The position numbers were made by a program, and so were the translations under genes. The notes under the pieces were generated by a model. It made no database searches, had not been told where the DNA came from, and worked only from the letters and a program-made list of their open reading frames with translations. A DNA stretch of 64,000 bases from an uncultured Microbulbifer sp. (lineage in GTDB: Bacteria > Pseudomonadota > Gammaproteobacteria > Pseudomonadales > Cellvibrionaceae): contig NZ_CANNGQ010000004.1 of NCBI RefSeq assembly GCF_947504145.1, forward strand, positions 1 to 64,000, in the 5' to 3' direction. Of the stretch, positions 1 to 64,000 are shown one piece after another (the first letter of the stretch is position 1; the number at the start of each line of letters is the position of its first letter).

Positions 1-2
1 GC

Positions 3-30
3 ATTATAGCGACCTCTTCGACCTTGGCAA
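3..30 (-). promoter_or_regulatory. strong sigma-70 promoter, probable rrn P2
   Basis: Read on the minus strand there is TTGCCA, a 16-base spacer and a perfect TATAAT. It fires out of the left edge of the window. An A/T-rich stretch (about 31-75) lies just upstream, as in UP elements. In Pseudomonas aeruginosa a tyrosyl-tRNA synthetase gene is followed directly by a 16S rRNA gene, so this is probably the second promoter of an rRNA operon; the operon itself is not visible. Confidence 0.6.
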
Positions 31-134
31 GGGCTTTTTGAATTTCTTTTTCCGAGAAAAACTCGTTGAAAATCAATTGCTTATCTTGCCATCTCGCCGC
101 GCTTTGCGTTGCCGCTCAAGCAGCGAGGGCGCGA

Positions 135-163
135 ACTATACGAACCTGGCGGGGGCGGCGCAA
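135..163 (-). promoter_or_regulatory. sigma-70 promoter, probable rrn P1
   Basis: On the minus strand there is TTGCGC, a 17-base spacer and TATAGT, followed by a GC-rich discriminator (TCGCGCCC) typical of stringently controlled stable-RNA promoters. An A/T-rich stretch upstream (about 165-200) could act as an UP element. It sits about 130 bases before the second promoter, matching the tandem layout of rrn operons. It lies just past the stop of tyrS. Confidence 0.5.
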
Positions 164-223
164 GCACTTTTATGACAAAACTGTAAAAAAGCATATTCCG
201 ACCCAAGACCGCTTAAATTGCGA

Positions 224-1531
224 TCAACTCGCCACTGAAAACAGGTGATATTTCTTCTTGCCCAGGCGAACGATAAAGAAACGCTTGTGCAGGGCTCTAT
301 CGGCGGAAAATACCGCCGCCGGATCCCCATTGCTCTCCAGCCCAACACCGGCACCGTTGACCAGTACCGCGTTGCGACCCAGTGCATCCTTTACCGGCTT
401 GCCGGAAGGCGCCATGCCCGCATCGACCAACAGCTGAATCAGGCTCTGCTCACCAAATTCGGCAGGCAGGTCAGAGCTGGGCAAGCCATCCAGCCGCAAC
501 TGCTCGAGGTCGCTCGCCGACAGATCATCAATGTTTCCGGAGAACAGGGCTTGCGAGATACGTTCGGCCGCAAGCAGCCCCTCCTCGCCGTGCACCAGTC
601 GCGTCACCTCTTTCGCCAGGATACCCTGACCTTCCGGGCGCCCGGCGCGCTCGCCATCTGCCTTCTCGATTTCATCGATGGCATCCACACTGAGGAAGGT
701 GAAGTAGCGCAGGAACTTGTACACATCGGCGTCGGCGGTATTCAACCAGAACTGATAGAAGGCGTAAGGCGACGTGCGCTGCGGATCCAGCCAGATGGTA
801 CCGCCTTCGGTCTTGCCGAATTTGGTGCCATCGGACTTGGTCACCAACGGGAGGGTCAAACCAAACACCTTGCCGCGATGCTGGCGACGGGTCAGGTCTA
901 CCCCGCCGGTGATATTGCCCCATTGATCCGAGCCACCAATCTGCAAGGTACAGTTGTGGCGCTTGTACAGTTCCGAGAAGTCCATGGACTGTAAAAGAAT
1001 GTAGGCAAACTCGGTAAAGGAAATACCCTCACCCTCGCGCTCGATCCGCTGCTTGACGGACTCCTTGTTCACCATATTATTGATGGAGAAGTGCTTGCCT
1101 ACGTCCCGCAGGAAATCGAGCACATTCAGATCTTTGGTCCAATCGAGATTGTTGGCAACCAGACCGCTGTTTGCGCCGGCGTCAAAATCGACAAAAGCAC
1201 TAACCTGCGCCTTTATCTTGTCCACCCAGTTGGATACCACGTCCGGGGTGTTGAGGGAGCGCTCCTGGGCCTTGAAGGAAGGGTCGCCAATCAGGCCGGT
1301 TGCGCCGCCAACCAGCGCGATTGGCTTATGTCCTGCCGCCTGAAACCTCTTGAGCGTCAGCAGCGGGACTAGACTGCCTATATGCAGGGAATCCGCAGTG
1401 GGATCAAAGCCGCAATAGAGTGTGCGACTGCCTTCCGCCAGGTGCTGTTCCAATTCGCCATCACCGGTGGCCTGATTGACCAGCCCACGGCGCGTAAGGT
1501 CTTCCAGCAGTGTCGCATCCACTCCGGCCAT
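224..1531 (-). CDS. tyrS: tyrosyl-tRNA synthetase
   Basis: Charges tRNA-Tyr with tyrosine in the cytoplasm. The 435-residue protein is a class I synthetase: the HIGH-type signature appears as LHIGSL near residue 49, and the KMSKS loop appears as KFGKT near residue 240, the form used by the Escherichia coli-type enzyme. A C-terminal S4 RNA-binding region (about residues 365-430) is present, so the length is normal. The ATG follows AAGGGGA with a five-base gap, a clear ribosome site. It is divergent from the M23 peptidase gene, and downstream lie the two rrn-like promoters, the arrangement of Pseudomonas tyrZ. Confidence 0.97.
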
Positions 1532-1859
1532 TGTATCCCCTTGCGGTAAGTTCAGATGTGCTCAAGAAAGCCCGGACAACCTGAGTTGGCGGGCAAAAAT
1601 TGGGCTGCAAATGTACCGAATCCTGCGGTAAATACAAGCGCGGCCGGGCGCTGGCGCGGAAACCCCGCACATCGACCAGCGCGCTTGAATTTGTCTGCAA
1701 GGCAGAGGAACTGAATCATGGACAGTCAGGTCAATTACCCCGTGAACCACGGCGGGAATTTTGTTATAAAGTCGCCCCGGTGTTCGTTTTTTAGGCATCA
1801 GCCTCAACAACTGGGCCAGAACTCCATAACAATCACTGTCAGCGCACTCGTTTAGTATC
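1532..1859. other. intergenic region between tyrS and the M23 peptidase gene
   Basis: This 328-base divergent spacer has no convincing gene. It must carry the promoters of both neighbours. A TTATAAA-type -10 candidate lies at 1764-1770 on the plus strand, but its -35 is poor. I do not see a T-box or other leader structure. Confidence 0.5.
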
Positions 1860-3239
1860 ATGCAAGATCACCGCAAAAACCCACGCCTGCTGGGCGCACT
1901 GGGCAAACACTTTCCTCGCACCCACGCTCTGGCAGCCGGCGTCGCCAGCTTTGCGTTGGCGCTGACCCTGTTTATCTCCACTCCAGACGTGGAAGCCAAA
2001 CGCACCGCGCTCGAGGTGTCGCTCAGCCTGCCTGAATCCGCGGTACAGCAGATTCACGAGCAGCCTGAAGCGCCCACGACCGCCGCTGCAGCGCCACCAA
2101 GCGTGATGGAAGGCTTGCGCGTCGTGCAGGAAACCGTGCGTAACGGGGATACCCTGTCCGATCTGTTTCAGCGCGCGGGGATCAGCAGCGCCGAGATGTA
2201 CCAGCTGCTATCCAGCGGCCAGGAAGCAAAGCAGCTCGCCAGACTGGTTCCCGGTGAAGAGCTCACCTTCCAGATCGACGGCGAAGGCAGCCTGCAGAGC
2301 CTCGAATTGCACCGCGATCGCCTGAGCAAGGTGGAATTCAGCCGCGACAATTCCAACGAGTACAAATATGCACTCCACCAGCGCGACCCGGAACGCTACA
2401 CCGCATTCCGCCAGGCGGAGATCACCAACTCCCTGTTTGTGGATGGGAGCAAGGCGGGACTGAGCAACAACCTGATTATGGAGATGGCGGACATCTTCGG
2501 TTCGGATATCGACTTCGCTCTGGATATCCGCAAGGGCGACAAGTTCAGCGTTGTGTTTGACGAAGAGTTTCTCGACGGTGAAAAGATCGGCAACGGCGCT
2601 ATTCAGGCAGTGACCTTCACCAACCAAGGCAAGACCTTCAGCGCGGTACGCTATACCGACAGCAACGGCGACACCAACTACTACACCCCTGACGGCAAGA
2701 GCATGCGCAAGGCATTCATCCGTACCCCGGTGGACTTTGCCCGCATCAGCTCCCACTTCAATCCGCGCCGCCTGCACCCGATCCACAAGACCCGCCGCCC
2801 ACACAACGGTACCGACTACGCCGCGCCGCGCGGTACACCGGTTTACTCAGCCGGTGACGGCCGAGTCATCAAAGCGGGCTACACCAGAGCCAATGGCAAT
2901 TACGTCTTTATCCAGCACGGCGAGCGCTATATCACACGCTACCTGCACCTGAACAAGCGCAACGTGAAGCGCGGCCAACGGGTCAAGCAGCGCCAGGTGA
3001 TCGGCACGGTGGGTGCCACCGGCTATGCCACAGGCCCACACCTGCACTACGAGTTCCTGGTGGACGGCCATCACCGCAACCCGGCCACCATCGTGCGCAA
3101 GTTGCCCAAAGCGAAAGCCATCCCGCAATCCGAAATGGCCCGCTTCCAGACCCAGACTCAGCCGCTGATGGCGCAGCTAGAGCGCTTCGAGCAACCGGCA
3201 CTGGCGCAGAACGCCGATGAGAAGGACTCCGTAAACTGA
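1860..3239 (+). CDS. LysM/M23 family murein endopeptidase (MepM-like)
   Basis: A probable periplasmic, membrane-anchored peptidoglycan endopeptidase. The 459-residue protein starts with a basic stretch and one hydrophobic segment (about residues 24-42). A LysM-like/OapA-type module follows (about 80-160), then an M23 metallopeptidase domain (about 300-420). Zinc ligands are visible as HNGTDYAAP (HxxxD) and HLHYEF (HxH), so it should be catalytically active. Its stop is followed at once by the ATG of anmK, so the two are co-transcribed; this peptidase-anmK-tyrS grouping is also found in Pseudomonas. No clear Shine-Dalgarno precedes the start, so the exact start is less certain. Confidence 0.92.
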   Translation: MQDHRKNPRLLGALGKHFPRTHALAAGVASFALALTLFISTPDVEAKRTALEVSLSLPESAVQQIHEQPEAPTTAAAAPPSVMEGLRVVQETVRNGDTLSDLFQRAGISSAEMYQLLSSGQEAKQLARLVPGEELTFQIDGEGSLQSLELHRDRLSKVEFSRDNSNEYKYALHQRDPERYTAFRQAEITNSLFVDGSKAGLSNNLIMEMADIFGSDIDFALDIRKGDKFSVVFDEEFLDGEKIGNGAIQAVTFTNQGKTFSAVRYTDSNGDTNYYTPDGKSMRKAFIRTPVDFARISSHFNPRRLHPIHKTRRPHNGTDYAAPRGTPVYSAGDGRVIKAGYTRANGNYVFIQHGERYITRYLHLNKRNVKRGQRVKQRQVIGTVGATGYATGPHLHYEFLVDGHHRNPATIVRKLPKAKAIPQSEMARFQTQTQPLMAQLERFEQPALAQNADEKDSVN

Positions 3240-4352
3240 ATGACGGACCTCTACATTGGCCTGATGTCGGGCACCAGCGTCGACTGTATCGACGCCGTGC
3301 TGGTGGAATTTTCCGAGACTGAGGGCCAGCTGCAGTGCCAGACCCGGGCCGCCCTCGGGCACCCTATCTCACCCTCCATGCGCGAGGCCATCCTCGCGCT
3401 GTGCGCACCGGGACCGTCTGAACTGGACCGCGCGGGGCAGCTCGACCGACAACTCGGCCAAGAATTTGCCGCAGCCACCCTGGCCGTGCTGCAGGAAGCG
3501 AAGGTCAAACCCTCCGCTGTCACGGCCATCGGCAGCCACGGCCAAACTGTAAGGCACCGCCCGCCGGGCAGTGTTTCTACCGCTTTCTCCGTCCAGCTGG
3601 GCGACCCCAACACCATCGCCGCCCTTACCGGCATCACCACTGTGGCAGACTTCCGCCGCCGCGACATGGCGCTTGGCGGCCACGGCGCGCCACTGATGCC
3701 CGCTTTCCACAATGCCGTATTCCGCACCGATCGCGACCGGGCTGTGGTCAATATTGGCGGTATGGCGAATATCACCGAACTTGCCGCCGACGGCAGAGTG
3801 CGCGGATACGATACCGGGCCGGGCAATGCCCTGCTGGACTACTGGGTGAATCTGCACCGGGGCGAAGCGTACGATGCAGACGGCGCCTGGGCGGCGAGTG
3901 GCACACCGCACCCGGAACTGCTCAACCGCCTCCTGTCCGACACTTATTTTTCCGCACCCGCACCCAAGAGCACTGGCCGGGAAGCCTTCAACCCATCCTG
4001 GCTGGAGCGCGCCTGCGCGGGGCTGGAAGTGCCCCCCGCCGACATCCAGGCCACGCTTGCCGAAGTCACCGCAGCCTCCATTGCCGACGGTGTGCACGAA
4101 TTTGCCCGCGGCGGTGAACTGCTGGTGTGCGGTGGTGGAGCGCGCAATCAGGATCTGATGCACCGCCTGCGCCGCCGCCTGCCAACCTGGTCGGTCGCGG
4201 CCACGGACGATTACGGGATCAATGCGGATTGGGTAGAGGGGGCAGGGTTTGCCTGGCTGGCGCGGCAGACTATGCTCGGCCTGAATGGCAACTGCCCCGC
4301 AGTTACCGGGGCAGAAAAAGAGGCAATACTGGGCGGTATATTTTCCGCCTGA
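3240..4352 (+). CDS. anmK: anhydro-N-acetylmuramic acid kinase
   Basis: Converts 1,6-anhydro-MurNAc, released by lytic transglycosylases, to MurNAc-6-phosphate in cell-wall recycling. The 370-residue protein carries the family start LMSGTSVDCIDAVLVE (ATP-binding fold) and the GGHGAPLMPAFH and GPGNALLDYW segments typical of AnmK. The ATG abuts the stop of the M23 peptidase gene, giving an operon of wall cutting and wall recycling. AmgK and MurU, of the alternative MurNAc recycling route, are encoded at 46-47.8 kb in the same window. Confidence 0.96.
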   Translation: MTDLYIGLMSGTSVDCIDAVLVEFSETEGQLQCQTRAALGHPISPSMREAILALCAPGPSELDRAGQLDRQLGQEFAAATLAVLQEAKVKPSAVTAIGSHGQTVRHRPPGSVSTAFSVQLGDPNTIAALTGITTVADFRRRDMALGGHGAPLMPAFHNAVFRTDRDRAVVNIGGMANITELAADGRVRGYDTGPGNALLDYWVNLHRGEAYDADGAWAASGTPHPELLNRLLSDTYFSAPAPKSTGREAFNPSWLERACAGLEVPPADIQATLAEVTAASIADGVHEFARGGELLVCGGGARNQDLMHRLRRRLPTWSVAATDDYGINADWVEGAGFAWLARQTMLGLNGNCPAVTGAEKEAILGGIFSA

Positions 4353-4386
4353 TCGGACCTTTCAGCTGAGCAAGCTCAGATAAGGT

Positions 4387-4740
4387 TCAGATGGAGAAGG
4401 AAGAGCCGCAGCCACAGGTTGCAGAAGCGTTCGGGTTTTGCACTACAAAGCGGGAGCCGGACAACCCCTCTTCATAATCCACACTGGCACCCACCAGATA
4501 CGGGTAGCTCATCGCGTCTACAAGCACTTCGATGCCTTCTTTTGCCACTACGGCATCATCTTCTGCCACCAGCTCATCGAAGGTAAAACCGTACTGGAAG
4601 CCTGAACAGCCACCGCCAGTCACGAAGACGCGCAGCTTCAGTTCCGGATTACCTTCCTCCTCCAGCAGGCCTTTGACCTTGGCAACGGCCTTCTCGGTCA
4701 CCTGAATTGGATCGGGAGAAAAGGAAACAGCTTCAGACAT
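4387..4740 (-). CDS. erpA: iron-sulfur cluster insertion protein ErpA
   Basis: An A-type carrier that passes [4Fe-4S] clusters to apoproteins such as isoprenoid-synthesis enzymes. The 117 residues match the family length and hold the three conserved cysteines, in [11 protein letters not shown] and near the C-terminus in TCGCGSSF. It is the last gene of the argC-DUF6776-bactofilin-erpA order known from Pseudomonas, but has its own good promoter at 4821-4850. It converges on anmK with 34 bases between; a small CTGAG/CTCAG hairpin lies there without a T-run. Confidence 0.96.
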
Positions 4741-4820
4741 AAATCACTCTCGAAACAGGTTCGCAGCCCGGCCCTCACGCGAGGGGGCTGCCCACTGCCG
4801 AATGGCAGCGGTGCGGGCGC

Positions 4821-4850
4821 ATTATGGGTAAAACCCAGCAAACAGGTCAA
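4821..4850 (-). promoter_or_regulatory. sigma-70 promoter of erpA
   Basis: On the minus strand: TTGACC, an 18-base spacer, then CATAAT. It is placed about 80-110 bases upstream of the erpA start and downstream of the bactofilin stop, so erpA can be expressed separately from the genes before it. I see no IscR-type palindrome that I would call. Confidence 0.6.
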
Positions 4851-4884
4851 GTATTGCCCATCAGACCGGGTTTCACCAGTCGCG

Positions 4885-5319
4885 TTATTCCGCGTCGACA
4901 ATGGCCTCTTCGGAGTAGCCGAGCATACGCGGCTCGCTGGTGTCATCCACTTCTACGTTGGAGACCAGGGAGCCATTCACCTGGGCACCCTTCACCATTT
5001 CGATCAACTTGTAGTGCACATTACCTTCGACGATGGCTTTGGAAGCCAGCTCCAGGTGCCCGCTGGCGTGAACATCACCTTTCACATTGCCGTTGACCAC
5101 CACGTTGGGCACACGAATCTCACCTTCGACCACACCGCCATCAACAATCTGCAGGCGGGCATCGCTGTCACTGTGGGCGCATACATTTCCGTTTACCCGG
5201 CCTTCCACTACCAGGTTGCCGCGAAAGTGCAGATCACCGGTAACTTCGGTATGACGGGCGATCAGAGTCGTGTGATTACCACCAGTGTTAGCCATAGTTT
5301 TCTCTTTCTTTTTCAACAT
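4885..5319 (-). CDS. bactofilin family protein
   Basis: A small cytoskeletal scaffold protein that polymerises without nucleotide, often at the membrane. The central part is a right-handed beta-helix: short repeats rich in V, G and N such as GDLHFRGNLVVEGRVNGNV, with a variable N-terminus and short acidic tail. The 144-residue reading is the longest; an inner ATG at 5295, preceded by AAAGAGAAAACT, has the better ribosome site and gives 136 residues. It lies between the DUF6776 and erpA genes as in Pseudomonas. Confidence 0.9.
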   Translation of the reverse strand: MLKKKEKTMANTGGNHTTLIARHTEVTGDLHFRGNLVVEGRVNGNVCAHSDSDARLQIVDGGVVEGEIRVPNVVVNGNVKGDVHASGHLELASKAIVEGNVHYKLIEMVKGAQVNGSLVSNVEVDDTSEPRMLGYSEEAIVDAE

Positions 5320-5396
5320 AATTCAACCAAAACCTCGTGAATTGCGTGGAGCCTGGTAACTCCACTGAGAGCGCGCCAGCGCGCCCGCTTCAGAAA

Positions 5397-6137
5397 TCAG
5401 CTCTGCTGCACCAGCCAGCCGTAACGCTGGTCAATACTGAACCCTTTGCGCTTGCTGGATTTGAGCGACAGTTCGACACCTTCCGGTACAAAGCCTTCCG
5501 GCAACTGCAACTCTCCCTCGATATTCTGGAAATACTTGAAGCGCAGCGGAATGGACTCACTGTCCACCTGCGAGGACAGATCCGCCAGCGCATAGCGACG
5601 GGCCTCACCATCGACCTGACCGACAATTGTGAAACGCACGGCACCGGTCACCACCTGGTGGCGAGCGGCGGACTGCTGTACCAGCAACTTGTACTGGTAG
5701 CGACGCTCTCCGGCCTCGGAAATACTGAAGCGGCCAATGGACACGCCGTCGCTGCCCTCAGAGGGCGCCATGATGCCGCGGTAAAACGATATTTCCTGAC
5801 GCAATTCGGCAATCTGGTTCTCTTTCGCAACCAGCTCTCCGCGCACCGACTCGCTGGCCTGCTCGCCGATAGCCACAGACTGCTCTGCGGTGGCCGCCCT
5901 TACCCGCAGGTTTTCGATCTCGGTGCGCAGGCGATCCACTTCGTCCTGCGACCGGATATGCGCGCGGGTCTTTTCGTCCAGGCTTTTACTCAGCTGATAC
6001 TGCCCGGCAAAGAAGGCCCCCGCACTGGTGGACAACACCAGCATGGTCACCCCCAGCACAGAGAATACGCCGTGGATGGGCCTGTGGGGCACCACCTTCA
6101 TGCGATACTGTTTACTGCCTTTAACTTTACGCGCCAT
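5397..6137 (-). CDS. DUF6776 family inner-membrane protein
   Basis: Function unknown. The 246-residue protein has a basic N-terminus, one transmembrane segment (about residues 26-46), a long coiled coil (about 50-115, with heptad-rich stretches such as RLRTEIENLRVRAATAEQSV) and a beta-rich C-terminal domain, presumably periplasmic. It matches the conserved hypothetical found between argC and the bactofilin gene in Pseudomonas. The close spacing and shared strand with argC and bactofilin suggest co-transcription and possibly a scaffold role with bactofilin; that is inference. Confidence 0.75.
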   Translation of the reverse strand: MARKVKGSKQYRMKVVPHRPIHGVFSVLGVTMLVLSTSAGAFFAGQYQLSKSLDEKTRAHIRSQDEVDRLRTEIENLRVRAATAEQSVAIGEQASESVRGELVAKENQIAELRQEISFYRGIMAPSEGSDGVSIGRFSISEAGERRYQYKLLVQQSAARHQVVTGAVRFTIVGQVDGEARRYALADLSSQVDSESIPLRFKYFQNIEGELQLPEGFVPEGVELSLKSSKRKGFSIDQRYGWLVQQS

Positions 6138-6212
6138 GAGTTGTAAATATCGTTATCTGAATAGTATTTTCGCGGTGTCGCGTATTTTCTTGTTCTGCTA
6201 CAGCCTTCGATT

Positions 6213-7268
6213 CTAAGGCAGCAATGCCGGGCTCTCCAGCCCCTGGTTCTCATTTAAGCCAAACATGATGTTCAGGTTCTGCACCGCCTGCGCGGACGCC
6301 CCCTTGGCCAGGTTATCGATGACCGAAAGGACAACAACGGTATCCCTGTTTTGAGGCCGTAAAACCGCGATTCGGCACATATTGGTACCACGCACACTGC
6401 GGGTCTGCGGGTGGCTGCCGGCGGGCATGACATCTACGAACGGCTCGGACGCATAGCGCTGCTCAAACAGTAACTGCAGCGCCTCCTGAGTCGCCTCAGC
6501 CGCAGCCGGGTCTTTCAGCCTGGCGTACAGGGTAGCGTGGATACCGCGCACCATCGGCAGCAGGTGAGGCACAAAGGTCATATCCACCTTACCATCGGCG
6601 GCCTGAGCAAGGCCCTGCTCGATTTCCGGCAGGTGCCTGTGACCGGCGGCCGCGTAGGCGCGGAAACTGTCGTTGTTCTCCGCAAACAGCAGATCGGTCT
6701 TGCCCTGGCGACCGGCACCGCTGGCACCACTGGCAGCGTTGGCGATCAGACCACTCGGCTCCACCAGCCCAGCCTCCAGCAGCGGAATAAAACCCAGCTG
6801 AATGGCTGTGGGATAGCAGCCGGGACAGGCGATCAACTGCGCGCTGCCAATCTGCGCTCGGTTCACTTCCGGAAGCCCGTACACCGCCTGCGCAGCCAGC
6901 TCCGGGCAGGCGTGTTCCTGCCCGTACCACTGCTCCCAGGTGGGGATATCCTGCAGGCGGAAATCCGCCGATAGATCGATCACACGCACACCGCGCGACA
7001 CCAGCTGGGGCACCTGGGCCTGGGCAACGCCGTGCGGGGTGGCGAAAAACACCACATCACACTGGGCGAGTTCGTCTACATCCGGCGCGCTGAACTTCAG
7101 GTCGTAGTGACCGCGAAGGCTGGGGAAGAGTTCCGCGACGGGCGTGCCGGCTTCCGCTCGCGACGTGATTGCGCGCACTTCCACCTGTGAATGGCCAGAC
7201 AACAGGCGCAGCAATTCCACGCCCGTATAACCCGTCCCACCTACAATTGCCGCTTTGATGACGCTCAC
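6213..7268 (-). CDS. argC: N-acetyl-gamma-glutamyl-phosphate reductase
   Basis: NADPH-dependent reduction of N-acetylglutamyl-5-phosphate, third step of arginine synthesis. The Rossmann motif is [15 protein letters not shown] near the N-terminus, and the active-site cysteine is in ACPGCYPTA. The chosen start is the GTG at 7266-7268, five bases after GAGGAG; it gives 351 residues, the normal length, while the longer reading to 7370 adds an unrelated 34-residue leader. First gene of the minus-strand argC-DUF6776-bactofilin group. Confidence 0.96.
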
Positions 7269-7336
7269 GTTCACTCCTCGATGATCCAAATCCTTCGCGG
7301 GGCCGCCACCGCTGCCTGATGGCGGGTGATCGCCCC

Positions 7337-7365
7337 TGTATACTGAGCCGAGCACTTTACCATAA
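7337..7365 (-). promoter_or_regulatory. candidate argC promoter
   Basis: On the minus strand: TTATGG, a 17-base spacer and TATACA, about 70-100 bases upstream of the GTG start of argC. The -35 is only a fair match. It lies in the 121-base divergent gap shared with the ClC channel gene. I see no clear ArgR box. Confidence 0.4.
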
Positions 7366-7389
7366 GCCATCGAACTTAAAGGACTAACC

Positions 7390-9213
7390 GTGCGGCCTCG
7401 CCAGCAGCCAGATCCCGAAACTTTACTCTCCGCCCTGCCTAGCCAGCGCCAGTCAGGTTTGCTCGAGCGGGCCCGGGTGAAGCTCTCAGCACAGCAGGCA
7501 CTGGCCCTGCTGGTATTCCTTGCGCTGGTGATCGGCGTATGCGCCGGACTGGTCGTGATCAGTTTCCGCCAGCTGAGCGAGGGGCCGGCGATCTTTTATT
7601 TGCCGCAACTGGAAGATTTTGAATCGCTGTCCGCGGCGTGGCGCTTCGGCCTACCGGTGGCCGGTGCGCTGGTACTGGGCCTGCTGTTTCACTGGGTGGC
7701 CCCCTCGGGACGGCCGACCGGTGTGGTGCATGTACTGGACCGGCTGCACAACCACCAGGGCCGCATGCCCATCAAGAACGCGGTATTGCAGTTCTTTGGC
7801 GGCGCACTGGCACTGCTCAGCGGCCAGTCCATCGGCCGCGAGGGCCCGTCGGTGCACCTGGGGGCAGCCAGTGGCAGCTGGGTAGCGCAGCGGCTGCGAC
7901 TGCCAGACAACTCCGCGCGCACCCTGCTCGCCTGCGGCGTGGCGGCGGCCATCGCCGCTTCGTTCAATACGCCCCTGGCGGGAGTGATCTTCGCCATGGA
8001 AGTGGTGATGCTGGAATATACGGTCGCCGGCTTCCTGCCGGTGATGATTGCCGCGGTTAGCGGCAGCGCCGCTACCCGCCTGGCGTTTGGCCACCAGGCT
8101 GCATTCAGCGTACCAGCCTCGCAATTGCAATCCCTGGCAGAGCTACCCATTCTGTTTGTGGCGGCACTGATCATCGGCGCACTGGCCTCTCTGTTTATTT
8201 TCAGCCAACGCCACCTGGTCCCACTGCAACAGAAACATTCGCCAATACCGAGATTCCTTGTGGCGGGAACCGCGACCGGCATACTGGCATTGTGGGTGCC
8301 GGAAATTCTCGGTACGGGCTATGACACCCTGGAGCTGGCCATGCTCGGACAGCTCGGTATCGCCGCGCTCTTCGCGATTGTACTGGCCAAGCTTGCGGCC
8401 ACGGCACTGGCGACAGGGCTGGGCATTCCCGGCGGCGTTATCGGCCCGAGCCTGATCCTGGGCGCCTGCGTGGGCGGAGCCGCGGGACACCTGGCGAACC
8501 TGTGGCTGGGAGCAGCCACCGCCAGTCCGGGCCTGTATGCCATGGTGGGGATGGCGGCGATGATGGCCGCACTGCTCAACGCGCCCCTGGCCGCTCTACT
8601 GACGATTCTCGAACTCACCTACAACCCGAATGTCCTGTTCCCCGGCATGATGACGATTGTGGTCGCCTGCCTGGTCAGCCGGCAGTTATTCGGCAGTGAG
8701 GGTATCTATCAGGAATCGCTCAAGGCGCTCGGAAAAAGCGGCACCCCCAGCTGGCGCGCGCAGATGCTGAGCCGGGTAGGCGTCGCCAGCGTGATGGAGC
8801 GAGCAGTGGCGACAACGCCGCGCCTGCTGGAAAGAGCGCAGGCGGAGCGCCTGATTGAACAACAACCGGCGTGGCTACTGATCGGCGGCGACGAGGCCCC
8901 ACAGGCGCTGCGTACCGCAGACCTGGCCAATTTTCTTCAGCGCCCGGTGAAAGAGCCCGAACATGAGCGCGAAGAAGACAGACAGAAAGAGGCGGAAAAA
9001 ATTGATCTGCTGCGCCTACCCGGTGAGCGACTGCAACTGGCACCACTAAGCTGGCGCGCCACATTACTGGAAGCCCAGCAACAGCTGGAAAGCCAGGGTG
9101 CCGGCGCGCTGTATATCGGGCGGGATTACGATCACGGCAGTACCGGTGTACTGGATACCGATGTGGCGGGTATCATCCTGCCGCAGCATATCGAACACTA
9201 TTATCGCCAGTAG
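7390..9213 (+). CDS. ClC-type chloride channel or transporter
   Basis: A multi-helix integral membrane protein of the ClC family (607 residues) with about ten hydrophobic segments in residues 38-430. The gating glutamate is visible in [10 protein letters not shown] (E151) and the second selectivity region in [13 protein letters not shown]. The first GSGIP motif is altered to PSGRPTG, as in ClcB-like proteins. A C-terminal cytoplasmic region (about 470-605) resembles a degenerate CBS pair with a charged insert. The start is GTG after AAAGGA. It diverges from argC; whether it is a Cl-/H+ antiporter or a channel cannot be read from sequence alone. Confidence 0.9.
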
Positions 9214-9290
9214 CGCTGATCAGCGGCAAAGCGAAGGTAGTAAAACAATAACGGAACAAACCGGAATGCGTTCCGGATTAAGGAGCAACG

Positions 9291-9713
9291 ATGCTTTGGA
9301 TCCAGGCTTTTCATATAGTATCCATGGTGTGCTGGTTTGCCGCACTCTTCTACCTGCCGCGCCTGTTCGTGTACCACGTGGATGCCACCGACGCGCTCAG
9401 CAAAGACCGCTTTCAAATTATGGAGCGCCGCTTGTATCGGGGGATCGCCACACCTTCTATGATCGCCACGATCGTGTTCGGCATCTGGCTGACCACCTTC
9501 AACCCGGAATACTACAAGTCCGCGGCCTGGCTCCACGCCAAACTGACGCTGGTGGTCCTGTTGATCGGCTACCACCACATCTGCGGTAGCTACGTGAAGA
9601 AATTCGCCGCCGGGACCATGACCAAAAGCGGGCGCTATTTCCGCATTTTCAACGAGCTGCCGGTGCTGGCACTGCTGGCCATCGTCATTCTCGCAGTGGT
9701 GAAGCCCTTTTAA
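9291..9713 (+). CDS. hemJ: protoporphyrinogen IX oxidase HemJ
   Basis: Oxidises protoporphyrinogen IX to protoporphyrin IX in the inner membrane. The 140-residue protein has four hydrophobic segments and the conserved histidine of the first helix (IQAFHIVSMVCWFAALFYLPRLF begins at residue 4; H8) plus the family patterns RLFVYHVD and WLHAKLTLV. The start follows AAGGAG. It precedes the ThiD-like gene, hemL and hemB on the same strand, so it joins a small haem cluster. HemJ replaces the HemG and HemY oxidases in many bacteria. Confidence 0.93.
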   Translation: MLWIQAFHIVSMVCWFAALFYLPRLFVYHVDATDALSKDRFQIMERRLYRGIATPSMIATIVFGIWLTTFNPEYYKSAAWLHAKLTLVVLLIGYHHICGSYVKKFAAGTMTKSGRYFRIFNELPVLALLAIVILAVVKPF

Positions 9714-9818
9714 CCGACGCATCCGCGGTAACAGGGGCGCGCGAGGCTACCCGGCCACGCCGCCCCGGTGTATGACGAGACTAGAATTAGGAAACCTGCG
9801 AGGAGTTCCCAAACGCTC

Positions 9819-10610
9819 ATGGATACACGCCAGCCCATCGTTCTAACCGTAACCCACCACGACCCCAGTGGCAGTGCCGGCATCGCTGCGGATACGGAAA
9901 CTGCCGCCAGCCTCGGCTGCCACTGTGCCTCCGTGGTATCCGCCATTACCGTGGGCGATACCAGCGACCTGGCGGGTGTGGCGCCGGTAGACGAAAACCT
10001 GCTGGTAGAGCAGGCCCGCGCCGTGCTCGAAGATATGCCGGTGGCCGCCATCAAGATCGGCTATCTGGGCTCGGTGGAAAATGTGCACGCCCTGCACAGC
10101 GTGTTGCGGGACTACCCGGATATCCCGCTGATCATCGACCCGGACGCCACCCTCGCCGACAAAGAAAGCGTCCTGGCGCCTCCGCTCTGGCGCGCCATGT
10201 GCGACCTGATATTGCCACTGGCAACCCTGGTGGCACCGAACAGACGCGAAGCCCGCGCCATGGCCGGTGAAGCCGACGTGCACGACGCCCAGGCCCAGGA
10301 ACTCCTGGAAAGTGGCTGCCGCTATCTGCTGCTGACCGGTGTGCCCGCTGGCGACCAGCAACTGGAAAATCGCTTGTACGACGTGCGCGGACTGGTGCGC
10401 GAATTTCGCTGGCAGCGCTTGCCTCCAGCCAGCTACGGTGCATGCGGCACCCTCACCACGGCCATCGCCTGCCATATCGCCCACGGGCTGACCATGCTGG
10501 AAGCGGTCAATCGCAGCCAGCAGTTCACCTGGAGCGCCATTGCCGGCAGCCGCCGCCTGGGGATGGGGCGACCGGTACCCAACCGCCTGTTCTGGACCTG
10601 CAAGGACTAG
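9819..10610 (+). CDS. ThiD-like kinase with altered active-site motif
   Basis: Resembles hydroxymethylpyrimidine/phosphomethylpyrimidine kinase (ribokinase fold, 263 residues): substrate motif HDPSGSAGIAADTE (15-28), VAPNRREA (138-145) and the C-terminal helix region. In ThiD the anion hole and catalytic cysteine read HGTGCT or HGSGCT; here the segment is SYGACGTLTTAI (205-216), one residue shorter with Cys and Gly swapped. The usual DPVM...SG loop is DPDATLADKE. It may have lost or changed activity. In Pseudomonas thiD-thiE-hemL are adjacent; thiE is absent here. The ATG at 9819 follows AGGAG at 9801; the longer reading from 9768 is less likely. Confidence 0.75.
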   Translation: MDTRQPIVLTVTHHDPSGSAGIAADTETAASLGCHCASVVSAITVGDTSDLAGVAPVDENLLVEQARAVLEDMPVAAIKIGYLGSVENVHALHSVLRDYPDIPLIIDPDATLADKESVLAPPLWRAMCDLILPLATLVAPNRREARAMAGEADVHDAQAQELLESGCRYLLLTGVPAGDQQLENRLYDVRGLVREFRWQRLPPASYGACGTLTTAIACHIAHGLTMLEAVNRSQQFTWSAIAGSRRLGMGRPVPNRLFWTCKD

Positions 10611-10722
10611 CCCCCCTTTTGCCGGGTGGATAAGCGCCAGCGTATCCGCCGAATTCCCCGTAACCAACGATGACCGATGGTGGATGCGCTGCGCTTATCT
10701 ACCCTGGGGGCTTGTTCACCGT

Positions 10723-10751
10723 TTGCGACTGCCGCCCGCGGCGCGGATAAT
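10723..10751 (+). promoter_or_regulatory. sigma-70 promoter of hemL
   Basis: TTGCGA, a 17-base spacer and GATAAT, ending about 60 bases before the hemL start. It argues that hemL-hemB are not expressed only by read-through from the ThiD-like gene. Confidence 0.5.
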
Positions 10752-10811
10752 ACGCGCAATTTCCAATCCCGAACCTCCCTTCACCACTCCAAATCCGGTG
10801 TCCGAATCTCT

Positions 10812-13117
<2,306 letters not shown>

Positions 13118-13167
13118 CCACCCGTCGGACCAGGCCGGCTCGCGATTGCAGGCCTGCTCTGATCAGG

Positions 13168-13533
13168 TCAGATCATCCCCATTGCCGAACACTTGGTGAT
13201 CAACTGCCCGGCGTTTCGGCAACCCGCTTTACGCAGCAGGTTTTTACGGTGGTTTTTGACCGTGTGCACCGAGATGTTCAGGTGCTTGGCAATCTCGACA
13301 CTGGTGGCGCCCCCGGCAACCAGAGACAACACCTGACGCTCCCGCGCAGTGAACAGTGCTCCCGCCAGTTGCGCCGCTTCGTGGGCTCTCGGCATCAGTG
13401 TGGTCACCGATGCAGGCATCCGGCTGCTCTCCCCAACACTGCTCGCCTCTTGCTTGCCCGCTTGTGGCGCCTTCGCCGGCAACTCGGCGCCCCGCTGACC
13501 GGCAATCAACACGCCCAAACCCGATCCCAACAT
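13168..13533 (-). CDS. small LuxR-type DNA-binding protein
   Basis: A 121-residue protein with a non-conserved N-terminal half (Ala, Gly and Gln rich) and a C-terminal LuxR/GerE helix-turn-helix (about residues 61-115): FTARERQVLSLVAGG, then EIAKHLNISVHTVKNHRKN. There is no receiver or autoinducer domain, as in stand-alone GerE-type regulators. The ATG at 13533 follows GGAGGGAGG, a very strong ribosome site; the longer reading to 13563 has none. It lies downstream of, and on the same strand as, the membrane regulator gene at 13.7-14.7 kb. Targets unknown. Confidence 0.8.
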   Translation of the reverse strand: MLGSGLGVLIAGQRGAELPAKAPQAGKQEASSVGESSRMPASVTTLMPRAHEAAQLAGALFTARERQVLSLVAGGATSVEIAKHLNISVHTVKNHRKNLLRKAGCRNAGQLITKCSAMGMI

Positions 13534-13718
13534 AGCCTCCCTCCAGTTCATTGCCGATGCCAAAACAGCATGGCGATGAAATCTACCGGGAAGACGTAAC
13601 AGGCGTCTTTGAAAGCTTTTGAATTGTTTTGAAACGCCCGGCTGGCGGGGCTTTCACCGATTCAAACGGAGCAAAGTGACGGGAGAAAACGAAAGGAAAA
13701 AAACGTCGAAAAGATTGC

Positions 13719-14678
13719 TTACTGGTCCGTAGCAGCGGGTAGCGGTTCAGCCAGCGGCCGCTCAAACAGCGGAAGCAACATCCCGTAGAGCTCATCGGAG
13801 GTGACGGCAACACCATTGCCCCCGCGCCGCTTGACCAGCGCCCGCTGGGACTCGGAAGGCATGATGGTATACAGGAAGTAAGGGGTCTGATCCCGCCGTG
13901 CGCGCAGCTGCTCCATCAATTTGAAACCTGCCAGCGGCTCACTGCCGCGCCCCATATCCGAGATCACCGCATCGTAGCGGTACATCGACAGGAGCGTCAG
14001 GGCATCTTCTGTATTGGTGGCGATATAGACGGCGATGCGCAGGGATTCAAAGTGACTGCGCTCGCTGAGATTGTTTCCCGGGTGGTCATCAACCCACAGG
14101 ATGCGCCCACGCACATCCGCGGCTTCGCCGATCACCAGCGGTGCGCCGTTATCCGGGATACGGCGGGCGGTTACCAGGTAAACCACCAGCGCGGTTATCA
14201 GAACCAGCAGGCCCATTCCCAGCCACAATCGCCGATAGATCGGCGCTGGGGCAACGGGAGCCGGAGCCGCGGACTTCCCCGCGGGCGGCAAAGCCGGTTC
14301 AGGCAAAACAACTTCCGAGCGTCCCCCTGCAGGTTGCCCCATTTCAGGCTCTGGAGTTCCCGCTAGCAGCTGCTCAGCCAGCTCCGGGGACAGGCGGTAG
14401 CCGCGTCCGTGCAGCGTCTGGATCACCGGGCCCTCGTAGCCCAGCTCGCGAAATAACTTGCGGGTATCGGATACCAGCCGCCCCAGGGACCATTGCGAAA
14501 CCACGGTACTCGGCCACAGCTGTGCCAGCAGGGCGTCGTGCTCACAGCAGTCGGGGTAACATTGGATCAGGAGCGATATCAGCTGCAGCTGTCGCGCATC
14601 GGCGTCGACGGGTTTGTCGTCGACCGTGAGGTAAAGTTGCTCCGAGTCCAGAACAAACTTGTCAAAACGGTACTGCAT
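13719..14678 (-). CDS. membrane winged-helix regulator with C-terminal receiver-like domain
   Basis: Order of parts in 319 residues: an OmpR/ToxR-type winged-helix DNA-binding domain (1-97, ending in HGRGYRLSPEL), a Pro/Ala-rich linker (105-147), one transmembrane helix (151-170) and a receiver-like domain (191-305). The last has the acidic pair in LWVDDHP (D197, D198), a phosphoacceptor-like Asp in AVISDMGR (D241) and T271, but not the usual KP of the fifth strand. With one membrane pass and a cytoplasmic DNA-binding head, the receiver-like part would be periplasmic, unlike normal response regulators. The trigger and targets are unknown. Confidence 0.75.
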   Translation of the reverse strand: MQYRFDKFVLDSEQLYLTVDDKPVDADARQLQLISLLIQCYPDCCEHDALLAQLWPSTVVSQWSLGRLVSDTRKLFRELGYEGPVIQTLHGRGYRLSPELAEQLLAGTPEPEMGQPAGGRSEVVLPEPALPPAGKSAAPAPVAPAPIYRRLWLGMGLLVLITALVVYLVTARRIPDNGAPLVIGEAADVRGRILWVDDHPGNNLSERSHFESLRIAVYIATNTEDALTLLSMYRYDAVISDMGRGSEPLAGFKLMEQLRARRDQTPYFLYTIMPSESQRALVKRRGGNGVAVTSDELYGMLLPLFERPLAEPLPAATDQ

Positions 14679-14784
14679 TGGTCAGATGTCTGGAAAAGAG
14701 GAAGCGTGTTCAGCGGTGGATTATGAACGATCGTCTGATCGTATGGCCAGCCCGCTGTAACCGCTCGGGAACCCCGGACGACTG

Positions 14785-17514
14785 CTACGGCCACTGATCC
14801 GGTTGCTGCTCAGCACCTTCTGGCGGCCAGGGCTGCGCCTCTTCCACGGGCGCACCGCGACCTGGCTGGTTTCGCTGCTGCTCTTCCTGTCGCAACCGCT
14901 CTTCCAGGGCCCTACGCTCCTCCTGGGCTCTGCGCTCTTCCTCCAGATAGCGCTGCTCCTGCAGCCGGCCCGATTCCTCGAGGCGGCGCAGGCGCTCGCT
15001 CTCAGTCTGCGGGATCTGGCCGCGGTCAACCTCCGGCTGCTCCTGCGGTACCCCGGGCTGCTCGCGCTGCAACTGGTCGCGCAGTTGCTGCTCCCGCTGC
15101 CGTTGTTGATTCTGTTGCTGTTCCCTGCGCTGCTGTTCCGGGTCGATCCCCCAGCCCGGGGTCATGTCCTCCCGCGGCGCGACGTCGGTGTCCTCTTCAT
15201 CCCGATCAAACCAGTTGCGGAACCAGCCGCGACGCTGGCAGCGGGGATCGGTTTCCAGCCGGCTTTCCACCGACACTGGAATCTCGCGGCCACCCTCGCA
15301 ATTGCGCGGGTCCATATACTGACCCTGCGCATTCAGCGGTTTCCACTCCACCCCACGCGGCGCTTTTATACGCCCGTGGCGGTGAGGCAGTTTGCGCATG
15401 ATATCCGTCCACACCTGCAGTGCGCCGGTGGCGCCAGTGAGGCTGGTGCGCTCGTTGTCATCCCGCCCGAGCCATACCACCGCTGTCACACCGGGGCTGA
15501 AACCGGCAAACCAGCTGTCGCGATAATTGTTGGTGGTACCAGTCTTACCGGCGAAGGGCACGCTGTTGGGCAGACGTCGATAGGCGCTTTTACCGGTGCC
15601 CTCGCGCATGACCTGCTCCAGACCATAGCGCAACAGATACACTGGAACCTCATCCACACCGCGGTTGGATTTGGGCCGGAAGCGCTGCACCTGCGCGCCG
15701 TCCGCATCGGACACCGCGAGCAAGGTACGCGGCTCCACATGCTCACCGCCATTGGCCATGGTCTGGTACATGCCGGCCACCTCGAACGGGGTCAGTTCCA
15801 CCGCACCCAGAAACAGCGACGGCACCCGCGGCAGGCCCGCCTGCACGCCCAAACGCCGGATGGTCTGGCGGACATTTTCAATCCCCAGGTCCAGCCCCAG
15901 GCGCGCGGTGGCCTGATTGTAGGAACGGGACAGGGCCACATACAGCGGCACCAGGCCGTGGCTGCGATTGCTGAAATTGGCCGGCATCCACACCTGACCA
16001 TCTTCGGTCTCCTCGCGGATGGGGGCGTCGTCGATCAGAGTACCCAGGTTGTATTCGTGGGCCCGCTCCAGTGCGGTCAGGTAGACCGCCGGCTTGATCA
16101 GCGAACCCACCTGGCGACGAGCTTCCAGCGCGCGGTTGAAGCCGGGATAGTGCGGGCGGCGGTCTCCCACCATCGCGAGGACGTTACCGCTGTGATTCTC
16201 CAACACCACCGTGGCCCCCTGCAGGGAGTCCTCCTGGATACCGCGGTCTTTTTCCAGTTTGCTGGCGCCGTTACTTACCGCATCCTCGGCCAGCTGTTGT
16301 ACCGATGGGGCCAGGGTGGTGTAGACCCGCAAACCGGCGGTGCGCAATTCCTCCACGGAGTAGTAAGGGCGCAACTCTTCCAGTAGCCGTTCGGTAAACG
16401 CCGGATAGGGGTTCTGCGCAGCAGCACCGGCGGCGGCTACTTCCAGTGGTTTTTTACGCAGACGGTCGTGCTGCTCCTTGTCGATGAGATCCTGCTCGAA
16501 CATCACATCCAGCACTGTATTGCGCCGCTCCAGCGCCCGCTCCGGATTGCGCCAGGGGTTGTAAAAAGAAGCACCCTTGGCGAGGCCCACCAGAAGTGCG
16601 ATCTGATGCGGCTCCAGCTGATTGAGGGGTTTCTGGAAATAGAACTCCGACGCCAACCCGAAACCGTATATGGCCCGGCTGCCCTGCTGCCCAAGCCACA
16701 CCTCATTGATGTACTCCTGCAGGATATAGGCCTTGTCGTAGTGGACCTCCATGAGGATCGCCATCAACGCTTCATTGAATTTGCGCCACAGGCTCGGCTT
16801 GTGGTCGAAGAAAATATTCTTCACCAACTGCTGGGTAATCGTGGAGCCACCCTGAACCACACCGCCGGCCTTGAAGTTGGCCACCATGGCGCGGGCAATC
16901 CCCCGGGGGGACACCCCGAAATGATCTACAAAATCCTGGTCTTCCACTGCAATCAGGGTGGCGCCGAGCAGCGGGGGTATATCTTCGATACGCACCGGTG
17001 TGCGGTCATCCCCGCCGCCAAGTAGCGTGCCGATAGGGGCGGCGTCCAGACGGAATTCTTTCAGTTGCTCACCGCTCTCACTGCGCAAATTACTCAGCTC
17101 GTCGTTGCGCAGACGGAATTGCACCTTGGTGGCCGGCTCCCGTTTATCCGCGTGGATAAAGTCGCGCCGCCATACCAGATATTCCATCCCCTCCTGCTGC
17201 CACTGGCCCGGCTCCTCGATCGCCGGCACTTTCTTGTAATTGAGCGCGGCAAACTCGGATGCCAATTCATCCGGGCGCATCACCATACCTTCTTTCAATA
17301 TCAGCGGGCGCGCATACACCCTGGCCGGCAACTGATACTGACGGCTGTCCAGACGTTCGCGCAGCTGCACGTCCAGCCATACCATATAACCCGCCAGGAC
17401 CAACACTCCGAGCAGGGCCAGCAGGCTGAGACGCTTGAGCCAGCGGCGCAGACGGCCCGAGCCGCCTTTTCCATTTGCACTTTTCGCTTTAGTACGGCGC
17501 TTGTTTGATGCCAT
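14785..17514 (-). CDS. mrcB: penicillin-binding protein 1B
   Basis: Bifunctional peptidoglycan synthase in the inner membrane. Basic cytoplasmic tail, one transmembrane helix (29-47), UB2H-like region (about 60-155), GT51 glycosyltransferase (about 170-345; catalytic Glu in AVEDQDF, E191) and transpeptidase (about 430-720) with SLIK (S471), SYN (531-533) and KTGT (657-660). At 909 residues it is longer than the usual 770-850: residues 793-909 form a Gln/Glu/Arg-rich, probably coiled-coil tail ending in Pro-rich sequence, on the periplasmic side. Monocistronic on the minus strand, divergent from the adenosine kinase gene. Confidence 0.96.
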   Translation of the reverse strand: MASNKRRTKAKSANGKGGSGRLRRWLKRLSLLALLGVLVLAGYMVWLDVQLRERLDSRQYQLPARVYARPLILKEGMVMRPDELASEFAALNYKKVPAIEEPGQWQQEGMEYLVWRRDFIHADKREPATKVQFRLRNDELSNLRSESGEQLKEFRLDAAPIGTLLGGGDDRTPVRIEDIPPLLGATLIAVEDQDFVDHFGVSPRGIARAMVANFKAGGVVQGGSTITQQLVKNIFFDHKPSLWRKFNEALMAILMEVHYDKAYILQEYINEVWLGQQGSRAIYGFGLASEFYFQKPLNQLEPHQIALLVGLAKGASFYNPWRNPERALERRNTVLDVMFEQDLIDKEQHDRLRKKPLEVAAAGAAAQNPYPAFTERLLEELRPYYSVEELRTAGLRVYTTLAPSVQQLAEDAVSNGASKLEKDRGIQEDSLQGATVVLENHSGNVLAMVGDRRPHYPGFNRALEARRQVGSLIKPAVYLTALERAHEYNLGTLIDDAPIREETEDGQVWMPANFSNRSHGLVPLYVALSRSYNQATARLGLDLGIENVRQTIRRLGVQAGLPRVPSLFLGAVELTPFEVAGMYQTMANGGEHVEPRTLLAVSDADGAQVQRFRPKSNRGVDEVPVYLLRYGLEQVMREGTGKSAYRRLPNSVPFAGKTGTTNNYRDSWFAGFSPGVTAVVWLGRDDNERTSLTGATGALQVWTDIMRKLPHRHGRIKAPRGVEWKPLNAQGQYMDPRNCEGGREIPVSVESRLETDPRCQRRGWFRNWFDRDEEDTDVAPREDMTPGWGIDPEQQRREQQQNQQRQREQQLRDQLQREQPGVPQEQPEVDRGQIPQTESERLRRLEESGRLQEQRYLEEERRAQEERRALEERLRQEEQQRNQPGRGAPVEEAQPWPPEGAEQQPDQWP

Positions 17515-17753
17515 AAACGTTCAGATAAACTCGTTTCTTACATTGAATGAGGGACACACCAGAGGCATTTATAGCCGGCATTTATAAGGTCACTTCTGCA
17601 CAAGTCAAACCCGACCAGTCACAGAATTCCAGTAGAGGCGTCGCTTACCCCGCGCCGGCGTCCACTTGCACTTGATCCAGCGCCGGCCATAATGCGCCCA
17701 GCGCCCGCTACTCGGGCATGTTGATCCAACCACCATTCAGCAACGGACCCCCT

Positions 17754-18761
17754 ATGCACCAGTACGACCTCTACGGCATCGGCGCCGCTCTACTCGACAC
17801 GGAAATCGAAGTCACCGACAGCGACCTGCAAAACCTGGGCGTCGGCAAAGGGGTCATGACACTGGTCGACGACGCGCGACAGCAGCAACTGGTCAGCGAG
17901 CTGAAAAACCACCTGGTCACCGCCAGTCACGCCTGCGGCGGCTCCGGCGCCAACACCGTCATCGCCGCCAGCTACTTTGGCCTGGACACTTTCTATTCCT
18001 GCAAAGTCGCCAATGACAGCAACGGCGACTTCTACCGCGAAAACCTCACCGCCGCCGGCGTCGGCTACCCCAAAGCCCTGCACAGTGCCGAACGCGGCAC
18101 CACCGGCAAATGCCTGGTGCTGATCACCCCGGACGCCGAGCGCAGTATGAACACTTACCTCGGCATCAGCGCCGAGCTGTCGGTCAATGAACTCGATCGC
18201 GATGCCCTCAGCCAGTCCCGCTGGGCCTACATCGAAGGCTACCTGGTCTCCTCCCCCACCGGCCGCGCCGCCGCCATCGAGCTGCGCAAACAGGCTGAAG
18301 CCGCCGAGGTAAAAACCGCCCTGAGCCTATCCGACCCCATGATGGTGCAACTGTTCCACGACGGCCTCAAAGAAATGATCGGCGACAACGGCGTCGACCT
18401 GCTGTTCTGCAACCGCGAAGAAGCCCTGAAATTCTGTGCCACTGACTCCCTCGAAGAGGTCGCACAAATTTTGCGCCAACACTGCCGCGCCTTCGCCATC
18501 ACCCTCGGTGCCGACGGCGCACTGCTGTGGGACGGTGAGCGGGAATACCGCGTAGCTTCCCCGAAAGTAAAAGCCATCGACACCAACGGTGCCGGCGACA
18601 TGTTCGCAGGCGCCTTCCTGTACGGTATCAACCGGGACATGGGATTCCCTGAAGCGGGCCAATTGGCGTGCCGCGCGGCCGCGCAGGTGGTGAGTCAGTA
18701 TGGACCGAGATTGGGTGCGGAGCAGCACAGGGAATTACTCGAGCAGGAAGCGAGCGCATAG
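17754..18761 (+). CDS. adenosine kinase, PfkB family
   Basis: A ribokinase-family sugar/nucleoside kinase of 335 residues. The PfkB signatures are the glycine-rich GGSGANTVIAASYFG and the catalytic DTNGAGDMFAGAFLYG near the C-terminus (catalytic Asp in GAGD). Overall layout fits the adenosine kinase group (salvage of adenosine to AMP), but other nucleoside or sugar substrates are possible. The ATG at 17754 gives the family start HQYDLYGIGAALLD; the longer reading from 17718 is unsupported. It is convergent with the GGDEF-EAL gene. Confidence 0.85.
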   Translation: MHQYDLYGIGAALLDTEIEVTDSDLQNLGVGKGVMTLVDDARQQQLVSELKNHLVTASHACGGSGANTVIAASYFGLDTFYSCKVANDSNGDFYRENLTAAGVGYPKALHSAERGTTGKCLVLITPDAERSMNTYLGISAELSVNELDRDALSQSRWAYIEGYLVSSPTGRAAAIELRKQAEAAEVKTALSLSDPMMVQLFHDGLKEMIGDNGVDLLFCNREEALKFCATDSLEEVAQILRQHCRAFAITLGADGALLWDGEREYRVASPKVKAIDTNGAGDMFAGAFLYGINRDMGFPEAGQLACRAAAQVVSQYGPRLGAEQHRELLEQEASA

Positions 18762-18783
18762 TCCGAGCGGAGCGCGCTACAAA

Positions 18784-18886
18784 GCTCATTGGCAAAAGCG
18801 AAGGGAAAGTGCTGGGGATCGGTTTTCGCAAGCGTCGGCGACAGGGACGTCGCCGGGCCGGAAACAGGCAATGAAAGCCAGTGAGC
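18784..18886. repeat. degenerate copy of the dispersed palindromic element (copy F)
   Basis: Lies in the gap between the convergent adenosine kinase and GGDEF-EAL genes. It keeps one inner hairpin at 18836-18855: CGGCGAC, loop AGGGAC, GTCGCCG, nearly the same as the inner hairpin of copy B near 45.05 kb. Weak outer arms are GCTCATTGGC (18784-18793) and GCCAGTGAGC (18877-18886), 9 of 10 paired. The second small hairpin of the family is missing. Confidence 0.5.
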
Positions 18887-18890
18887 GAAA

Positions 18891-20660
18891 TTAGTTGACT
18901 GAAGTCGGCCGAGGCCCACTGATTTCAGGTAAACAGGCCGCGGCGGCAATGCCGAAGCCCTGGGCGTAATCCACCCCCATCAGACGCAGTTTTTCCAGCA
19001 GTTCCGGCGTCTCCGCAAACTCCGCAATGGTGCTGATCCCCATACGCTTCGCCAGGTGATCCACCGTACTCACCATCGCACTGTCGATCTCATCTTCCAG
19101 CATATTGCGCACAAACGAGCCGTCGATCTTCAGGTAATCCACCGGCAACTGGCGCAGATACGCCAGCGACGAAGCACCGCGGCCAAAATCATCCAGCGCA
19201 AAACTGCACCCCGCCGCACGCAACTTGTGGATAAACACCAGCGCCCGATCCAGATTGTTGATTGCGCTGGTCTCGGTAATCTCGAACTGCACCCGCGACG
19301 GCGCCACACCCGCCTCCGTCAACTCGCGCAACACAAAATCCGCGAACAACTCATCCCCGAGGCTGATCCCGGAAATATTGATCGCATAATGGAAGCCGCC
19401 TGAACCGCTGCTCTGCTCCAGCGCCATGTAGCGGAAAATATTGCGGATCACCCAGCGATCCACCTCATCGATCATCCCGTAACGCTCCGCCGCTGGCAGG
19501 AACAACCCCGGAGAAATCACATCCCCATCGCGCCCCTGCATGCGCACCAGAACTTCATAATGATGTACGCGATTCTGATCTTGCAGTGCCACTACCGGCT
19601 GCCGGTACAGTAGCAAACGATCCTCGCGAATGGCCGCGTGAATCTCTGCCAGCCAGGTACTCTCGCGGCGCTTCTCCAGCGCCTTGCGCGAGTCCCCGAA
19701 GAATTTCACCCGATTGCGCCCCTGATCCCGCGCCGCACCGCAGGCATCGTGGGAGGATGCCAGCAACTGGCTCGCCGGTGGTGCATGGCAGTCCACGCTG
19801 ACCGCGCCGATGGAAAGTGCCGGGCGGGTTTCACTGTCTTCCCAGTGGAACACAAAATCGTTCACCGCCTCCCGCAAACGGGTGACGATGCGCTTGGCCT
19901 CCTCCAGGGTGCAGTCTTTCAGCAGCAGCGCAAATTCATCACTGCCCACCCGACCAAGCAGGTCGCCATTGCCCAGGCAGCGGGTAAGAATCTTCGCCAG
20001 GGCAATCAACAGGGCATCGCCGGCGCTGTAGCCAAGAGTGTCGTTCACCACCTTGAATTGGTACACATCGAGGTACAGCAGGATATGGTGCTGGCGCGAG
20101 CCGGTGTCGGTATTCAGCAGTTGCTGCAGAGCGTGTTCAAAGGTCTGGCGGTTGGGAAGGCGAGTGAGGGCATCGTGACTACTTTGCCAGCTGAGACGGG
20201 AGGAAATCCGGCGGGCGTCGGTGGTGTGGCGCAACACCAGAACGTAACCATCCAGTGCCGAATCATTCTTGAGCGCATTGATCTGCACGCTGACTTCGAG
20301 CAGCTCCCCCTCTTCCCGGCGGATATTGGCCTGCAACTCGCGCCGGCCGGGGATATCTTCCTCGCCGTCACCACTGGCCAGGTTCAGATCCAACGGCTGC
20401 CCTTCGTCGTCGAAAAGCGGCAGGCTTTCGGCCAGCACCTGCCCGGGCAGCAATCCGACGAGATTGCCGCACAGCTCACTCACTAGGGGATTGCTGTAGC
20501 AGACCCGCCCGTGACGGTCGGTCACAATCACACCATCGGCCACTTCACCCAGCGCCAGCTCCGCCGCCGCCAGGTTCAATTGCCCATCAGGGACGGTGCC
20601 AGAACCGGAATCCTCCAGCTGACCGTGATAAGCGGCATTTTGGGGTGTGAACTCAGTCAA
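18891..20660 (-). CDS. PAS-GGDEF-EAL cyclic di-GMP signalling protein
   Basis: A 589-residue cytoplasmic protein with no clear membrane segment: PAS sensor (about 35-145), GGDEF domain (about 160-320) and EAL domain (about 335-580). The GGDEF motif reads GSDEF (239-243), and the metal-site strand reads LDVYQFK, so cyclase activity is uncertain. The EAL motif is EVLVR (369-373), with DDFGRG and KIDGSFV intact, so phosphodiesterase activity is plausible. The reading starts with TTG (after GGAA); no early ATG exists. A consensus CRP site lies at 20823-20838, about 160 bases upstream, suggesting cAMP control. Confidence 0.88.
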   Translation of the reverse strand: MTEFTPQNAAYHGQLEDSGSGTVPDGQLNLAAAELALGEVADGVIVTDRHGRVCYSNPLVSELCGNLVGLLPGQVLAESLPLFDDEGQPLDLNLASGDGEEDIPGRRELQANIRREEGELLEVSVQINALKNDSALDGYVLVLRHTTDARRISSRLSWQSSHDALTRLPNRQTFEHALQQLLNTDTGSRQHHILLYLDVYQFKVVNDTLGYSAGDALLIALAKILTRCLGNGDLLGRVGSDEFALLLKDCTLEEAKRIVTRLREAVNDFVFHWEDSETRPALSIGAVSVDCHAPPASQLLASSHDACGAARDQGRNRVKFFGDSRKALEKRRESTWLAEIHAAIREDRLLLYRQPVVALQDQNRVHHYEVLVRMQGRDGDVISPGLFLPAAERYGMIDEVDRWVIRNIFRYMALEQSSGSGGFHYAINISGISLGDELFADFVLRELTEAGVAPSRVQFEITETSAINNLDRALVFIHKLRAAGCSFALDDFGRGASSLAYLRQLPVDYLKIDGSFVRNMLEDEIDSAMVSTVDHLAKRMGISTIAEFAETPELLEKLRLMGVDYAQGFGIAAAACLPEISGPRPTSVN

Positions 20661-20822
20661 TGGAATTCCAAATCAACCGGGGCTCCCGCCCGGTTTTGCC
20701 GATGCAACCCTGCATTGGGGCTGCGGAATAATTAAGCGCAAAGTGCGCTCGCTCTCGATTAGGGAAAATAATACCGACATATTCACCGGCGCGGAAACCT
20801 CCTGAGGTGCCCCGGCGGCATT

Positions 20823-20838
20823 TGTGATCGGTATCACA
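20823..20838. promoter_or_regulatory. consensus CRP/Vfr binding site
   Basis: TGTGA, six bases (TCGGTA), TCACA: a perfect match to both half-sites of the E. coli CRP consensus. It lies in the 210-base gap upstream of the PAS-GGDEF-EAL gene and past the stop of the YajG-type lipoprotein gene, so the first is the natural target. A CRP/Vfr homologue is encoded at 36.4 kb. Confidence 0.6.
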
Positions 20839-20870
20839 CGCCACCGGCGACGTCACTCCGTCAGTACCAT

Positions 20871-21449
20871 TTACAGGTGCTGACGCAGGAAGGACTTCAG
20901 CTTTTCGTCCTCAAATGCCCGCTGCAGGGTCGCACTGAGCAGGCGATTTACTGTGCTCTCCACCTCTTCGGCACTGGGCTTGATCAGGTTGCGATCGTTG
21001 CCACTGGTGCTGTAGTTGCCGTAGAAGGTCGCGCCTTTGACGGTAACCTGCAACTGGATCGAGGCGCCGGAGTTGACTTTGGTGGTGTAAATTTTGCTGG
21101 GGCTGTCGTAGCTGAGGTCAGTCAGGTTCGCGACCACCTGCACATCGCCACCGGTTTCCACACTGCGGAAAGACCAGGATTCGAGCCCCTGATACAGCGC
21201 GCCCGCCATGGAATTTTCAATATCGTTGGCCAGCGTCACGTTGGACGAGTCCGCATAGATCCCTCCCAGGGACCCCAGGCCGCCGCCAGGCAATTGGTTA
21301 ACGCCGCGCGCGTGCACCGTATACCCCGCGCCAATATTGTCCGGCGCTACAGTGACCTGCGGCTTGACTGCCACCTGTACCGGGCTGTGCGCACAGGCGG
21401 CCAGCATGAACGCAAACCCCGTTACCAGCAAAGTGGCAAAACCTTTCAT
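20871..21449 (-). CDS. YajG family lipoprotein
   Basis: A 192-residue probable outer- or inner-membrane lipoprotein. The signal peptide ends in a lipobox FMLAAC (Cys19), followed by a beta-rich domain with SSNVTLANDIENSMAGAL and a C-terminal helical end, as in YajG proteins of unknown molecular role. The start at 21449 is preceded by GGAGGGAA; the longer reading to 21500 adds a non-signal leader. It stands alone on the minus strand upstream of the GGDEF-EAL gene. Confidence 0.75.
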   Translation of the reverse strand: MKGFATLLVTGFAFMLAACAHSPVQVAVKPQVTVAPDNIGAGYTVHARGVNQLPGGGLGSLGGIYADSSNVTLANDIENSMAGALYQGLESWSFRSVETGGDVQVVANLTDLSYDSPSKIYTTKVNSGASIQLQVTVKGATFYGNYSTSGNDRNLIKPSAEEVESTVNRLLSATLQRAFEDEKLKSFLRQHL

Positions 21450-21551
21450 ACATTCCCTCCAGTATTTATTCGACTGAGTCTGTTTTATCGCGTGATGCAC
21501 ACACAGAGTGTTGCGACCGCCATTTGTTCAATTCCCGGTTAAACCCGGCAC

Positions 21552-22073
21552 TCAACCATGATCGTGATGGCCATGGTGATGACCGGCATCATGGTTTGAG
21601 TTTTCTTTTTGCCGTTCGCGACTGTACACGGGCAATTGCATTTCGCGCACGGAACCGTCGGCAAATACCAGGCGCAGCGGCAGGGAGTCCCCGGCCTTCA
21701 GGGCCACACCGTGTACCATCAGATGGGTGGCGCCTGGGCGCATTTCAATACTGCCGCGAGCGGGAAGCGCAATTTTTTTCAATGCGCGCATCTGACTTAC
21801 GCCGTCCAGCTGACGGGTAGTGTGCATTTCAACCTTACCCTCAGGATGGGAGGGCAGCTCCACTCGCGCCAGTATCCGCGCATCGTCCGACAGGTTTCTC
21901 AGGGCCACATAAGCAGCCCCCATGGGCACCCCCGGAGGCATTTCCAGCGCATAGCCGTCGGCCTCCAGGTCTGCCGGGTTCACATGTACTTGCGCAGCCG
22001 CAGCAGCCACCAAAGGCGCAGCCAGTAGCAGGGCCAACAGATAATGGCTGAAATCTGACAATAATTTTTTCAT
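21552..22073 (-). CDS. periplasmic copper chaperone of the PCu(A)C family
   Basis: A secreted Cu(I)-binding protein thought to deliver copper to cytochrome oxidase or hold it in the periplasm. Signal peptide (about residues 1-27), then the PCu(A)C domain with the exact motif H-x10-M-x21-H-x-M (from VEMH to THLM). The tail is His-rich (HDAGHHHGHHDHG), an added metal-binding stretch. The second of two adjacent ATGs (22073) has the better spacing from GGGAGAG; the upstream ATG at 22076 is possible. 173 residues. It is followed and preceded on the same strand by lipoprotein genes. Confidence 0.88.
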   Translation of the reverse strand: MKKLLSDFSHYLLALLLAAPLVAAAAAQVHVNPADLEADGYALEMPPGVPMGAAYVALRNLSDDARILARVELPSHPEGKVEMHTTRQLDGVSQMRALKKIALPARGSIEMRPGATHLMVHGVALKAGDSLPLRLVFADGSVREMQLPVYSRERQKENSNHDAGHHHGHHDHG

Positions 22074-22161
22074 CATTCTCTCCCACATACTGTGCCGCCT
22101 AACACCCCGTATTTTCACGTTTCCGCTGCGGCTTCGTTCGACTCCGGTATTCGCCCGGGGT

Positions 22162-22932
22162 TCAAGGGCTCTTTTGTAACAGCAATCGCGGAGGATTGCC
22201 GAGTTTTATATCACCCCGCACCCGATAACCGGGTACCGCCTGGCGCAGCTGGCTATATACCCAGCGCCCCTCGGCATCGGTGCGCGCCACAATCACCACG
22301 CGCAGCTGGTGTTCGCGTATACGCTGGGCGATCGACCCCAGCATCTGCATCATGGCCTCCGAGCGCGCGCTCAGTTCGCGTTCCGGCAGCGCCACCGTCT
22401 GCGCACCGGGGCCGTCCAGGGTGGCATCCTGGCGCGCTCGCTGCTGCTCTCTTCGCAACTGATCCCTGACCTCTTTGGAGAGCGGGTTACCCGGAGATAT
22501 TTCATCGGCGGTATTGAGCAGGCTGCTGGCCTGTCCAAAGGAACGCTGGCGCAGGGCATCCCGTGCGCGGCTCACCAGATCCATCACCAGAATCTGGATA
22601 CCGGCGGTGGCCTGACTGTTGCCCGGATCCAACTGCTGCACCTGCAGATAGAAGTCATAGGCGCTGGCGCCGGCGGGCATGGTGATAAACCCTTCCCGCT
22701 GGGCCCGCTCCGCGCGGGCGAGAAAATGCTGCACCGCGCGCTGACGGATCTCTTCCGGGCTCGGACCACTCGGCTGCGGCGGCGCCACCGCCTGGGGCAC
22801 CTCCGGTGGTGGTGACGGCGTTGCACAACCTCCCGAGAGCACGACAAGTGACACCAACAACACTCGCCTGTCCCAACCCACAAGTCTGTCCCAATTCACA
22901 ATTCTGATAGCCGCCTCCAATCTACCACCCAC
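22162..22932 (-). CDS. hypothetical lipoprotein
   Basis: I do not recognise this family. The product of up to 256 residues has a hydrophobic segment ending in VLSGGC (Cys36 of the longest reading), a lipobox, then a Pro-rich linker and a mostly helical body rich in Gln, Arg and Ala, with TPR-like spacing (LQVQQLDPGNSQA, LLNTADEISPGN). The C-terminal part (HQLRVVIVARTDAEGRWVY) is beta-like. GTG starts at 22899 or 22881 would give a more normal signal length. It lies upstream of the copper chaperone gene on the same strand and diverges from dsbD. Confidence 0.6.
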   Translation of the reverse strand: MGGRLEAAIRIVNWDRLVGWDRRVLLVSLVVLSGGCATPSPPPEVPQAVAPPQPSGPSPEEIRQRAVQHFLARAERAQREGFITMPAGASAYDFYLQVQQLDPGNSQATAGIQILVMDLVSRARDALRQRSFGQASSLLNTADEISPGNPLSKEVRDQLRREQQRARQDATLDGPGAQTVALPERELSARSEAMMQMLGSIAQRIREHQLRVVIVARTDAEGRWVYSQLRQAVPGYRVRGDIKLGNPPRLLLQKSP

Positions 22933-23099
22933 TCATTACGAGCTGTTGTTTTTTTGTACCGCGGGCACCGCTATACTCGGCCACCCCGGTATACTGGATC
23001 CAATCGCTCACCGCGAGGGATGACCAGCAAGCGCCCCCAGGGAACGGGAGCCAGCAACACCAGTCCAAACCAGCCCGACTATAAAGAATTTTATTGCCC

Positions 23100-24983
23100 A
23101 TGACTGCGAAGATCTCCGGCTTGCGAACCAAAGCAGCGTCACAATTCTCAACCGGCACCCTGCTGAGCGCCACCCTGCTGCTGCTACTGACCCTGCTCAC
23201 TGCGCCGGCGATGGCGCGCGATGGCTTGGCTGCCGCGCAGCCCTCCTCACCGTTTGATGCGCTCAGTAGCGGTCAGGATGATTTTCTGCCCGTGGACCAG
23301 GCCTACCAGCTGGACGTCCTGTTCACTGACAACAGCGCCAACGTGCTGTTCCAGATCGCTCCCGAGTATTACCTGTACCGCGACAAACTGGCGCTCTACC
23401 GGGTAGACGGCGACGACAAGTCGGCATTGCCGCTGAACCTGGAGAAAGGCGAAGTCATCTGGGACGATTACTTCGAAAAGGAAACCGAGGTGTACCGCTG
23501 GCAACTGGAGGTTCCGGTTGAACTTGCCGGTAGCGGCAAGACCTACCTCCAGGTGCACTACCAGGGCTGCGCCGACGCGGGCCTCTGTTACCCGCCGCAG
23601 GTGCGCAACTTCGAACTGGACCCGACGGCAAAAACCGCTGCACCCATCGACGGCAACCCGCCCGCGGGCGGTACCGGCCCACTGGCTGCGCAGGGCTCCT
23701 CCCTGCCTACTACCCCGTTACCCACCACCAATAGCGGCATGAGCAGCCTGCTGCTGGCCATGGCGCTGGCCTTCGGCGGCGGCCTGCTTCTGAACCTGAT
23801 GCCCTGTGTATTTCCGGTCCTGTCGATCAAAGCGCTGGCGATCACCCATGCCGGCGACCGCCAGCACCTGCACGGCTGGGCTTATACCGCGGGCGTGGTG
23901 GGTACTTTTGTACTGATCGCCGCGATCATGCTGGCCCTGCGCACCGCTGGCGAGGCAGTGGGCTGGGGCTTCCAGCTACAGTCACCCGCGGTCGTTGCGG
24001 CACTGGTTTACCTGTTCTTCGCCATGGGCCTCAGCCTGTCCGGGGTAACCGAATTCGGTGGGCGCCTGATGGGCCTGGGCGCCCAGAGCACACAGAACAG
24101 CGGCCTCGGCGGCTCTTTCAGCACCGGCGCACTGGCCACCGTAGTGGCCAGCCCCTGTACTGCACCCATGATGGGCTCGGCACTGGGTTTTGCCGTCACC
24201 CAATCGGCTCCGGTGGCACTGGCGGTCTTTGGTGCCCTCGGTGCCGGTATGGCCGCCCCCTTCCTTCTACTGACGTATGTACCGGCCCTGGCCCAGCGCC
24301 TGCCGCGCCCGGGGCCCTGGATGGAAACCCTGAAACAGCTGCTGGCCTTCCCCATGTACCTGACTGCGGTGTGGCTGTTGTGGGTGCTCGGCCGCCAGAC
24401 CGGTAGCGACGGCGTCGCACTGGTATTGGCCGGCGCAGTCGCCATCGCCTTTGCCCTCTGGCTGTGGCCAGGATCTGCTGCCGACGGCAAGCGCAAGTGG
24501 CTGCGCAATGGCACGGCCATCGCCGCAGTCGTCGGCGCCGTTTGGGTATTACCGAACCTGCACAGCGCCGGTGGGCAGGCCACCCAGGCAGGGAAAAGTG
24601 ACTACTGGCAAACCTACTCCCCAGAAGCACTGGAAACCGCCCGCAGTGCAGGGCGCCCGGTACTGATCAATATGACGGCCGCCTGGTGTATTACCTGTCT
24701 CGCCAATGAAAAAGTCGTGCTCTCCAGCGATGTCGTCAGCGCCGCCGTAGGCGACCTCGGCATTACCGCGCTCAAGGGCGACTGGACCAATCAGGACCCG
24801 CAGATCACCGACCTGCTGGCGCGCTACGGTCGCACCAGCGTCCCCCTCTATCTGCTGTTTCCCGCCGATGGTGGTGAGCCCCAGATCCTGCCGCAGATTC
24901 TCACCCGCGACGGACTGCTCAGCGCCATGCGCGGTGCCGCCGGCGCGGAAGCCCTTGTCGATTCCGACATGCCCAATCCCTGA
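23100..24983 (+). CDS. dsbD: thiol:disulfide interchange protein DsbD
   Basis: Carries electrons from cytoplasmic thioredoxin across the inner membrane to periplasmic thiol proteins. After a signal segment come the N-terminal domain with its cysteine pair (CADAGLCYPP), a transmembrane domain with MPCVFPVLS and SPCTAPMMG (one Cys each) and a C-terminal thioredoxin-like domain with AWCITC. All six redox cysteines are present; 627 residues. The ATG at 23100 is used here; the TTG two codons earlier is less likely. First gene of the conserved dsbD-aroQ-accB-accC-prmA order. Confidence 0.95.
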   Translation: MTAKISGLRTKAASQFSTGTLLSATLLLLLTLLTAPAMARDGLAAAQPSSPFDALSSGQDDFLPVDQAYQLDVLFTDNSANVLFQIAPEYYLYRDKLALYRVDGDDKSALPLNLEKGEVIWDDYFEKETEVYRWQLEVPVELAGSGKTYLQVHYQGCADAGLCYPPQVRNFELDPTAKTAAPIDGNPPAGGTGPLAAQGSSLPTTPLPTTNSGMSSLLLAMALAFGGGLLLNLMPCVFPVLSIKALAITHAGDRQHLHGWAYTAGVVGTFVLIAAIMLALRTAGEAVGWGFQLQSPAVVAALVYLFFAMGLSLSGVTEFGGRLMGLGAQSTQNSGLGGSFSTGALATVVASPCTAPMMGSALGFAVTQSAPVALAVFGALGAGMAAPFLLLTYVPALAQRLPRPGPWMETLKQLLAFPMYLTAVWLLWVLGRQTGSDGVALVLAGAVAIAFALWLWPGSAADGKRKWLRNGTAIAAVVGAVWVLPNLHSAGGQATQAGKSDYWQTYSPEALETARSAGRPVLINMTAAWCITCLANEKVVLSSDVVSAAVGDLGITALKGDWTNQDPQITDLLARYGRTSVPLYLLFPADGGEPQILPQILTRDGLLSAMRGAAGAEALVDSDMPNP

Positions 24984-25290
24984 CGCCCCCTGGCCAGACC
25001 CCAGATCCGCCCCACCATGCCTTTGTGGCCATTCAAATAGGTGAATAGGCCACCCACCGTAAAACTTTGCAGCAAATAGGCGGTGAATTTCGGCGAACTG
25101 CGCACAACGTCTCTATTTCCAGCTTTGGGGCATGGACAGGGGGTCACTTTTGCGGCAAACTCCGGTCCAGTTTCGGCAAACCCGCTGATTGACGTTGTTT
25201 ACCGGCAAGTTCCATGACTTTTTCCGGATTTTAGTCACAATTTCGTGCGCCCCTCCCAATGAAAGAGCGAGGCATAGAGCGAGGCACAGA
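24984..25290. other. intergenic region between dsbD and aroQ
   Basis: About 307 bases without a convincing gene. An imperfect inverted repeat, TGGCCATTCA then TGAATAGGCCA, lies near 25026-25052 and may end dsbD transcripts, but has no T-run. CAAATAGG occurs twice nearby. TTGACG near 25187 could be a -35 for aroQ-accBC, but I cannot assign a matching -10. Confidence 0.4.
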
Positions 25291-25725
25291 ATGGCTAGAT
25301 TGCTTTTGCTACATGGCCCCAATCTGAACCTGCTGGGCACCCGCGAGCCGCAAATATATGGCTCCACCACCCTCGCCCAGATCAATGAAGCCGCCCGCAC
25401 CCAGTGCGAAGCTGCCGGCTGCGAATTCGATTGCCTGCAAAGCAACAGCGAGGCCGAACTGGTGGAGCGAATCCATCAGGCCTACGCCGACCAGGCGGAC
25501 TTCATCGTCATCAACCCCGCCGCCTTTACCCACACCAGTGTGGCCCTGCGCGATGCGCTGGCCGGCGTGGCGATCCCCTTCATCGAAGTGCACCTCTCCA
25601 ACCCCCACGCCCGCGAAACCTTCCGACACCACTCTTATCTGTCGGATCTGGCGCTGGGTGTTGTATGCGGGTTCGGAGCAGATAGCTACACTTTGGCACT
25701 AGAAGGGGCCCTGAAGCGGCTTTAA
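25291..25725 (+). CDS. aroQ: type II 3-dehydroquinate dehydratase
   Basis: Third step of the shikimate pathway. 144 residues, the compact dodecameric type II enzyme. Visible are the start [21 protein letters not shown], the catalytic Tyr of that loop, and the substrate-binding [20 protein letters not shown] and [17 protein letters not shown]. The ATG at 25291 is the family start; the longer reading from 25189 is not. It precedes accB by 69 bases as in Pseudomonas. Confidence 0.97.
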
Positions 25726-25794
25726 CACCAGTTTTTTTCATTCGCCGGCTGCGTGCCGGCGATTATGTATTCACAAATTGAGAGTGACACTGTT

Positions 25795-26274
25795 ATGGAT
25801 ATTCGCAAGATCAAAAAACTGATTGAACTGCTCGAGGAGTCCGACATCGGCGAGCTGGAAATCAAGGAAGGGGAAGAATCCGTACGCATCAGCCGCGGCA
25901 GCAGCGGCGCCGCTGCACAAATGATGCCGCAGATGGCCATGCCCATGATGGCCCCCGCAGCACCGGCTGCGGCTCCGGCAGCTCCCGCCGCGGCACCCGC
26001 GCCGGCCCCGGCCGAAAGCGAATCCGTCCCCGCCCTGACCGGCCACCCGGTAAAATCCCCCATGGTTGGCACCTTCTATGCTGCCTCCAGCCCGGGCGCT
26101 GATCCCTTCGTCAAAGTCGGTCAGCAGGTCAAAGTAGGCGACGTCATCTGTATCGTCGAAGCCATGAAGATGATGAACCAGATCGAAGCAGACAAGGCCG
26201 GCACCATCGAGTCCATCATGGTGGAAGACGGTCAACCGGTAGAGTTCGACCAGCCCCTCGTCACCATTTCCTGA
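25795..26274 (+). CDS. accB: biotin carboxyl carrier protein of acetyl-CoA carboxylase
   Basis: Carries carboxybiotin between AccC and the carboxyltransferase in fatty-acid synthesis. 159 residues: an N-terminal helical part ([16 protein letters not shown]), a flexible Ala/Pro-rich linker (about residues 55-80) and the C-terminal biotinyl domain with the modified lysine in [11 protein letters not shown]. The ATG at 25795 is the family start; an upstream in-frame ATG at 25753 would add a 14-residue leader with no support. accC starts 15 bases after the stop. Confidence 0.97.
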
Positions 26275-26289
26275 TCGGGGTGATCGCAC

Positions 26290-27633
26290 ATGTTTGAAAA
26301 AATACTCATCGCCAACCGCGGCGAAATTGCCCTGCGCATCCTGCGCGCCTGTAAAGAGATGGGAATTGCCACCGTCGCGGTGCACTCTCAGGTCGACCGC
26401 GACCTGAAACACGTACGCCTGGCGGACGAAGCCGTATGTATCGGCCCCAACCCGTCTCCCCAGAGCTACCTGAACATCCCCGCGATCATTGCGGCGATGG
26501 AAATCACCGACTCCATGGCGGTACACCCCGGCTACGGCTTCCTCGCGGAAAATGCCGACTTTGCCGAGCAGGTACAGAAAAGCGGCTTCACCTTTATTGG
26601 CCCCGACGCGGACACCATCCGCCTGATGGGCGACAAGGTTTCCGCAATTGCCGCCATGAAAAAAGCGGGCGTCCCCACCGTCCCCGGCTCCGACGGCCCA
26701 CTGCCAGACGATGGCGAGAAATGCCTGGAGATCGCGCGCAAGATCGGCTTCCCGGTCATCATCAAGGCGGCCTCCGGTGGCGGCGGCCGCGGTATGCGGG
26801 TGGTGCACAGTGAAGGCGCGCTGGTAAACGCCATCTCGGTTACCAAATCTGAGGCGGGCGCGGCCTTTGGCGACAGCACCGTGTACATGGAAAAATTCCT
26901 GCAGAACCCGCGTCACGTGGAAATCCAGGTCATGTCCGACGGCCAGGGCAACGCCGTACACTTCGGCGACCGCGACTGCTCCCTGCAGCGCCGCCACCAG
27001 AAGGTTCTGGAAGAAGCGCCGGCACCGGGCATTCCCGACGACGTACGCAAAGGCGTTCAGGACTCCTGCGTACAGGCCTGTATCGATATCGGCTACCGCG
27101 GCGCGGGCACCTTTGAGTTCCTGTACGAAGACGAGCGTTTCTACTTTATCGAGATGAACACCCGTATCCAGGTAGAGCACCCGGTATCGGAAATGGTAAC
27201 TGGCGTCGATCTGATCAAAGAACAGATCCGCGTCTGCTCCGGTGAAAAGCTGTCGTTCAAACAGGAAGACATCAAGATCACCGGCCACTCTTTCGAGTGC
27301 CGCATCAATGCCGAGGATCCGAAGAGCTTCTTCCCCTGCCCCGGCAAAGTGGAAAACTACCACGCTCCCGGCGGCCTCGGCGTACGGGTGGATTCCCACC
27401 TCTACTCCGGCTACACCGTACCGCCCAACTACGACTCCATGATCGCCAAGATCATTACCCACGCCGAAGACCGCGAAACCGCGCTGGCGCGGATGCGTGT
27501 GGCGCTGAGCGAAACGATCATCACCGGCATCAAAACCAACATCCCGCTGCAGGAAGACCTGGTTCGGGATGAGGCCTTTGCCAGGGGTGGGGTGAACATC
27601 CATTACCTCGAGAAGAAACTGGGACTCGAATAA
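26290..27633 (+). CDS. accC: acetyl-CoA carboxylase, biotin carboxylase subunit
   Basis: ATP-dependent carboxylation of the biotin on AccB. 447 residues, normal length. ATP-grasp fold: N-terminal [20 protein letters not shown], the glycine loop [14 protein letters not shown], and the active-site [14 protein letters not shown]. Partner gene accB lies 15 bases upstream, a standard two-gene unit. Downstream, before prmA, is a palindromic element (copy A). Confidence 0.98.
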
Positions 27634-27702
27634 GCCTCTCTGCCTTATATATAGCCCGCTGGTAGTGCTTCTTTTGCTAGCACCGGGCGGCAAAGCACCG
27701 GG

Positions 27703-27786
27703 TGGGTGTTTTTGAAACCGCGGTGAATACATCCCTGTACGCTGCGTCGCAAACGTCCCTGTTTGCGACGCTTTCAAAAACACCCA
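27703..27786. repeat. palindromic three-way-junction element (copy A)
   Basis: Between accC and prmA. Outer arms are perfect 15-base complements (27703-27717 TGGGTGTTTTTGAAA; 27772-27786). Inside are hairpin 1, TACA-TCCC-TGTA (27728-27739), and hairpin 2, an 11-bp stem GCGTCGCAAAC (27744-27754) with loop GTCCCT. The segment GTGAATACATCCCTGTACGC is identical to that in copy B near 45.02 kb. It sits in a 208-base gap with no gene. Confidence 0.8.
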
Positions 27787-27841
27787 GCCGCCACATACGC
27801 CCCAAGCACCCGAAGACCACTACCCGGAAACCCAAAGACAA

Positions 27842-28732
27842 ATGCCCTGGCTCCAACTCCGCGTAAATACCAACCGCGAACAGGCAGAGAAAATCGAAGA
27901 TGCCCTGCTGTTCGCCGGCGCCGTCTCCGTCACCCTGCAAGACAACGCCGACCAGCCCATCCTTGAACCTGGCCTCGGCGAAACACCCCTGTGGGACGAG
28001 ACCCTCGTCACCGGCCTGTTCGACGCCCAGGTAGACACCAACGTTACCGAGGCCAAAGCCGCCTCCCATCTCTGCGAGCTCTTACCGAACGCCCGCTGGG
28101 AACAGCTCGAAGACAAAGACTGGGAACGGGAATGGATGAGCCACTACAAACCCATCCAATGCGCCAGCAACCTCTGGATCTGCCCCAGCTGGTGTGAACC
28201 GCCGGCACCGGATGCCGTCAACCTCATGCTCGATCCCGGTCTCGCTTTCGGCACCGGCACCCACCCCACCACCTTCCTGTGCCTGCAATGGCTCGCCGGC
28301 GAACCGGTGCAGGGCAAAACCGCTATCGACTTCGGCTGCGGCTCCGGCATCCTCGGCATCGCTGCCCTGTTGCTCGGCGCCGAGTCCGCCATGGGCACCG
28401 ACATCGACCCCCAGGCCCTACTCGCCAGCCGCGACAATGCCGTGCGCAACGGCATCGACCCGGAGCGCTTCCCCGTCTACCTGCCGGAAAAAGCCCCCAA
28501 GCCGGAAGAGTCCAGTGCGGACATCATGCTCGCCAATATCCTCGCCGGGCCGCTGGTAGAGCTAGCGCCACAACTGGTCGAGCGCACCAGGGTCGGCGGT
28601 CGCATCTGCCTTTCCGGGATTCTCAACAGCCAGGCACAGAAGGTGAAAGCGGCCTACAGCCAGTGGATCGACTTTGATACGGATGGCGAAAAAGAAGAAT
28701 GGGTGCGCCTGAGCGGGACAAGAGCACGATAA
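27842..28732 (+). CDS. prmA: ribosomal protein L11 methyltransferase
   Basis: S-adenosylmethionine-dependent trimethylation of ribosomal protein L11. 296 residues. N-terminal L11-binding domain (PWLQLRVNTNREQAEKIEDA), then the Rossmann methyltransferase domain with DFGCGSGILGIAAL for AdoMet and NILAGPLVELAP as the NPPF-like motif; LAFGTGTHPTT is diagnostic. It follows accC in the Pseudomonas order, separated by copy A of the palindromic element. Confidence 0.97.
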   Translation: MPWLQLRVNTNREQAEKIEDALLFAGAVSVTLQDNADQPILEPGLGETPLWDETLVTGLFDAQVDTNVTEAKAASHLCELLPNARWEQLEDKDWEREWMSHYKPIQCASNLWICPSWCEPPAPDAVNLMLDPGLAFGTGTHPTTFLCLQWLAGEPVQGKTAIDFGCGSGILGIAALLLGAESAMGTDIDPQALLASRDNAVRNGIDPERFPVYLPEKAPKPEESSADIMLANILAGPLVELAPQLVERTRVGGRICLSGILNSQAQKVKAAYSQWIDFDTDGEKEEWVRLSGTRAR

Positions 28733-28859
28733 AACACTGCGCTCAGATGCGAAGGCGCTGCTGCCACAGAAGCAACGACACAGCGCCCAGACCACAACAC
28801 TACGCCAGAAGGCACGGGACTGATAAACTTCCCCGCCAAACCAATAATCGTCGAATTCC

Positions 28860-30110
28860 ATGTCGCAACTGGTCACCCGCTGCCCCCACTGCAGCACCTC
28901 CTTTCACGTCAGTGAACAGCAACTCCGCGCCGCTCGTGGTGCCGTGCGCTGCGGCTCCTGCCTGCAGGTATTCCGCGCCGACGAAAACATCGTCTTCAAC
29001 GAAGGTGACCCCACCCCCGCCGCCACCCGGAAGGCCATCGACGAACTGCTCGAAGACGACGACTTCCTCATCCACGACGACATCGAGCTGGACGGCGACG
29101 ACAGCGACGACGAAGACGCACTGCCCAAGCAGAATTCCGCCGCCATCAAACCCGCCACCACCAATCCGGCGAAACGCGAGCCCGAAAAGAAAGCCGACGA
29201 CTCCAGCCGCCAGAACCCGCTGATCGACGACGCCTTCGGCGAGCACCAGTGGCAGGACAGCGAAGACGAGGAAGCCACCCAGCAGGAGCTCCACCTCAGC
29301 GGCAGCCTAGACGATGAAATTGACGACCTGAGCCGCGCCAGTGACGCACCCTGGGCCGAAGAAATCGCCCGCGAAGAGTCCACCGGCATCCTGCCCGCAG
29401 ATCACCTGGCCGACGGCTTCGAACAGCCAGATCACAGCGAAGAACCGCTGTTCAGCGACGACCTGCCTCCACCCGCCTCCGGCGGCGCAACCGCAGAAAC
29501 CACCAGACCCGAAGCGGATGACCACATCGACCCGCGCCAGCGGGACCAGGCCCCACTACTACCCAGAGACCAGCTGATCTCCGCCATCGGCGCGGCGCCC
29601 ATCGAAGTGAACTGGCAACCCAAGCGACATAATCACGTGCCCAACTGGCTTTGGACCCTGGGTGTGGTACTGCTGATGCTGGCCCTGGCCGCACAGACCG
29701 CCTACTTCCGTTTTGACACCCTGAGCAAGCGGGACCCCTGGCGCGCCATCTACGCCCAGATCTGCCCACTACTCGGCTGCAGGCTGCCCGCGCAGGTGGA
29801 CATCAACGCCGTGCACACATCCAATCTGGTGGTGCGCAGCCACCCGCAGATTCCCGGCGCGCTTGCGGTGGAGGCGGTGCTGCTGAATCGCGCCCCCTTC
29901 GATCAGCCCTTCCCCACTCTGCAGCTGCGCTTTACCGACCTCAAGAACGCCCCGGTGGCCAGCCGCCGCTTCACCCCGAAGGACTACCTCAAGGGCGAAC
30001 TGTCCGGGCGCAAGCTGATGCCCGCCGGCAACCCCGTGCACATCGCCCTCGACATTGTCGACCCGGGCCCCGACGCAGTGAACTACGAGCTGCGCATCGC
30101 CACCCAGTAA
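28860..30110 (+). CDS. zinc-ribbon and DUF3426 domain membrane protein
   Basis: Function unknown. 416 residues. The start is an MJ0042-type zinc ribbon with two CxxC pairs (CPHCSTSFHV and CGSCLQVF, residues 7-39). A long acidic, Asp/Glu/Ser-rich region (about 60-220) follows, one transmembrane helix (about 260-280, WLWTLGVVLLMLALAAQTAYF begins there) and a C-terminal DUF3426 domain, presumably periplasmic. It holds the same place between prmA and dusB as in Pseudomonas. The acidic linker looks disordered. Confidence 0.85.
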   Translation: MSQLVTRCPHCSTSFHVSEQQLRAARGAVRCGSCLQVFRADENIVFNEGDPTPAATRKAIDELLEDDDFLIHDDIELDGDDSDDEDALPKQNSAAIKPATTNPAKREPEKKADDSSRQNPLIDDAFGEHQWQDSEDEEATQQELHLSGSLDDEIDDLSRASDAPWAEEIAREESTGILPADHLADGFEQPDHSEEPLFSDDLPPPASGGATAETTRPEADDHIDPRQRDQAPLLPRDQLISAIGAAPIEVNWQPKRHNHVPNWLWTLGVVLLMLALAAQTAYFRFDTLSKRDPWRAIYAQICPLLGCRLPAQVDINAVHTSNLVVRSHPQIPGALAVEAVLLNRAPFDQPFPTLQLRFTDLKNAPVASRRFTPKDYLKGELSGRKLMPAGNPVHIALDIVDPGPDAVNYELRIATQ

Positions 30111-30267
30111 AGCTGCAGACAACCGTCGAGAGCCTGCTGGTGGCGCATATTGCTACAAAATGTTGCACAAACTTCGCCCTAAACGGCCAGCCATCGAACA
30201 ATTTGCGCGCTTTTTCGCTTTTCCAGCGGCCAGCCAGCCGCTATCATAGGCCGCTCTTTGACACCGA

Positions 30268-31305
30268 ATGAGACCAGACCCGCGGGAGGGCGAGTTGCCC
30301 ACGGAATTGCCAAGCAGCTTCGCCATAGGCCCTTACACAATAAAGGCACCAGTAATCCTGGCGCCCATGGCCGGCGTTACCGATCGCCCCTTCCGCAAAC
30401 TGTGCCGTGAACTCGGCGCCGGTCTCGTGGTATCCGAGATGGTTACCTCTGACACCAGCCTGTGGAACAGCCGCAAATCGCGGATGCGCCTCAACCACGC
30501 CGGTGAAACGGGGCCCATTTCGGTACAGATTGCCGGTGGCGACCCGGAGATGATGGCCGATGCGGCCCGGGCGAACGTCGAACGTGGCGCCCAGATCATC
30601 GATATCAATATGGGCTGCCCGGCAAAAAAGGTGTGCAAAAAAGCAGCGGGCTCCGCCCTGCTGCGCGACGAAAAACTGGTCGCCGACATTCTGGAAGCGG
30701 TGGTTTCATCCGTCTCAGTCCCAGTGACGCTGAAAATTCGCACTGGCTGGTGCACGGATAGCCGCAACGGAGTGACGGTGGCCAAAATGGCCGAGGATCT
30801 CGGAATTTCTGCCCTGGCAGTCCACGGACGCACCCGCGCCTGCGGGTACCATGGTCAGGCCGAATTCGATACCATTGCCGAGATTGTGTCCGCGGTGAAG
30901 ATACCCGTCTTTGCCAACGGCGACATTACCGGCGCGGAAAAGGCCCGCACGGTGTTGGACTACACCGGCGCCAAGGCGGTCATGATTGGCCGCGCGGCTC
31001 AGGGACGTCCATGGATTTTCCGGGAAATTGCCCACTACCTGGCAACAGGGGAGCATTTACCGGAGCCCTCACTGGAAGAAGTCAGGGATATATTGATCAC
31101 TCACCTGGGTGAGTTACACCGGTTTTACGGTGAGGTTATGGGGGTACGTATTGCCCGCAAACATGTGGGTTGGTACGTAAAGACGCTCGCCGACAGCGAG
31201 TCCTTTCGCAAGACCTTTAACCGATTGGATAGCGCAGAAGCACAACATGCCAGCGTTCGTGAGTGGTTTGAACGCCGAATAACTAGAGGGGCAAAAGCGG
31301 CATGA
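30268..31305 (+). CDS. dusB: tRNA-dihydrouridine synthase B
   Basis: FMN-dependent reduction of a uridine in the tRNA D-loop. TIM-barrel protein with [16 protein letters not shown], the catalytic Cys in [18 protein letters not shown], and [10 protein letters not shown]. Two starts are possible: ATG at 30268 (345 residues, no ribosome site) or TTG at 30295 after GGGAGGGCGAG (336 residues). Its stop overlaps the ATG of fis by four bases, the classic dusB-fis operon. Confidence 0.95.
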
Positions 31306-31601
31306 CTAACGAAGCACTAATTCCGGATACCAGCGATGTGGTATCCACTGGGGGCCAGACTCAACTACAACAACCGCAGGCCTTGCGCGATGCGGTTGAA
31401 CAGGCGATGGAAAACTACTTCCGTCACCTGGACGGTCAGATGGTGACCGATGTGTACGATATGGTGCTGTCTGAGATTGAAGCGCCGATGCTGGAAGTGG
31501 TAATGAAACACACCCGCCACAACCAGACCCGCGCCGCACAGCTGCTGGGCCTCAACCGGGGTACCCTGCGCAAAAAGCTCAAGCGCTACGGCCTGCTGTA
31601 A
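31302..31601 (+). CDS. fis: DNA-bending nucleoid protein Fis
   Basis: Growth-phase-dependent DNA-binding and bending protein that activates rRNA genes. 99 residues. The C-terminal helix-turn-helix is clear ([20 protein letters not shown]), preceded by the dimerising helices ([17 protein letters not shown]). It starts inside the stop of dusB (ATGA). A strong hairpin at 31651-31683 follows. A link to the rrn-like promoters at the left edge is plausible but not shown. Confidence 0.97.
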
Positions 31602-31650
31602 GGCAGCCAACCGCTACCGGCAAGCATAAGCCGGAGCGGTAAAAATTCGA

Positions 31651-31683
31651 CGAGGGGGGATGAGCCAGGCTCATCCCCCCTCG
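31651..31683 (+). terminator. hairpin terminator after fis
   Basis: A 14-bp perfect stem CGAGGGGGGATGAG with loop CCAGG and its complement, followed by CTATTTGTATTT. The run of T is interrupted, so efficiency is uncertain, but position and stability fit the end of dusB-fis. Confidence 0.65.
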
Positions 31684-31742
31684 CTATTTGTATTTCCGAC
31701 GTTTCTAACCTGCTCTTTATACCTCTAGATGGACCAAGCGAT

Positions 31743-33317
31743 ATGACTGACAAGGTGGCCGTTCGCCGCGCGCTGATCAGCGTTTCCGATAAAACCGGCA
31801 TTGTGGAATTTGCCCGCGAACTTTCCAACATGGGCGTGGAGATCCTCTCTACCGGTGGTACCTACCGCAAGCTCGGCGAAGCCGGCATCCCGGTAGTGGA
31901 AGTCTCTGACTACACCGGCTTCCCCGAAATGATGGACGGCCGTGTCAAAACCCTGCACCCGAAAGTACACGGCGGCATCCTCGGCCGCCGCGGCACCGAT
32001 GACGCGGTGATGAGCGAGCACGACATCAACCCCATCGACATGGTCGTGGTCAACCTGTACCCCTTCAAGGCCACCGTTGCCGATCCCAGCTGCGACCTGC
32101 CCACCGCTATCGAAAATATCGACATTGGCGGCCCCACCATGGTCCGCTCAGCCGCCAAGAATCACAAAGACGTCGCCATCCTCGTCAATGCCCACAGCTA
32201 CGACACCGTGATCGAAGAAATGAAAGCCAATGATGGCCAGCTGGGCTACGAAACCCGCTACGACCTGATGGTGCAGGCGTTCGAGCACACCGCACAGTAC
32301 GACGGAATGATCGCCAACCACTTCGGCGCGCGTAATACCAAGAACGAAGCCCGTGCCTTCCCCAACACCTTTAACGTCCAGTTCGAAAAAGCCCAGGACA
32401 TGCGCTACGGCGAAAACCCACACCAGAAGGCGGCCTTCTACGTAGAAGCCGACGCGGAAGAAGCCTCCGTGTCCAGTGCCAACCAGCTTCAGGGGAAAGA
32501 GCTCTCCTTCAACAACGTTGCCGACACCGACGCCGCCCTGGAAACCGTCAAACTGTTCGACGAGCCCGCCTGCGTCATCGTCAAACACGCCAACCCCTGC
32601 GGCGTTGCCGTAGCCGGCGACATCAAAACCGCCTACGAACTGGCCTTCGCCACTGACCCGGAATCCGCCTTCGGTGGCATCATCGCCTTCAACCGCGAGC
32701 TGGACGCCGAAACCGCCCAGCTGATCGTCGACAAGCAGTTCTCCGAAGTCATCATCGCCCCCAAAGTCAGCACCGCTGCTGCCGAAGCTGTCTCCGCCAA
32801 AAAGAACGTACGCCTGCTGGAGTGTGGCGAATGGAGCGCCAATCGCCCCACCGCGTTTGACTACAAGCGCGTTACCGGCGGACTACTGGTGCAGGAAAAA
32901 GACAACGGCATGGTCGCCAAAGACGACCTCAAAGTCGTCACCAAGGCACAGCCCACCGACGAGCAGATGGACGAACTGCTGTTCGCCTGGAAAGTCGCCA
33001 AAATGGTTAAATCCAACGCCATCATCTACGCCAAAGACGGCCGCACCATCGGCGTCGGCGCCGGCCAGATGAGCCGTGTCAACTCCGCCCGCATCGCCGC
33101 CATCAAAGCCGAGCACGCCGGCCTCGAAGTGAAGGGTGCCGTTATGGCCTCCGACGCCTTCTTCCCCTTCCGCGACGGCATCGACAACGCCGCCAAGGTC
33201 GGCATCAGCGCCGTAATCCAACCGGGTGGTTCCATGCGCGATGAAGAAGTCATCGCCGCCGCGGACGAGCACGGCATGGCGATGGTGTTTACCGGCATGC
33301 GTCACTTCCGTCACTGA
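31743..33317 (+). CDS. purH: bifunctional AICAR transformylase/IMP cyclohydrolase
   Basis: Last two steps of IMP synthesis. 524 residues. N-terminal cyclohydrolase domain with [19 protein letters not shown] and [15 protein letters not shown]-terminal transformylase with [22 protein letters not shown] and the AGQMSRV and [11 protein letters not shown] signatures. Follows fis and precedes purD as in Pseudomonas, with a palindromic element (copy D) between purH and purD. Confidence 0.98.
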
Positions 33318-33371
33318 TCGACGCGATCTGTCATGACTCTGCAGCAAACAACCCGCAGAGTCAGGCGCGAA

Positions 33372-33483
33372 GGGGCTGTGACTGGTGGCCATTCGCGAGA
33401 CCTTCACCGCCATGGATGGCGGTGCAGAGCCCCCAAGGACGGGTTCACGGCGTGTCTCGCGAATGGCCACCAGTTGCAGCCCC
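33372..33483. repeat. palindromic three-way-junction element (copy D)
   Basis: Between purH and purD. Outer arms of 30 bases (33372-33401 and 33454-33483) pair at 28 of 30 positions and include TGGCCATTCGCGAGAC and its complement. Inside: hairpin 2, CACCGCCA-TGGA-TGGCGGTG (33405-33424), and hairpin 1, CCCA-AGGA-CGGG (33432-33443), weaker in this copy. Orientation is opposite to copies A, B and C. Confidence 0.8.
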
Positions 33484-33593
33484 GCCACGGACTGGCCAGG
33501 TACCTCGAAACTCCGATGCCGGTTCGAAGTCAGATTTGCACTTCTGAATGCTAAACTAGCCCACCTAAATAACAGGCACGGGGAAACTCAAGA

Positions 33594-34889
33594 ATGAACA
33601 TCCTGGTAATCGGCTCTGGTGGCCGCGAACACGCTCTGGCCTGGAAGGCCGCACAGAACCCCGCCGTAGACACCGTCTTCGTCGCCCCGGGCAACGCCGG
33701 CACCGCCCGCGAACCCAAACTCCAGAACGTCAACATCGGCGTCGACAACTTCTCCGCCCTCTCCGACCTCGTCGAAGAAAAAGGCATCGACCTCACCATC
33801 GTCGGCCCCGAAGTCCCACTTGTCGACGGCATCGTCGACTTCTTCAACAGCCGCGGACACAACATCTTCGGCCCCGAAAAAGCCCCCGCCCAGCTCGAAG
33901 GCTCCAAAGCCTTCACCAAAGACTTTCTCGAGCGTCACGACATCCCCACTGCCGCGTACCAGAACTTCACCGAAGTCGAACCGGCCATCGCCTACCTGCG
34001 CGAACAGGGCGCCCCCATCGTCGTCAAAGCCGACGGTCTCGCCGCCGGTAAAGGCGTCATCGTCGCTGAAACCGTAGAACAGGCCGAGCTGGCCGTGCGC
34101 GACATGCTCAGCGGCAACGCCTTCGGCGAAGCCGGCTGCCGCGTGGTGATCGAAGAGTTCCTTACCGGCGAAGAAGCCAGCTTCATCGTCATGGTCGACG
34201 GCGAAAACATCCTGCCCATGGCCACAAGCCAGGACCACAAGCGCGTCGGCGACGGCGACACCGGCCCCAACACCGGCGGTATGGGCGCCTACTCCCCAGC
34301 ACCGGTAGTGACGCCAGAAGTGCACGATCGGGTGATGAAAGAAGTCATCGAACCCACCGTCAAGGGCCTCGCCAGTGAAGGCATGCCCTACACCGGCTTC
34401 CTATATGCCGGCCTGATGATCAACGAAGAGGGTGCGCCCAAGGTCATCGAATACAACTGCCGCTTCGGCGACCCGGAAACCCAACCCATCATGATGCGCC
34501 TCAAATCTGACCTGGTAGAGCTGTGCATGGCCGCCATCGAAAAGCGCCTGGATCAGGTCACCGTCGAGTGGGATTCCCGCCCTGCGCTCGGCGTAGTTCT
34601 GGCCGCCCACGGCTACCCCGGCAGCTATCGCAAAGGCGACGCCATCTCCGGACTCGACAAGGCCGACGGTGAAAACGCCAAGGTCTTCCAAGCCGGCACC
34701 GCACTGGACGGCGAGCGCGTAGTGACCAGCGGCGGCCGCGTGCTCTGCGCCACCGCACTGGGTGACACCGTGGCCGAGGCCAAGGAGAACGCCTACGAAT
34801 GCGCGCGCAAAATCTACTGGGAAGGCTCCTTCTACCGCAAGGACATCGGTTACCGCGCGGTAGAGCGGGAAGAATCCGAGAAAGCCTGA
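33594..34889 (+). CDS. purD: phosphoribosylamine-glycine ligase
   Basis: ATP-grasp enzyme joining glycine to phosphoribosylamine, second step of purine synthesis. 431 residues. N-terminal MNILVIGSGGREHALAWK, ATP-grasp glycine-rich KADGLAAGKGVIVAE, and the signature VIEYNCRFGDPETQP. Ribosome site GGGGAAA precedes the ATG. It follows purH beyond copy D of the palindromic element; coq7 follows 35 bases later. Confidence 0.98.
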   Translation: MNILVIGSGGREHALAWKAAQNPAVDTVFVAPGNAGTAREPKLQNVNIGVDNFSALSDLVEEKGIDLTIVGPEVPLVDGIVDFFNSRGHNIFGPEKAPAQLEGSKAFTKDFLERHDIPTAAYQNFTEVEPAIAYLREQGAPIVVKADGLAAGKGVIVAETVEQAELAVRDMLSGNAFGEAGCRVVIEEFLTGEEASFIVMVDGENILPMATSQDHKRVGDGDTGPNTGGMGAYSPAPVVTPEVHDRVMKEVIEPTVKGLASEGMPYTGFLYAGLMINEEGAPKVIEYNCRFGDPETQPIMMRLKSDLVELCMAAIEKRLDQVTVEWDSRPALGVVLAAHGYPGSYRKGDAISGLDKADGENAKVFQAGTALDGERVVTSGGRVLCATALGDTVAEAKENAYECARKIYWEGSFYRKDIGYRAVEREESEKA

Positions 34890-34924
34890 TTTCCGCCACA
34901 TAATCACTCCAAAGGAACGCATCT

Positions 34925-35572
34925 GTGAGCAGCCATCGTCAATTAACCGGACTCGACCGCCTGCTGCTGCAGGCGGACCGTGCCCTGCGCACCCTGAGCC
35001 CGGGCTCGCCCTGCCACGAGCGCCCATCGCCGGCCAAATCCACCGATGAGGCGAAACTGTCTGACCGCGAGCGCCGCCATGCGGCAGGCCTGATGCGGGT
35101 CAACCACAGTGGCGAAGTCTGCGCCCAGGCCCTGTACCAGGGCCAGGCACTGACCGCCAAGCTGCCCCAGGTACGCGCGGAAATGGAACACGCCGCGGAC
35201 GAGGAAATCGACCACCTCGCCTGGTGCGAACAGCGCCTGGGCGAACTGGGCAGCCGCCCGAGTGTACTCAACCCAGTCTGGTACGGACTTTCCTTTGGAA
35301 TTGGCGCCGCGGCCGGCAAAGTCAGCGACAAGGTCAGCCTCGGCTTCGTCGCCGCCACCGAAGAGCAGGTGTGCAAGCACCTGGAGAGCCATCTACAGGA
35401 ACTGCCGGCACAGGACGAAAGAAGCCGCGCGGTGGTGGAGCAGATGCTGGTGGATGAAGCCAAACACCAGCACGCTGCCCTGGATGCCGGTGGCGCACGC
35501 TTCCCCGGCCCCGTTAAGGGCTTGATGACGCTGGTCTCCAAGGCGATGACTTCCGCGAGCTACAGGCTGTAG
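34925..35572 (+). CDS. coq7: 2-polyprenyl-3-methyl-6-methoxy-1,4-benzoquinone monooxygenase
   Basis: Di-iron hydroxylase of ubiquinone synthesis. 215 residues; the ferritin-like helices carry the iron ligands: [18 protein letters not shown] (first Glu), [13 protein letters not shown] (ExxH) and [16 protein letters not shown] (second ExxH). The start is GTG after CAAAGGAACGCATCT. It lies after purD and before a bidirectional terminator shared with the convergent OsmC gene. In Pseudomonas speD lies between coq7 and osmC; it is absent here. Confidence 0.95.
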
Positions 35573-35592
35573 CAGGCGGATATTCTCGAGCA

Positions 35593-35625
35593 TGAAAAAG
35601 GGGAGCCACTGGCTCCCCTTTTTCA
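35593..35625. terminator. bidirectional terminator between coq7 and the OsmC gene
   Basis: A perfect 15-bp stem, TGAAAAAGGGGAGCC, loop ACT, and its complement ending in TTTTTCA. The A-run and T-run on either side allow it to end both convergent transcripts. Confidence 0.9.
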
Positions 35626-35646
35626 TATTCAACCGCTCGAAAGCCC

Positions 35647-36069
35647 TCAGGCCTCCTCGATCCGGTAACTGTGCACTATCTCCACCCCGGCCTTGCCCAG
35701 CATGATGGAAGCGGAACAGTACTTTTCCGCCGACAGCTCAACCGCCTTGGCCACGTGCTTTTCCTTGATATCCCGCCCGCGCACCACAAACTCCATCTCG
35801 ATCTTCTCGAACGGTGCCGGCACCGCATCCGGGCGGTGGCCCTTCAATTCCACGTGGCAACTGACCACATCCTGGCGGGTCTTCTGCAGGATTCCCACCA
35901 CATCGTAGGAGGCGCAGCCGCCCACACCCAGCAGGATCATCTCCATCGGGCGAATCGCGTTGTTCTTCTGCCCACCTTCCATCACCACGGCGTTGCCACT
36001 ACCGGACTCACCGATAAACGTAACGCCATTGACCCAGGTCACCTGACCCTGCATAACACCACCCGCCAT
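35647..36069 (-). CDS. OsmC family redox protein
   Basis: A small cytoplasmic peroxidase-like protein (140 residues) of the OsmC/Ohr superfamily, closest in layout to the YhfA group. The two conserved cysteines are in LLGVGGCASYDVVG and SAEKYCSAS. The start at 36069 follows AGAAGGAGT. In Pseudomonas the same gene neighbours vfr. Substrate unknown; it may reduce organic hydroperoxides or act on small thiols. Confidence 0.88.
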   Translation of the reverse strand: MAGGVMQGQVTWVNGVTFIGESGSGNAVVMEGGQKNNAIRPMEMILLGVGGCASYDVVGILQKTRQDVVSCHVELKGHRPDAVPAPFEKIEMEFVVRGRDIKEKHVAKAVELSAEKYCSASIMLGKAGVEIVHSYRIEEA

Positions 36070-36418
36070 GGGATAGACTCCTTCTCAATTGATGGGGCGG
36101 GGAGCTTATCACACCGGCGCTCCCTCCCCCCATCGCGCTGCGGCCGGATCCACCATTGTTCAAAACGTGACCAGCGTCACTTACCGATTTCCGAATAGTA
36201 AGTCATCACTCACGGCGGTTGTATCGACCTCGCACAACCGTTATAAACAACATCACATTCCGCACGCCTCAGGCCACATCAGCGAAAGCGATAAAGGGTG
36301 GCCCAGATCACATTGCGGACCATTGCCGGCTACAGCCCCTGTCAGCCCCGCGCAATAAGCGGGATAATCCACCGCTTACCGGGATCAGGCACAAAAATTC
36401 TAGAAAAGGAGTAGATCC
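36070..36418. other. divergent regulatory region between the OsmC and CRP genes
   Basis: About 349 bases without a gene. It holds one candidate CRP site (36166-36181) and must carry the promoters for the two divergent neighbours. No small reading frame convinced me. Confidence 0.5.
36166..36181. promoter_or_regulatory. candidate CRP/Vfr site upstream of the CRP gene
   Basis: CGTGA, six bases (CCAGCG), TCACT. Inner half-sites GTGA and TCAC are perfect and correctly spaced; the outer positions differ from TGTGA/TCACA. It lies about 240 bases upstream of the CRP start and about 100 bases upstream of the OsmC start, so it may serve autoregulation or the OsmC gene. Confidence 0.45.
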
Positions 36419-37054
36419 GTGACGGTTGCTACCGAAGAAACCCTGTCTACTGGCAACATTGAAGACTTTCTCGCCCACTGCCACCGCCGTCGCTACCCGG
36501 CCAAGAGCACGATTATCTACGCCGGCGATCGCTGTGAGTCCCTGTACTTCATCATGCGCGGTTCCGTAACCGTGCTGATCGAAGACGACGAGGGCCGCGA
36601 GATGATCGTTGCCTATCTGAACGACGGCGACTTCTTCGGCGAAATGGGCCTGTTCGACCAGGACACCCGCAGCGCATGGGTCCGCACCAAGACCGAATGT
36701 GAAGTGGCAGAGATTTCCTACACCAAATTCCAGGAACTGACCCGTCAGCACCCGGAATTCCTGTTCAATCTCGCCACCCAGATGGCCCTGCGTCTGCGCA
36801 ACACCACCCGCAAAGTAGGCGATCTGGCATTCCTGGACGTGACCGGCCGCGTGGCTCGCACCTTGCTCGACCTGTGCAACGAGCCAGACGCCATGACCCA
36901 CCCGGAAGGCATGCAGATCAAGATCACCCGCCAGGAAATTGGCCGCATCGTGGGCTGCTCCCGCGAGATGGTTGGCCGGGTACTGAAGACCCTGGAAGAA
37001 CAGGGACTGGTATCGGTGAAGGGCAAGACCATGGTGGTGTACGGCACCCGCTGA
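36419..37054 (+). CDS. crp: cAMP-binding transcription factor CRP/Vfr
   Basis: Global regulator activated by cAMP. 211 residues. Cyclic-nucleotide domain with the phosphate-binding cassette [20 protein letters not shown] (Glu, Arg and Ser that hold cAMP are present), the long dimer helix and the C-terminal helix-turn-helix [20 protein letters not shown], whose recognition-helix Arg, Glu and Arg match E. coli CRP. The start is GTG after AAAAGGAG. Its neighbours OsmC and trpC match Pseudomonas vfr. The site at 20823-20838 is a likely target in this window. Confidence 0.96.
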
Positions 37055-37071
37055 CAACACCTGCACACCGA

Positions 37072-37109
37072 ACACAAAAAAGCCGGGCAAATGCCCGGCT
37101 TTTTTGTGT
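37072..37109. terminator. bidirectional terminator between the CRP and M3 peptidase genes
   Basis: A 17-bp stem, ACACAAAAAAGCCGGGC, with loop AAAT and the perfect complement ending in TTTTTTGTGT. Runs of A and T on both sides suit the two convergent genes. Confidence 0.9.
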
Positions 37110-37164
37110 CTTTTCCAAACCTGCTCAATCCCGCGTCCCTGCGAAGATTGCAACTGGCCGCCGG

Positions 37165-39348
37165 TTACTGGCCGGCAACCGGCTTGAGGCCGCGGCGAAT
37201 CAGCAGCGCATCGGTGGTCGGTTCCTTGCCGCGGAATTTCACGTAAGACTCCATGGGCGGGCGCGAGTTGCCGACTTCCAGGATGTTCTTGCGGTACAGG
37301 TCACCATTCTTGCGGCTCAGACCGCCGCGCTCGCGCAGGTAAGCGAACGCATCTGCAGCCAGGATCTCACTCCACATATACGCGTAGTAACCGGCTGAGT
37401 AGCCACCGCCAATGGAGTGGGCAAAATAGGTGGACTTGTAACGGGGCGGTACCGCCGCTAGGTCCACACCGTGTTTGGCCAGTGCCTCGGCTTCAAACTT
37501 CTCCACGTCCTGTGGCTTGGCGTCCGCAGGCAGGGAGTGCCATTCCATATCCAGCAGTGCCGCAGACATGTACTCCAGGGTGTCGAAGCCCATGTTGAAG
37601 TTTTTCGCCTTCATCACTTTAGCCAGCAGTTCTTCCGGAATGGCTTCGCCGGTTTTGTAGTGGTAGGCGTAATTCGCCAGCACTTCCGGGTGGCTCGCCC
37701 AGTCCTCTTCAAAGGTGGATGGGAATTCCACGAAGTCGCGGGAAACCGCAGTGCCCGCCAGGCTCGGGTAGTGCACGCTGGAGAGCATGCCATGCAGGCC
37801 GTGGCCCAGTTCGTGGAACATGGTGGTCACGTGGTCGAAGCTCACCAGGGTCGCTTCCCCTTCCGGACCTTTCGGAATGTTCATTACATTCACGACCACC
37901 GGCTTCTGCTTCAGCAGCCCGGATTGCCCCACAAAGGAACTCATCCAGGCACCGCCGCGCTTGCCGTCACGAGCAAAGTAATCCGCATAGAAGATCGCCA
38001 GGCTTTCACCGTCGTGATCGAACAGTTCAAATGCCTGCACATCCGGGTGGTACACGGGCAGGTCCGGGCGCGGCTTGAAGGTAACGCCGTACAGGCGGTT
38101 CATGGTGTAGAAGAGGCCGTCTTTCAGTACGCGGTTAAATTCGAAGTACTCGCGCACCTGGCTCTCATCCAGCTCGTATTTTGCCTGGCGCACTTTTTCC
38201 GCGTAGTAAGCCCAGTCCCAGGGCTGCACGTCAAAATCGCCGCCTTCCGCTTCAATCATGGCCTGGATATCGGCCTGCTCCGCCTGGGTGTTTTTAACCA
38301 CCGCCGGCACCATGGAGTTCAGCATGCTGAACACGTTTTCCGGCTTTTCCGCCATGGTGCTGGTGAGCTGGTACTCGGCCCAGTTGCCGTAGCCCAGCAG
38401 ATCGGCTTTCTGCGCGCGGATCTGTACCAGGCGTTTCACCAGCGGGCGGTTATCCAGCTCGCCGGAGGTGCCGCGGTTGGCGGACGCTTCCCAGATGCGC
38501 TGGCGCAGCTCGCGGTTTTTCAAAGAGGTGAGCACCGGCTGGCGGGTGGTGTTGGTGATGCTGATCAGGTATTTGCCTTCGTGGCCGGCAGCGGTGGCAG
38601 CCTCAGCGGCGGACTTGATCTGGTTTTCCGTCAGGCCGTCCAGCTCGCTCTTCTCATCCACCACTACGGCGATTTCTTTGCTGAGCTTCAGCAGGTTCTG
38701 GCTGAACTGGGTGGTGAGGGTGGAGTGCTCTTCGTTCAGTGCACGCAGAGTGACTTTCTGCTCTTCGGACAGCTTGGCGCCGGCCTTGACGAATTTCTCG
38801 TAGGTGTTTTCCAGCAGGCGTGCGGACTCCGCATCCAGCTCCTTTTCAACACGCTGGTTGTACAGCTGCTCTACACGGGCGAACAGGGCGCCGTTCAGGT
38901 AGATGCTGTCGGAGTGGGCCGCCAGTTTCGGGGCCAGCTTGCTCTGCAGAGCGCGGCGCGCTTCGTTGCTGTCGCTGCCCACCAGGTTGAAGAAAATGCG
39001 GGAAACGCGAGTCAGCAGCTCACCGGATTGCTCCATGGCCACGATGGTGTTGTTGAAGCTGGCGGGCTCCGCACTGTTGGCGATGGCCTGGATTTCCTGC
39101 AGGTGCTCGTGCATGCCCTGCTCAAAGGCGGGCTCAAAGTGACCGTCTTTGATCTCACTGAAATCAGGCGCCTGGTACTGGAGGCTGCTGGGCGTCAGCA
39201 GCGGATTGTCCTGCGCATTTGGCGTGGCCAGATCAGCGGCGGTCTGGTTTTTTTCCACGTCCGCTGACTGTGCGGACTTGTTCTCGTTCGGTGCCTCGGA
39301 ACAGGCGGCAACCGCCACGATGGCTAAGGCAAGCAGGGATTTGCGCAT
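37165..39348 (-). CDS. M3 family peptidyl-dipeptidase, lipoprotein form
   Basis: A zinc metallopeptidase of the Dcp/oligopeptidase group. 727 residues. The start MRKSLLALAIVAVAACSEAP is a lipoprotein signal with lipobox VAAC (Cys16), so the enzyme is envelope-anchored, unlike cytoplasmic E. coli Dcp. The catalytic HExxH is in MFHELGHGLHGML, and GGYSAGYYAYMWSEI is a typical M3 C-terminal motif. Stands alone between the CRP gene (convergent) and trpC (same strand, far downstream end). A role in breaking down peptides in the periplasm is likely. Confidence 0.92.
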   Translation of the reverse strand: MRKSLLALAIVAVAACSEAPNENKSAQSADVEKNQTAADLATPNAQDNPLLTPSSLQYQAPDFSEIKDGHFEPAFEQGMHEHLQEIQAIANSAEPASFNNTIVAMEQSGELLTRVSRIFFNLVGSDSNEARRALQSKLAPKLAAHSDSIYLNGALFARVEQLYNQRVEKELDAESARLLENTYEKFVKAGAKLSEEQKVTLRALNEEHSTLTTQFSQNLLKLSKEIAVVVDEKSELDGLTENQIKSAAEAATAAGHEGKYLISITNTTRQPVLTSLKNRELRQRIWEASANRGTSGELDNRPLVKRLVQIRAQKADLLGYGNWAEYQLTSTMAEKPENVFSMLNSMVPAVVKNTQAEQADIQAMIEAEGGDFDVQPWDWAYYAEKVRQAKYELDESQVREYFEFNRVLKDGLFYTMNRLYGVTFKPRPDLPVYHPDVQAFELFDHDGESLAIFYADYFARDGKRGGAWMSSFVGQSGLLKQKPVVVNVMNIPKGPEGEATLVSFDHVTTMFHELGHGLHGMLSSVHYPSLAGTAVSRDFVEFPSTFEEDWASHPEVLANYAYHYKTGEAIPEELLAKVMKAKNFNMGFDTLEYMSAALLDMEWHSLPADAKPQDVEKFEAEALAKHGVDLAAVPPRYKSTYFAHSIGGGYSAGYYAYMWSEILAADAFAYLRERGGLSRKNGDLYRKNILEVGNSRPPMESYVKFRGKEPTTDALLIRRGLKPVAGQ

Positions 39349-39560
39349 TTCGATCTCCGATAAGGGTTTCAGGTCCGGGTACCTTGCAGGTATCAGACCA
39401 ACAAAGATGCCTAACGCGCCAATATATCACCTTGTGCCTGACTGGGAATTCAGGCGAGTGCGGCTTATCCCGCGTGTGCAACCGTTCGTCCCGTTGTGGC
39501 CTGGGTGACCGGCAGTAAATCCGGGGTCTGCTGAGGGGGTATTGAAAGGCCGGGGAAAAG

Positions 39561-39645
39561 ACCATCGTCATTCCGGCGCATGCCGGAATCCAGCTTCTGG
39601 AGGCTGAATTCCGGGTCAGGTCCGGGATGACGGAGAGTGATGGTG
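39561..39645. repeat. REP/MITE-like inverted repeat
   Basis: Ends are CGTCATTCC (39566-39574) and GGGATGACG (39624-39632), with a 20-base perfect palindrome ATTCCGGCGCATGCCGGAAT (39570-39589) inside; ACCATC and GATGGT extend the outer pairing. This CGTCATTCC...GGATGACG design is common between genes in many proteobacteria. It is unlike the three-way-junction family elsewhere in the window. Lies between the M3 peptidase start and the trpC stop. Confidence 0.65.
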
Positions 39646-39671
39646 CCTGGCGGCCGGGGGAAGCGGAGGAC

Positions 39672-40466
39672 TTAGTTGAACAACTCCATCAAACGGCGGC
39701 CCGGCTCTTCTTCGCGCATGAAGGCTTCACCCACCAGAAACGTGTCCACGTTGTGACCGCGCATGGCCGCCACGTCATCGGTGGTGTGAATGCCACTTTC
39801 GGTGACCACGATACGGTCTTCAGGAATCAGATCCAGCAGCCCGAAGGTGGTTTCCAGCTGTACCTCGAAGGTGTGCAGATTGCGGTTGTTGATGCCGATC
39901 AAACGGTTCGGCAGTTTCAGCGCACGCTCCAGCTCCGCGCGATCGTGCACTTCCACCAGCACATCCAGACCCAGCTCGATCGCCAGGTCATTCAGGCTGA
40001 TGAGCTGCGCATCGTCGAGGCAGGCCGCGATCAGCAGGATGCAGTCGGCACCGATGGCGCGGGCCTCGTACACCTGATACGGATCGACAATAAAGTCCTT
40101 GCGGATCACCGGCAGGCGCACCGCATTGCGGGCCTGCTGCAGGTATTCATCGGCCCCCTGAAAAAAGTCCACATCGGTCAGCACCGACAGACAGGCCGCG
40201 CCGCCCTTTTCATAGCTGGTGGCAATTTCCGCGGGAATAAAATCTTCGCGGATCACGCCCTTGCTCGGGGAGGCCTTTTTGATCTCGGCGATCACCGCCG
40301 CTTCACCGGCGTTGCGCTTGGCTTCAATCGCACTGACAAAACCCCGGCAGGGCGGCTGCTTCAGCGCACGCTGTTGCATCTCATCCAGGCTGATCCGCTG
40401 CTTGCGCTCGGCCACCTCTTCCCACTTGCGCTCGACAATCGTTTTCAGAATTGTTGGTGTACTCAT
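39672..40466 (-). CDS. trpC: indole-3-glycerol phosphate synthase
   Basis: Fourth chemical step of tryptophan synthesis, closing the indole ring. 264 residues, monofunctional TIM barrel: [35 protein letters not shown] (catalytic Lys), [17 protein letters not shown] and VTESGIHT. The ATG at 40466 follows GAGAGTGAAG; the longer reading to 40532 overlaps trpD and is unlikely. Four bases after trpD, last gene of the trp run. Confidence 0.97.
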
Positions 40467-40470
40467 TACT

Positions 40471-41505
40471 TCACTCTCGGAATGCACTGGTAAAGGCGGC
40501 CAGCTCGTTAATTTTTTCTCCGGCGAGGCCACTGTAGATGGCGTCCTGTGCCATGCTCACCCCTTCCGCCCGGCTCGCAGCCACGCCACTTGCGTAGATG
40601 GCCATACCGGCATTCATGGCAATGATATCAGCTGCCTTATCCCCCGCAGGGGTCTCGCGCTTGCCGAGGGCATCGCGGATCAGTGCCAGAGACTCTTCAG
40701 AGCCGTCCACACACAGCCCGTCCAGGTTCTGCCGCTCGATACCGAAATCTTCCGGCGCGATGGTGACTTTCTTCAGCTCACCATTCTTCAGTTCCCAACC
40801 GCGGGTATCTGCTGCGAGGCTCACCTCGTCCAGCCCATCGTCGCTGTGTAGCACCAGCGCATGTTCAGAGCCCAGCTGCTGCAACACCTCTGCCAGCATG
40901 CGTGTGTAGTGCGGATCAAACACACCAATCACCTGGCGCTTCACGCCGGCGGGATTGGTGAGCGGGCCCAGCAAATTGAAAATGGTGCGCAGGCCCAACG
41001 CCTTGCGCGGGCCGATCGCGTGGCGCATGGCGCTGTGATAACTAGGCGCAAACATAAAGCCCACCCCCACGCCGTCGATACAGCGGGCAACTTGCTCGGG
41101 AGTCAGCGGAAGATAGATACCGGCTTTTTCCAGCAGGTCTGCGGCACCGGAGGAAGAGGAAACCGAGCGATTACCGTGCTTGGCCACGCGCGCGCCAGCA
41201 GCGGCGGCAACAAAACTCGAAGCACTGGAGACGTTAAACAGGTTGGCGCCATCACCACCGGTACCGACAATATCCACGGCGTTGGTCTGGTCGATCTCGA
41301 CCTTGGTGCACAGCTCGCGCATAACTTCCACGGCACCGGTGATTTCCTCAACGGATTCCCCGGCCATACGCAGGGCCACCAGAAACGCACCAATCTGCGC
41401 ATCTTCCGCTTCCCCGCGCATAATCTGACCCATGGCCTTGCGCATCTCTCCACGGGTGAGATGTTCACCCTCGACCAGTTTTCCGATGGCCTGTTGGATA
41501 TTCAT
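40471..41505 (-). CDS. trpD: anthranilate phosphoribosyltransferase
   Basis: Joins anthranilate to PRPP. 344 residues. Signature [17 protein letters not shown] (PRPP loop), [19 protein letters not shown] and [13 protein letters not shown]. It starts 220 bases after trpG; that gap holds copy E of the palindromic element, which interrupts the trp operon. trpC follows at once. Confidence 0.97.
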
Positions 41506-41581
41506 TATTATTCCTCCCCCAAATCCCTAATCAGGTTGGATAGCAGATTTCCGGTATTACTCAGCGCTTCGATGCGAAGGT

Positions 41582-41687
41582 GCTGATGCCGGAATCCGTT
41601 TGCGAGACCTTCTAAAACAGGGACGTTTTAGAAGAGCCCCCATGGATGGGTTCACGGCGTGTCTCGCAAACGGATACCGGCAGCAGC
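41582..41687. repeat. palindromic three-way-junction element (copy E)
   Basis: Between trpG and trpD. Outer arms of 27 bases (41582-41608; 41661-41687) pair at 25 of 27 positions. Hairpin 2 has stem CTTCTAAAAC (41609-41618), loop AGGGAC and perfect complement; hairpin 1 is CCCA-TGGA-TGGG (41639-41650). GGATGGGTTCACGGCGTGTC is shared almost exactly with copy D. Orientation as copy D. Confidence 0.8.
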
Positions 41688-41725
41688 GCCGCCACCAGCC
41701 CACCTACGAAGCACAATCCCAAACC

Positions 41726-42304
41726 TCAAGACTCCAAAAAATTCCTCAGCATATCGTGCCCATGCTGAGTCAAAATCGACTCCGGGTGAAACTGCACCCC
41801 CTCGATCGGCAATTCGCGATGACGGATGCCCATGATTTCGTCGATCTCACCGCTTTCGGTCTCGGTCCAGGCGGTAACCTCCAGACAATCCGGAAGGCTG
41901 CCCTTCTCCACCACCAGCGAATGGTAACGGGTCGCTTCGAAAGGATTGGAAAGACCATTAAACACACCGAGATTGTTGTGAATAATCGGCGAGGTCTTGC
42001 CGTGCATCACTTCCCCCGCACGCACCACGCGACCGCCAAATACCTGACCGATACTCTGGTGGCCGAGGCAGATACCGAGGATCGGCAGCTTGCCGGCATA
42101 GGTGCGGATGGTCTCCATGGAGATACCCGCTTCGTTCGGTGTGCAGGGGCCCGGCGAGATAACAATTTTTTCCGGGTTCAGTTTCTCAATATCCGCAACG
42201 GTAATTTCATCGTTGCGCTTGACCACAACCTCCGCACCCAACTCGGCGAGATACTGCACGATGTTGAAGGTGAAGGAGTCGTAGTTGTCGATCATCAGGA
42301 TCAT
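41726..42304 (-). CDS. trpG: anthranilate synthase glutamine amidotransferase subunit
   Basis: Supplies ammonia from glutamine to TrpE. 192 residues, class I amidotransferase: start [14 protein letters not shown], nucleophile Cys in [13 protein letters not shown], and the His-Glu end in [14 protein letters not shown]. Its ATG overlaps the stop of the ion channel gene (ATGA), so the two are translationally coupled. In Pseudomonas trpG lies directly with trpD and trpC. Confidence 0.97.
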
Positions 42305-43155
42305 GATTGGCTTCCTTTCTCATCCCCAAGATCTCCCAGACGCTTCTGCAAGCGGGCCAGGGAATCCTGGGTAGCGCGCAATTCGCGCAGAATTTCGGTT
42401 TGGCTCGGCGGCATCGCCAGCTCGTCCAGGCGGCGCAGCTTGGCCTCTTCCAGATTGTTCAGCACCACCCCGATAAACAGGTTGATCATCACAAACGCGC
42501 CCATCACCACAAAGCTCAGGAAATAAATCCAGGCGTAAGGCATGGACTCCATCGCCGTGTACATGATGTCCGTCCAATCCTCAAACGTCACAATCCGGAA
42601 CAGACTCAGTAGCGCGATGGGCAGATTGCGCCAGTGGGTGGGGTCGATTTCGTGAAACAGGAAATAACCGGCCACCCCGTAAATGTAAAAAATGATTCCC
42701 ATCAGCAGGCTGATATGAAACATACTCGGCAGACTGCGCAGCAGCGTATCCACCAGCAACCGCAATTCCGGAAAGGCCGATACCAATCGCAAAACCCGCA
42801 GCACCCGTACCAACCGCGCGAGTGTGGCCATGGGGCCCGCCGCCGGGATCAGGCTCAGAACAATGATGGAGAAATCAAACACGTTCCAGCCATTGGCGAA
42901 ATAGCGCCAGGGGCGATTGCCATGGGCGAAAATTTTTATCGCCGCTTCAACCATAAACGCCAGCAGGATCAACTGATTGATCCCGTGCAGCGCACTGCTA
43001 AACCGCTCCAGTACCCAGGTTGAGGTTTCCAGCCCCACCACCACGGCATTCACCAAGATCAGGGCGATAATCACCTGATTGAACAGCGGTGCCTCCACCA
43101 AACGGCGACATTGCTCGGAAAAACTGCGTTTCTGTTCTACGGAAATTTCACTCAT
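42301..43155 (-). CDS. voltage-gated ion channel of the bacterial Nav type
   Basis: A 284-residue six-helix channel subunit, likely forming a tetramer. Helix S4 has regularly spaced arginines ([13 protein letters not shown]), and the pore loop reads [14 protein letters not shown], where TxExW matches the selectivity filter of NaChBac-like channels. The last helix ends in a charged coiled coil. Filter details (FED instead of LES) leave the ion choice open, Na+ or Ca2+. The ATG at 43155 is chosen; an in-frame GTG at 43179 is possible. It sits inside the trp cluster between trpE and trpG, overlapping trpG by four bases. Confidence 0.88.
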
Positions 43156-43189
43156 CGGCTTTACTGCTTCCAATGACACTTGTTAAAGG

Positions 43190-44671
43190 TTATTGCCCGG
43201 TGGCAATGGCCACCGCGCGGAACAGAGCCCGCGCTTTGTTCATGGTTTCATCCCACTCGGATTGCGGATCGGAATCCGCCACCAGGCCGGCACCGGCCTG
43301 TACATAGACTTTTTCGTCCTTGATCACCGCAGTGCGAATCGCGATGGCGGTATCCATATTGCCGTTCCACGCCAGGTATCCCACGGCACCGCCGTATACA
43401 CCGCGTTTTTCCGGCTCCAGCTCATCAATGATTTCCATGGCGCGGATCTTGGGCGCGCCGGAAAGCGTGCCTGCCGGATGTGCCGCGCGCAGGGCGTCGA
43501 TGGCATTGAGTTCCGGCTTAATCCGCCCGGTCACGTTGGAGACGATGTGCATCACGTGGGAGTAACGCTCCACCACCATTTTGTCAGTGACCCGCACACT
43601 GCCGGTTTGTGCAACCCGACCCACATCGTTGCGGCCGAGATCGATCAACATCAGGTGCTCGGCAATCTCTTTCGGATCTGCCAGTAAGTCTTTCTCCAGC
43701 GCCTGATCCTGTTCCTCGGTGGCACCGCGGCGGCGGGTGCCGGCGATTGGGCGCACGGTCATGTCGCCGTCTTCCAAATGCACCAGAATCTCCGGGCTGG
43801 AGCCCACCACCTGGTGGTCGCCCAGGTCGAGGAAGTACATATATGGAGACGGATTCAGGCTGCGCAAGGCGCGGTAGAGATTCAGTGGCGGCACGGTGAA
43901 GGGTGCCGACAGGCGCTGGGACGGCACTACCTGCATAACGTCACCGGCCAGGATGTAATCCTTGACCTTGTGCACGCCCTGCTTGAAGGCATCTTCGCCG
44001 AAATGGGAGGTAAAAGTATCTTCCGCGGTGTGGTAGCCGTCGATGCCCAGGGGCTCGACACTGGCGAGCGGCTGGGACAGCTGGCCCACCAGTTGGTCCA
44101 GGCGGCGCTGGGCGGTTTCAAACGCGTCGCTCTGTTCCGGGTCGGCGTGCACGATAAACAGCACCGCACCGGCGAGGTTGTCGAACACCACCAGCTCGTC
44201 GCTGACCATCAGCAGGATATCCGGGTTGCCCAGGTTATCCGGCGGGCAGCTGTCGGCCAGTTTGGGCTCGATATAGCGCACCACGTCGTAGCCGAAGTAG
44301 CCCACGAGGCCGCCATTGAAACGGGGCAGACCTTCAATTTCCGGCACCTTGTAGCGGTTGCGAAATTCTTCGACGAAGGCCAGCGGGTCTTCCACCTGTT
44401 TCTGCTCGACGATCTTGCCATCGCGCTCGACCACTACGTCATGACCGGTCACCTTCAGTACGGTGCGCGCGGGCAGGCCAATAATGGAGTAACGCCCCCA
44501 TTTTTCTCCACCCTGTACGGATTCCAGCAGATAGCTGTAGCGGCCGCCGTCGCGGGCGGCGAGCTTCATGTAGGTGGTGAGCGGGGTTTCTATGTCGGCC
44601 AGTACACGGCGGACTAGGGGTATGCGGTTGTATCCTGCAGACGCAAGTTGGGCGTATTCGCTGGGGGTCAT
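43190..44671 (-). CDS. trpE: anthranilate synthase component I
   Basis: Chorismate to anthranilate, first committed step of tryptophan synthesis. 493 residues. N-terminal feedback region includes [15 protein letters not shown] (LLES tryptophan-binding motif). Catalytic region includes [34 protein letters not shown] and [18 protein letters not shown]. First trp gene of the group; no tandem-Trp leader peptide or attenuator is visible upstream. Confidence 0.97.
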
Positions 44672-44980
44672 GGCGACTCCGGTCTGTGCAATGCTTTGTA
44701 TCGTGTTACGGGGTCTGGATTACGCATCGTTTGTGGAATCCTACCCGCGAGAAATGCGCCCGTGCGACCGGTTCGTTTCACCAGGTCTTCAGGCTTCAGC
44801 GGATCAGTGGCGCCATCGCCAGCTGTTGATGTGGGGGGCAGTGCAGTTCAATGTCACTTTCTCGCAGCGTTGGGGTCGCAGCGTCGAGTTGCTTCCCTGT
44901 ATTCCGGCGAGCAAGTGTACAAATCTCTTGTGGGGTGGGCAAGCGCCGGTGATCTGTGGCCATTTTGACCTTCAGTGGCG
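44672..44980. other. intergenic region between rpe and trpE
   Basis: About 310 bases without a gene, followed by copy B of the palindromic element. In Pseudomonas gph (phosphoglycolate phosphatase) lies between rpe and trpE. No remnant of it is visible in any frame here. I see no trp leader peptide. Confidence 0.5.
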
Positions 44981-45089
44981 CCAGGGCACCGGGTATAGCT
45001 TTTCGGAATCGCTGTGAATACATCCCTGTACGCTCCGGCGGCGACGTCCTGTCGCCGACGGTTCCGAAAAGCTATACCCGGCACCCTGG
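44981..45089. repeat. palindromic three-way-junction element (copy B)
   Basis: Just downstream of the rpe stop, on the trpE side. Outer arms of 28 bases (44981-45008; 45062-45089) pair at 26 of 28 positions. Hairpin 1 is TACA-TCCC-TGTA (45019-45030). Hairpin 2 is about 10 bp around loop GTCCT (45036-45060, core CGGCGAC/GTCGCCG). The arms resemble those of copy C on the other side of rpe (GCACCGGGT...GCTTTTCGG). Confidence 0.8.
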
Positions 45090-45105
45090 CTTCGATTCGA
45101 GCTTA

Positions 45106-45774
45106 TTAGGCTCGAGCCAGCTCCGAACGCATCACCTTGATCACTTCCGCATAGTCATCCGCGTTGAAAATGGCGGAGCCGGCGACGAAGCTGTCGGCGC
45201 CGGCCTGGGCGATTTCACGGATGTTGTCTTTGGTTACGCCGCCGTCGATTTCCAGGCGGATGTCGCGGCCGGAGTCGTCGATGAGTTTGCGGGCTTCTTT
45301 CAGCTTATCGAGGGTGGCGGGGATGAATTTCTGACCGCCGAAGCCGGGGTTTACGGACATGAGGAGGATCATGTCGAGTTTATCCATGACGTATTTGGCG
45401 GCGTCGAGGCTGGAGGCGGGGTTGAACACCAGGCCTGCGTTGCAACCGAGAGACTGAATAAGCTGCAGGGAGCGATCGACGTGCTTGCTGGCTTCCGGGT
45501 GGAAGGTGATGTAGCTGGCACCGGCATCGGCGAACATGCGGATCATATCGTCGACCGGTTCGACCATGAGGTGAACGTCGATGGGGGCTTCTACACCGTG
45601 GTTGCGCAGTGCTTTGCAGACCATGGGGCCGATGGTGAGGTTGGGGACGTAGTGGTTGTCCATTACGTCGAAGTGCACCCAGTCGGCGCCGGCGGCGAGG
45701 ACATTGTCGACTTCCTCACCCAGGCGGGCGAAATTGGCGGAGAGGATGGAGGGTGCAATTTTGTAGTCTGGCAT
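45106..45774 (-). CDS. rpe: ribulose-phosphate 3-epimerase
   Basis: Interconverts ribulose-5-phosphate and xylulose-5-phosphate. 222 residues, TIM barrel with metal ligands: start [55 protein letters not shown] and EIDGGV. The ATG at 45774 is the family start; the longer reading to 45930 runs through copy C of the palindromic element. Copies B and C flank the gene on both sides. Confidence 0.97.
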
Positions 45775-45825
45775 TTTCTCGTCTCGGTGCTTTCGTCGTG
45801 GCCCCTTTGATTCAGGCCTTGTGGC

Positions 45826-45936
45826 GGCCGGGCACCGGGTGGAGCTTTTCGGGACCGCTGTAAACCCATCCCTGGGCGCTGCGGCGCAAACATCCTGTTT
45901 GCGACGCTCCCGAAAAGCTCCATCCGGCACCCGGCC
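45826..45936. repeat. palindromic three-way-junction element (copy C)
   Basis: Between murU and rpe. Outer arms of 29 bases (45826-45854; 45908-45936) with three mismatches, containing GGAGCTTTTCGGGA and its complement. Hairpin 1 is CCCA-TCCC-TGGG (45865-45876); hairpin 2 has core CGCAAAC, loop ATCCT, GTTTGCG (45885-45903). Same orientation on the plus strand as copies A and B. Confidence 0.8.
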
Positions 45937-45972
45937 TTCGATTTGTACGTTTGTGCTTCGTAAGCCGATGGG

Positions 45973-46668
45973 TTAACTCGCTCTTAGTCTTTCTTCCAGC
46001 TTATTCAGGCGCTCCGGGGTGCCCACATCGCACCAGTCGCCTTCGTAAACTTCGGCCTGCATCTTGTCTTCGTTGTGAGCAAAGACTTCACCCAGGCCGT
46101 AGCGCTCGCGGGCATTGGGATACGCGGTAAGAATTTCCGGGCGCAGATAGCTGATACCGGCGAAGGTAAATCGGGGTTTGGTAGTGCCGGAGAGAAGCCC
46201 ATCGTCAATACCAAAGTCGCCCTCCGGATTGTGCGGCGGGTTGGGCACCATCAGCAGGCGGCCGGGGCAGTTTTCCGGTAGGGGGTTGTTGACCCAACTC
46301 GTGAAATCAAAATCACACCAAACGTCGCCGTTGACTACCAGGAAAGGCGCCCCCCCCAACAGCGGCAGAGCGCTGGTGATGCCGCCGGCAGTTTCCAGGG
46401 GTTCATTTTCTTCGGAATACTGGATGCTTGCCCCGAAGCGCTCGCCATTGCCGAGGTGATCGCGGATCTGCTCGCCGAGGTAGGCGGTGTTGATGACGAC
46501 CCGATTGACGCCGGCGGCGGCGAGGCGCTCAAGGGTGTATTCGATCAGTGGTTTGCCCAGCACCGGGATCATGGGTTTTGGCATGCGGTCGGTGAGCGGG
46601 CGCATGCGTTTGCCAAATCCGGCGGCGAGTACCATGGCGACGGGCGCCGTGTTTTGTCGGATTGTCAT
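45973..46668 (-). CDS. murU: N-acetylmuramate-1-phosphate uridylyltransferase
   Basis: Makes UDP-MurNAc from MurNAc-1-phosphate and UTP, bypassing new synthesis of the wall precursor and giving some fosfomycin tolerance in Pseudomonas. 231 residues, nucleotidyltransferase fold: MVLAAGFGKRMRPLTDRMPK, NGDVWCDFDF (metal Asp), GLGEVF near the end. It lies eight bases after the amgK stop, so the kinase and uridylyltransferase are co-transcribed. A close homologue could act on glucose-1-phosphate, but the amgK partner supports MurU. Confidence 0.93.
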   Translation of the reverse strand: MTIRQNTAPVAMVLAAGFGKRMRPLTDRMPKPMIPVLGKPLIEYTLERLAAAGVNRVVINTAYLGEQIRDHLGNGERFGASIQYSEENEPLETAGGITSALPLLGGAPFLVVNGDVWCDFDFTSWVNNPLPENCPGRLLMVPNPPHNPEGDFGIDDGLLSGTTKPRFTFAGISYLRPEILTAYPNARERYGLGEVFAHNEDKMQAEVYEGDWCDVGTPERLNKLEERLRAS

Positions 46669-46676
46669 CTTCGCGT

Positions 46677-47786
46677 TTATTCGGGGATTTCGGTTTCAGT
46701 CACCTGGCGTTCGCCAGCGCTGCGATAGTCGCGGTACCAGTCCTGCTTTTCGACCAATGGCAGGATTTCTTCACGGAACCAGTCGGAAAACGCCTTTAGC
46801 TCCGGGTATTTGTCACAGACTTCCAGAGTGTAACGGATCACCAGCGGAAGGTCCGGCAGGTAGCCGTGTTTTCCATCCCGCAGATACAGGCGCGGAAACA
46901 GGCCGAGCACCTTGAAGTGGCGCTGCAGGCCGATCCAGTCGAACCAGCGCAGGAAGGTTTCTGCGGACACTTCGGGGATGACGCCGCTATCGATGGCAGA
47001 GGAGGCGTAGGCCAGCGCCCAGCGTTCGACCTGGTCCTGTGGCCAGCGGATATAGCAGTCGCGCAGTAGCGAGGCGAGGTCGTAGGTGACCGGCCCCCAT
47101 ACGGCGTCCTGGAAATCCACCACCCCCGGGCGCTCGCCGTCGCGAATCATCAGGTTACGGCTGTGATAATCCCGGTGCACCAGCACCTGGGGTTGCGCGC
47201 ATGCGCTGTCCAGCAGGTGGGCGAAGGTGCGCTCGATCAACTGGTTTTCTTCGTCGCTGATCTCCCGCTGCAGCAGCTTGCCGATCAACCACTCGGGCAA
47301 CAGGCGCATTTCCATATGCAGGAGTTCGCGGTCGTAGGGCCGGAACATGCCCTCCGGGCGACGCATCTGCTGCAGGCAGAGCAGTTCGTTCATCACTTCC
47401 GCGTAGAGGCCGGAGACGCTGTCGGCATTGAGCTCGCGCAGCAACTGGGTGTCACCCAGGTCTTCCAGCAGCATGTAGCCCTGCTCGATGTCGGCAGCGA
47501 TCACCAGTGGGGTGTGGATGCCATTGCGACGCAGGTAGTCGGCGAGGGCGACGAAGCGGTTGACGTTGGTCTTGCTGGGCGGAGAATCCACCGCGATCAG
47601 CGTTGGACTGGTGTCCGTACGAAAGTAGCGGCGGAACCCCGCATCACCGGACAGGGGCTGCAGGTTCAGGGTGCTCGCCAGTGGCGGCACCTGCAGTTCG
47701 TCATGACCGGTTTCCAGGGCGCGGGCGGCCCACAGGCGCAGCTCTTCGCGACGCTCGTCCTGGACCTGGGTTACACATTCATTCAT
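46677..47786 (-). CDS. amgK: N-acetylmuramate/N-acetylglucosamine anomeric kinase
   Basis: Phosphorylates MurNAc at C1 to feed MurU. 369 residues, aminoglycoside-phosphotransferase fold: PLSGDAGFRRYFR near the start, the catalytic HRDYHSRNLM and GVVDFQDAVWGPVTYDLAS (metal Asp). It heads the minus-strand run amgK-murU-rpe-trpE and diverges from lptD. Pairing with murU as in Pseudomonas makes the assignment firm. Confidence 0.93.
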   Translation of the reverse strand: MNECVTQVQDERREELRLWAARALETGHDELQVPPLASTLNLQPLSGDAGFRRYFRTDTSPTLIAVDSPPSKTNVNRFVALADYLRRNGIHTPLVIAADIEQGYMLLEDLGDTQLLRELNADSVSGLYAEVMNELLCLQQMRRPEGMFRPYDRELLHMEMRLLPEWLIGKLLQREISDEENQLIERTFAHLLDSACAQPQVLVHRDYHSRNLMIRDGERPGVVDFQDAVWGPVTYDLASLLRDCYIRWPQDQVERWALAYASSAIDSGVIPEVSAETFLRWFDWIGLQRHFKVLGLFPRLYLRDGKHGYLPDLPLVIRYTLEVCDKYPELKAFSDWFREEILPLVEKQDWYRDYRSAGERQVTETEIPE

Positions 47787-48134
47787 CCGCCACCTGTTTA
47801 CCTCTGCACGCGTTATTAAGGGCCTAGTTAATCAGAACTAGCGCCCGCCCGCTGCTCCGGCCGCCTAAAAACTGCGCATTGTAACTGCGCCGGCGCCGCG
47901 GATCACCCGCTATTGTTTCCATGGATGCGGCCATTCAAGTAGAATCGACCGCTGATTTTTACGCTCCGGCTTCAGTCGGCAAGATCGCGCCGGCGCCGTC
48001 ATATTTTGCGGACTTCGCCGCAGATTCTGCCACACTGGCTGGAGATTGCCTCAAGACCGGGCTGCGCACTGCGATCTGATCGCACACTCTCGCCAACGGA
48101 ACAGACTCTAAAGATAGCTGGAACCAATCACTCG
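47787..48134. other. divergent region between amgK and lptD
   Basis: 348 bases with no gene that I can support. It must carry the promoters of both neighbours. A GC-rich stretch with GCGCCGGCGCCG lies near 47889-47900. An open frame runs into lptD from 48006, but it lacks a signal peptide and looks like chance extension. Confidence 0.5.
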
Positions 48135-50762
48135 ATGCTGGAAGCTTCCCGCTGGCGCCGCCTTGCGCTGGCTATTGGACAATTATCACGCCCGCGCTCT
48201 CTCGCTTTTGGCCTGCTCGCTGCCCAGCCGCTGTGGCTTGCCGCGGCAAGCGCGACCGAGGCCGACTCCCCCGAGGCTACAACGAATTCCGCCAGCGCCA
48301 CTCCGGCAAACCCCTACCTGTACCTGGACTGGTTTCCCAAGTCCCAGCTGGACCCGGTAGAGCGCCACAGTCTGGCACCGGTTTGTGGCGGCGCCTTCAT
48401 CGAACCGCAGCGGCTTTATCCCAATTCAGACCTGCTGCCGGAGGAAGCGCCGCTGCGCGCCACCGCAGACAGCTCCAACTGGCTGGAAGACGGAACCGCG
48501 CAACTGCGCGGCAATGTGCATATCACCCAGGGCTACCGCCAGCTGTTCGCCGACCAGGTAGACGTCAATCGCGAAGAGAGCACCGCCTACCTGAGCGGCG
48601 CCATCGAGATGCGCGAACCCAGCCTGCTGGTGCGCGGCAAGGCCGCCGAAGTGCATACCGACAGCAAAGCCGCCTCCATCGAAGACGCCACCTATGTGGT
48701 GCACGAGGAGTTTGTCCACGGCTCGGCGCGTTTTGCCTCCCGCGAGGCCAGCGGGGAGCTGATTCTGACCGAAGGCAACTACACCCGCTGTGAACCGGAC
48801 GACGTTTTCTGGCGAATGAGCGGCGGCGAGATTGCGATCGACAATGTGGAGCGCCAGGGCACCGCGCGCAATGTGCGCCTCGAGATCGCCGATATCCCGG
48901 TGTTCTATTTTCCGTACCTGCGTTTCCCGGTGGGCGACGACCGCATGTCCGGCCTGCTCTTCCCCAGTATCAGCAACAGCGATGAGAACGGCTGGGATAT
49001 CGCCATCCCCTATTACTGGAACATAGCCCCGCAGCTGGACGCCACCATCGTGCCTCGCTATATACAGTACCGCGGCACCGGGCTGGAACTGGAAACCCGT
49101 CACCTGAGCCCCTCGTTCAGTACCGAGGCGCGATTGGCCGGCCTGCCGAACGACAAAGGCGGCGACGACGAGGATGCGCAACGCCTGATCAATGAAGGCT
49201 TCCCCGAAGAACTGGTGCTACCCGCCAAGGGCGAGGACCGCTGGTACCTGAACCTGGACCAGGCCGGCGGTAACGGCGGACTCTGGCGCACCCGTATCGA
49301 CTATTCCAAGGTGAGCGACCCGGACTACTTCCGCGATCTGGACAATGCCGAGCTGAAAGTCCCGCAGAATGTCAGTGCCCGCGCACTCACCAACCTCAAT
49401 CAGACCGCAGAGGCCAGCCTCACCAGCGAACACTGGCGTGCCAGTATTCGCGCGCAGGAATACCAGCAGCTGGTGAAGGACCGCTTCGACACCTACAGCC
49501 AACTGCCGCGCTTCAATCTGGACGGCAACTACAAATGGGGTGACTGGCAACTGCTGATGGATCACGAAGTCACCAGCTTCGACCACGATGACACCCAGAC
49601 CATCCGCTTCATTGCCGATGTGGACGACCCCACCAGCGAGACCACGAGCACGCGGAATTTCGTCAACGCCAATCGCACCCGGGTGGACTACAGCTTCGGT
49701 TGGGACAAACAGTGGTTGTGGGGCTTTTTCAATCCGGAAATCACCGGTATCTACCTCGGCTACGAACTGGCAGACACCTTCCTCGCCGACCCGGCGATGG
49801 ACACACCGGAGACCTCCGCCGGGCAGATCACCATCGACAGCGGCCTGTTTTTCGAGCGCAACGACACCCTGTTCGACTACGAATACGTGCAGACCCTGGA
49901 GCCGCGCCTGTTCCTCATGGCCAGCAGCGAGGCGGACCAGACCGACTTCCTCAACGTGAGCACCAGTAACGCGGACGGTGGCAACGACCTGCTCTACGAC
50001 ACCTCGCTGTTTACCTTCAGCTACGATCAGCTGTTCCGCGACAGCCGCTTCAACGGCAACGACCGCATCGACGACGCCGACCGCGCCGCCTTCGGTCTTA
50101 CCACCCGGTTTGTGGACCCGCGCAGCGGGCGCGATATTTTCTCCGCCAGTGCCGGGCAGATTTTCTATTCCGAAGCCAGCCGCATCGAGTTGCGGGAATT
50201 TCTCGAAGATGTGCCCCGCTCGGAGTTTGCCGCGCGCCTGGAAAGCCGCCCCACGGACTCCCTGCGCATCAGCAGTGAAGTGATTTATCACGACACCGAC
50301 CACACGATTAACCGCGGCAACTTCACCCTGCGCTACCTGGATGACGATTTCCGGCTGTTCAATGTGGGTTATCGCTACCTGCGCAAAGAAGAAATTTACG
50401 ACACTACCGACTCCTACCTGGTACAGGGTCCGGTGCGGCAGGCGGACGTCTCCGCCGCGTGGCCCATCAATGACCGGCTTTCCATCCTCGCCCGGGCCAA
50501 CTACGATTTCACCTTTGACAGGGAACTGGAATATCTTGCCGGACTCGAATACGACACCTGCTGCTACCGCACCCGCGTGCTGTGGCGGCGCGAGCTGGAC
50601 AACGATCTCGCCGATGTAGTGCCCCCGGAAGAGCTGGAGTTCGATGAAGGTATCTATATTGAACTGCAGTTGAAGGGTCTGGCTGGCCTGGGTGGCTCGG
50701 TTACCCGTATCCTGAGCCAGGGCATTGCCAACTTTGAACAGAGAGAAGTACTGAAACAGTGA
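48135..50762 (+). CDS. lptD: LPS-assembly outer-membrane protein LptD
   Basis: Outer-membrane barrel that inserts lipopolysaccharide with LptE. 875 residues: signal peptide, N-terminal OstA/LptA-like beta-jellyroll (about 90-260, LRGNVHITQGYRQLFADQV) and a large C-terminal beta-barrel. The conserved cysteines are visible: an early one (APVCGGAF), one in YTRCEPDD and the adjacent pair in TCCYRTRV near the end, used for the long-range disulfides. The ATG at 48135 gives a normal signal; the reading from 48006 does not. surA overlaps the stop by one base. Confidence 0.97.
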   Translation: MLEASRWRRLALAIGQLSRPRSLAFGLLAAQPLWLAAASATEADSPEATTNSASATPANPYLYLDWFPKSQLDPVERHSLAPVCGGAFIEPQRLYPNSDLLPEEAPLRATADSSNWLEDGTAQLRGNVHITQGYRQLFADQVDVNREESTAYLSGAIEMREPSLLVRGKAAEVHTDSKAASIEDATYVVHEEFVHGSARFASREASGELILTEGNYTRCEPDDVFWRMSGGEIAIDNVERQGTARNVRLEIADIPVFYFPYLRFPVGDDRMSGLLFPSISNSDENGWDIAIPYYWNIAPQLDATIVPRYIQYRGTGLELETRHLSPSFSTEARLAGLPNDKGGDDEDAQRLINEGFPEELVLPAKGEDRWYLNLDQAGGNGGLWRTRIDYSKVSDPDYFRDLDNAELKVPQNVSARALTNLNQTAEASLTSEHWRASIRAQEYQQLVKDRFDTYSQLPRFNLDGNYKWGDWQLLMDHEVTSFDHDDTQTIRFIADVDDPTSETTSTRNFVNANRTRVDYSFGWDKQWLWGFFNPEITGIYLGYELADTFLADPAMDTPETSAGQITIDSGLFFERNDTLFDYEYVQTLEPRLFLMASSEADQTDFLNVSTSNADGGNDLLYDTSLFTFSYDQLFRDSRFNGNDRIDDADRAAFGLTTRFVDPRSGRDIFSASAGQIFYSEASRIELREFLEDVPRSEFAARLESRPTDSLRISSEVIYHDTDHTINRGNFTLRYLDDDFRLFNVGYRYLRKEEIYDTTDSYLVQGPVRQADVSAAWPINDRLSILARANYDFTFDRELEYLAGLEYDTCCYRTRVLWRRELDNDLADVVPPEELEFDEGIYIELQLKGLAGLGGSVTRILSQGIANFEQREVLKQ

Positions 50763-52126
50763 TGACAATAATGCAGATGTTCACCCCCTTTCGCCGCGGC
50801 CTGATGGCCTGCGCCGCCCTGTGCGCGCTGGCGCTACCCGCCACTGCCCAGGTACAGAAGCTCGACCGAGTGGTGGCCGTCGTCGACGACGACGTGGTCA
50901 TGGCCAGTGAGCTGTACCAGCGCATGAACACCATCACCCAGCAGATTGCCGCACAGAACGTACAGGCACCGCCGGAGGACATCCTGCGCCGCCAGGTACT
51001 GGAGCAACTGATTGTCGAGCGCCTGCAGCTGCAGATGGGCTCCCGCGCCGGTGTCACCATCTCCGAAGAGGAACTGGACCAGGCCATCGCTCGGGTACAA
51101 CAGAATATGGGCGCATCCCCGGAACAGTTTCAGCGCAAACTGGAGGCTGACGGCATCTCCAACAACGCCTTCCGCCAGCAGATCCGCCAGGAACTGATCA
51201 TCCGCCGGGTAGAACAGGGCAGTGTGGGGCGCCGTATCCAGATTACCGATCAGGACATCAACAACTTCCTGCGCTCCAAAGAAGGCGAATTTTGGAAGTC
51301 CCCGCAGTATCAACTCGGGCATATCCTGATTCCGGTCAATTCCAGTGCCCCGGCGGAAGAAGTGACCGAGGCCCGCGCCAAGGCCGAGTCCATCTATGAA
51401 AAGTCCAACGCTGGCGAGGACTTCCGCGCCCTGGCCATTTCCAGCTCCGCCGGCCAGAACGCCCTGCAGGGCGGTGACCTGGGCTGGCGCAAGACCGTAG
51501 AGCTGCCCACCCTGTTTGCCGATGCGCTGGACGGCCTGGGTGTCGGCGACACCACCAAGCCATTCCGCAGCGATGCCGGTTTCCACCTGCTCAAGATCCA
51601 CGAGCAGCGCGGCGCCACCGAACAGGTGGTGGAGCAGACCAAGGTGCGCCATATCCTGGTGAAAACCTCGGCCATCCGCGATGACGACGCCGCCTACAAA
51701 CTACTCGCCGACCTGCGGGAAAAAATCCAGGCCGGCGACCTCAAGTTCGAAGACGCCGCCCGCGACAACTCCGAAGACATCGGCACCATGCTGCAGGGCG
51801 GCGACCTGGGCTGGTCCAGCCCCGGCCAGTTCGTGCCGGAGTTCACACAGGCCATGGACAACACCCCGGTAGGCGAGATCACCATGCCGTTCCGCAGCCA
51901 GTTCGGCTGGCACATCCTGCAAGTGGAAGGCCGCCGCCAGCAAGATATGACCGATCAGTACATCCGCAACCAGGCTGCCAACCTACTGCGCAACCGCCGC
52001 TACGAGGAAGAGCTGCAGAACTGGCGCCAGGAAATCCGCGACCAGGCCTACGTGGAAATCAAACTGCCGGAGCTGAAAGAGCCCACCGCTGACGGCGCCA
52101 GCGAAAGCGAAAACGAAAGTCAGTAA
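50762..52126 (+). CDS. surA: periplasmic chaperone and peptidyl-prolyl isomerase SurA
   Basis: Guides outer-membrane proteins, including LptD, to the Bam complex. 454 residues: signal peptide, N-terminal chaperone domain (start VQKLDRVVAVVDDDVV), two parvulin domains (about 180-275 with GQNALQGGDLGWR, and about 290-390 with IGTMLQGGDLGWSSPGQF), C-terminal helix and an acidic end. The ATG shares a base with the lptD stop (TGATG); ATGs at 50771 and 50777 are also in frame and could be used. Confidence 0.95.
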   Translation: MTIMQMFTPFRRGLMACAALCALALPATAQVQKLDRVVAVVDDDVVMASELYQRMNTITQQIAAQNVQAPPEDILRRQVLEQLIVERLQLQMGSRAGVTISEEELDQAIARVQQNMGASPEQFQRKLEADGISNNAFRQQIRQELIIRRVEQGSVGRRIQITDQDINNFLRSKEGEFWKSPQYQLGHILIPVNSSAPAEEVTEARAKAESIYEKSNAGEDFRALAISSSAGQNALQGGDLGWRKTVELPTLFADALDGLGVGDTTKPFRSDAGFHLLKIHEQRGATEQVVEQTKVRHILVKTSAIRDDDAAYKLLADLREKIQAGDLKFEDAARDNSEDIGTMLQGGDLGWSSPGQFVPEFTQAMDNTPVGEITMPFRSQFGWHILQVEGRRQQDMTDQYIRNQAANLLRNRRYEEELQNWRQEIRDQAYVEIKLPELKEPTADGASESENESQ

Positions 52127-52130
52127 GCGG

Positions 52131-53132
52131 ATGACCCCACGCATTGCCTTCACTCCCGGCGAACCTGCCGGGATAGGCCCGGAGCTCGCGGCCAAACTGG
52201 CCCACTCCGGGCGCACACCAGATATTGCCCGCGCGCAGATCATTGCCATAGCCGACCCGGACCTGCTGCAACAGGAAGCCGCCCGCCTGGGCAAATCCCT
52301 GCGACTGCTCCCCTTCAATCCCGCACAGCCCGCCGAAGCCACGCCAGACGGGGCCCTGCACCTGCTGCCGGTCTCTCTCGCCGAAGCCGCCAGCCCGGGC
52401 CAGCTCAACCCAGAAAACGGCCCCTATGTGCTGGAAACCCTGCGCCGCGCCGCCGAAGGCTGCAAAGACCGCAGCTTCGACGCGGTAGTGACCGGCCCGG
52501 TGCACAAAGGGGTAATCAACGAATCCGGCGTGCCGTTTAGTGGTCACACCGAGTTTTTTGCCGAGCAGGCCGGTGTAGAGAAGGTGGTGATGATGCTCGC
52601 CGCGGACGACCTGCGCGTCGCGCTAGCCACTACCCATATTCCCCTGAAAGACGTGAGCGGTGCCATTTCTGCGTCGTCACTGCAGCAGGTGCTGACCATC
52701 CTGCACCGCAGCCTGCAGCACCAGTTCCGTATCGAGAGCCCGCGCATCGGCGTATGTGGTCTCAACCCCCATGCCGGAGAAGGCGGCCATCTGGGGCGGG
52801 AAGAAATCGAGATTATCGAACCCGCACTGGATACCCTGCGCGCCCTCGGCCTGAACCTCATTGGCCCCCTGCCCGCCGATACACTGTTTACCCCGCCACA
52901 ACTGGCGCGCTGTGACGCGGTATTGGCCATGTACCACGATCAGGGTCTGCCGGTGTTAAAATTCAAGGGGTTCGGGCGCGCCATCAATATCACCCTGGGG
53001 CTGCCGTTTATACGCACCTCCGTGGATCACGGTACCGCGCTCAACATTGCAGGCACAGGCACCGCCGATACCGGCAGCCTCAACGCCGCCCTGAGCCAGG
53101 CCATCGAGCTGGTCCAGCTGCGCCAACTTTAA
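52131..53132 (+). CDS. pdxA: 4-hydroxythreonine-4-phosphate dehydrogenase
   Basis: NAD- and metal-dependent step of pyridoxal phosphate synthesis. 333 residues. Start RIAFTPGEPAGIGPELA, metal ligands in GHTEFFAEQ and MYHDQGLPVLK, and NPHAGEGGHLG; FIRTSVDHGTALNIAGTG is diagnostic. It follows surA by four bases, as in the conserved lptD-surA-pdxA-rsmA order. Confidence 0.97.
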   Translation: MTPRIAFTPGEPAGIGPELAAKLAHSGRTPDIARAQIIAIADPDLLQQEAARLGKSLRLLPFNPAQPAEATPDGALHLLPVSLAEAASPGQLNPENGPYVLETLRRAAEGCKDRSFDAVVTGPVHKGVINESGVPFSGHTEFFAEQAGVEKVVMMLAADDLRVALATTHIPLKDVSGAISASSLQQVLTILHRSLQHQFRIESPRIGVCGLNPHAGEGGHLGREEIEIIEPALDTLRALGLNLIGPLPADTLFTPPQLARCDAVLAMYHDQGLPVLKFKGFGRAINITLGLPFIRTSVDHGTALNIAGTGTADTGSLNAALSQAIELVQLRQL

Positions 53133-53196
53133 AATCTACTCCCTGGTGGGCACGCTGCGTATTGCCCACCCTATGCACCTAACCGAACAAAATTGA

Positions 53197-54018
53197 ATGG
53201 ACAACTTTTTCCAACACAAGGCGCGCAAGCGTTTCGGCCAGAACTTTCTCGTCGACGAAAACATCATTGAACGCATCGTGCGCGCCATCGGCCCCAAAGA
53301 AACCGACAAGCTGGTGGAAATCGGCCCCGGTCAGGGCGCCATCACCGCACTGCTGCTGGACAAGTGCCCTTCACTGACCGCAGTAGAACTGGACCGGGAC
53401 CTGATCCCGATGCTGGAATTCAAATTCCGCGAATACCCGGAATTCAGCATCATCGAAAAAGACGCGCTGAAATTCGATTTTGGTTCACTCGCCGAGGGCG
53501 ACGGCGAGCAACTGCGCATTGTCGGCAACCTGCCCTACAACATATCGACGCCACTGCTGTTCCACCTGCTAAGTTTTCGCGGCAAGATCCAGGACATGCA
53601 CTTTATGTTGCAGAAAGAAGTGGTGGACCGCCTGAGCGCGGTGCCTGGTGTAAAAGCGTTTGGCCGCCTGAGTGTGATGACCCAGTACCACTGCCGCGTG
53701 CAGGGGCTATTCCCGGTACCGCCGCAGTCATTCCGCCCGGCACCGAAAGTGGATTCCGCCATCGTGCGCCTGGTGCCCCACCAGACCCTGCCACACCCGG
53801 CAGAAGACGAAGCCCTGCTGGAGCGCATCGTCAGTGTCGCCTTCCAGCAGCGCCGCAAAACCCTGCGCAATGCACTCAAACCGCTGTTCCCGGATTTTGA
53901 TCCCGCGCAGCTGCCCATAGACACCAGCCGCCGCCCGGAAACCCTGAGCGTCCAGGAATACGTGGAGCTGGCGAACTACTGCAGCCAGTTGGCCACGCCC
54001 GAGTCACCACAAAAATAA
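53197..54018 (+). CDS. rsmA: 16S rRNA adenine dimethyltransferase
   Basis: Dimethylates A1518 and A1519 of 16S rRNA late in small-subunit assembly. 273 residues. Start KRFGQNFLVDENIIERIV, AdoMet motif EIGPGQGAITALLL, and the catalytic IVGNLPYNISTPLLFHLL; SFRPAPKVDSAIVRL is diagnostic. Same operon as pdxA, 64 bases between. apaG, usually next, is missing. Confidence 0.97.
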   Translation: MDNFFQHKARKRFGQNFLVDENIIERIVRAIGPKETDKLVEIGPGQGAITALLLDKCPSLTAVELDRDLIPMLEFKFREYPEFSIIEKDALKFDFGSLAEGDGEQLRIVGNLPYNISTPLLFHLLSFRGKIQDMHFMLQKEVVDRLSAVPGVKAFGRLSVMTQYHCRVQGLFPVPPQSFRPAPKVDSAIVRLVPHQTLPHPAEDEALLERIVSVAFQQRRKTLRNALKPLFPDFDPAQLPIDTSRRPETLSVQEYVELANYCSQLATPESPQK

Positions 54019-54031
54019 ACGGGGAAGTCCT

Positions 54032-54856
54032 TTGGCCACCTACGCAATCGGCGACATCCAGGGTTGTCTGGAACCACTGCAAAGACTGCTGAAAAAAGTC
54101 CATTTCAATTTTGACAAAGACAGGCTGTGGCTCGCCGGTGACATGGTGCACCGCGGCCCGGACAGTCTGGGTACCCTGCGTTTCCTGTACAAACACCGCA
54201 GCCAGGTCACCGCGGTACTCGGCAATCACGACCTGCACCTGCTGGCCATCGCCCACGGCGCCAAGCGCCTGACCGACAAAGAACACGACCTCGCGGACGT
54301 GCTGCGGGCCAAAGACGCGGATAAACTGCTGAGCTGGCTGCAGAAACAGCCGCTGATGGTGCACAAAAAAGTAAACGACAAATACTTCTCCATGGTGCAC
54401 GCGGGAATCCCCCCCATGTGGAGCATGAGCAAAGCACTGGAGCTAGCCGGGGAAGTGCACCGGGCCCTGCAGGACCCGGCCATGGCCGAGGCCTTTTTCT
54501 TTGGCATGTACGGTAACGAACCACATCTTTGGAGCGACCACCTGATCGGTGTGGAACGCCTGCGCTCCATCACCAACTACTTCACCCGAATGCGCTTCTG
54601 CAAGGAAGACGGCACTCTGGATCTAGTCACCAAACAGGGCCCACTGGCCGCCCACCACGATTACAAACCCTGGTTCAGCTACAAAAGCCGCAAGACGAAA
54701 AACGACCGGATTATTTTCGGGCACTGGGCAGCCCTGGAAGGGGAAGCGAATACGAAGAATGTGTATGCGCTGGATACCGGCTGCGTGTGGGGGGGATACC
54801 TCACGGCCATGAAGCTGGAAGATGAATCGTTTTACTGTGCGGATTGCACAATCTAG
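54032..54856 (+). CDS. apaH: diadenosine tetraphosphatase
   Basis: Symmetric hydrolysis of Ap4A to two ADP. 274 residues, metallophosphatase fold: ATYAIGDIQGCLEPLQRLL, LAGDMVHRGPDSLG, VLGNHDLHLLA and the C-terminal YALDTGCVWGGYLTAMKL. The start is TTG after GGGGAAG; no ATG lies near, so translation may be weak. It lies 13 bases after rsmA; in E. coli and Pseudomonas apaG stands between. Confidence 0.95.
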   Translation: MATYAIGDIQGCLEPLQRLLKKVHFNFDKDRLWLAGDMVHRGPDSLGTLRFLYKHRSQVTAVLGNHDLHLLAIAHGAKRLTDKEHDLADVLRAKDADKLLSWLQKQPLMVHKKVNDKYFSMVHAGIPPMWSMSKALELAGEVHRALQDPAMAEAFFFGMYGNEPHLWSDHLIGVERLRSITNYFTRMRFCKEDGTLDLVTKQGPLAAHHDYKPWFSYKSRKTKNDRIIFGHWAALEGEANTKNVYALDTGCVWGGYLTAMKLEDESFYCADCTI

Positions 54857-54909
54857 ACCGCGATAATGCTCACCGCCCTCCGACCGCAAACTCGCTATAC
54901 GCCGGGGGA

Positions 54910-55884
54910 TCACATTTTGCTGAACCCCGGAGCAGTTTCAGCGGCTACACCTGCGGTCGCGCCAGGTATCGCTTCCGCCGATCGCGGTGCCGTGCGGCTT
55001 TGAACGGCGCCCAGCACTCCATTCGGTCCCTGTTGCTCCCGCAGATTCAATGCCACCGCAAACAATCCCGCCGCACCGACATTCCCCGAGAGCACATATA
55101 AGTTACCGGCCTGTATCCAGTGCACCTTTCCATCTTGCGCGCCTGGTGCGCCCTGTGCCTCCAGCGAGGGCTGCTCAAACGACTGCGTATTGGCCGAGGG
55201 GTCGAGAGAGAAACGTTCCAACGTCAAGGCTTGCCCATCCCCACTCTGAAAATGCAGCTGAACGCTTTCGCTGGCCGGGTGCTGACTCTTGGGAAGGAGA
55301 TCCTGCTGCGGAAGCAACTCGTCACCAGATGGGCTCTGTGGAGAAGACGGGCCGTTTAGAGGCTGGGATGGCAGATCAAGGTCTGGCACTTCCGTTTCCG
55401 GCGCAGCGGCCGAAACTGGTACCAGCGCACCGCCCGAAAAATCCTGGGCCGCCCCTACGTCCGGCCGTATCTGCTCACCAAGTGCGACGTGACTCACAGA
55501 AGGCGTCGCGCCCACACCCGCCCCGGCGGAGGAACCATCGAGACTCCCCACCCAAAGGCCCAATGCGAACAACACTCCGGCAGCCATGCCCCCCAACCAG
55601 GGTGCCGGCGACCAGTTGCCCCATTCCTTTCCGCGCTGGCTCTCTATCGACCCGCAGCTCTCTGAAGCATCCTCTGCCGGAATCTCGGCCGCGTCACTCA
55701 ATTGCCCGAGCAGGTCCCCTTCCAGACACCAGGCCTCATATACCTGTTTCGCTGCCGCAGGGTTTCGCCGCAAAAAACCAGCGACAGCTCTTGCGCGCTC
55801 CGGCATCAATTCGCCATCGGAAAACGCGGATAAGTCCTCGGCAGTGATATTTCGCGTATTGTTTCTATCCCGGAAAAGAGACAT
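54910..55884 (-). CDS. RseA-like anti-sigma factor
   Basis: A 324-residue membrane protein. The N-terminal cytoplasmic part (about 10-60, EDLSAFSDGELMPERARAVA) resembles the sigma-binding part of RseA-type anti-sigma factors, without a HxxxCxxC zinc motif. One transmembrane helix is near residues 95-112 (GGMAAGVLFALGLWVG), followed by a long, low-complexity Pro/Ser/Gln-rich periplasmic part and a more ordered C-terminus. It lies 43 bases after the ECF sigma gene on the same strand, the usual pair. ATG at 55884 follows CGAGGG; the longer TTG reading to 55911 is less likely. Confidence 0.78.
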   Translation of the reverse strand: MSLFRDRNNTRNITAEDLSAFSDGELMPERARAVAGFLRRNPAAAKQVYEAWCLEGDLLGQLSDAAEIPAEDASESCGSIESQRGKEWGNWSPAPWLGGMAAGVLFALGLWVGSLDGSSAGAGVGATPSVSHVALGEQIRPDVGAAQDFSGGALVPVSAAAPETEVPDLDLPSQPLNGPSSPQSPSGDELLPQQDLLPKSQHPASESVQLHFQSGDGQALTLERFSLDPSANTQSFEQPSLEAQGAPGAQDGKVHWIQAGNLYVLSGNVGAAGLFAVALNLREQQGPNGVLGAVQSRTAPRSAEAIPGATAGVAAETAPGFSKM

Positions 55885-55927
55885 AGCCAACCCTCGAATT
55901 GTCTGACTCAAAAAAATCGAGCCATAT

Positions 55928-56536
55928 TCATTTCACCCGCTGCAATACGGTGCCACCGGACGTCATTCGGCCAGAAGAACGCGTTTCTTCTGAGGCAACG
56001 CTTTTTGAGACAAAACCCTCAGCGTCAGCCCCTTCAGAGACAGCTTCCGAACGTTCATCGGACGTATCTGCACAGGCATCGCGGACGGACTCGCGTGCGC
56101 GAGAAATCCGACTGCGCAGAGTGCCCGAATTAATCCCGAGAATTTCGGAAGCTTCCTTGTAGCTGGGGTTCTCCAGCACGATCAAAAGCAGAGCCGCACG
56201 CTGGTCTTCTGGCAACCGTTCAATCGCCGACATGGCATCCCGGCACAAAAGCCTGGCTTCGTGACCAGATGGTACCAGCACTTCTTCTCCTGCATTTTCC
56301 ATCAACGACTCCCTGCGTACGCGAGCGGAGCTTCGATAGTTCAAATAAATTCGATACAGCATCCGAAATAGCCAAGGCTTCACTTTACTCGTTGGGCGCC
56401 ATAGATGCCGCTTGCGCAATGCGCGCTCCAGGCAATCTTGGACAAGGTCCTCAGCCAAAGATTTTTCACGACACAATGCCAATGCGTAGCGCCGCATATT
56501 GGGAATCTGTTCACAAACTCGCTCCTCGAATGTCAT
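55928..56536 (-). CDS. ECF-family RNA polymerase sigma factor
   Basis: Directs RNA polymerase to a small set of promoters. 202 residues from the ATG at 56536 (after AGGAAG). Region 2 is seen as RRYALALCREKSLAEDLVQD and WLFRMLYRIYLNYRS, and region 4 as LPEDQRAALLLIVLENPSYK with the helix-turn-helix EASEILGINSGTLRSRI. A 40-residue Ser/Glu-rich tail follows region 4, longer than usual. An upstream ATG at 56572 is possible. The anti-sigma gene follows. Two GGAAC-type promoters lie in the divergent gap, suggesting autoregulation. Confidence 0.88.
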   Translation of the reverse strand: MTFEERVCEQIPNMRRYALALCREKSLAEDLVQDCLERALRKRHLWRPTSKVKPWLFRMLYRIYLNYRSSARVRRESLMENAGEEVLVPSGHEARLLCRDAMSAIERLPEDQRAALLLIVLENPSYKEASEILGINSGTLRSRISRARESVRDACADTSDERSEAVSEGADAEGFVSKSVASEETRSSGRMTSGGTVLQRVK

Positions 56537-56579
56537 TTTCGCTTCCTGTATCTGGCTCACATTTACTGACATTACCTCT

Positions 56580-56608
56580 TTATACAAGAGAGCCCCTTGC
56601 TCAGTTCC
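56580..56608 (-). promoter_or_regulatory. candidate ECF-type promoter of the sigma gene
   Basis: On the minus strand: GGAACT, a 17-base spacer and GTATAA. GGAAC is the usual -35 of ECF sigma factors. It fires towards the sigma and anti-sigma genes and is probably an autoregulatory promoter. Confidence 0.45.
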
Positions 56609-56632
56609 ACTGAAAAAATATTTTTCTTTTTT

Positions 56633-56661
56633 GGAACCCACTGGAGACCTGCATTGTTTTA
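56633..56661 (+). promoter_or_regulatory. candidate ECF-type promoter of the DUF4168 gene
   Basis: On the plus strand: GGAACC, a 17-base spacer and GTTTTA, 64 bases before the DUF4168 start. Design and spacing match the divergent promoter in front of the sigma gene, so both may be used by that sigma factor. Confidence 0.4.
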
Positions 56662-56724
56662 GTGGATGAGTGCGACGATTAACTGGCCGCACACATTGAA
56701 CGCCAACTGGAAAAGGAACTGTGC

Positions 56725-57177
56725 ATGAACATTTTTCGCATCAACTCTCAATCCGCCAATTTCAACAGCCGTCCTTCACTCACGCGCGGAGCCATCTTCA
56801 CTACTGCGGTAGTTTTCGGCGCCCTTACGCTGACGGCCCACGCACAGACCGGTAACGCACCGGAACACGGCACGGCCCAGGCAGCGTCGCCCTACAGCTC
56901 GGCCCAAGACACCGCCGATGCCGCTAATTTTTCCGATGAAAAACTGAAGTCGTTTGTTGAAGTGCGCAAAGAAGTAGATGAGACCCGGGAAAAGATCAAT
57001 GCGAAATTGCAGCAGGAAGATGACCCAAGCAAGGCAATGGAAATTCGCACAGAAGGGAATCAGCGAATGCTGACCGCTGTAGAAAACGCGGGATTCAGCA
57101 CGGACGAATACAATGCAATCGCACGCGCGGTAGCGATGGATCCAGAGCTCGCAGCCCGAGTGGAAGAAATGCGCTGA
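56725..57177 (+). CDS. DUF4168 family exported protein
   Basis: A 150-residue exported protein of unknown function. A long signal peptide (about residues 1-40, cleaved near AHA-QT) is followed by a disordered stretch and the DUF4168 helical domain (about 67-150: NFSDEKLKSFVEVRKEVDE, then MLTAVENAGFSTDEYNAIA). It faces the ECF sigma gene across a shared promoter region and may be its target. An intrinsic terminator follows at 57297-57323. Confidence 0.82.
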   Translation: MNIFRINSQSANFNSRPSLTRGAIFTTAVVFGALTLTAHAQTGNAPEHGTAQAASPYSSAQDTADAANFSDEKLKSFVEVRKEVDETREKINAKLQQEDDPSKAMEIRTEGNQRMLTAVENAGFSTDEYNAIARAVAMDPELAARVEEMR

Positions 57178-57296
57178 AGTAACATCTTCGTTTTACGGCC
57201 TTTCTCAGCAAGCGAAAGTCCGAAAGGCAAACGAAGGGGGCCAGCAATGGCCCCGACAAAGCTCCTACCCCCGCCCTGTATTGCAGGGCATTCCCC

Positions 57297-57323
57297 GCGG
57301 CCGGCCCCGGCCGCTTTTTTTTT
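57297..57323 (+). terminator. intrinsic terminator after the DUF4168 gene
   Basis: A GC-only stem GCGGCCGG/CCGGCCGC followed by nine T. It lies 120 bases past the stop of the DUF4168 gene. Confidence 0.8.
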
Positions 57324-57631
57324 GTTTAAAAAACGCCAGAATGACTGTACGCATTGCAGCGGCCAGGACAGTATCGAGTCCGCTAAGAATAGCGGCACAC
57401 AGTATCCAACACACGCCTACCATCCCCCCCGATCATTTTTTCCTCCCCCCCCACCGGGTGGGATGCCCTTTGCCAGCACCTGCCCTCTAATCAAGTCTCC
57501 GTTTTTGTACGTGCACTCGGCCACCCGTCGGTTTGAGGGGGCGCATGTAGCGATGGTGAGCCCGCTTGCGCGGAGCAAATAACGCGCAGGCTGGCAAAAA
57601 ATCAATAATAGAAACAATAAGGTCAAAGAGC
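57324..57631. other. leader region upstream of the pullulanase gene
   Basis: About 308 bases with no gene. It carries two C-runs (seven C at 57424-57430, eight C at 57445-57452) separated by a T-rich stretch, then a small hairpin CCCACCGGGTGGG. I cannot place a promoter firmly. The runs could slip and change spacing, but no evidence for that is visible in one sequence. Confidence 0.4.
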
Positions 57632-60600
57632 ATGCAAGCTTCTTCTCGCGCAAGCGGGCGCACCCCTCGCGCGCGCCATATTCACGCCGCCTCACTGCTG
57701 GCTATCGCTATTGCCGCCTCGGCGCACAGCAACGCCCAGACGGCAAACTCTGAACTCTCCATGGTCAATATTCCCGGTTCCATCCAGACTCCCATCGGGT
57801 GTGCGGCCGACTGGGATGCCGCCTGCGAAGTGTCGCAACTGACCTACGATGCCAATGATGATCTCTGGCGGGGTACTTACACCTTGCCAGCGGGGGACTA
57901 CGAATACAAAGTCGCCATCAACGGCAGTTGGGATGAAAACTATGGGGGTAATGCCGACGCAAACGGCGGCAATATTCCTTTGAGTATCGCCACCGAGCAA
58001 GAAGTTAACTTTTTCTATGACCACGAATCCAACTGGATAGCGGACAACGTAAGACACACCATTGTTGCCGCAGCCGGCGATTTTCAGAGTGAGCTGGGCT
58101 GCCCCGGCGACTGGCAGCCCGAGTGCCTTCAGACCTGGTTACAGGACGTAGATGGTGACGGTATCTACACCTTTATCACCGATGTACTCCCCGCCGGTGA
58201 TTACCAGATGAAAGCCGCACTCAATGAGGGCTGGGAAGAAAGCTACGGTGACAGCAGTGGCAACAATATTGCGTTTACTGCCGAGGAAGGTAAGGAAATT
58301 TATTTTGCTTTCGACAGCAATACAAACAATGTCGTTGTCAGCACGGACGGCGTACCGCGCGGTGACCTGACCACCGACAAGGCGCACTGGGTGGACGCCA
58401 ACACCATCGTATGGCCGGTTACCCTGCCAGAAGGTGGCAGCGCCATGCTGGTAGCCAGCGACAGCGCAGCACTGACCCTGGGCCCGGACGGCGTTAGCGG
58501 CGATATCGAAATTGCCATGGCACACAGCGCAGATGGTATGAGCGAATCTGCCAGCGCTAAATTTCCACACCTGACAAATGCCACGGCGTTCACTCTGCCG
58601 GCCGATACCGATATCGAAGCATTGGTTCGAGGCCAACTTGCCGTGGCGCTATTCGACGCGGAAGGAAACATCGTAGATACCACCGGTATTCAGACACCGG
58701 GCGTACTGGATGCCGCCTTTGCCTACGACGGCGCACTCGGCTCCACCGTTGGCGAAGACGCGATCGAATTCGCGCTTTGGGCGCCGACCGCGAAATCCGT
58801 CAAGGTGCACCTGTTCGACAATGCCGGGCAGCTTGAGCCCACCGCATACATAGAGATGACCGCAGATAACGGCGTATGGAGCGCATCCACCAGTATCGAC
58901 TGGGACCGCAAGTTCTATATGTACGAAGTGGAAGTTTATTCCTACGCAACCCGCGCCATTGAAAACAACTGGGTGACGGACCCTTATTCGCTAAGCCTGT
59001 CCACCAACTCCCACAAAAGCCAGATCGTCAATCTGAACGACGAAGACCTGAAACCGGAAGGCTGGGATTCAGTGATGAAACCATCACTGTCTGCGGCGGA
59101 AGATATTTCCATTTACGAGCTGCATGTGCGCGATTTCAGTATTGCGGACGATATGGTCAGCGAAGGGGCTCGCGGTACCTTTGCCGCCTTCACCGAGAAT
59201 GGCCGTGGCAGCCTGCACCTGGCTGAACTGGCGGCCGCGGGACTGTCTCATGTGCACCTGCTGCCGGCATTCGACTTCGCTACCGTCAACGAAGAGAAAT
59301 CCGCGCAGGCGGTTACCGAAGACTTGAGTGTTTACGCCGCAGACAGTACGGAGCAGCAGGCCGCGGTCAACGCTATTCGCGATCAGGACGGATTTAACTG
59401 GGGATACGATCCGCTACATTTCACCGTGCCCGAGGGCAGTTACTCTACCGACCCGAACGGCGTACAGCGCATCGTCGAATTCCGCGAGATGGTGCAATCC
59501 CTGAGTGACATGGGCCTGCGGGTGGTCATGGATGTGGTATACAACCACACCAGCTCCTTCGCCCAGTACGACAATTCCATTCTCGACAAAATCGTGCCCG
59601 GCTATTACCACCGCCGCAACGGCGAAGGTTTTGTGGAAATGAGCAGCTGCTGCGCAAACACCGCCAGCGAGCACACCATGATGGAAAAGCTGATGCGCGA
59701 TTCCATGAAAACCTGGGCTACTGCCTACAAGGTGGACAGCTTCCGCTTTGACCTGATGGGCCACCACAGCAAGGAAAACATTCTGAATGTGGCCAGCGAT
59801 CTGCAGGCACTCACCCTGGAGACCGACGGCGTCGATGGTTCTTCGATGTATCTGTACGGGGAGGGCTGGAACTTTGGTGAAGTGGTTGACGATGCGCGCT
59901 TCGTGCAGGCACGCCAGGGCAATATGGCAGGCACCGGCGTCGGCACCTTTAACGATCGTATCCGCGATTCGGTGCGCGGTGGCAATCCGTTCGGCGGTTT
60001 CGAGGAGCAGGGTTTTGGTACCGGCCTGTTTACCGACAGCAACGGCAAGTTCGGCGGTGACGACGAGCGCGCTACCCTGCTGACGCTCGCCGATAAAGTA
60101 CGTATCACTTTGGCAGGCAACCTCGCAGACTATGTACTGGAAACCTCCGACGGCACCGAGTTGAGCGGCGCCGAGCTGATCTACAACGGCCAGCCCACCG
60201 GCTACACCGCCGACCCGCAGGAATCGATCAACTATGTAGCCGCCCACGATAACGAAACCCTGTTTGACGGCATCCAGATCAAGGCGAACAGCACCACCAG
60301 TGTGGCCGATCGGGTGCGCCTGCAGAACTTCAGCACCTCGCTGGTCCTGCTGGCTCAGGGGGTTCCCTTCATCCACGCCGGCCAGGAAATCCTGCGCTCC
60401 AAATCCATGGACCGCGACAGCTACAACTCCGGTGACTGGTTCAACGCCATCGACTTCTCCCTCGCCACCGACAACTGGGGCGCCGGCCTGCCGATTGCGG
60501 ACAAGAACGAGGACAACTGGGGGTTAATGGCACCGCTACTAGCCAACCCGGATATTGCTCCACAGCAGACGGACCGCGAGTTTGCGCTGACCGTATTCAA

Positions 60601-61102
60601 GGATTGGTTACAGATCCGTGCCAGCAGTGGGCTATTTCGCTTGCCAACAGGAGAAGCAGTGCAGTCTGTGGTTTCCTTTGCCAACACTGGCCCCGAACAG
60701 ATTCCCGGCCTCATCGCCATGCACCTGAACGATGCTGCGGGGGATTTTGACGCGGAAACCTCTCAGATTCTGGTCCTGTTCAACGGTGGCGCGGAGACTC
60801 AGGAATTCACTCTCGAGTCGGCGGCTGAACTGCCGTTCGCCCTGCACCCGGTACAACAGGCGTCCGCAGATACTGCGCTTGAGAACGCGTTCGTAGAAGC
60901 CGGCGTCTTCACCGTACCGGCGCGCACCACTGCGGTCTTCACCCTGGCGCGTACCGACGACACCTCAATTCCGGTTGAGGAAGAAGAGGAGGTGCAAGAA
61001 GAGGAGCAACCGCAGGACAACAACGGTTCCAGTGGCGGCGCCGCAGGCATCGCCCTGTTCGGCCTGCTGATTGCCGCCCTGCTGCGTCGCCGCCGCTTCT
61101 GA
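57632..61102 (+). CDS. secreted pullulanase-type alpha-1,6-glucosidase (GH13)
   Basis: Debranches pullulan or related alpha-glucans outside the cell. 1156 residues: signal peptide (1-37), two X25-like starch-related modules (45-135, 142-236, both with LPAGDY), a pullulanase N-domain (about 245-360), CBM48 (about 370-460) and a GH13 barrel. FNWGYDP (588-594) is the pullulanase mark; catalytic Asp in FRFDLMGHH (D707), Glu in YGEGW (E744) and Asp in AAHDNE (D873). The end has a Gly/Ser stretch, a hydrophobic helix and RRRRF, as in GlyGly-CTERM (rhombosortase) tails. ATG at 57632 is preferred over the TTG at 57566. Confidence 0.93.
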   Translation: MQASSRASGRTPRARHIHAASLLAIAIAASAHSNAQTANSELSMVNIPGSIQTPIGCAADWDAACEVSQLTYDANDDLWRGTYTLPAGDYEYKVAINGSWDENYGGNADANGGNIPLSIATEQEVNFFYDHESNWIADNVRHTIVAAAGDFQSELGCPGDWQPECLQTWLQDVDGDGIYTFITDVLPAGDYQMKAALNEGWEESYGDSSGNNIAFTAEEGKEIYFAFDSNTNNVVVSTDGVPRGDLTTDKAHWVDANTIVWPVTLPEGGSAMLVASDSAALTLGPDGVSGDIEIAMAHSADGMSESASAKFPHLTNATAFTLPADTDIEALVRGQLAVALFDAEGNIVDTTGIQTPGVLDAAFAYDGALGSTVGEDAIEFALWAPTAKSVKVHLFDNAGQLEPTAYIEMTADNGVWSASTSIDWDRKFYMYEVEVYSYATRAIENNWVTDPYSLSLSTNSHKSQIVNLNDEDLKPEGWDSVMKPSLSAAEDISIYELHVRDFSIADDMVSEGARGTFAAFTENGRGSLHLAELAAAGLSHVHLLPAFDFATVNEEKSAQAVTEDLSVYAADSTEQQAAVNAIRDQDGFNWGYDPLHFTVPEGSYSTDPNGVQRIVEFREMVQSLSDMGLRVVMDVVYNHTSSFAQYDNSILDKIVPGYYHRRNGEGFVEMSSCCANTASEHTMMEKLMRDSMKTWATAYKVDSFRFDLMGHHSKENILNVASDLQALTLETDGVDGSSMYLYGEGWNFGEVVDDARFVQARQGNMAGTGVGTFNDRIRDSVRGGNPFGGFEEQGFGTGLFTDSNGKFGGDDERATLLTLADKVRITLAGNLADYVLETSDGTELSGAELIYNGQPTGYTADPQESINYVAAHDNETLFDGIQIKANSTTSVADRVRLQNFSTSLVLLAQGVPFIHAGQEILRSKSMDRDSYNSGDWFNAIDFSLATDNWGAGLPIADKNEDNWGLMAPLLANPDIAPQQTDREFALTVFKDWLQIRASSGLFRLPTGEAVQSVVSFANTGPEQIPGLIAMHLNDAAGDFDAETSQILVLFNGGAETQEFTLESAAELPFALHPVQQASADTALENAFVEAGVFTVPARTTAVFTLARTDDTSIPVEEEEEVQEEEQPQDNNGSSGGAAGIALFGLLIAALLRRRRF

Positions 61103-61124
61103 TCTCCGCCCTTTCCACTGACAA

Positions 61125-61153
61125 TAAAAAACCCGGCGCTGCCGGGTTTTTTA
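61125..61153. terminator. bidirectional terminator between the pullulanase and galE genes
   Basis: A perfect 13-bp stem TAAAAAACCCGGC, loop GCT, and its complement ending in a T-run. A- and T-runs on either side allow it to end both convergent transcripts. Confidence 0.9.
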
Positions 61154-61154
61154 T

Positions 61155-62183
61155 TTACTGCTGTTTGTAGCCCTGCGGATTCTGCGACTGCCAGCGCCAG
61201 GTGTCTTCCACCATCCGCTGTAGATCCAGCTCGGTTTTCCAACCCAGCTCCTGTTCGGCGTAAGCCGGGTCGGCGTAGCATTCGGCAATATCACCGGGGC
61301 GACGGGGAACAACCTGGTAGGGAACCTCCCTGTCCGCCGCCTCGGCAAAAGCGCGCACGATTTCCAGTACGGAGCTTCCGCGGCCAGTACCCAGGTTGTA
61401 GGTGTAACAGCCGGCCTCGGTATCCGGCTTCTGCAGCTTGTTGAGCGCTGCCAGATGACCGCGGGCCAGGTCGACCACGTGAATGTAATCGCGCACACCG
61501 GTGCCATCGGGGGTGGCGTAGTCGTCGCCGAACACCTGCAGGTGTGGCAGGCGTCCCACCGCCACCTGGGCCACGTAGGGCAACAGGTTGTTGGGGATTC
61601 CCGCTGGATCTTCGCCGATGGTACCGCTCTCATGGGCGCCGATGGGATTGAAGTAACGCAGCAGGCTCACTTTCCACTCGCTTGCGGGGGCCTTGCACAG
61701 GTCGCGCAGCATGTCTTCCACGATCAGCTTGCTGGCACCGTAGGGGTTGGTGGCACCGGTGGGGAAGTTTTCTCGAATGGGTACCGTCTCCGGGTCACCA
61801 TACACAGTGGCAGACGAACTGAAGATCAGCTGATGCACACCGAACTCTGCCATCACCTCACAAAGAGTCAGGGAGCCGGCAACATTGTTCTGGTAATAAC
61901 GCAGAGGAATGGATACGGATTCGCCCACGGCCTTGAGTCCGGCGAAATGTATTACCGCAGAAACCGGGTATTGCCGAAAAATGTCCCGCAGCGCATCCCC
62001 GTCCTGAATATCCACCTGGTGGAAAGGCACCGACTTGCCGGTAATCGCCTCGACCCGGCGCAGCGCTTCCTCGCTGCTGTTGCAGAGGTTGTCCACCACC
62101 ACGGGTTCGAACCCCGCCGCCAGCAGCTCGACACAAGTGTGGCTGCCAATATAGCCGGCGCCCCCGGTTACCAGAACTTTCAT
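61155..62183 (-). CDS. galE: UDP-glucose 4-epimerase
   Basis: Interconverts UDP-glucose and UDP-galactose for sugar use and envelope polysaccharides. 342 residues, extended short-chain dehydrogenase: NAD motif [17 protein letters not shown], catalytic Ser/Tyr/Lys in SSSATVYGD and [11 protein letters not shown]. Ribosome site ATAAGGAAGATC precedes the ATG. Stands alone on the minus strand, converging on the pullulanase gene. Confidence 0.97.
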
Positions 62184-62576
62184 GATCTTCCTTATTTGTT
62201 GGATATACGGTTGCGATCTCGTGGTCCGGCGCAGCGATCATCACGCACAGACTCTGCCATAACATGGTGAAGCGTATTTTACGCCGGAAACGCGCTTCGC
62301 AAAACTGACACCTTTTTCAACCCATCTTGTGCCGATCTTCCATTGAAGCCCACAGCGCTGACTATCCTGAAAGTGCGGGACCTGATAGCAGGACCCCTGT
62401 TGCGACAGCAGCATCGTCGCGCAATCAATAGGTAATAAAGATAGCGTTCTCGCGCGTCAGCGCTCTTCAGCATTCGTTGCGAGATGTATTCGCGGTCATC
62501 ACACGCTGCAGCGCAGTAGGTACTCCACGGCAGGAGGCCGGACACTGACGCGGTACGCTACAGGGAGTCGTAAACC
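62184..62576. other. divergent region between galE and prkA
   Basis: 393 bases with no gene that I can support. A small palindrome GCGTATTTTACGC lies at 62271-62283, close upstream of galE, and could be an operator. I cannot place the prkA promoter firmly. Confidence 0.45.
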
Positions 62577-64000
62577 ATGTCGATATTCAATCACTACCTG
62601 GAACGCTACGAGTCGATTCAGGAGGAAGAACTCACCATCCAGGAGTACCTGGAACTGTGCAAAAACGACCGCAGCGCCTACGCGTCTCCGGCGGAGCGCA
62701 TGCTGATGGCGATTGGCGAAGCCGAGCTGATCGACACCTCCCGTGACCCACGACTCTCGCGCATTTTTTCCAACAAGGTAATCAAGCGCTACAAGGCGTT
62801 CAATGAATTCTACGGAATGGAGGAAGCCATCGAGCAGATCGTTTCCTTCTTCCGCCACGCGGCCCAGGGCCTGGAAGAGAAAAAACAGATCCTGTATTTG
62901 CTGGGCCCGGTGGGCGGCGGTAAATCCTCCCTGGCCGAGCGCCTCAAGGCAATGATGGAGCAGATCCCAATCTATGCGATCAAGGGTTCGCCAGTATTCG
63001 AGTCTCCACTGGCTCTGTTCTCACCATCCGAGGACGGTCAGATCCTGGAAGAGGATTACGGCATTCCACGCCGCTACGTAAACACCATCATGTCTCCATG
63101 GGCGGTCAAGCGCCTGCACGAATACAAGGGCGACATCAGCAAGTTCAAGGTGGTGAAAATCCGCCCGTCGATTCTGGATCAGATCAGCATCGCCAAAACC
63201 GAACCAGGCGACGAAAACAACCAGGATATTTCCGCGCTGGTGGGCAAGGTAGACATCCGCAAGCTGGAAGATTTCCCGCAAAACGATCCGGATGCCTACA
63301 GTTTTTCCGGCAGTCTGTGCCGCTCCAACCAGGGCATGATGGAATTCGTGGAGATGTTCAAGGCGCCCATCAAGGTGCTCCACCCGCTGCTGACCGCCAC
63401 CCAGGAAGGCAACTACAACAGCACCGAGGGGCTGGGCGCCATCCCGTTCAACGGGGTCATCCTCGCCCACTCCAACGAATCTGAGTGGCAGTCTTTCCGC
63501 AACAACCGCAACAACGAGGCCTTCCTCGACCGCATCTATATCGTCAAGGTGCCCTACTGCCTGCGGGTGAAAGAAGAAATCAAAATTTACGACAAGCTGC
63601 TGGAACACAGCTCTCTGTCAAAAGCACCCTGCGCGCCGGATACGCTGCGTATGCTGGCCCAGTTCTCGGTGCTGTCCCGCGTCAAGAATCCGGAAAACTC
63701 CAGCGTGTTTTCCAAAATGCGGGTGTATGACGGTGAGAACCTGAAAGACACCGACCCGAAAGCCAAAACCATTCAGGAATACCGCGACAACGCGGGTGTG
63801 GATGAGGGTATGAACGGCCTGTCTACCCGCTTTGCGTTCAAGATCCTGTCCAAGGTATTTAACTTCGATGCCACGGAGGTGGCTGCCAACCCGGTGCACC
63901 TGTTGTATGTGCTGGAACAGCAGATCGAACAGCAACAGTTCCCGCCGGAGCAGCAGGAAAACTATCTCGGATTTATCAAGGAGTACCTGGCACCGCGCTA
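62577..64000 (+). CDS. prkA: PrkA family serine protein kinase (YeaG), 3' end outside the window
   Basis: An AAA+-type serine kinase of the YeaG/PrkA group, linked to stress and stationary-phase responses. About 474 residues are seen before the window ends, out of about 640. Start MSIFNHYLERYESIQEEELT, Walker A GPVGGGKSSLAERLK (about residue 110), the family motif GNYNSTEGLGAIPFNGVILA and the sensor-like HSNESEWQSFRNN. The ATG follows AGGGAG. In other bacteria it heads yeaG-yeaH-ycgB (spoVR); that continuation would lie beyond the right edge. Confidence 0.95.
   Translation, partial: MSIFNHYLERYESIQEEELTIQEYLELCKNDRSAYASPAERMLMAIGEAELIDTSRDPRLSRIFSNKVIKRYKAFNEFYGMEEAIEQIVSFFRHAAQGLEEKKQILYLLGPVGGGKSSLAERLKAMMEQIPIYAIKGSPVFESPLALFSPSEDGQILEEDYGIPRRYVNTIMSPWAVKRLHEYKGDISKFKVVKIRPSILDQISIAKTEPGDENNQDISALVGKVDIRKLEDFPQNDPDAYSFSGSLCRSNQGMMEFVEMFKAPIKVLHPLLTATQEGNYNSTEGLGAIPFNGVILAHSNESEWQSFRNNRNNEAFLDRIYIVKVPYCLRVKEEIKIYDKLLEHSSLSKAPCAPDTLRMLAQFSVLSRVKNPENSSVFSKMRVYDGENLKDTDPKAKTIQEYRDNAGVDEGMNGLSTRFAFKILSKVFNFDATEVAANPVHLLYVLEQQIEQQQFPPEQQENYLGFIKEYLAPR

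Follow-up and report, generated by a model that had tools for sequence, protein, structure and literature searches.

Structured repeats within the window

The window, meaning the whole 64,000-nucleotide stretch of Microbulbifer DNA that was analysed, contains a structured repeat in five complete copies, plus one half-copy near 18.8 kb. The five complete copies also head the list of inverted repeats for the window, and covariance models built from 20 (R1) and 17 (R2) sites reached E < 0.001 in the window only at these places, in agreement with the five complete copies of the preliminary description; two extra R2 matches (E 0.2 and 0.36) were left out of the copy count. Model-based limits extend 5-20 nt past those first drawn. 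Copy 1 (27684..27806, + strand; formerly 27703-27786) is flanked by two + strand genes and possesses a type A head with hairpin 1 TACATCCCTGTA (R2 90.1 bits, R1 64.0 bits). Copies 2 (33367..33488, - strand; R1 127.7 bits) and 3 (41574..41695, - strand; R1 132 bits) are of type B, with hairpin 2 stems CACCGCC and TTCTAAAAC, respectively, and the pattern scan placed the head core and hairpin 1 of copy 3, given here as an example, at 41635..41655 (- strand, GTGAACCCATCCATGGGGGCT). Copies 4 (44975..45095; R2 138.9 bits) and 5 (45821..45941; R2 143.3 bits) are both type A on the + strand, with copy 4 lying between rpe-like and trpE-like genes (named by eye).

A degenerate sixth copy had been proposed at 18784-18886, and this proposal held for only part of its length. 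The stretch 18798..18860 (- strand, limits approximate) retains hairpin 2 (CGGCGACAGGGACGTCGCCG on the + strand), one arm and the CCTTCGC end, while the rest is unmatched and the other half has decayed, such that it represents half an element. It scored 10.7 bits with R2 over 18798-18933 (E 0.0085 in a 251-base search) and is missing from the whole-window match lists.

Each copy is built from a constant head, in which two hairpins form a three-way junction, atop a stem of 25-45 bp whose sequence varies from copy to copy with pairing nearly always kept. The five stretches as originally delimited do fold as three-way junctions (-42 to -86 kcal/mol with RNA energies), and the loops and stems quoted for them are present in the sequence. 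Elements are ~120 nt long, with longer copies of up to ~176 nt in the Microbulbifer genome of the window, where most start GTGGCGG and finish CCTTCGC.

Abundance, spread and comparison with named families

The preliminary description had left room for the genome to hold no further copies; instead, the Microbulbifer genome of the window has the repeat at 64 places, and gene-context counts used 63 of them, leaving aside a partial place of 60 nt. The pattern scan gave 54 sites across the genome, versus 0 for the reversed pattern that served as a chance control. Surveys run with model R1 only matched the repeat in 54/369 sampled Gammaproteobacteria genomes (50/272 genera), and in many gammaproteobacterial families the repeats lie between housekeeping genes. 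Other genera keep the head and possess arms that are unlike between copies, which prompted the idea that arms are copied from host target DNA at insertion; this was weakened by the copies of S. maltophilia, which share related arms with co-changes. One Stenotrophomonas locus (L316) is a recombinant with two poorly matched arms of different kinds.

No named family matched in the comparisons made. Rfam 15 gave 0 window matches at gathering threshold, and a permissive Rfam scan of 41500-46000 returned sub-threshold matches only (e.g., microRNA models). ERIC/IRU is an enterobacterial intergenic palindrome with a length near that of the repeat, but one E. coli ERIC locus reached no more than 4.5 bits with one model and 5 bits with the other (filters off). 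By blastn, the 60-nt head had no match in 5,426 E. coli genomes and matched 0/50,697 phage and 3/72,556 plasmid records, and copy 3 had no match in phage or plasmid records. The literature searched, with most subscription journals outside its scope, held no name for the repeat.

Gene context and the search for a mobiliser

Evaluating gene context with a codon-usage ORF caller made for this analysis, we found 0/63 copies of the window's genome inside predicted genes and only 1 of 62 resolved copies in a divergent gap, versus 17 of 78 element-free gaps of at least 50 nt in the same stretches. Among the 54 copies between tandem genes, 38 sit 20-50 nt past the upstream stop codon. Orientation relative to host genes is approximately random (32 vs 22 in this genome, 64 vs 59 elsewhere), and close pairs were inverted in 14/14 cases in the two genomes counted. 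The genes between such pairs are ordinary and different by eye, and a cargo gene common to inverted doublets was rejected.

These placements recall REP, BIME and REPIN elements (GTAG- and CGTC-tagged palindromes), which are likewise short extragenic palindromes in many copies; in PMC3733652, REPs are intergenic, lie behind genes, are rare in divergent gaps and form inverted doublets, all of which (the doublets often) applies to the repeat described here. Such likenesses would favour a classic REP/REPIN mobilised by a RAYT transposase, a reading that we nonetheless regard as improbable. REP/REPIN elements are single hairpins of 20-40 bp, whereas the repeat is a ~120 nt three-way junction with poorly conserved arms and conserved loops, as the preliminary description recognised in separating it from the classic single-hairpin REP. 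The RAYT link that it proposed looking for did not appear: the gene was sought in the window's own genome and in 48 genomes of the genus, and 21 loci around Y1 transposase genes (90.9 kb; 20 congener loci chosen from all Y1 places listed, plus the genome's own) gave 0 matches of either R1 or R2; 13 of these loci encode the NHVHL (HUH) motif. The genome's own sole Y1 gene is degenerate, with NMIQI at the HUH motif position, and pattern sites number 9, 29 and 25 in three congeners that gave no Y1 match. RAYT is therefore rejected for now as the mobiliser, and no enzyme moving the repeat was found in the own genome, the genus genomes or the Y1 loci searched.

Pairing and arm turnover

To summarize pairing among copies, 94.0% and 97.6% of cells are paired in two alignments with hand-written structures versus 75.7% and 79.9% in shuffles (0/500 shuffles as high), and shifting the structure by 1-3 columns leaves at most 47% paired, with these counts and the change counts below being uncorrected for the descent that relates the copies. 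Covariation is strong, and the reported pattern of changed sequence with preserved pairing is borne out. A further-pair-types measure gave no excess over shuffles in alignment A2 (473/500 as high) and a weak excess in alignment A3 (29/500 as high). Alignment A1 took 39 of the 54 pattern sites, with 37 used after two long-loop rows were dropped.

At orthologous sites, copy 2 is in place at 15/18 congener loci examined; copy 3, across 20 loci, is in the same orientation at 15, inverted at 2, deleted with ends left at 1 and absent at 2; copy 4 is present at 6 and absent at 7 of 13 loci; and copy 5 is present at 12 of 13, the remaining locus having lost the element except for its ends. Each of the two inverted copies may represent a new insertion, and re-insertion into the same gap is a conceivable source of differences between orthologous sites. 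No clean empty site with a target duplication was seen, because in relatives the gaps that lack the element have diverged beyond alignment.

Within the arms at three orthologous sites, we counted 56 paired double changes in which both sides change together, and 24 of them are transversion-kind swaps for which no passage through a wobble (G.U) is possible. Omitted from the count are the identical row L121, the gapped L128, the inverted L123 and L134, the deleted L133 and L147, and L143 and L149, where the head of copy 5 was not located. The inner 17 bp possess 32 paired double versus 12 single-sided changes; in the outer 13 bp the balance is reversed, with 51 single-sided versus 24 paired double. 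Copying of one arm onto the other explains double changes that lack intermediates, though selection for pairing could also produce them. Template switching is described as homogenising arms and inverting spacers (PMC8604942) and as creating and repairing stems (PMC8794818), and at quasipalindromes its expected products are homogenised arms, double changes spanning several bases and inverted spacers; the two papers concern RNA genes and yeast coding DNA and not a dispersed bacterial repeat family. Selection on structure and an arm-copying mechanism had been offered as alternatives from the outset, and the evidence fits both.

Conserved loops and strand bias

Both hairpin loops read RTCCNT on one strand and ANGGAY on the other. 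In a set of 323 copies, whose rows are related by descent and from which decayed copies are excluded by the requirement for TCC in hairpin 1 and for a score on the arms, the hairpin 2 loop was found in 308 and contains TCC in 303; this was not imposed by the search, whereas the TCC of hairpin 1 was. Beside this near-invariant loop stand 63 distinct stem ends. As top-strand hairpin 1, TACATCCCTGTA occurs in 22/323 copies, whose bottom-strand hairpin 1 reads GTACAGGGATGT when followed as in the pattern scan. Across 285 copies there are 318 A.C cells versus 69 G.T cells, such that the wobble-tolerating strand is the one with GGA loops, and the inner stem of this genome's type B copies is without strand bias (3:3). 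Host-gene transcription is disfavoured as the source of the bias, since orientation is approximately random and the bias keeps the same sign in both orientations relative to neighbouring genes. Together, strand-biased wobble and the near-invariant loop point to selection on the fold of one strand.

A structured RNA in mRNA 3' regions, its pairing kept because ordinary selection on the transcript favours compensatory changes, would suit the wobble asymmetry, the near-invariant loops, the common position shortly past stop codons and the single-sided changes that dominate the outer arm. We consider it unlikely, given the lack of a clear orientation preference, a wobble bias of the same sign in both orientations, and the transversion-kind double changes.

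The loops also resemble those of CsrB/RsmZ-type RNAs, whose hairpins bear ANGGA loops as does the bottom strand of the repeat; unlike those RNAs, the repeat is dispersed, has its hairpins inside one long stem and runs in either direction relative to transcription. High-affinity CsrA sites are short hairpins with ANGGAN loops at an optimal distance of >18 nt, as given in PMC7652899, and the two GGA motifs in the repeat lie 20-21 nt apart in 311/313 copies measured, with bottom-strand hairpin 1 of some copies (those with TACATCCCTGTA on top) fitting the SELEX consensus RUACARGGAUGU in the same source. Judged from sequence, bottom-strand transcripts would present a pair of exposed ANGGAN loops for a single CsrA dimer to span, making the copies dispersed candidate CsrA/RsmA sites. 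Such a role seems improbable, because orientation relative to transcription is approximately random, hairpin 2 stems exceed the favoured four pairs, and the long outer stem is left without a role.

A palindrome family and the proposed homogenisation of its arms

We favour, with a probability of about 0.6, a small non-autonomous interspersed palindrome family that occupies a REP/BIME-like niche with a different build, its arms homogenised by template switching and one strand under constraint to keep its fold. During replication, template switching at the hairpin (quasipalindrome) would copy one arm onto the other and so keep the arms largely complementary, and the GGA-loop strand, as ssDNA or element RNA, would be recognised by a putative copy-spreading factor. 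A hairpin behind a gene would presumably be tolerated, or would be of use in stabilising the mRNA from its 3' end, and would be harmful in promoter regions, hence a deficit in divergent gaps. More tentatively, this family may be a class-wide selfish or structural element in which inheritance is confined to the head and to pairing as such; the arms would be continually rewritten by copying, so that each copy gains a long near-perfect stem, and the ANGGAY-loop strand would be the substrate of the putative factor.

The repeat offers a naturally replicated setting for testing how long palindromes persist and whether selection or template switching keeps their arms matched. It also bears on the use of covariation as proof of RNA function, because events at the DNA level may account for part of the strong covariation seen here.

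Beyond the arms, whole hairpins are swapped as modules. The loops may be entry points for further hairpins, building larger branched copies: in the three kinds of insert with readable borders, extra hairpins start directly after the NGG of a loop (C5:194428 and C6:20891 in the window's own genome, L109, and L319/L320/L328).

Design, subtypes and covariation of the element

The element is best supported as a REP/BIME-like interspersed palindrome whose arms would be maintained through arm copying, with the fold of one strand under constraint, and which would be spread by some further factor. The five complete copies reported in the preliminary description head the inverted-repeat list of the 64 kb window and were located by the family covariance models at 27684-27806 (copy 1, + strand), 33367-33488 (copy 2, − strand), 41574-41695 (copy 3, − strand), 44975-45095 (copy 4, + strand) and 45821-45941 (copy 5, + strand). 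Their predicted fold agrees with the design proposed there, namely two hairpins borne on an outer stem, and the sixth, degenerate copy placed at 18.8 kb does hold element sequence but only half an element. Within the host Microbulbifer genome the copies fall into subtypes A (..TTTTCAGGACCGCTGTGAA..) and B (..TTGCGAGACACGCCGTGAA..), most starting with GTGGCGG and finishing with CCTTCGC. The element belongs to no Rfam 15 family, and by the one locus tested it is not ERIC. The window also holds perfect short inverted repeats at 37072-37109, 35592-35626, 31651-31683 and 61123-61155, several with T runs, that look like ordinary intrinsic terminators.

Covariation, previously suggested from the window copies, extends to copies elsewhere in the genome. 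Across 44 pair positions in 37 of the 39 aligned own-genome copies we counted 1467 Watson-Crick, 11 G.T and 125 other cells, many of the last being recurrent mismatches (e.g., G.A in hairpin 2 in 27 of 37 copies). For two own-genome sub-alignments, paired cells, both-side changes and the covariation score far exceeded shuffles and slid structures, while the count of further pair types in the same control was not far above them. Hairpin 2, found in 308 of 323 copies, has 63 distinct stem ends and keeps a TCC loop in 303 of the 308.

Copy number and distribution

Further copies, as anticipated, occur throughout the 4.36 Mb genome: a 21-nt hairpin-1 pattern (up to 2 mismatches tolerated) gave 54 places and its reversed control 0, and the type-B model gave 90 matches at E<=0.001, reduced to 64 distinct places because 26 were opposite-strand matches to places already counted. 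A first search of relatives found the element in 27 of 38 genomes, several congeners having at least 93 scored candidates and seven only 0-4. The hairpin-1 pattern is present in 44 of 48 genomes of the genus (0 to 175 sites each), a count blind to variants, as one genome (G005) has 0 pattern sites but 23 model matches. With stricter filters and at E<=1e-6, the model matched 54 of 369 genomes and 50 of 272 genera in a sample of the class. An exact 32-mer core recurs, among the matches listed, in Microbulbifer, Marinobacter, Marinimicrobium, Haliea, Cellvibrio, Exilibacterium, Stenotrophomonas and a Lysobacteraceae bin. Comparing 21 copies from other genera, we found almost identical heads (recognised by regular expression in 16, by eye in 5) on long, near-perfect arms that are unlike one another. 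Stenotrophomonas maltophilia has 15 hairpin-1 pattern places, and its arms, compared without one locus truncated at a contig end (L299), sort into related groups showing co-changes. By blastn, phage records and E. coli gave no match, and three plasmid records matched. On pDCA, a head lies directly 3' of a haloalkane dehalogenase gene and ahead of an ISAs1 transposase in both Ancylobacter (L294:2501-2556) and Xanthobacter (L296:1501-1556); the gene may have been acquired from a gammaproteobacterium together with its 3' repeat.

Genomic context and strand asymmetry

None of 63 own-genome places lies within a predicted gene; 54 fall between co-directional genes, 7 between convergent and 1 between divergent genes, and 1 has a neighbour unresolved, against 53 tandem, 8 convergent and 17 divergent among element-free gaps of at least 50 nt in the same stretches. 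The distance from a stop codon to the start of the element is 20-50 nt (median 35) in 38 of the 54 tandem arrangements, among them a position between riboflavin genes (named by eye). Close pairs were inverted in every case counted (4/4 in the own genome, 10/10 in genome G008).

One strand carries loops (ANGGAY) that agree with the CsrA/RsmA recognition motif (PMC7652899), its two GGA motifs being spaced 20-21 nt. The genes of the 54 co-directional cases lie on this strand in 32 and on the opposite strand in 22, and 192 other copies gave 64 and 59, with 41 convergent, 10 divergent and 18 unresolved; this roughly random orientation argues against a simple mRNA role. An RNA transcribed from the element itself is possible.

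Mismatches are asymmetric: in 323 copies, A.C on the CCATCC strand, which the GGA strand reads as G.T or G.U, outnumbers G.T by 317 to 33 (329 other mismatches, 8968 Watson-Crick cells), and a looser aligner on 285 copies with distinct arms gave 318 to 69 (type B alone, 185 to 59). Part of this excess reflects recurrent subtype-A mismatches inherited jointly. Its sign does not change among the type-B groups; Stenotrophomonas (17:9) shows it least, together with the own genome (22:11), whose type-B copies lack it in their inner stem (3:3). Since neutral decay would give A.C and G.T about equally, the GGA strand seems to be the one whose fold matters. The bias appears in both orientations to neighbour genes ('++' 28 vs 8, '--' 42 vs 11).

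Change at orthologous sites

At the copy 3 site, the element keeps its orientation in 15 of 20 congener loci and is inverted in 2, while 1 locus has lost it leaving both ends and 2 are without it; intergenic flanks have mostly diverged, but the element has not. Here hairpin 2 was swapped as a whole unit (TAAAACAGGGACGTTTTA vs CGCGAGAGGGACCTCGCG), and in one locus (L122) two positions per arm were altered jointly. Copies 2, 4 and 5 were found in 15/18, 6/13 and 12/13 congener loci, and Stenotrophomonas carries the element in 11/15 loci at one site and 5/5 at another. Arm changes were counted on minimum spanning trees for copies 2, 3 and 5 (15, 14 and 11 distinct rows). Paired double changes number 32 vs 12 single-sided in the inner 17 bp (3 other double) and 24 vs 51 in the outer 13 bp (1 other). 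Among the 56 paired double changes are 24 of transversion kind, for which no route through a G.T intermediate exists. Foldback template switching, for which PMC8604942 describes arm homogenisation and spacer inversion and PMC8794818 the creation and repair of stems, would give the closer matching near the tip; selection could contribute. Both causes offered earlier, selection on structure and a mechanism that copies arms, have a place in the best-supported reading, arm copying combined with constraint on the fold of one strand.

At the copy 4 site, a small GC-rich hairpin fills the gap where the copy is missing (L142-L148); in L144-L146 this hairpin includes GTGGCG/CGCCAC, perhaps what is left of an inverted doublet after its deletion. 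One Stenotrophomonas element (L316, genome G081) has a left arm of one S. maltophilia group, a right arm resembling the other and poor pairing, and is apparently a recombinant.

Linked transposases and enlarged copies

The suggested link to a RAYT gene found no backing: neither model matches in 21 Y1/RAYT gene loci, and three congeners carry the repeat yet have no Y1 match. The own genome's sole Y1 transposase match (L056:1462-2226; G000:C2:328505-328834) scores as REP-associated below the cut-off and has NMIQI where the HUH motif is expected, which suggests a domesticated or dead gene.

Enlarged copies, bearing additional hairpins, are present in the own genome (L091, L092 and L093, at C5:194428, C6:20891 and C3:41957), in congeners and in Stenotrophomonas (L319, L320, L328). 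In the three kinds with readable borders the insert begins immediately after a loop's NGG; the borders in C3:41957 and L137 are ambiguous. Some inserted hairpins have GGA loops too. Several loci and genomes share an insert, roughly 14 nt long (AGCTAGGCGCCCCC or a variant of it), beside hairpin 1 at a constant junction position (L128, L141, L143 and L149; own C2:319583, C2:731889, C4:187836 and C2:87445).
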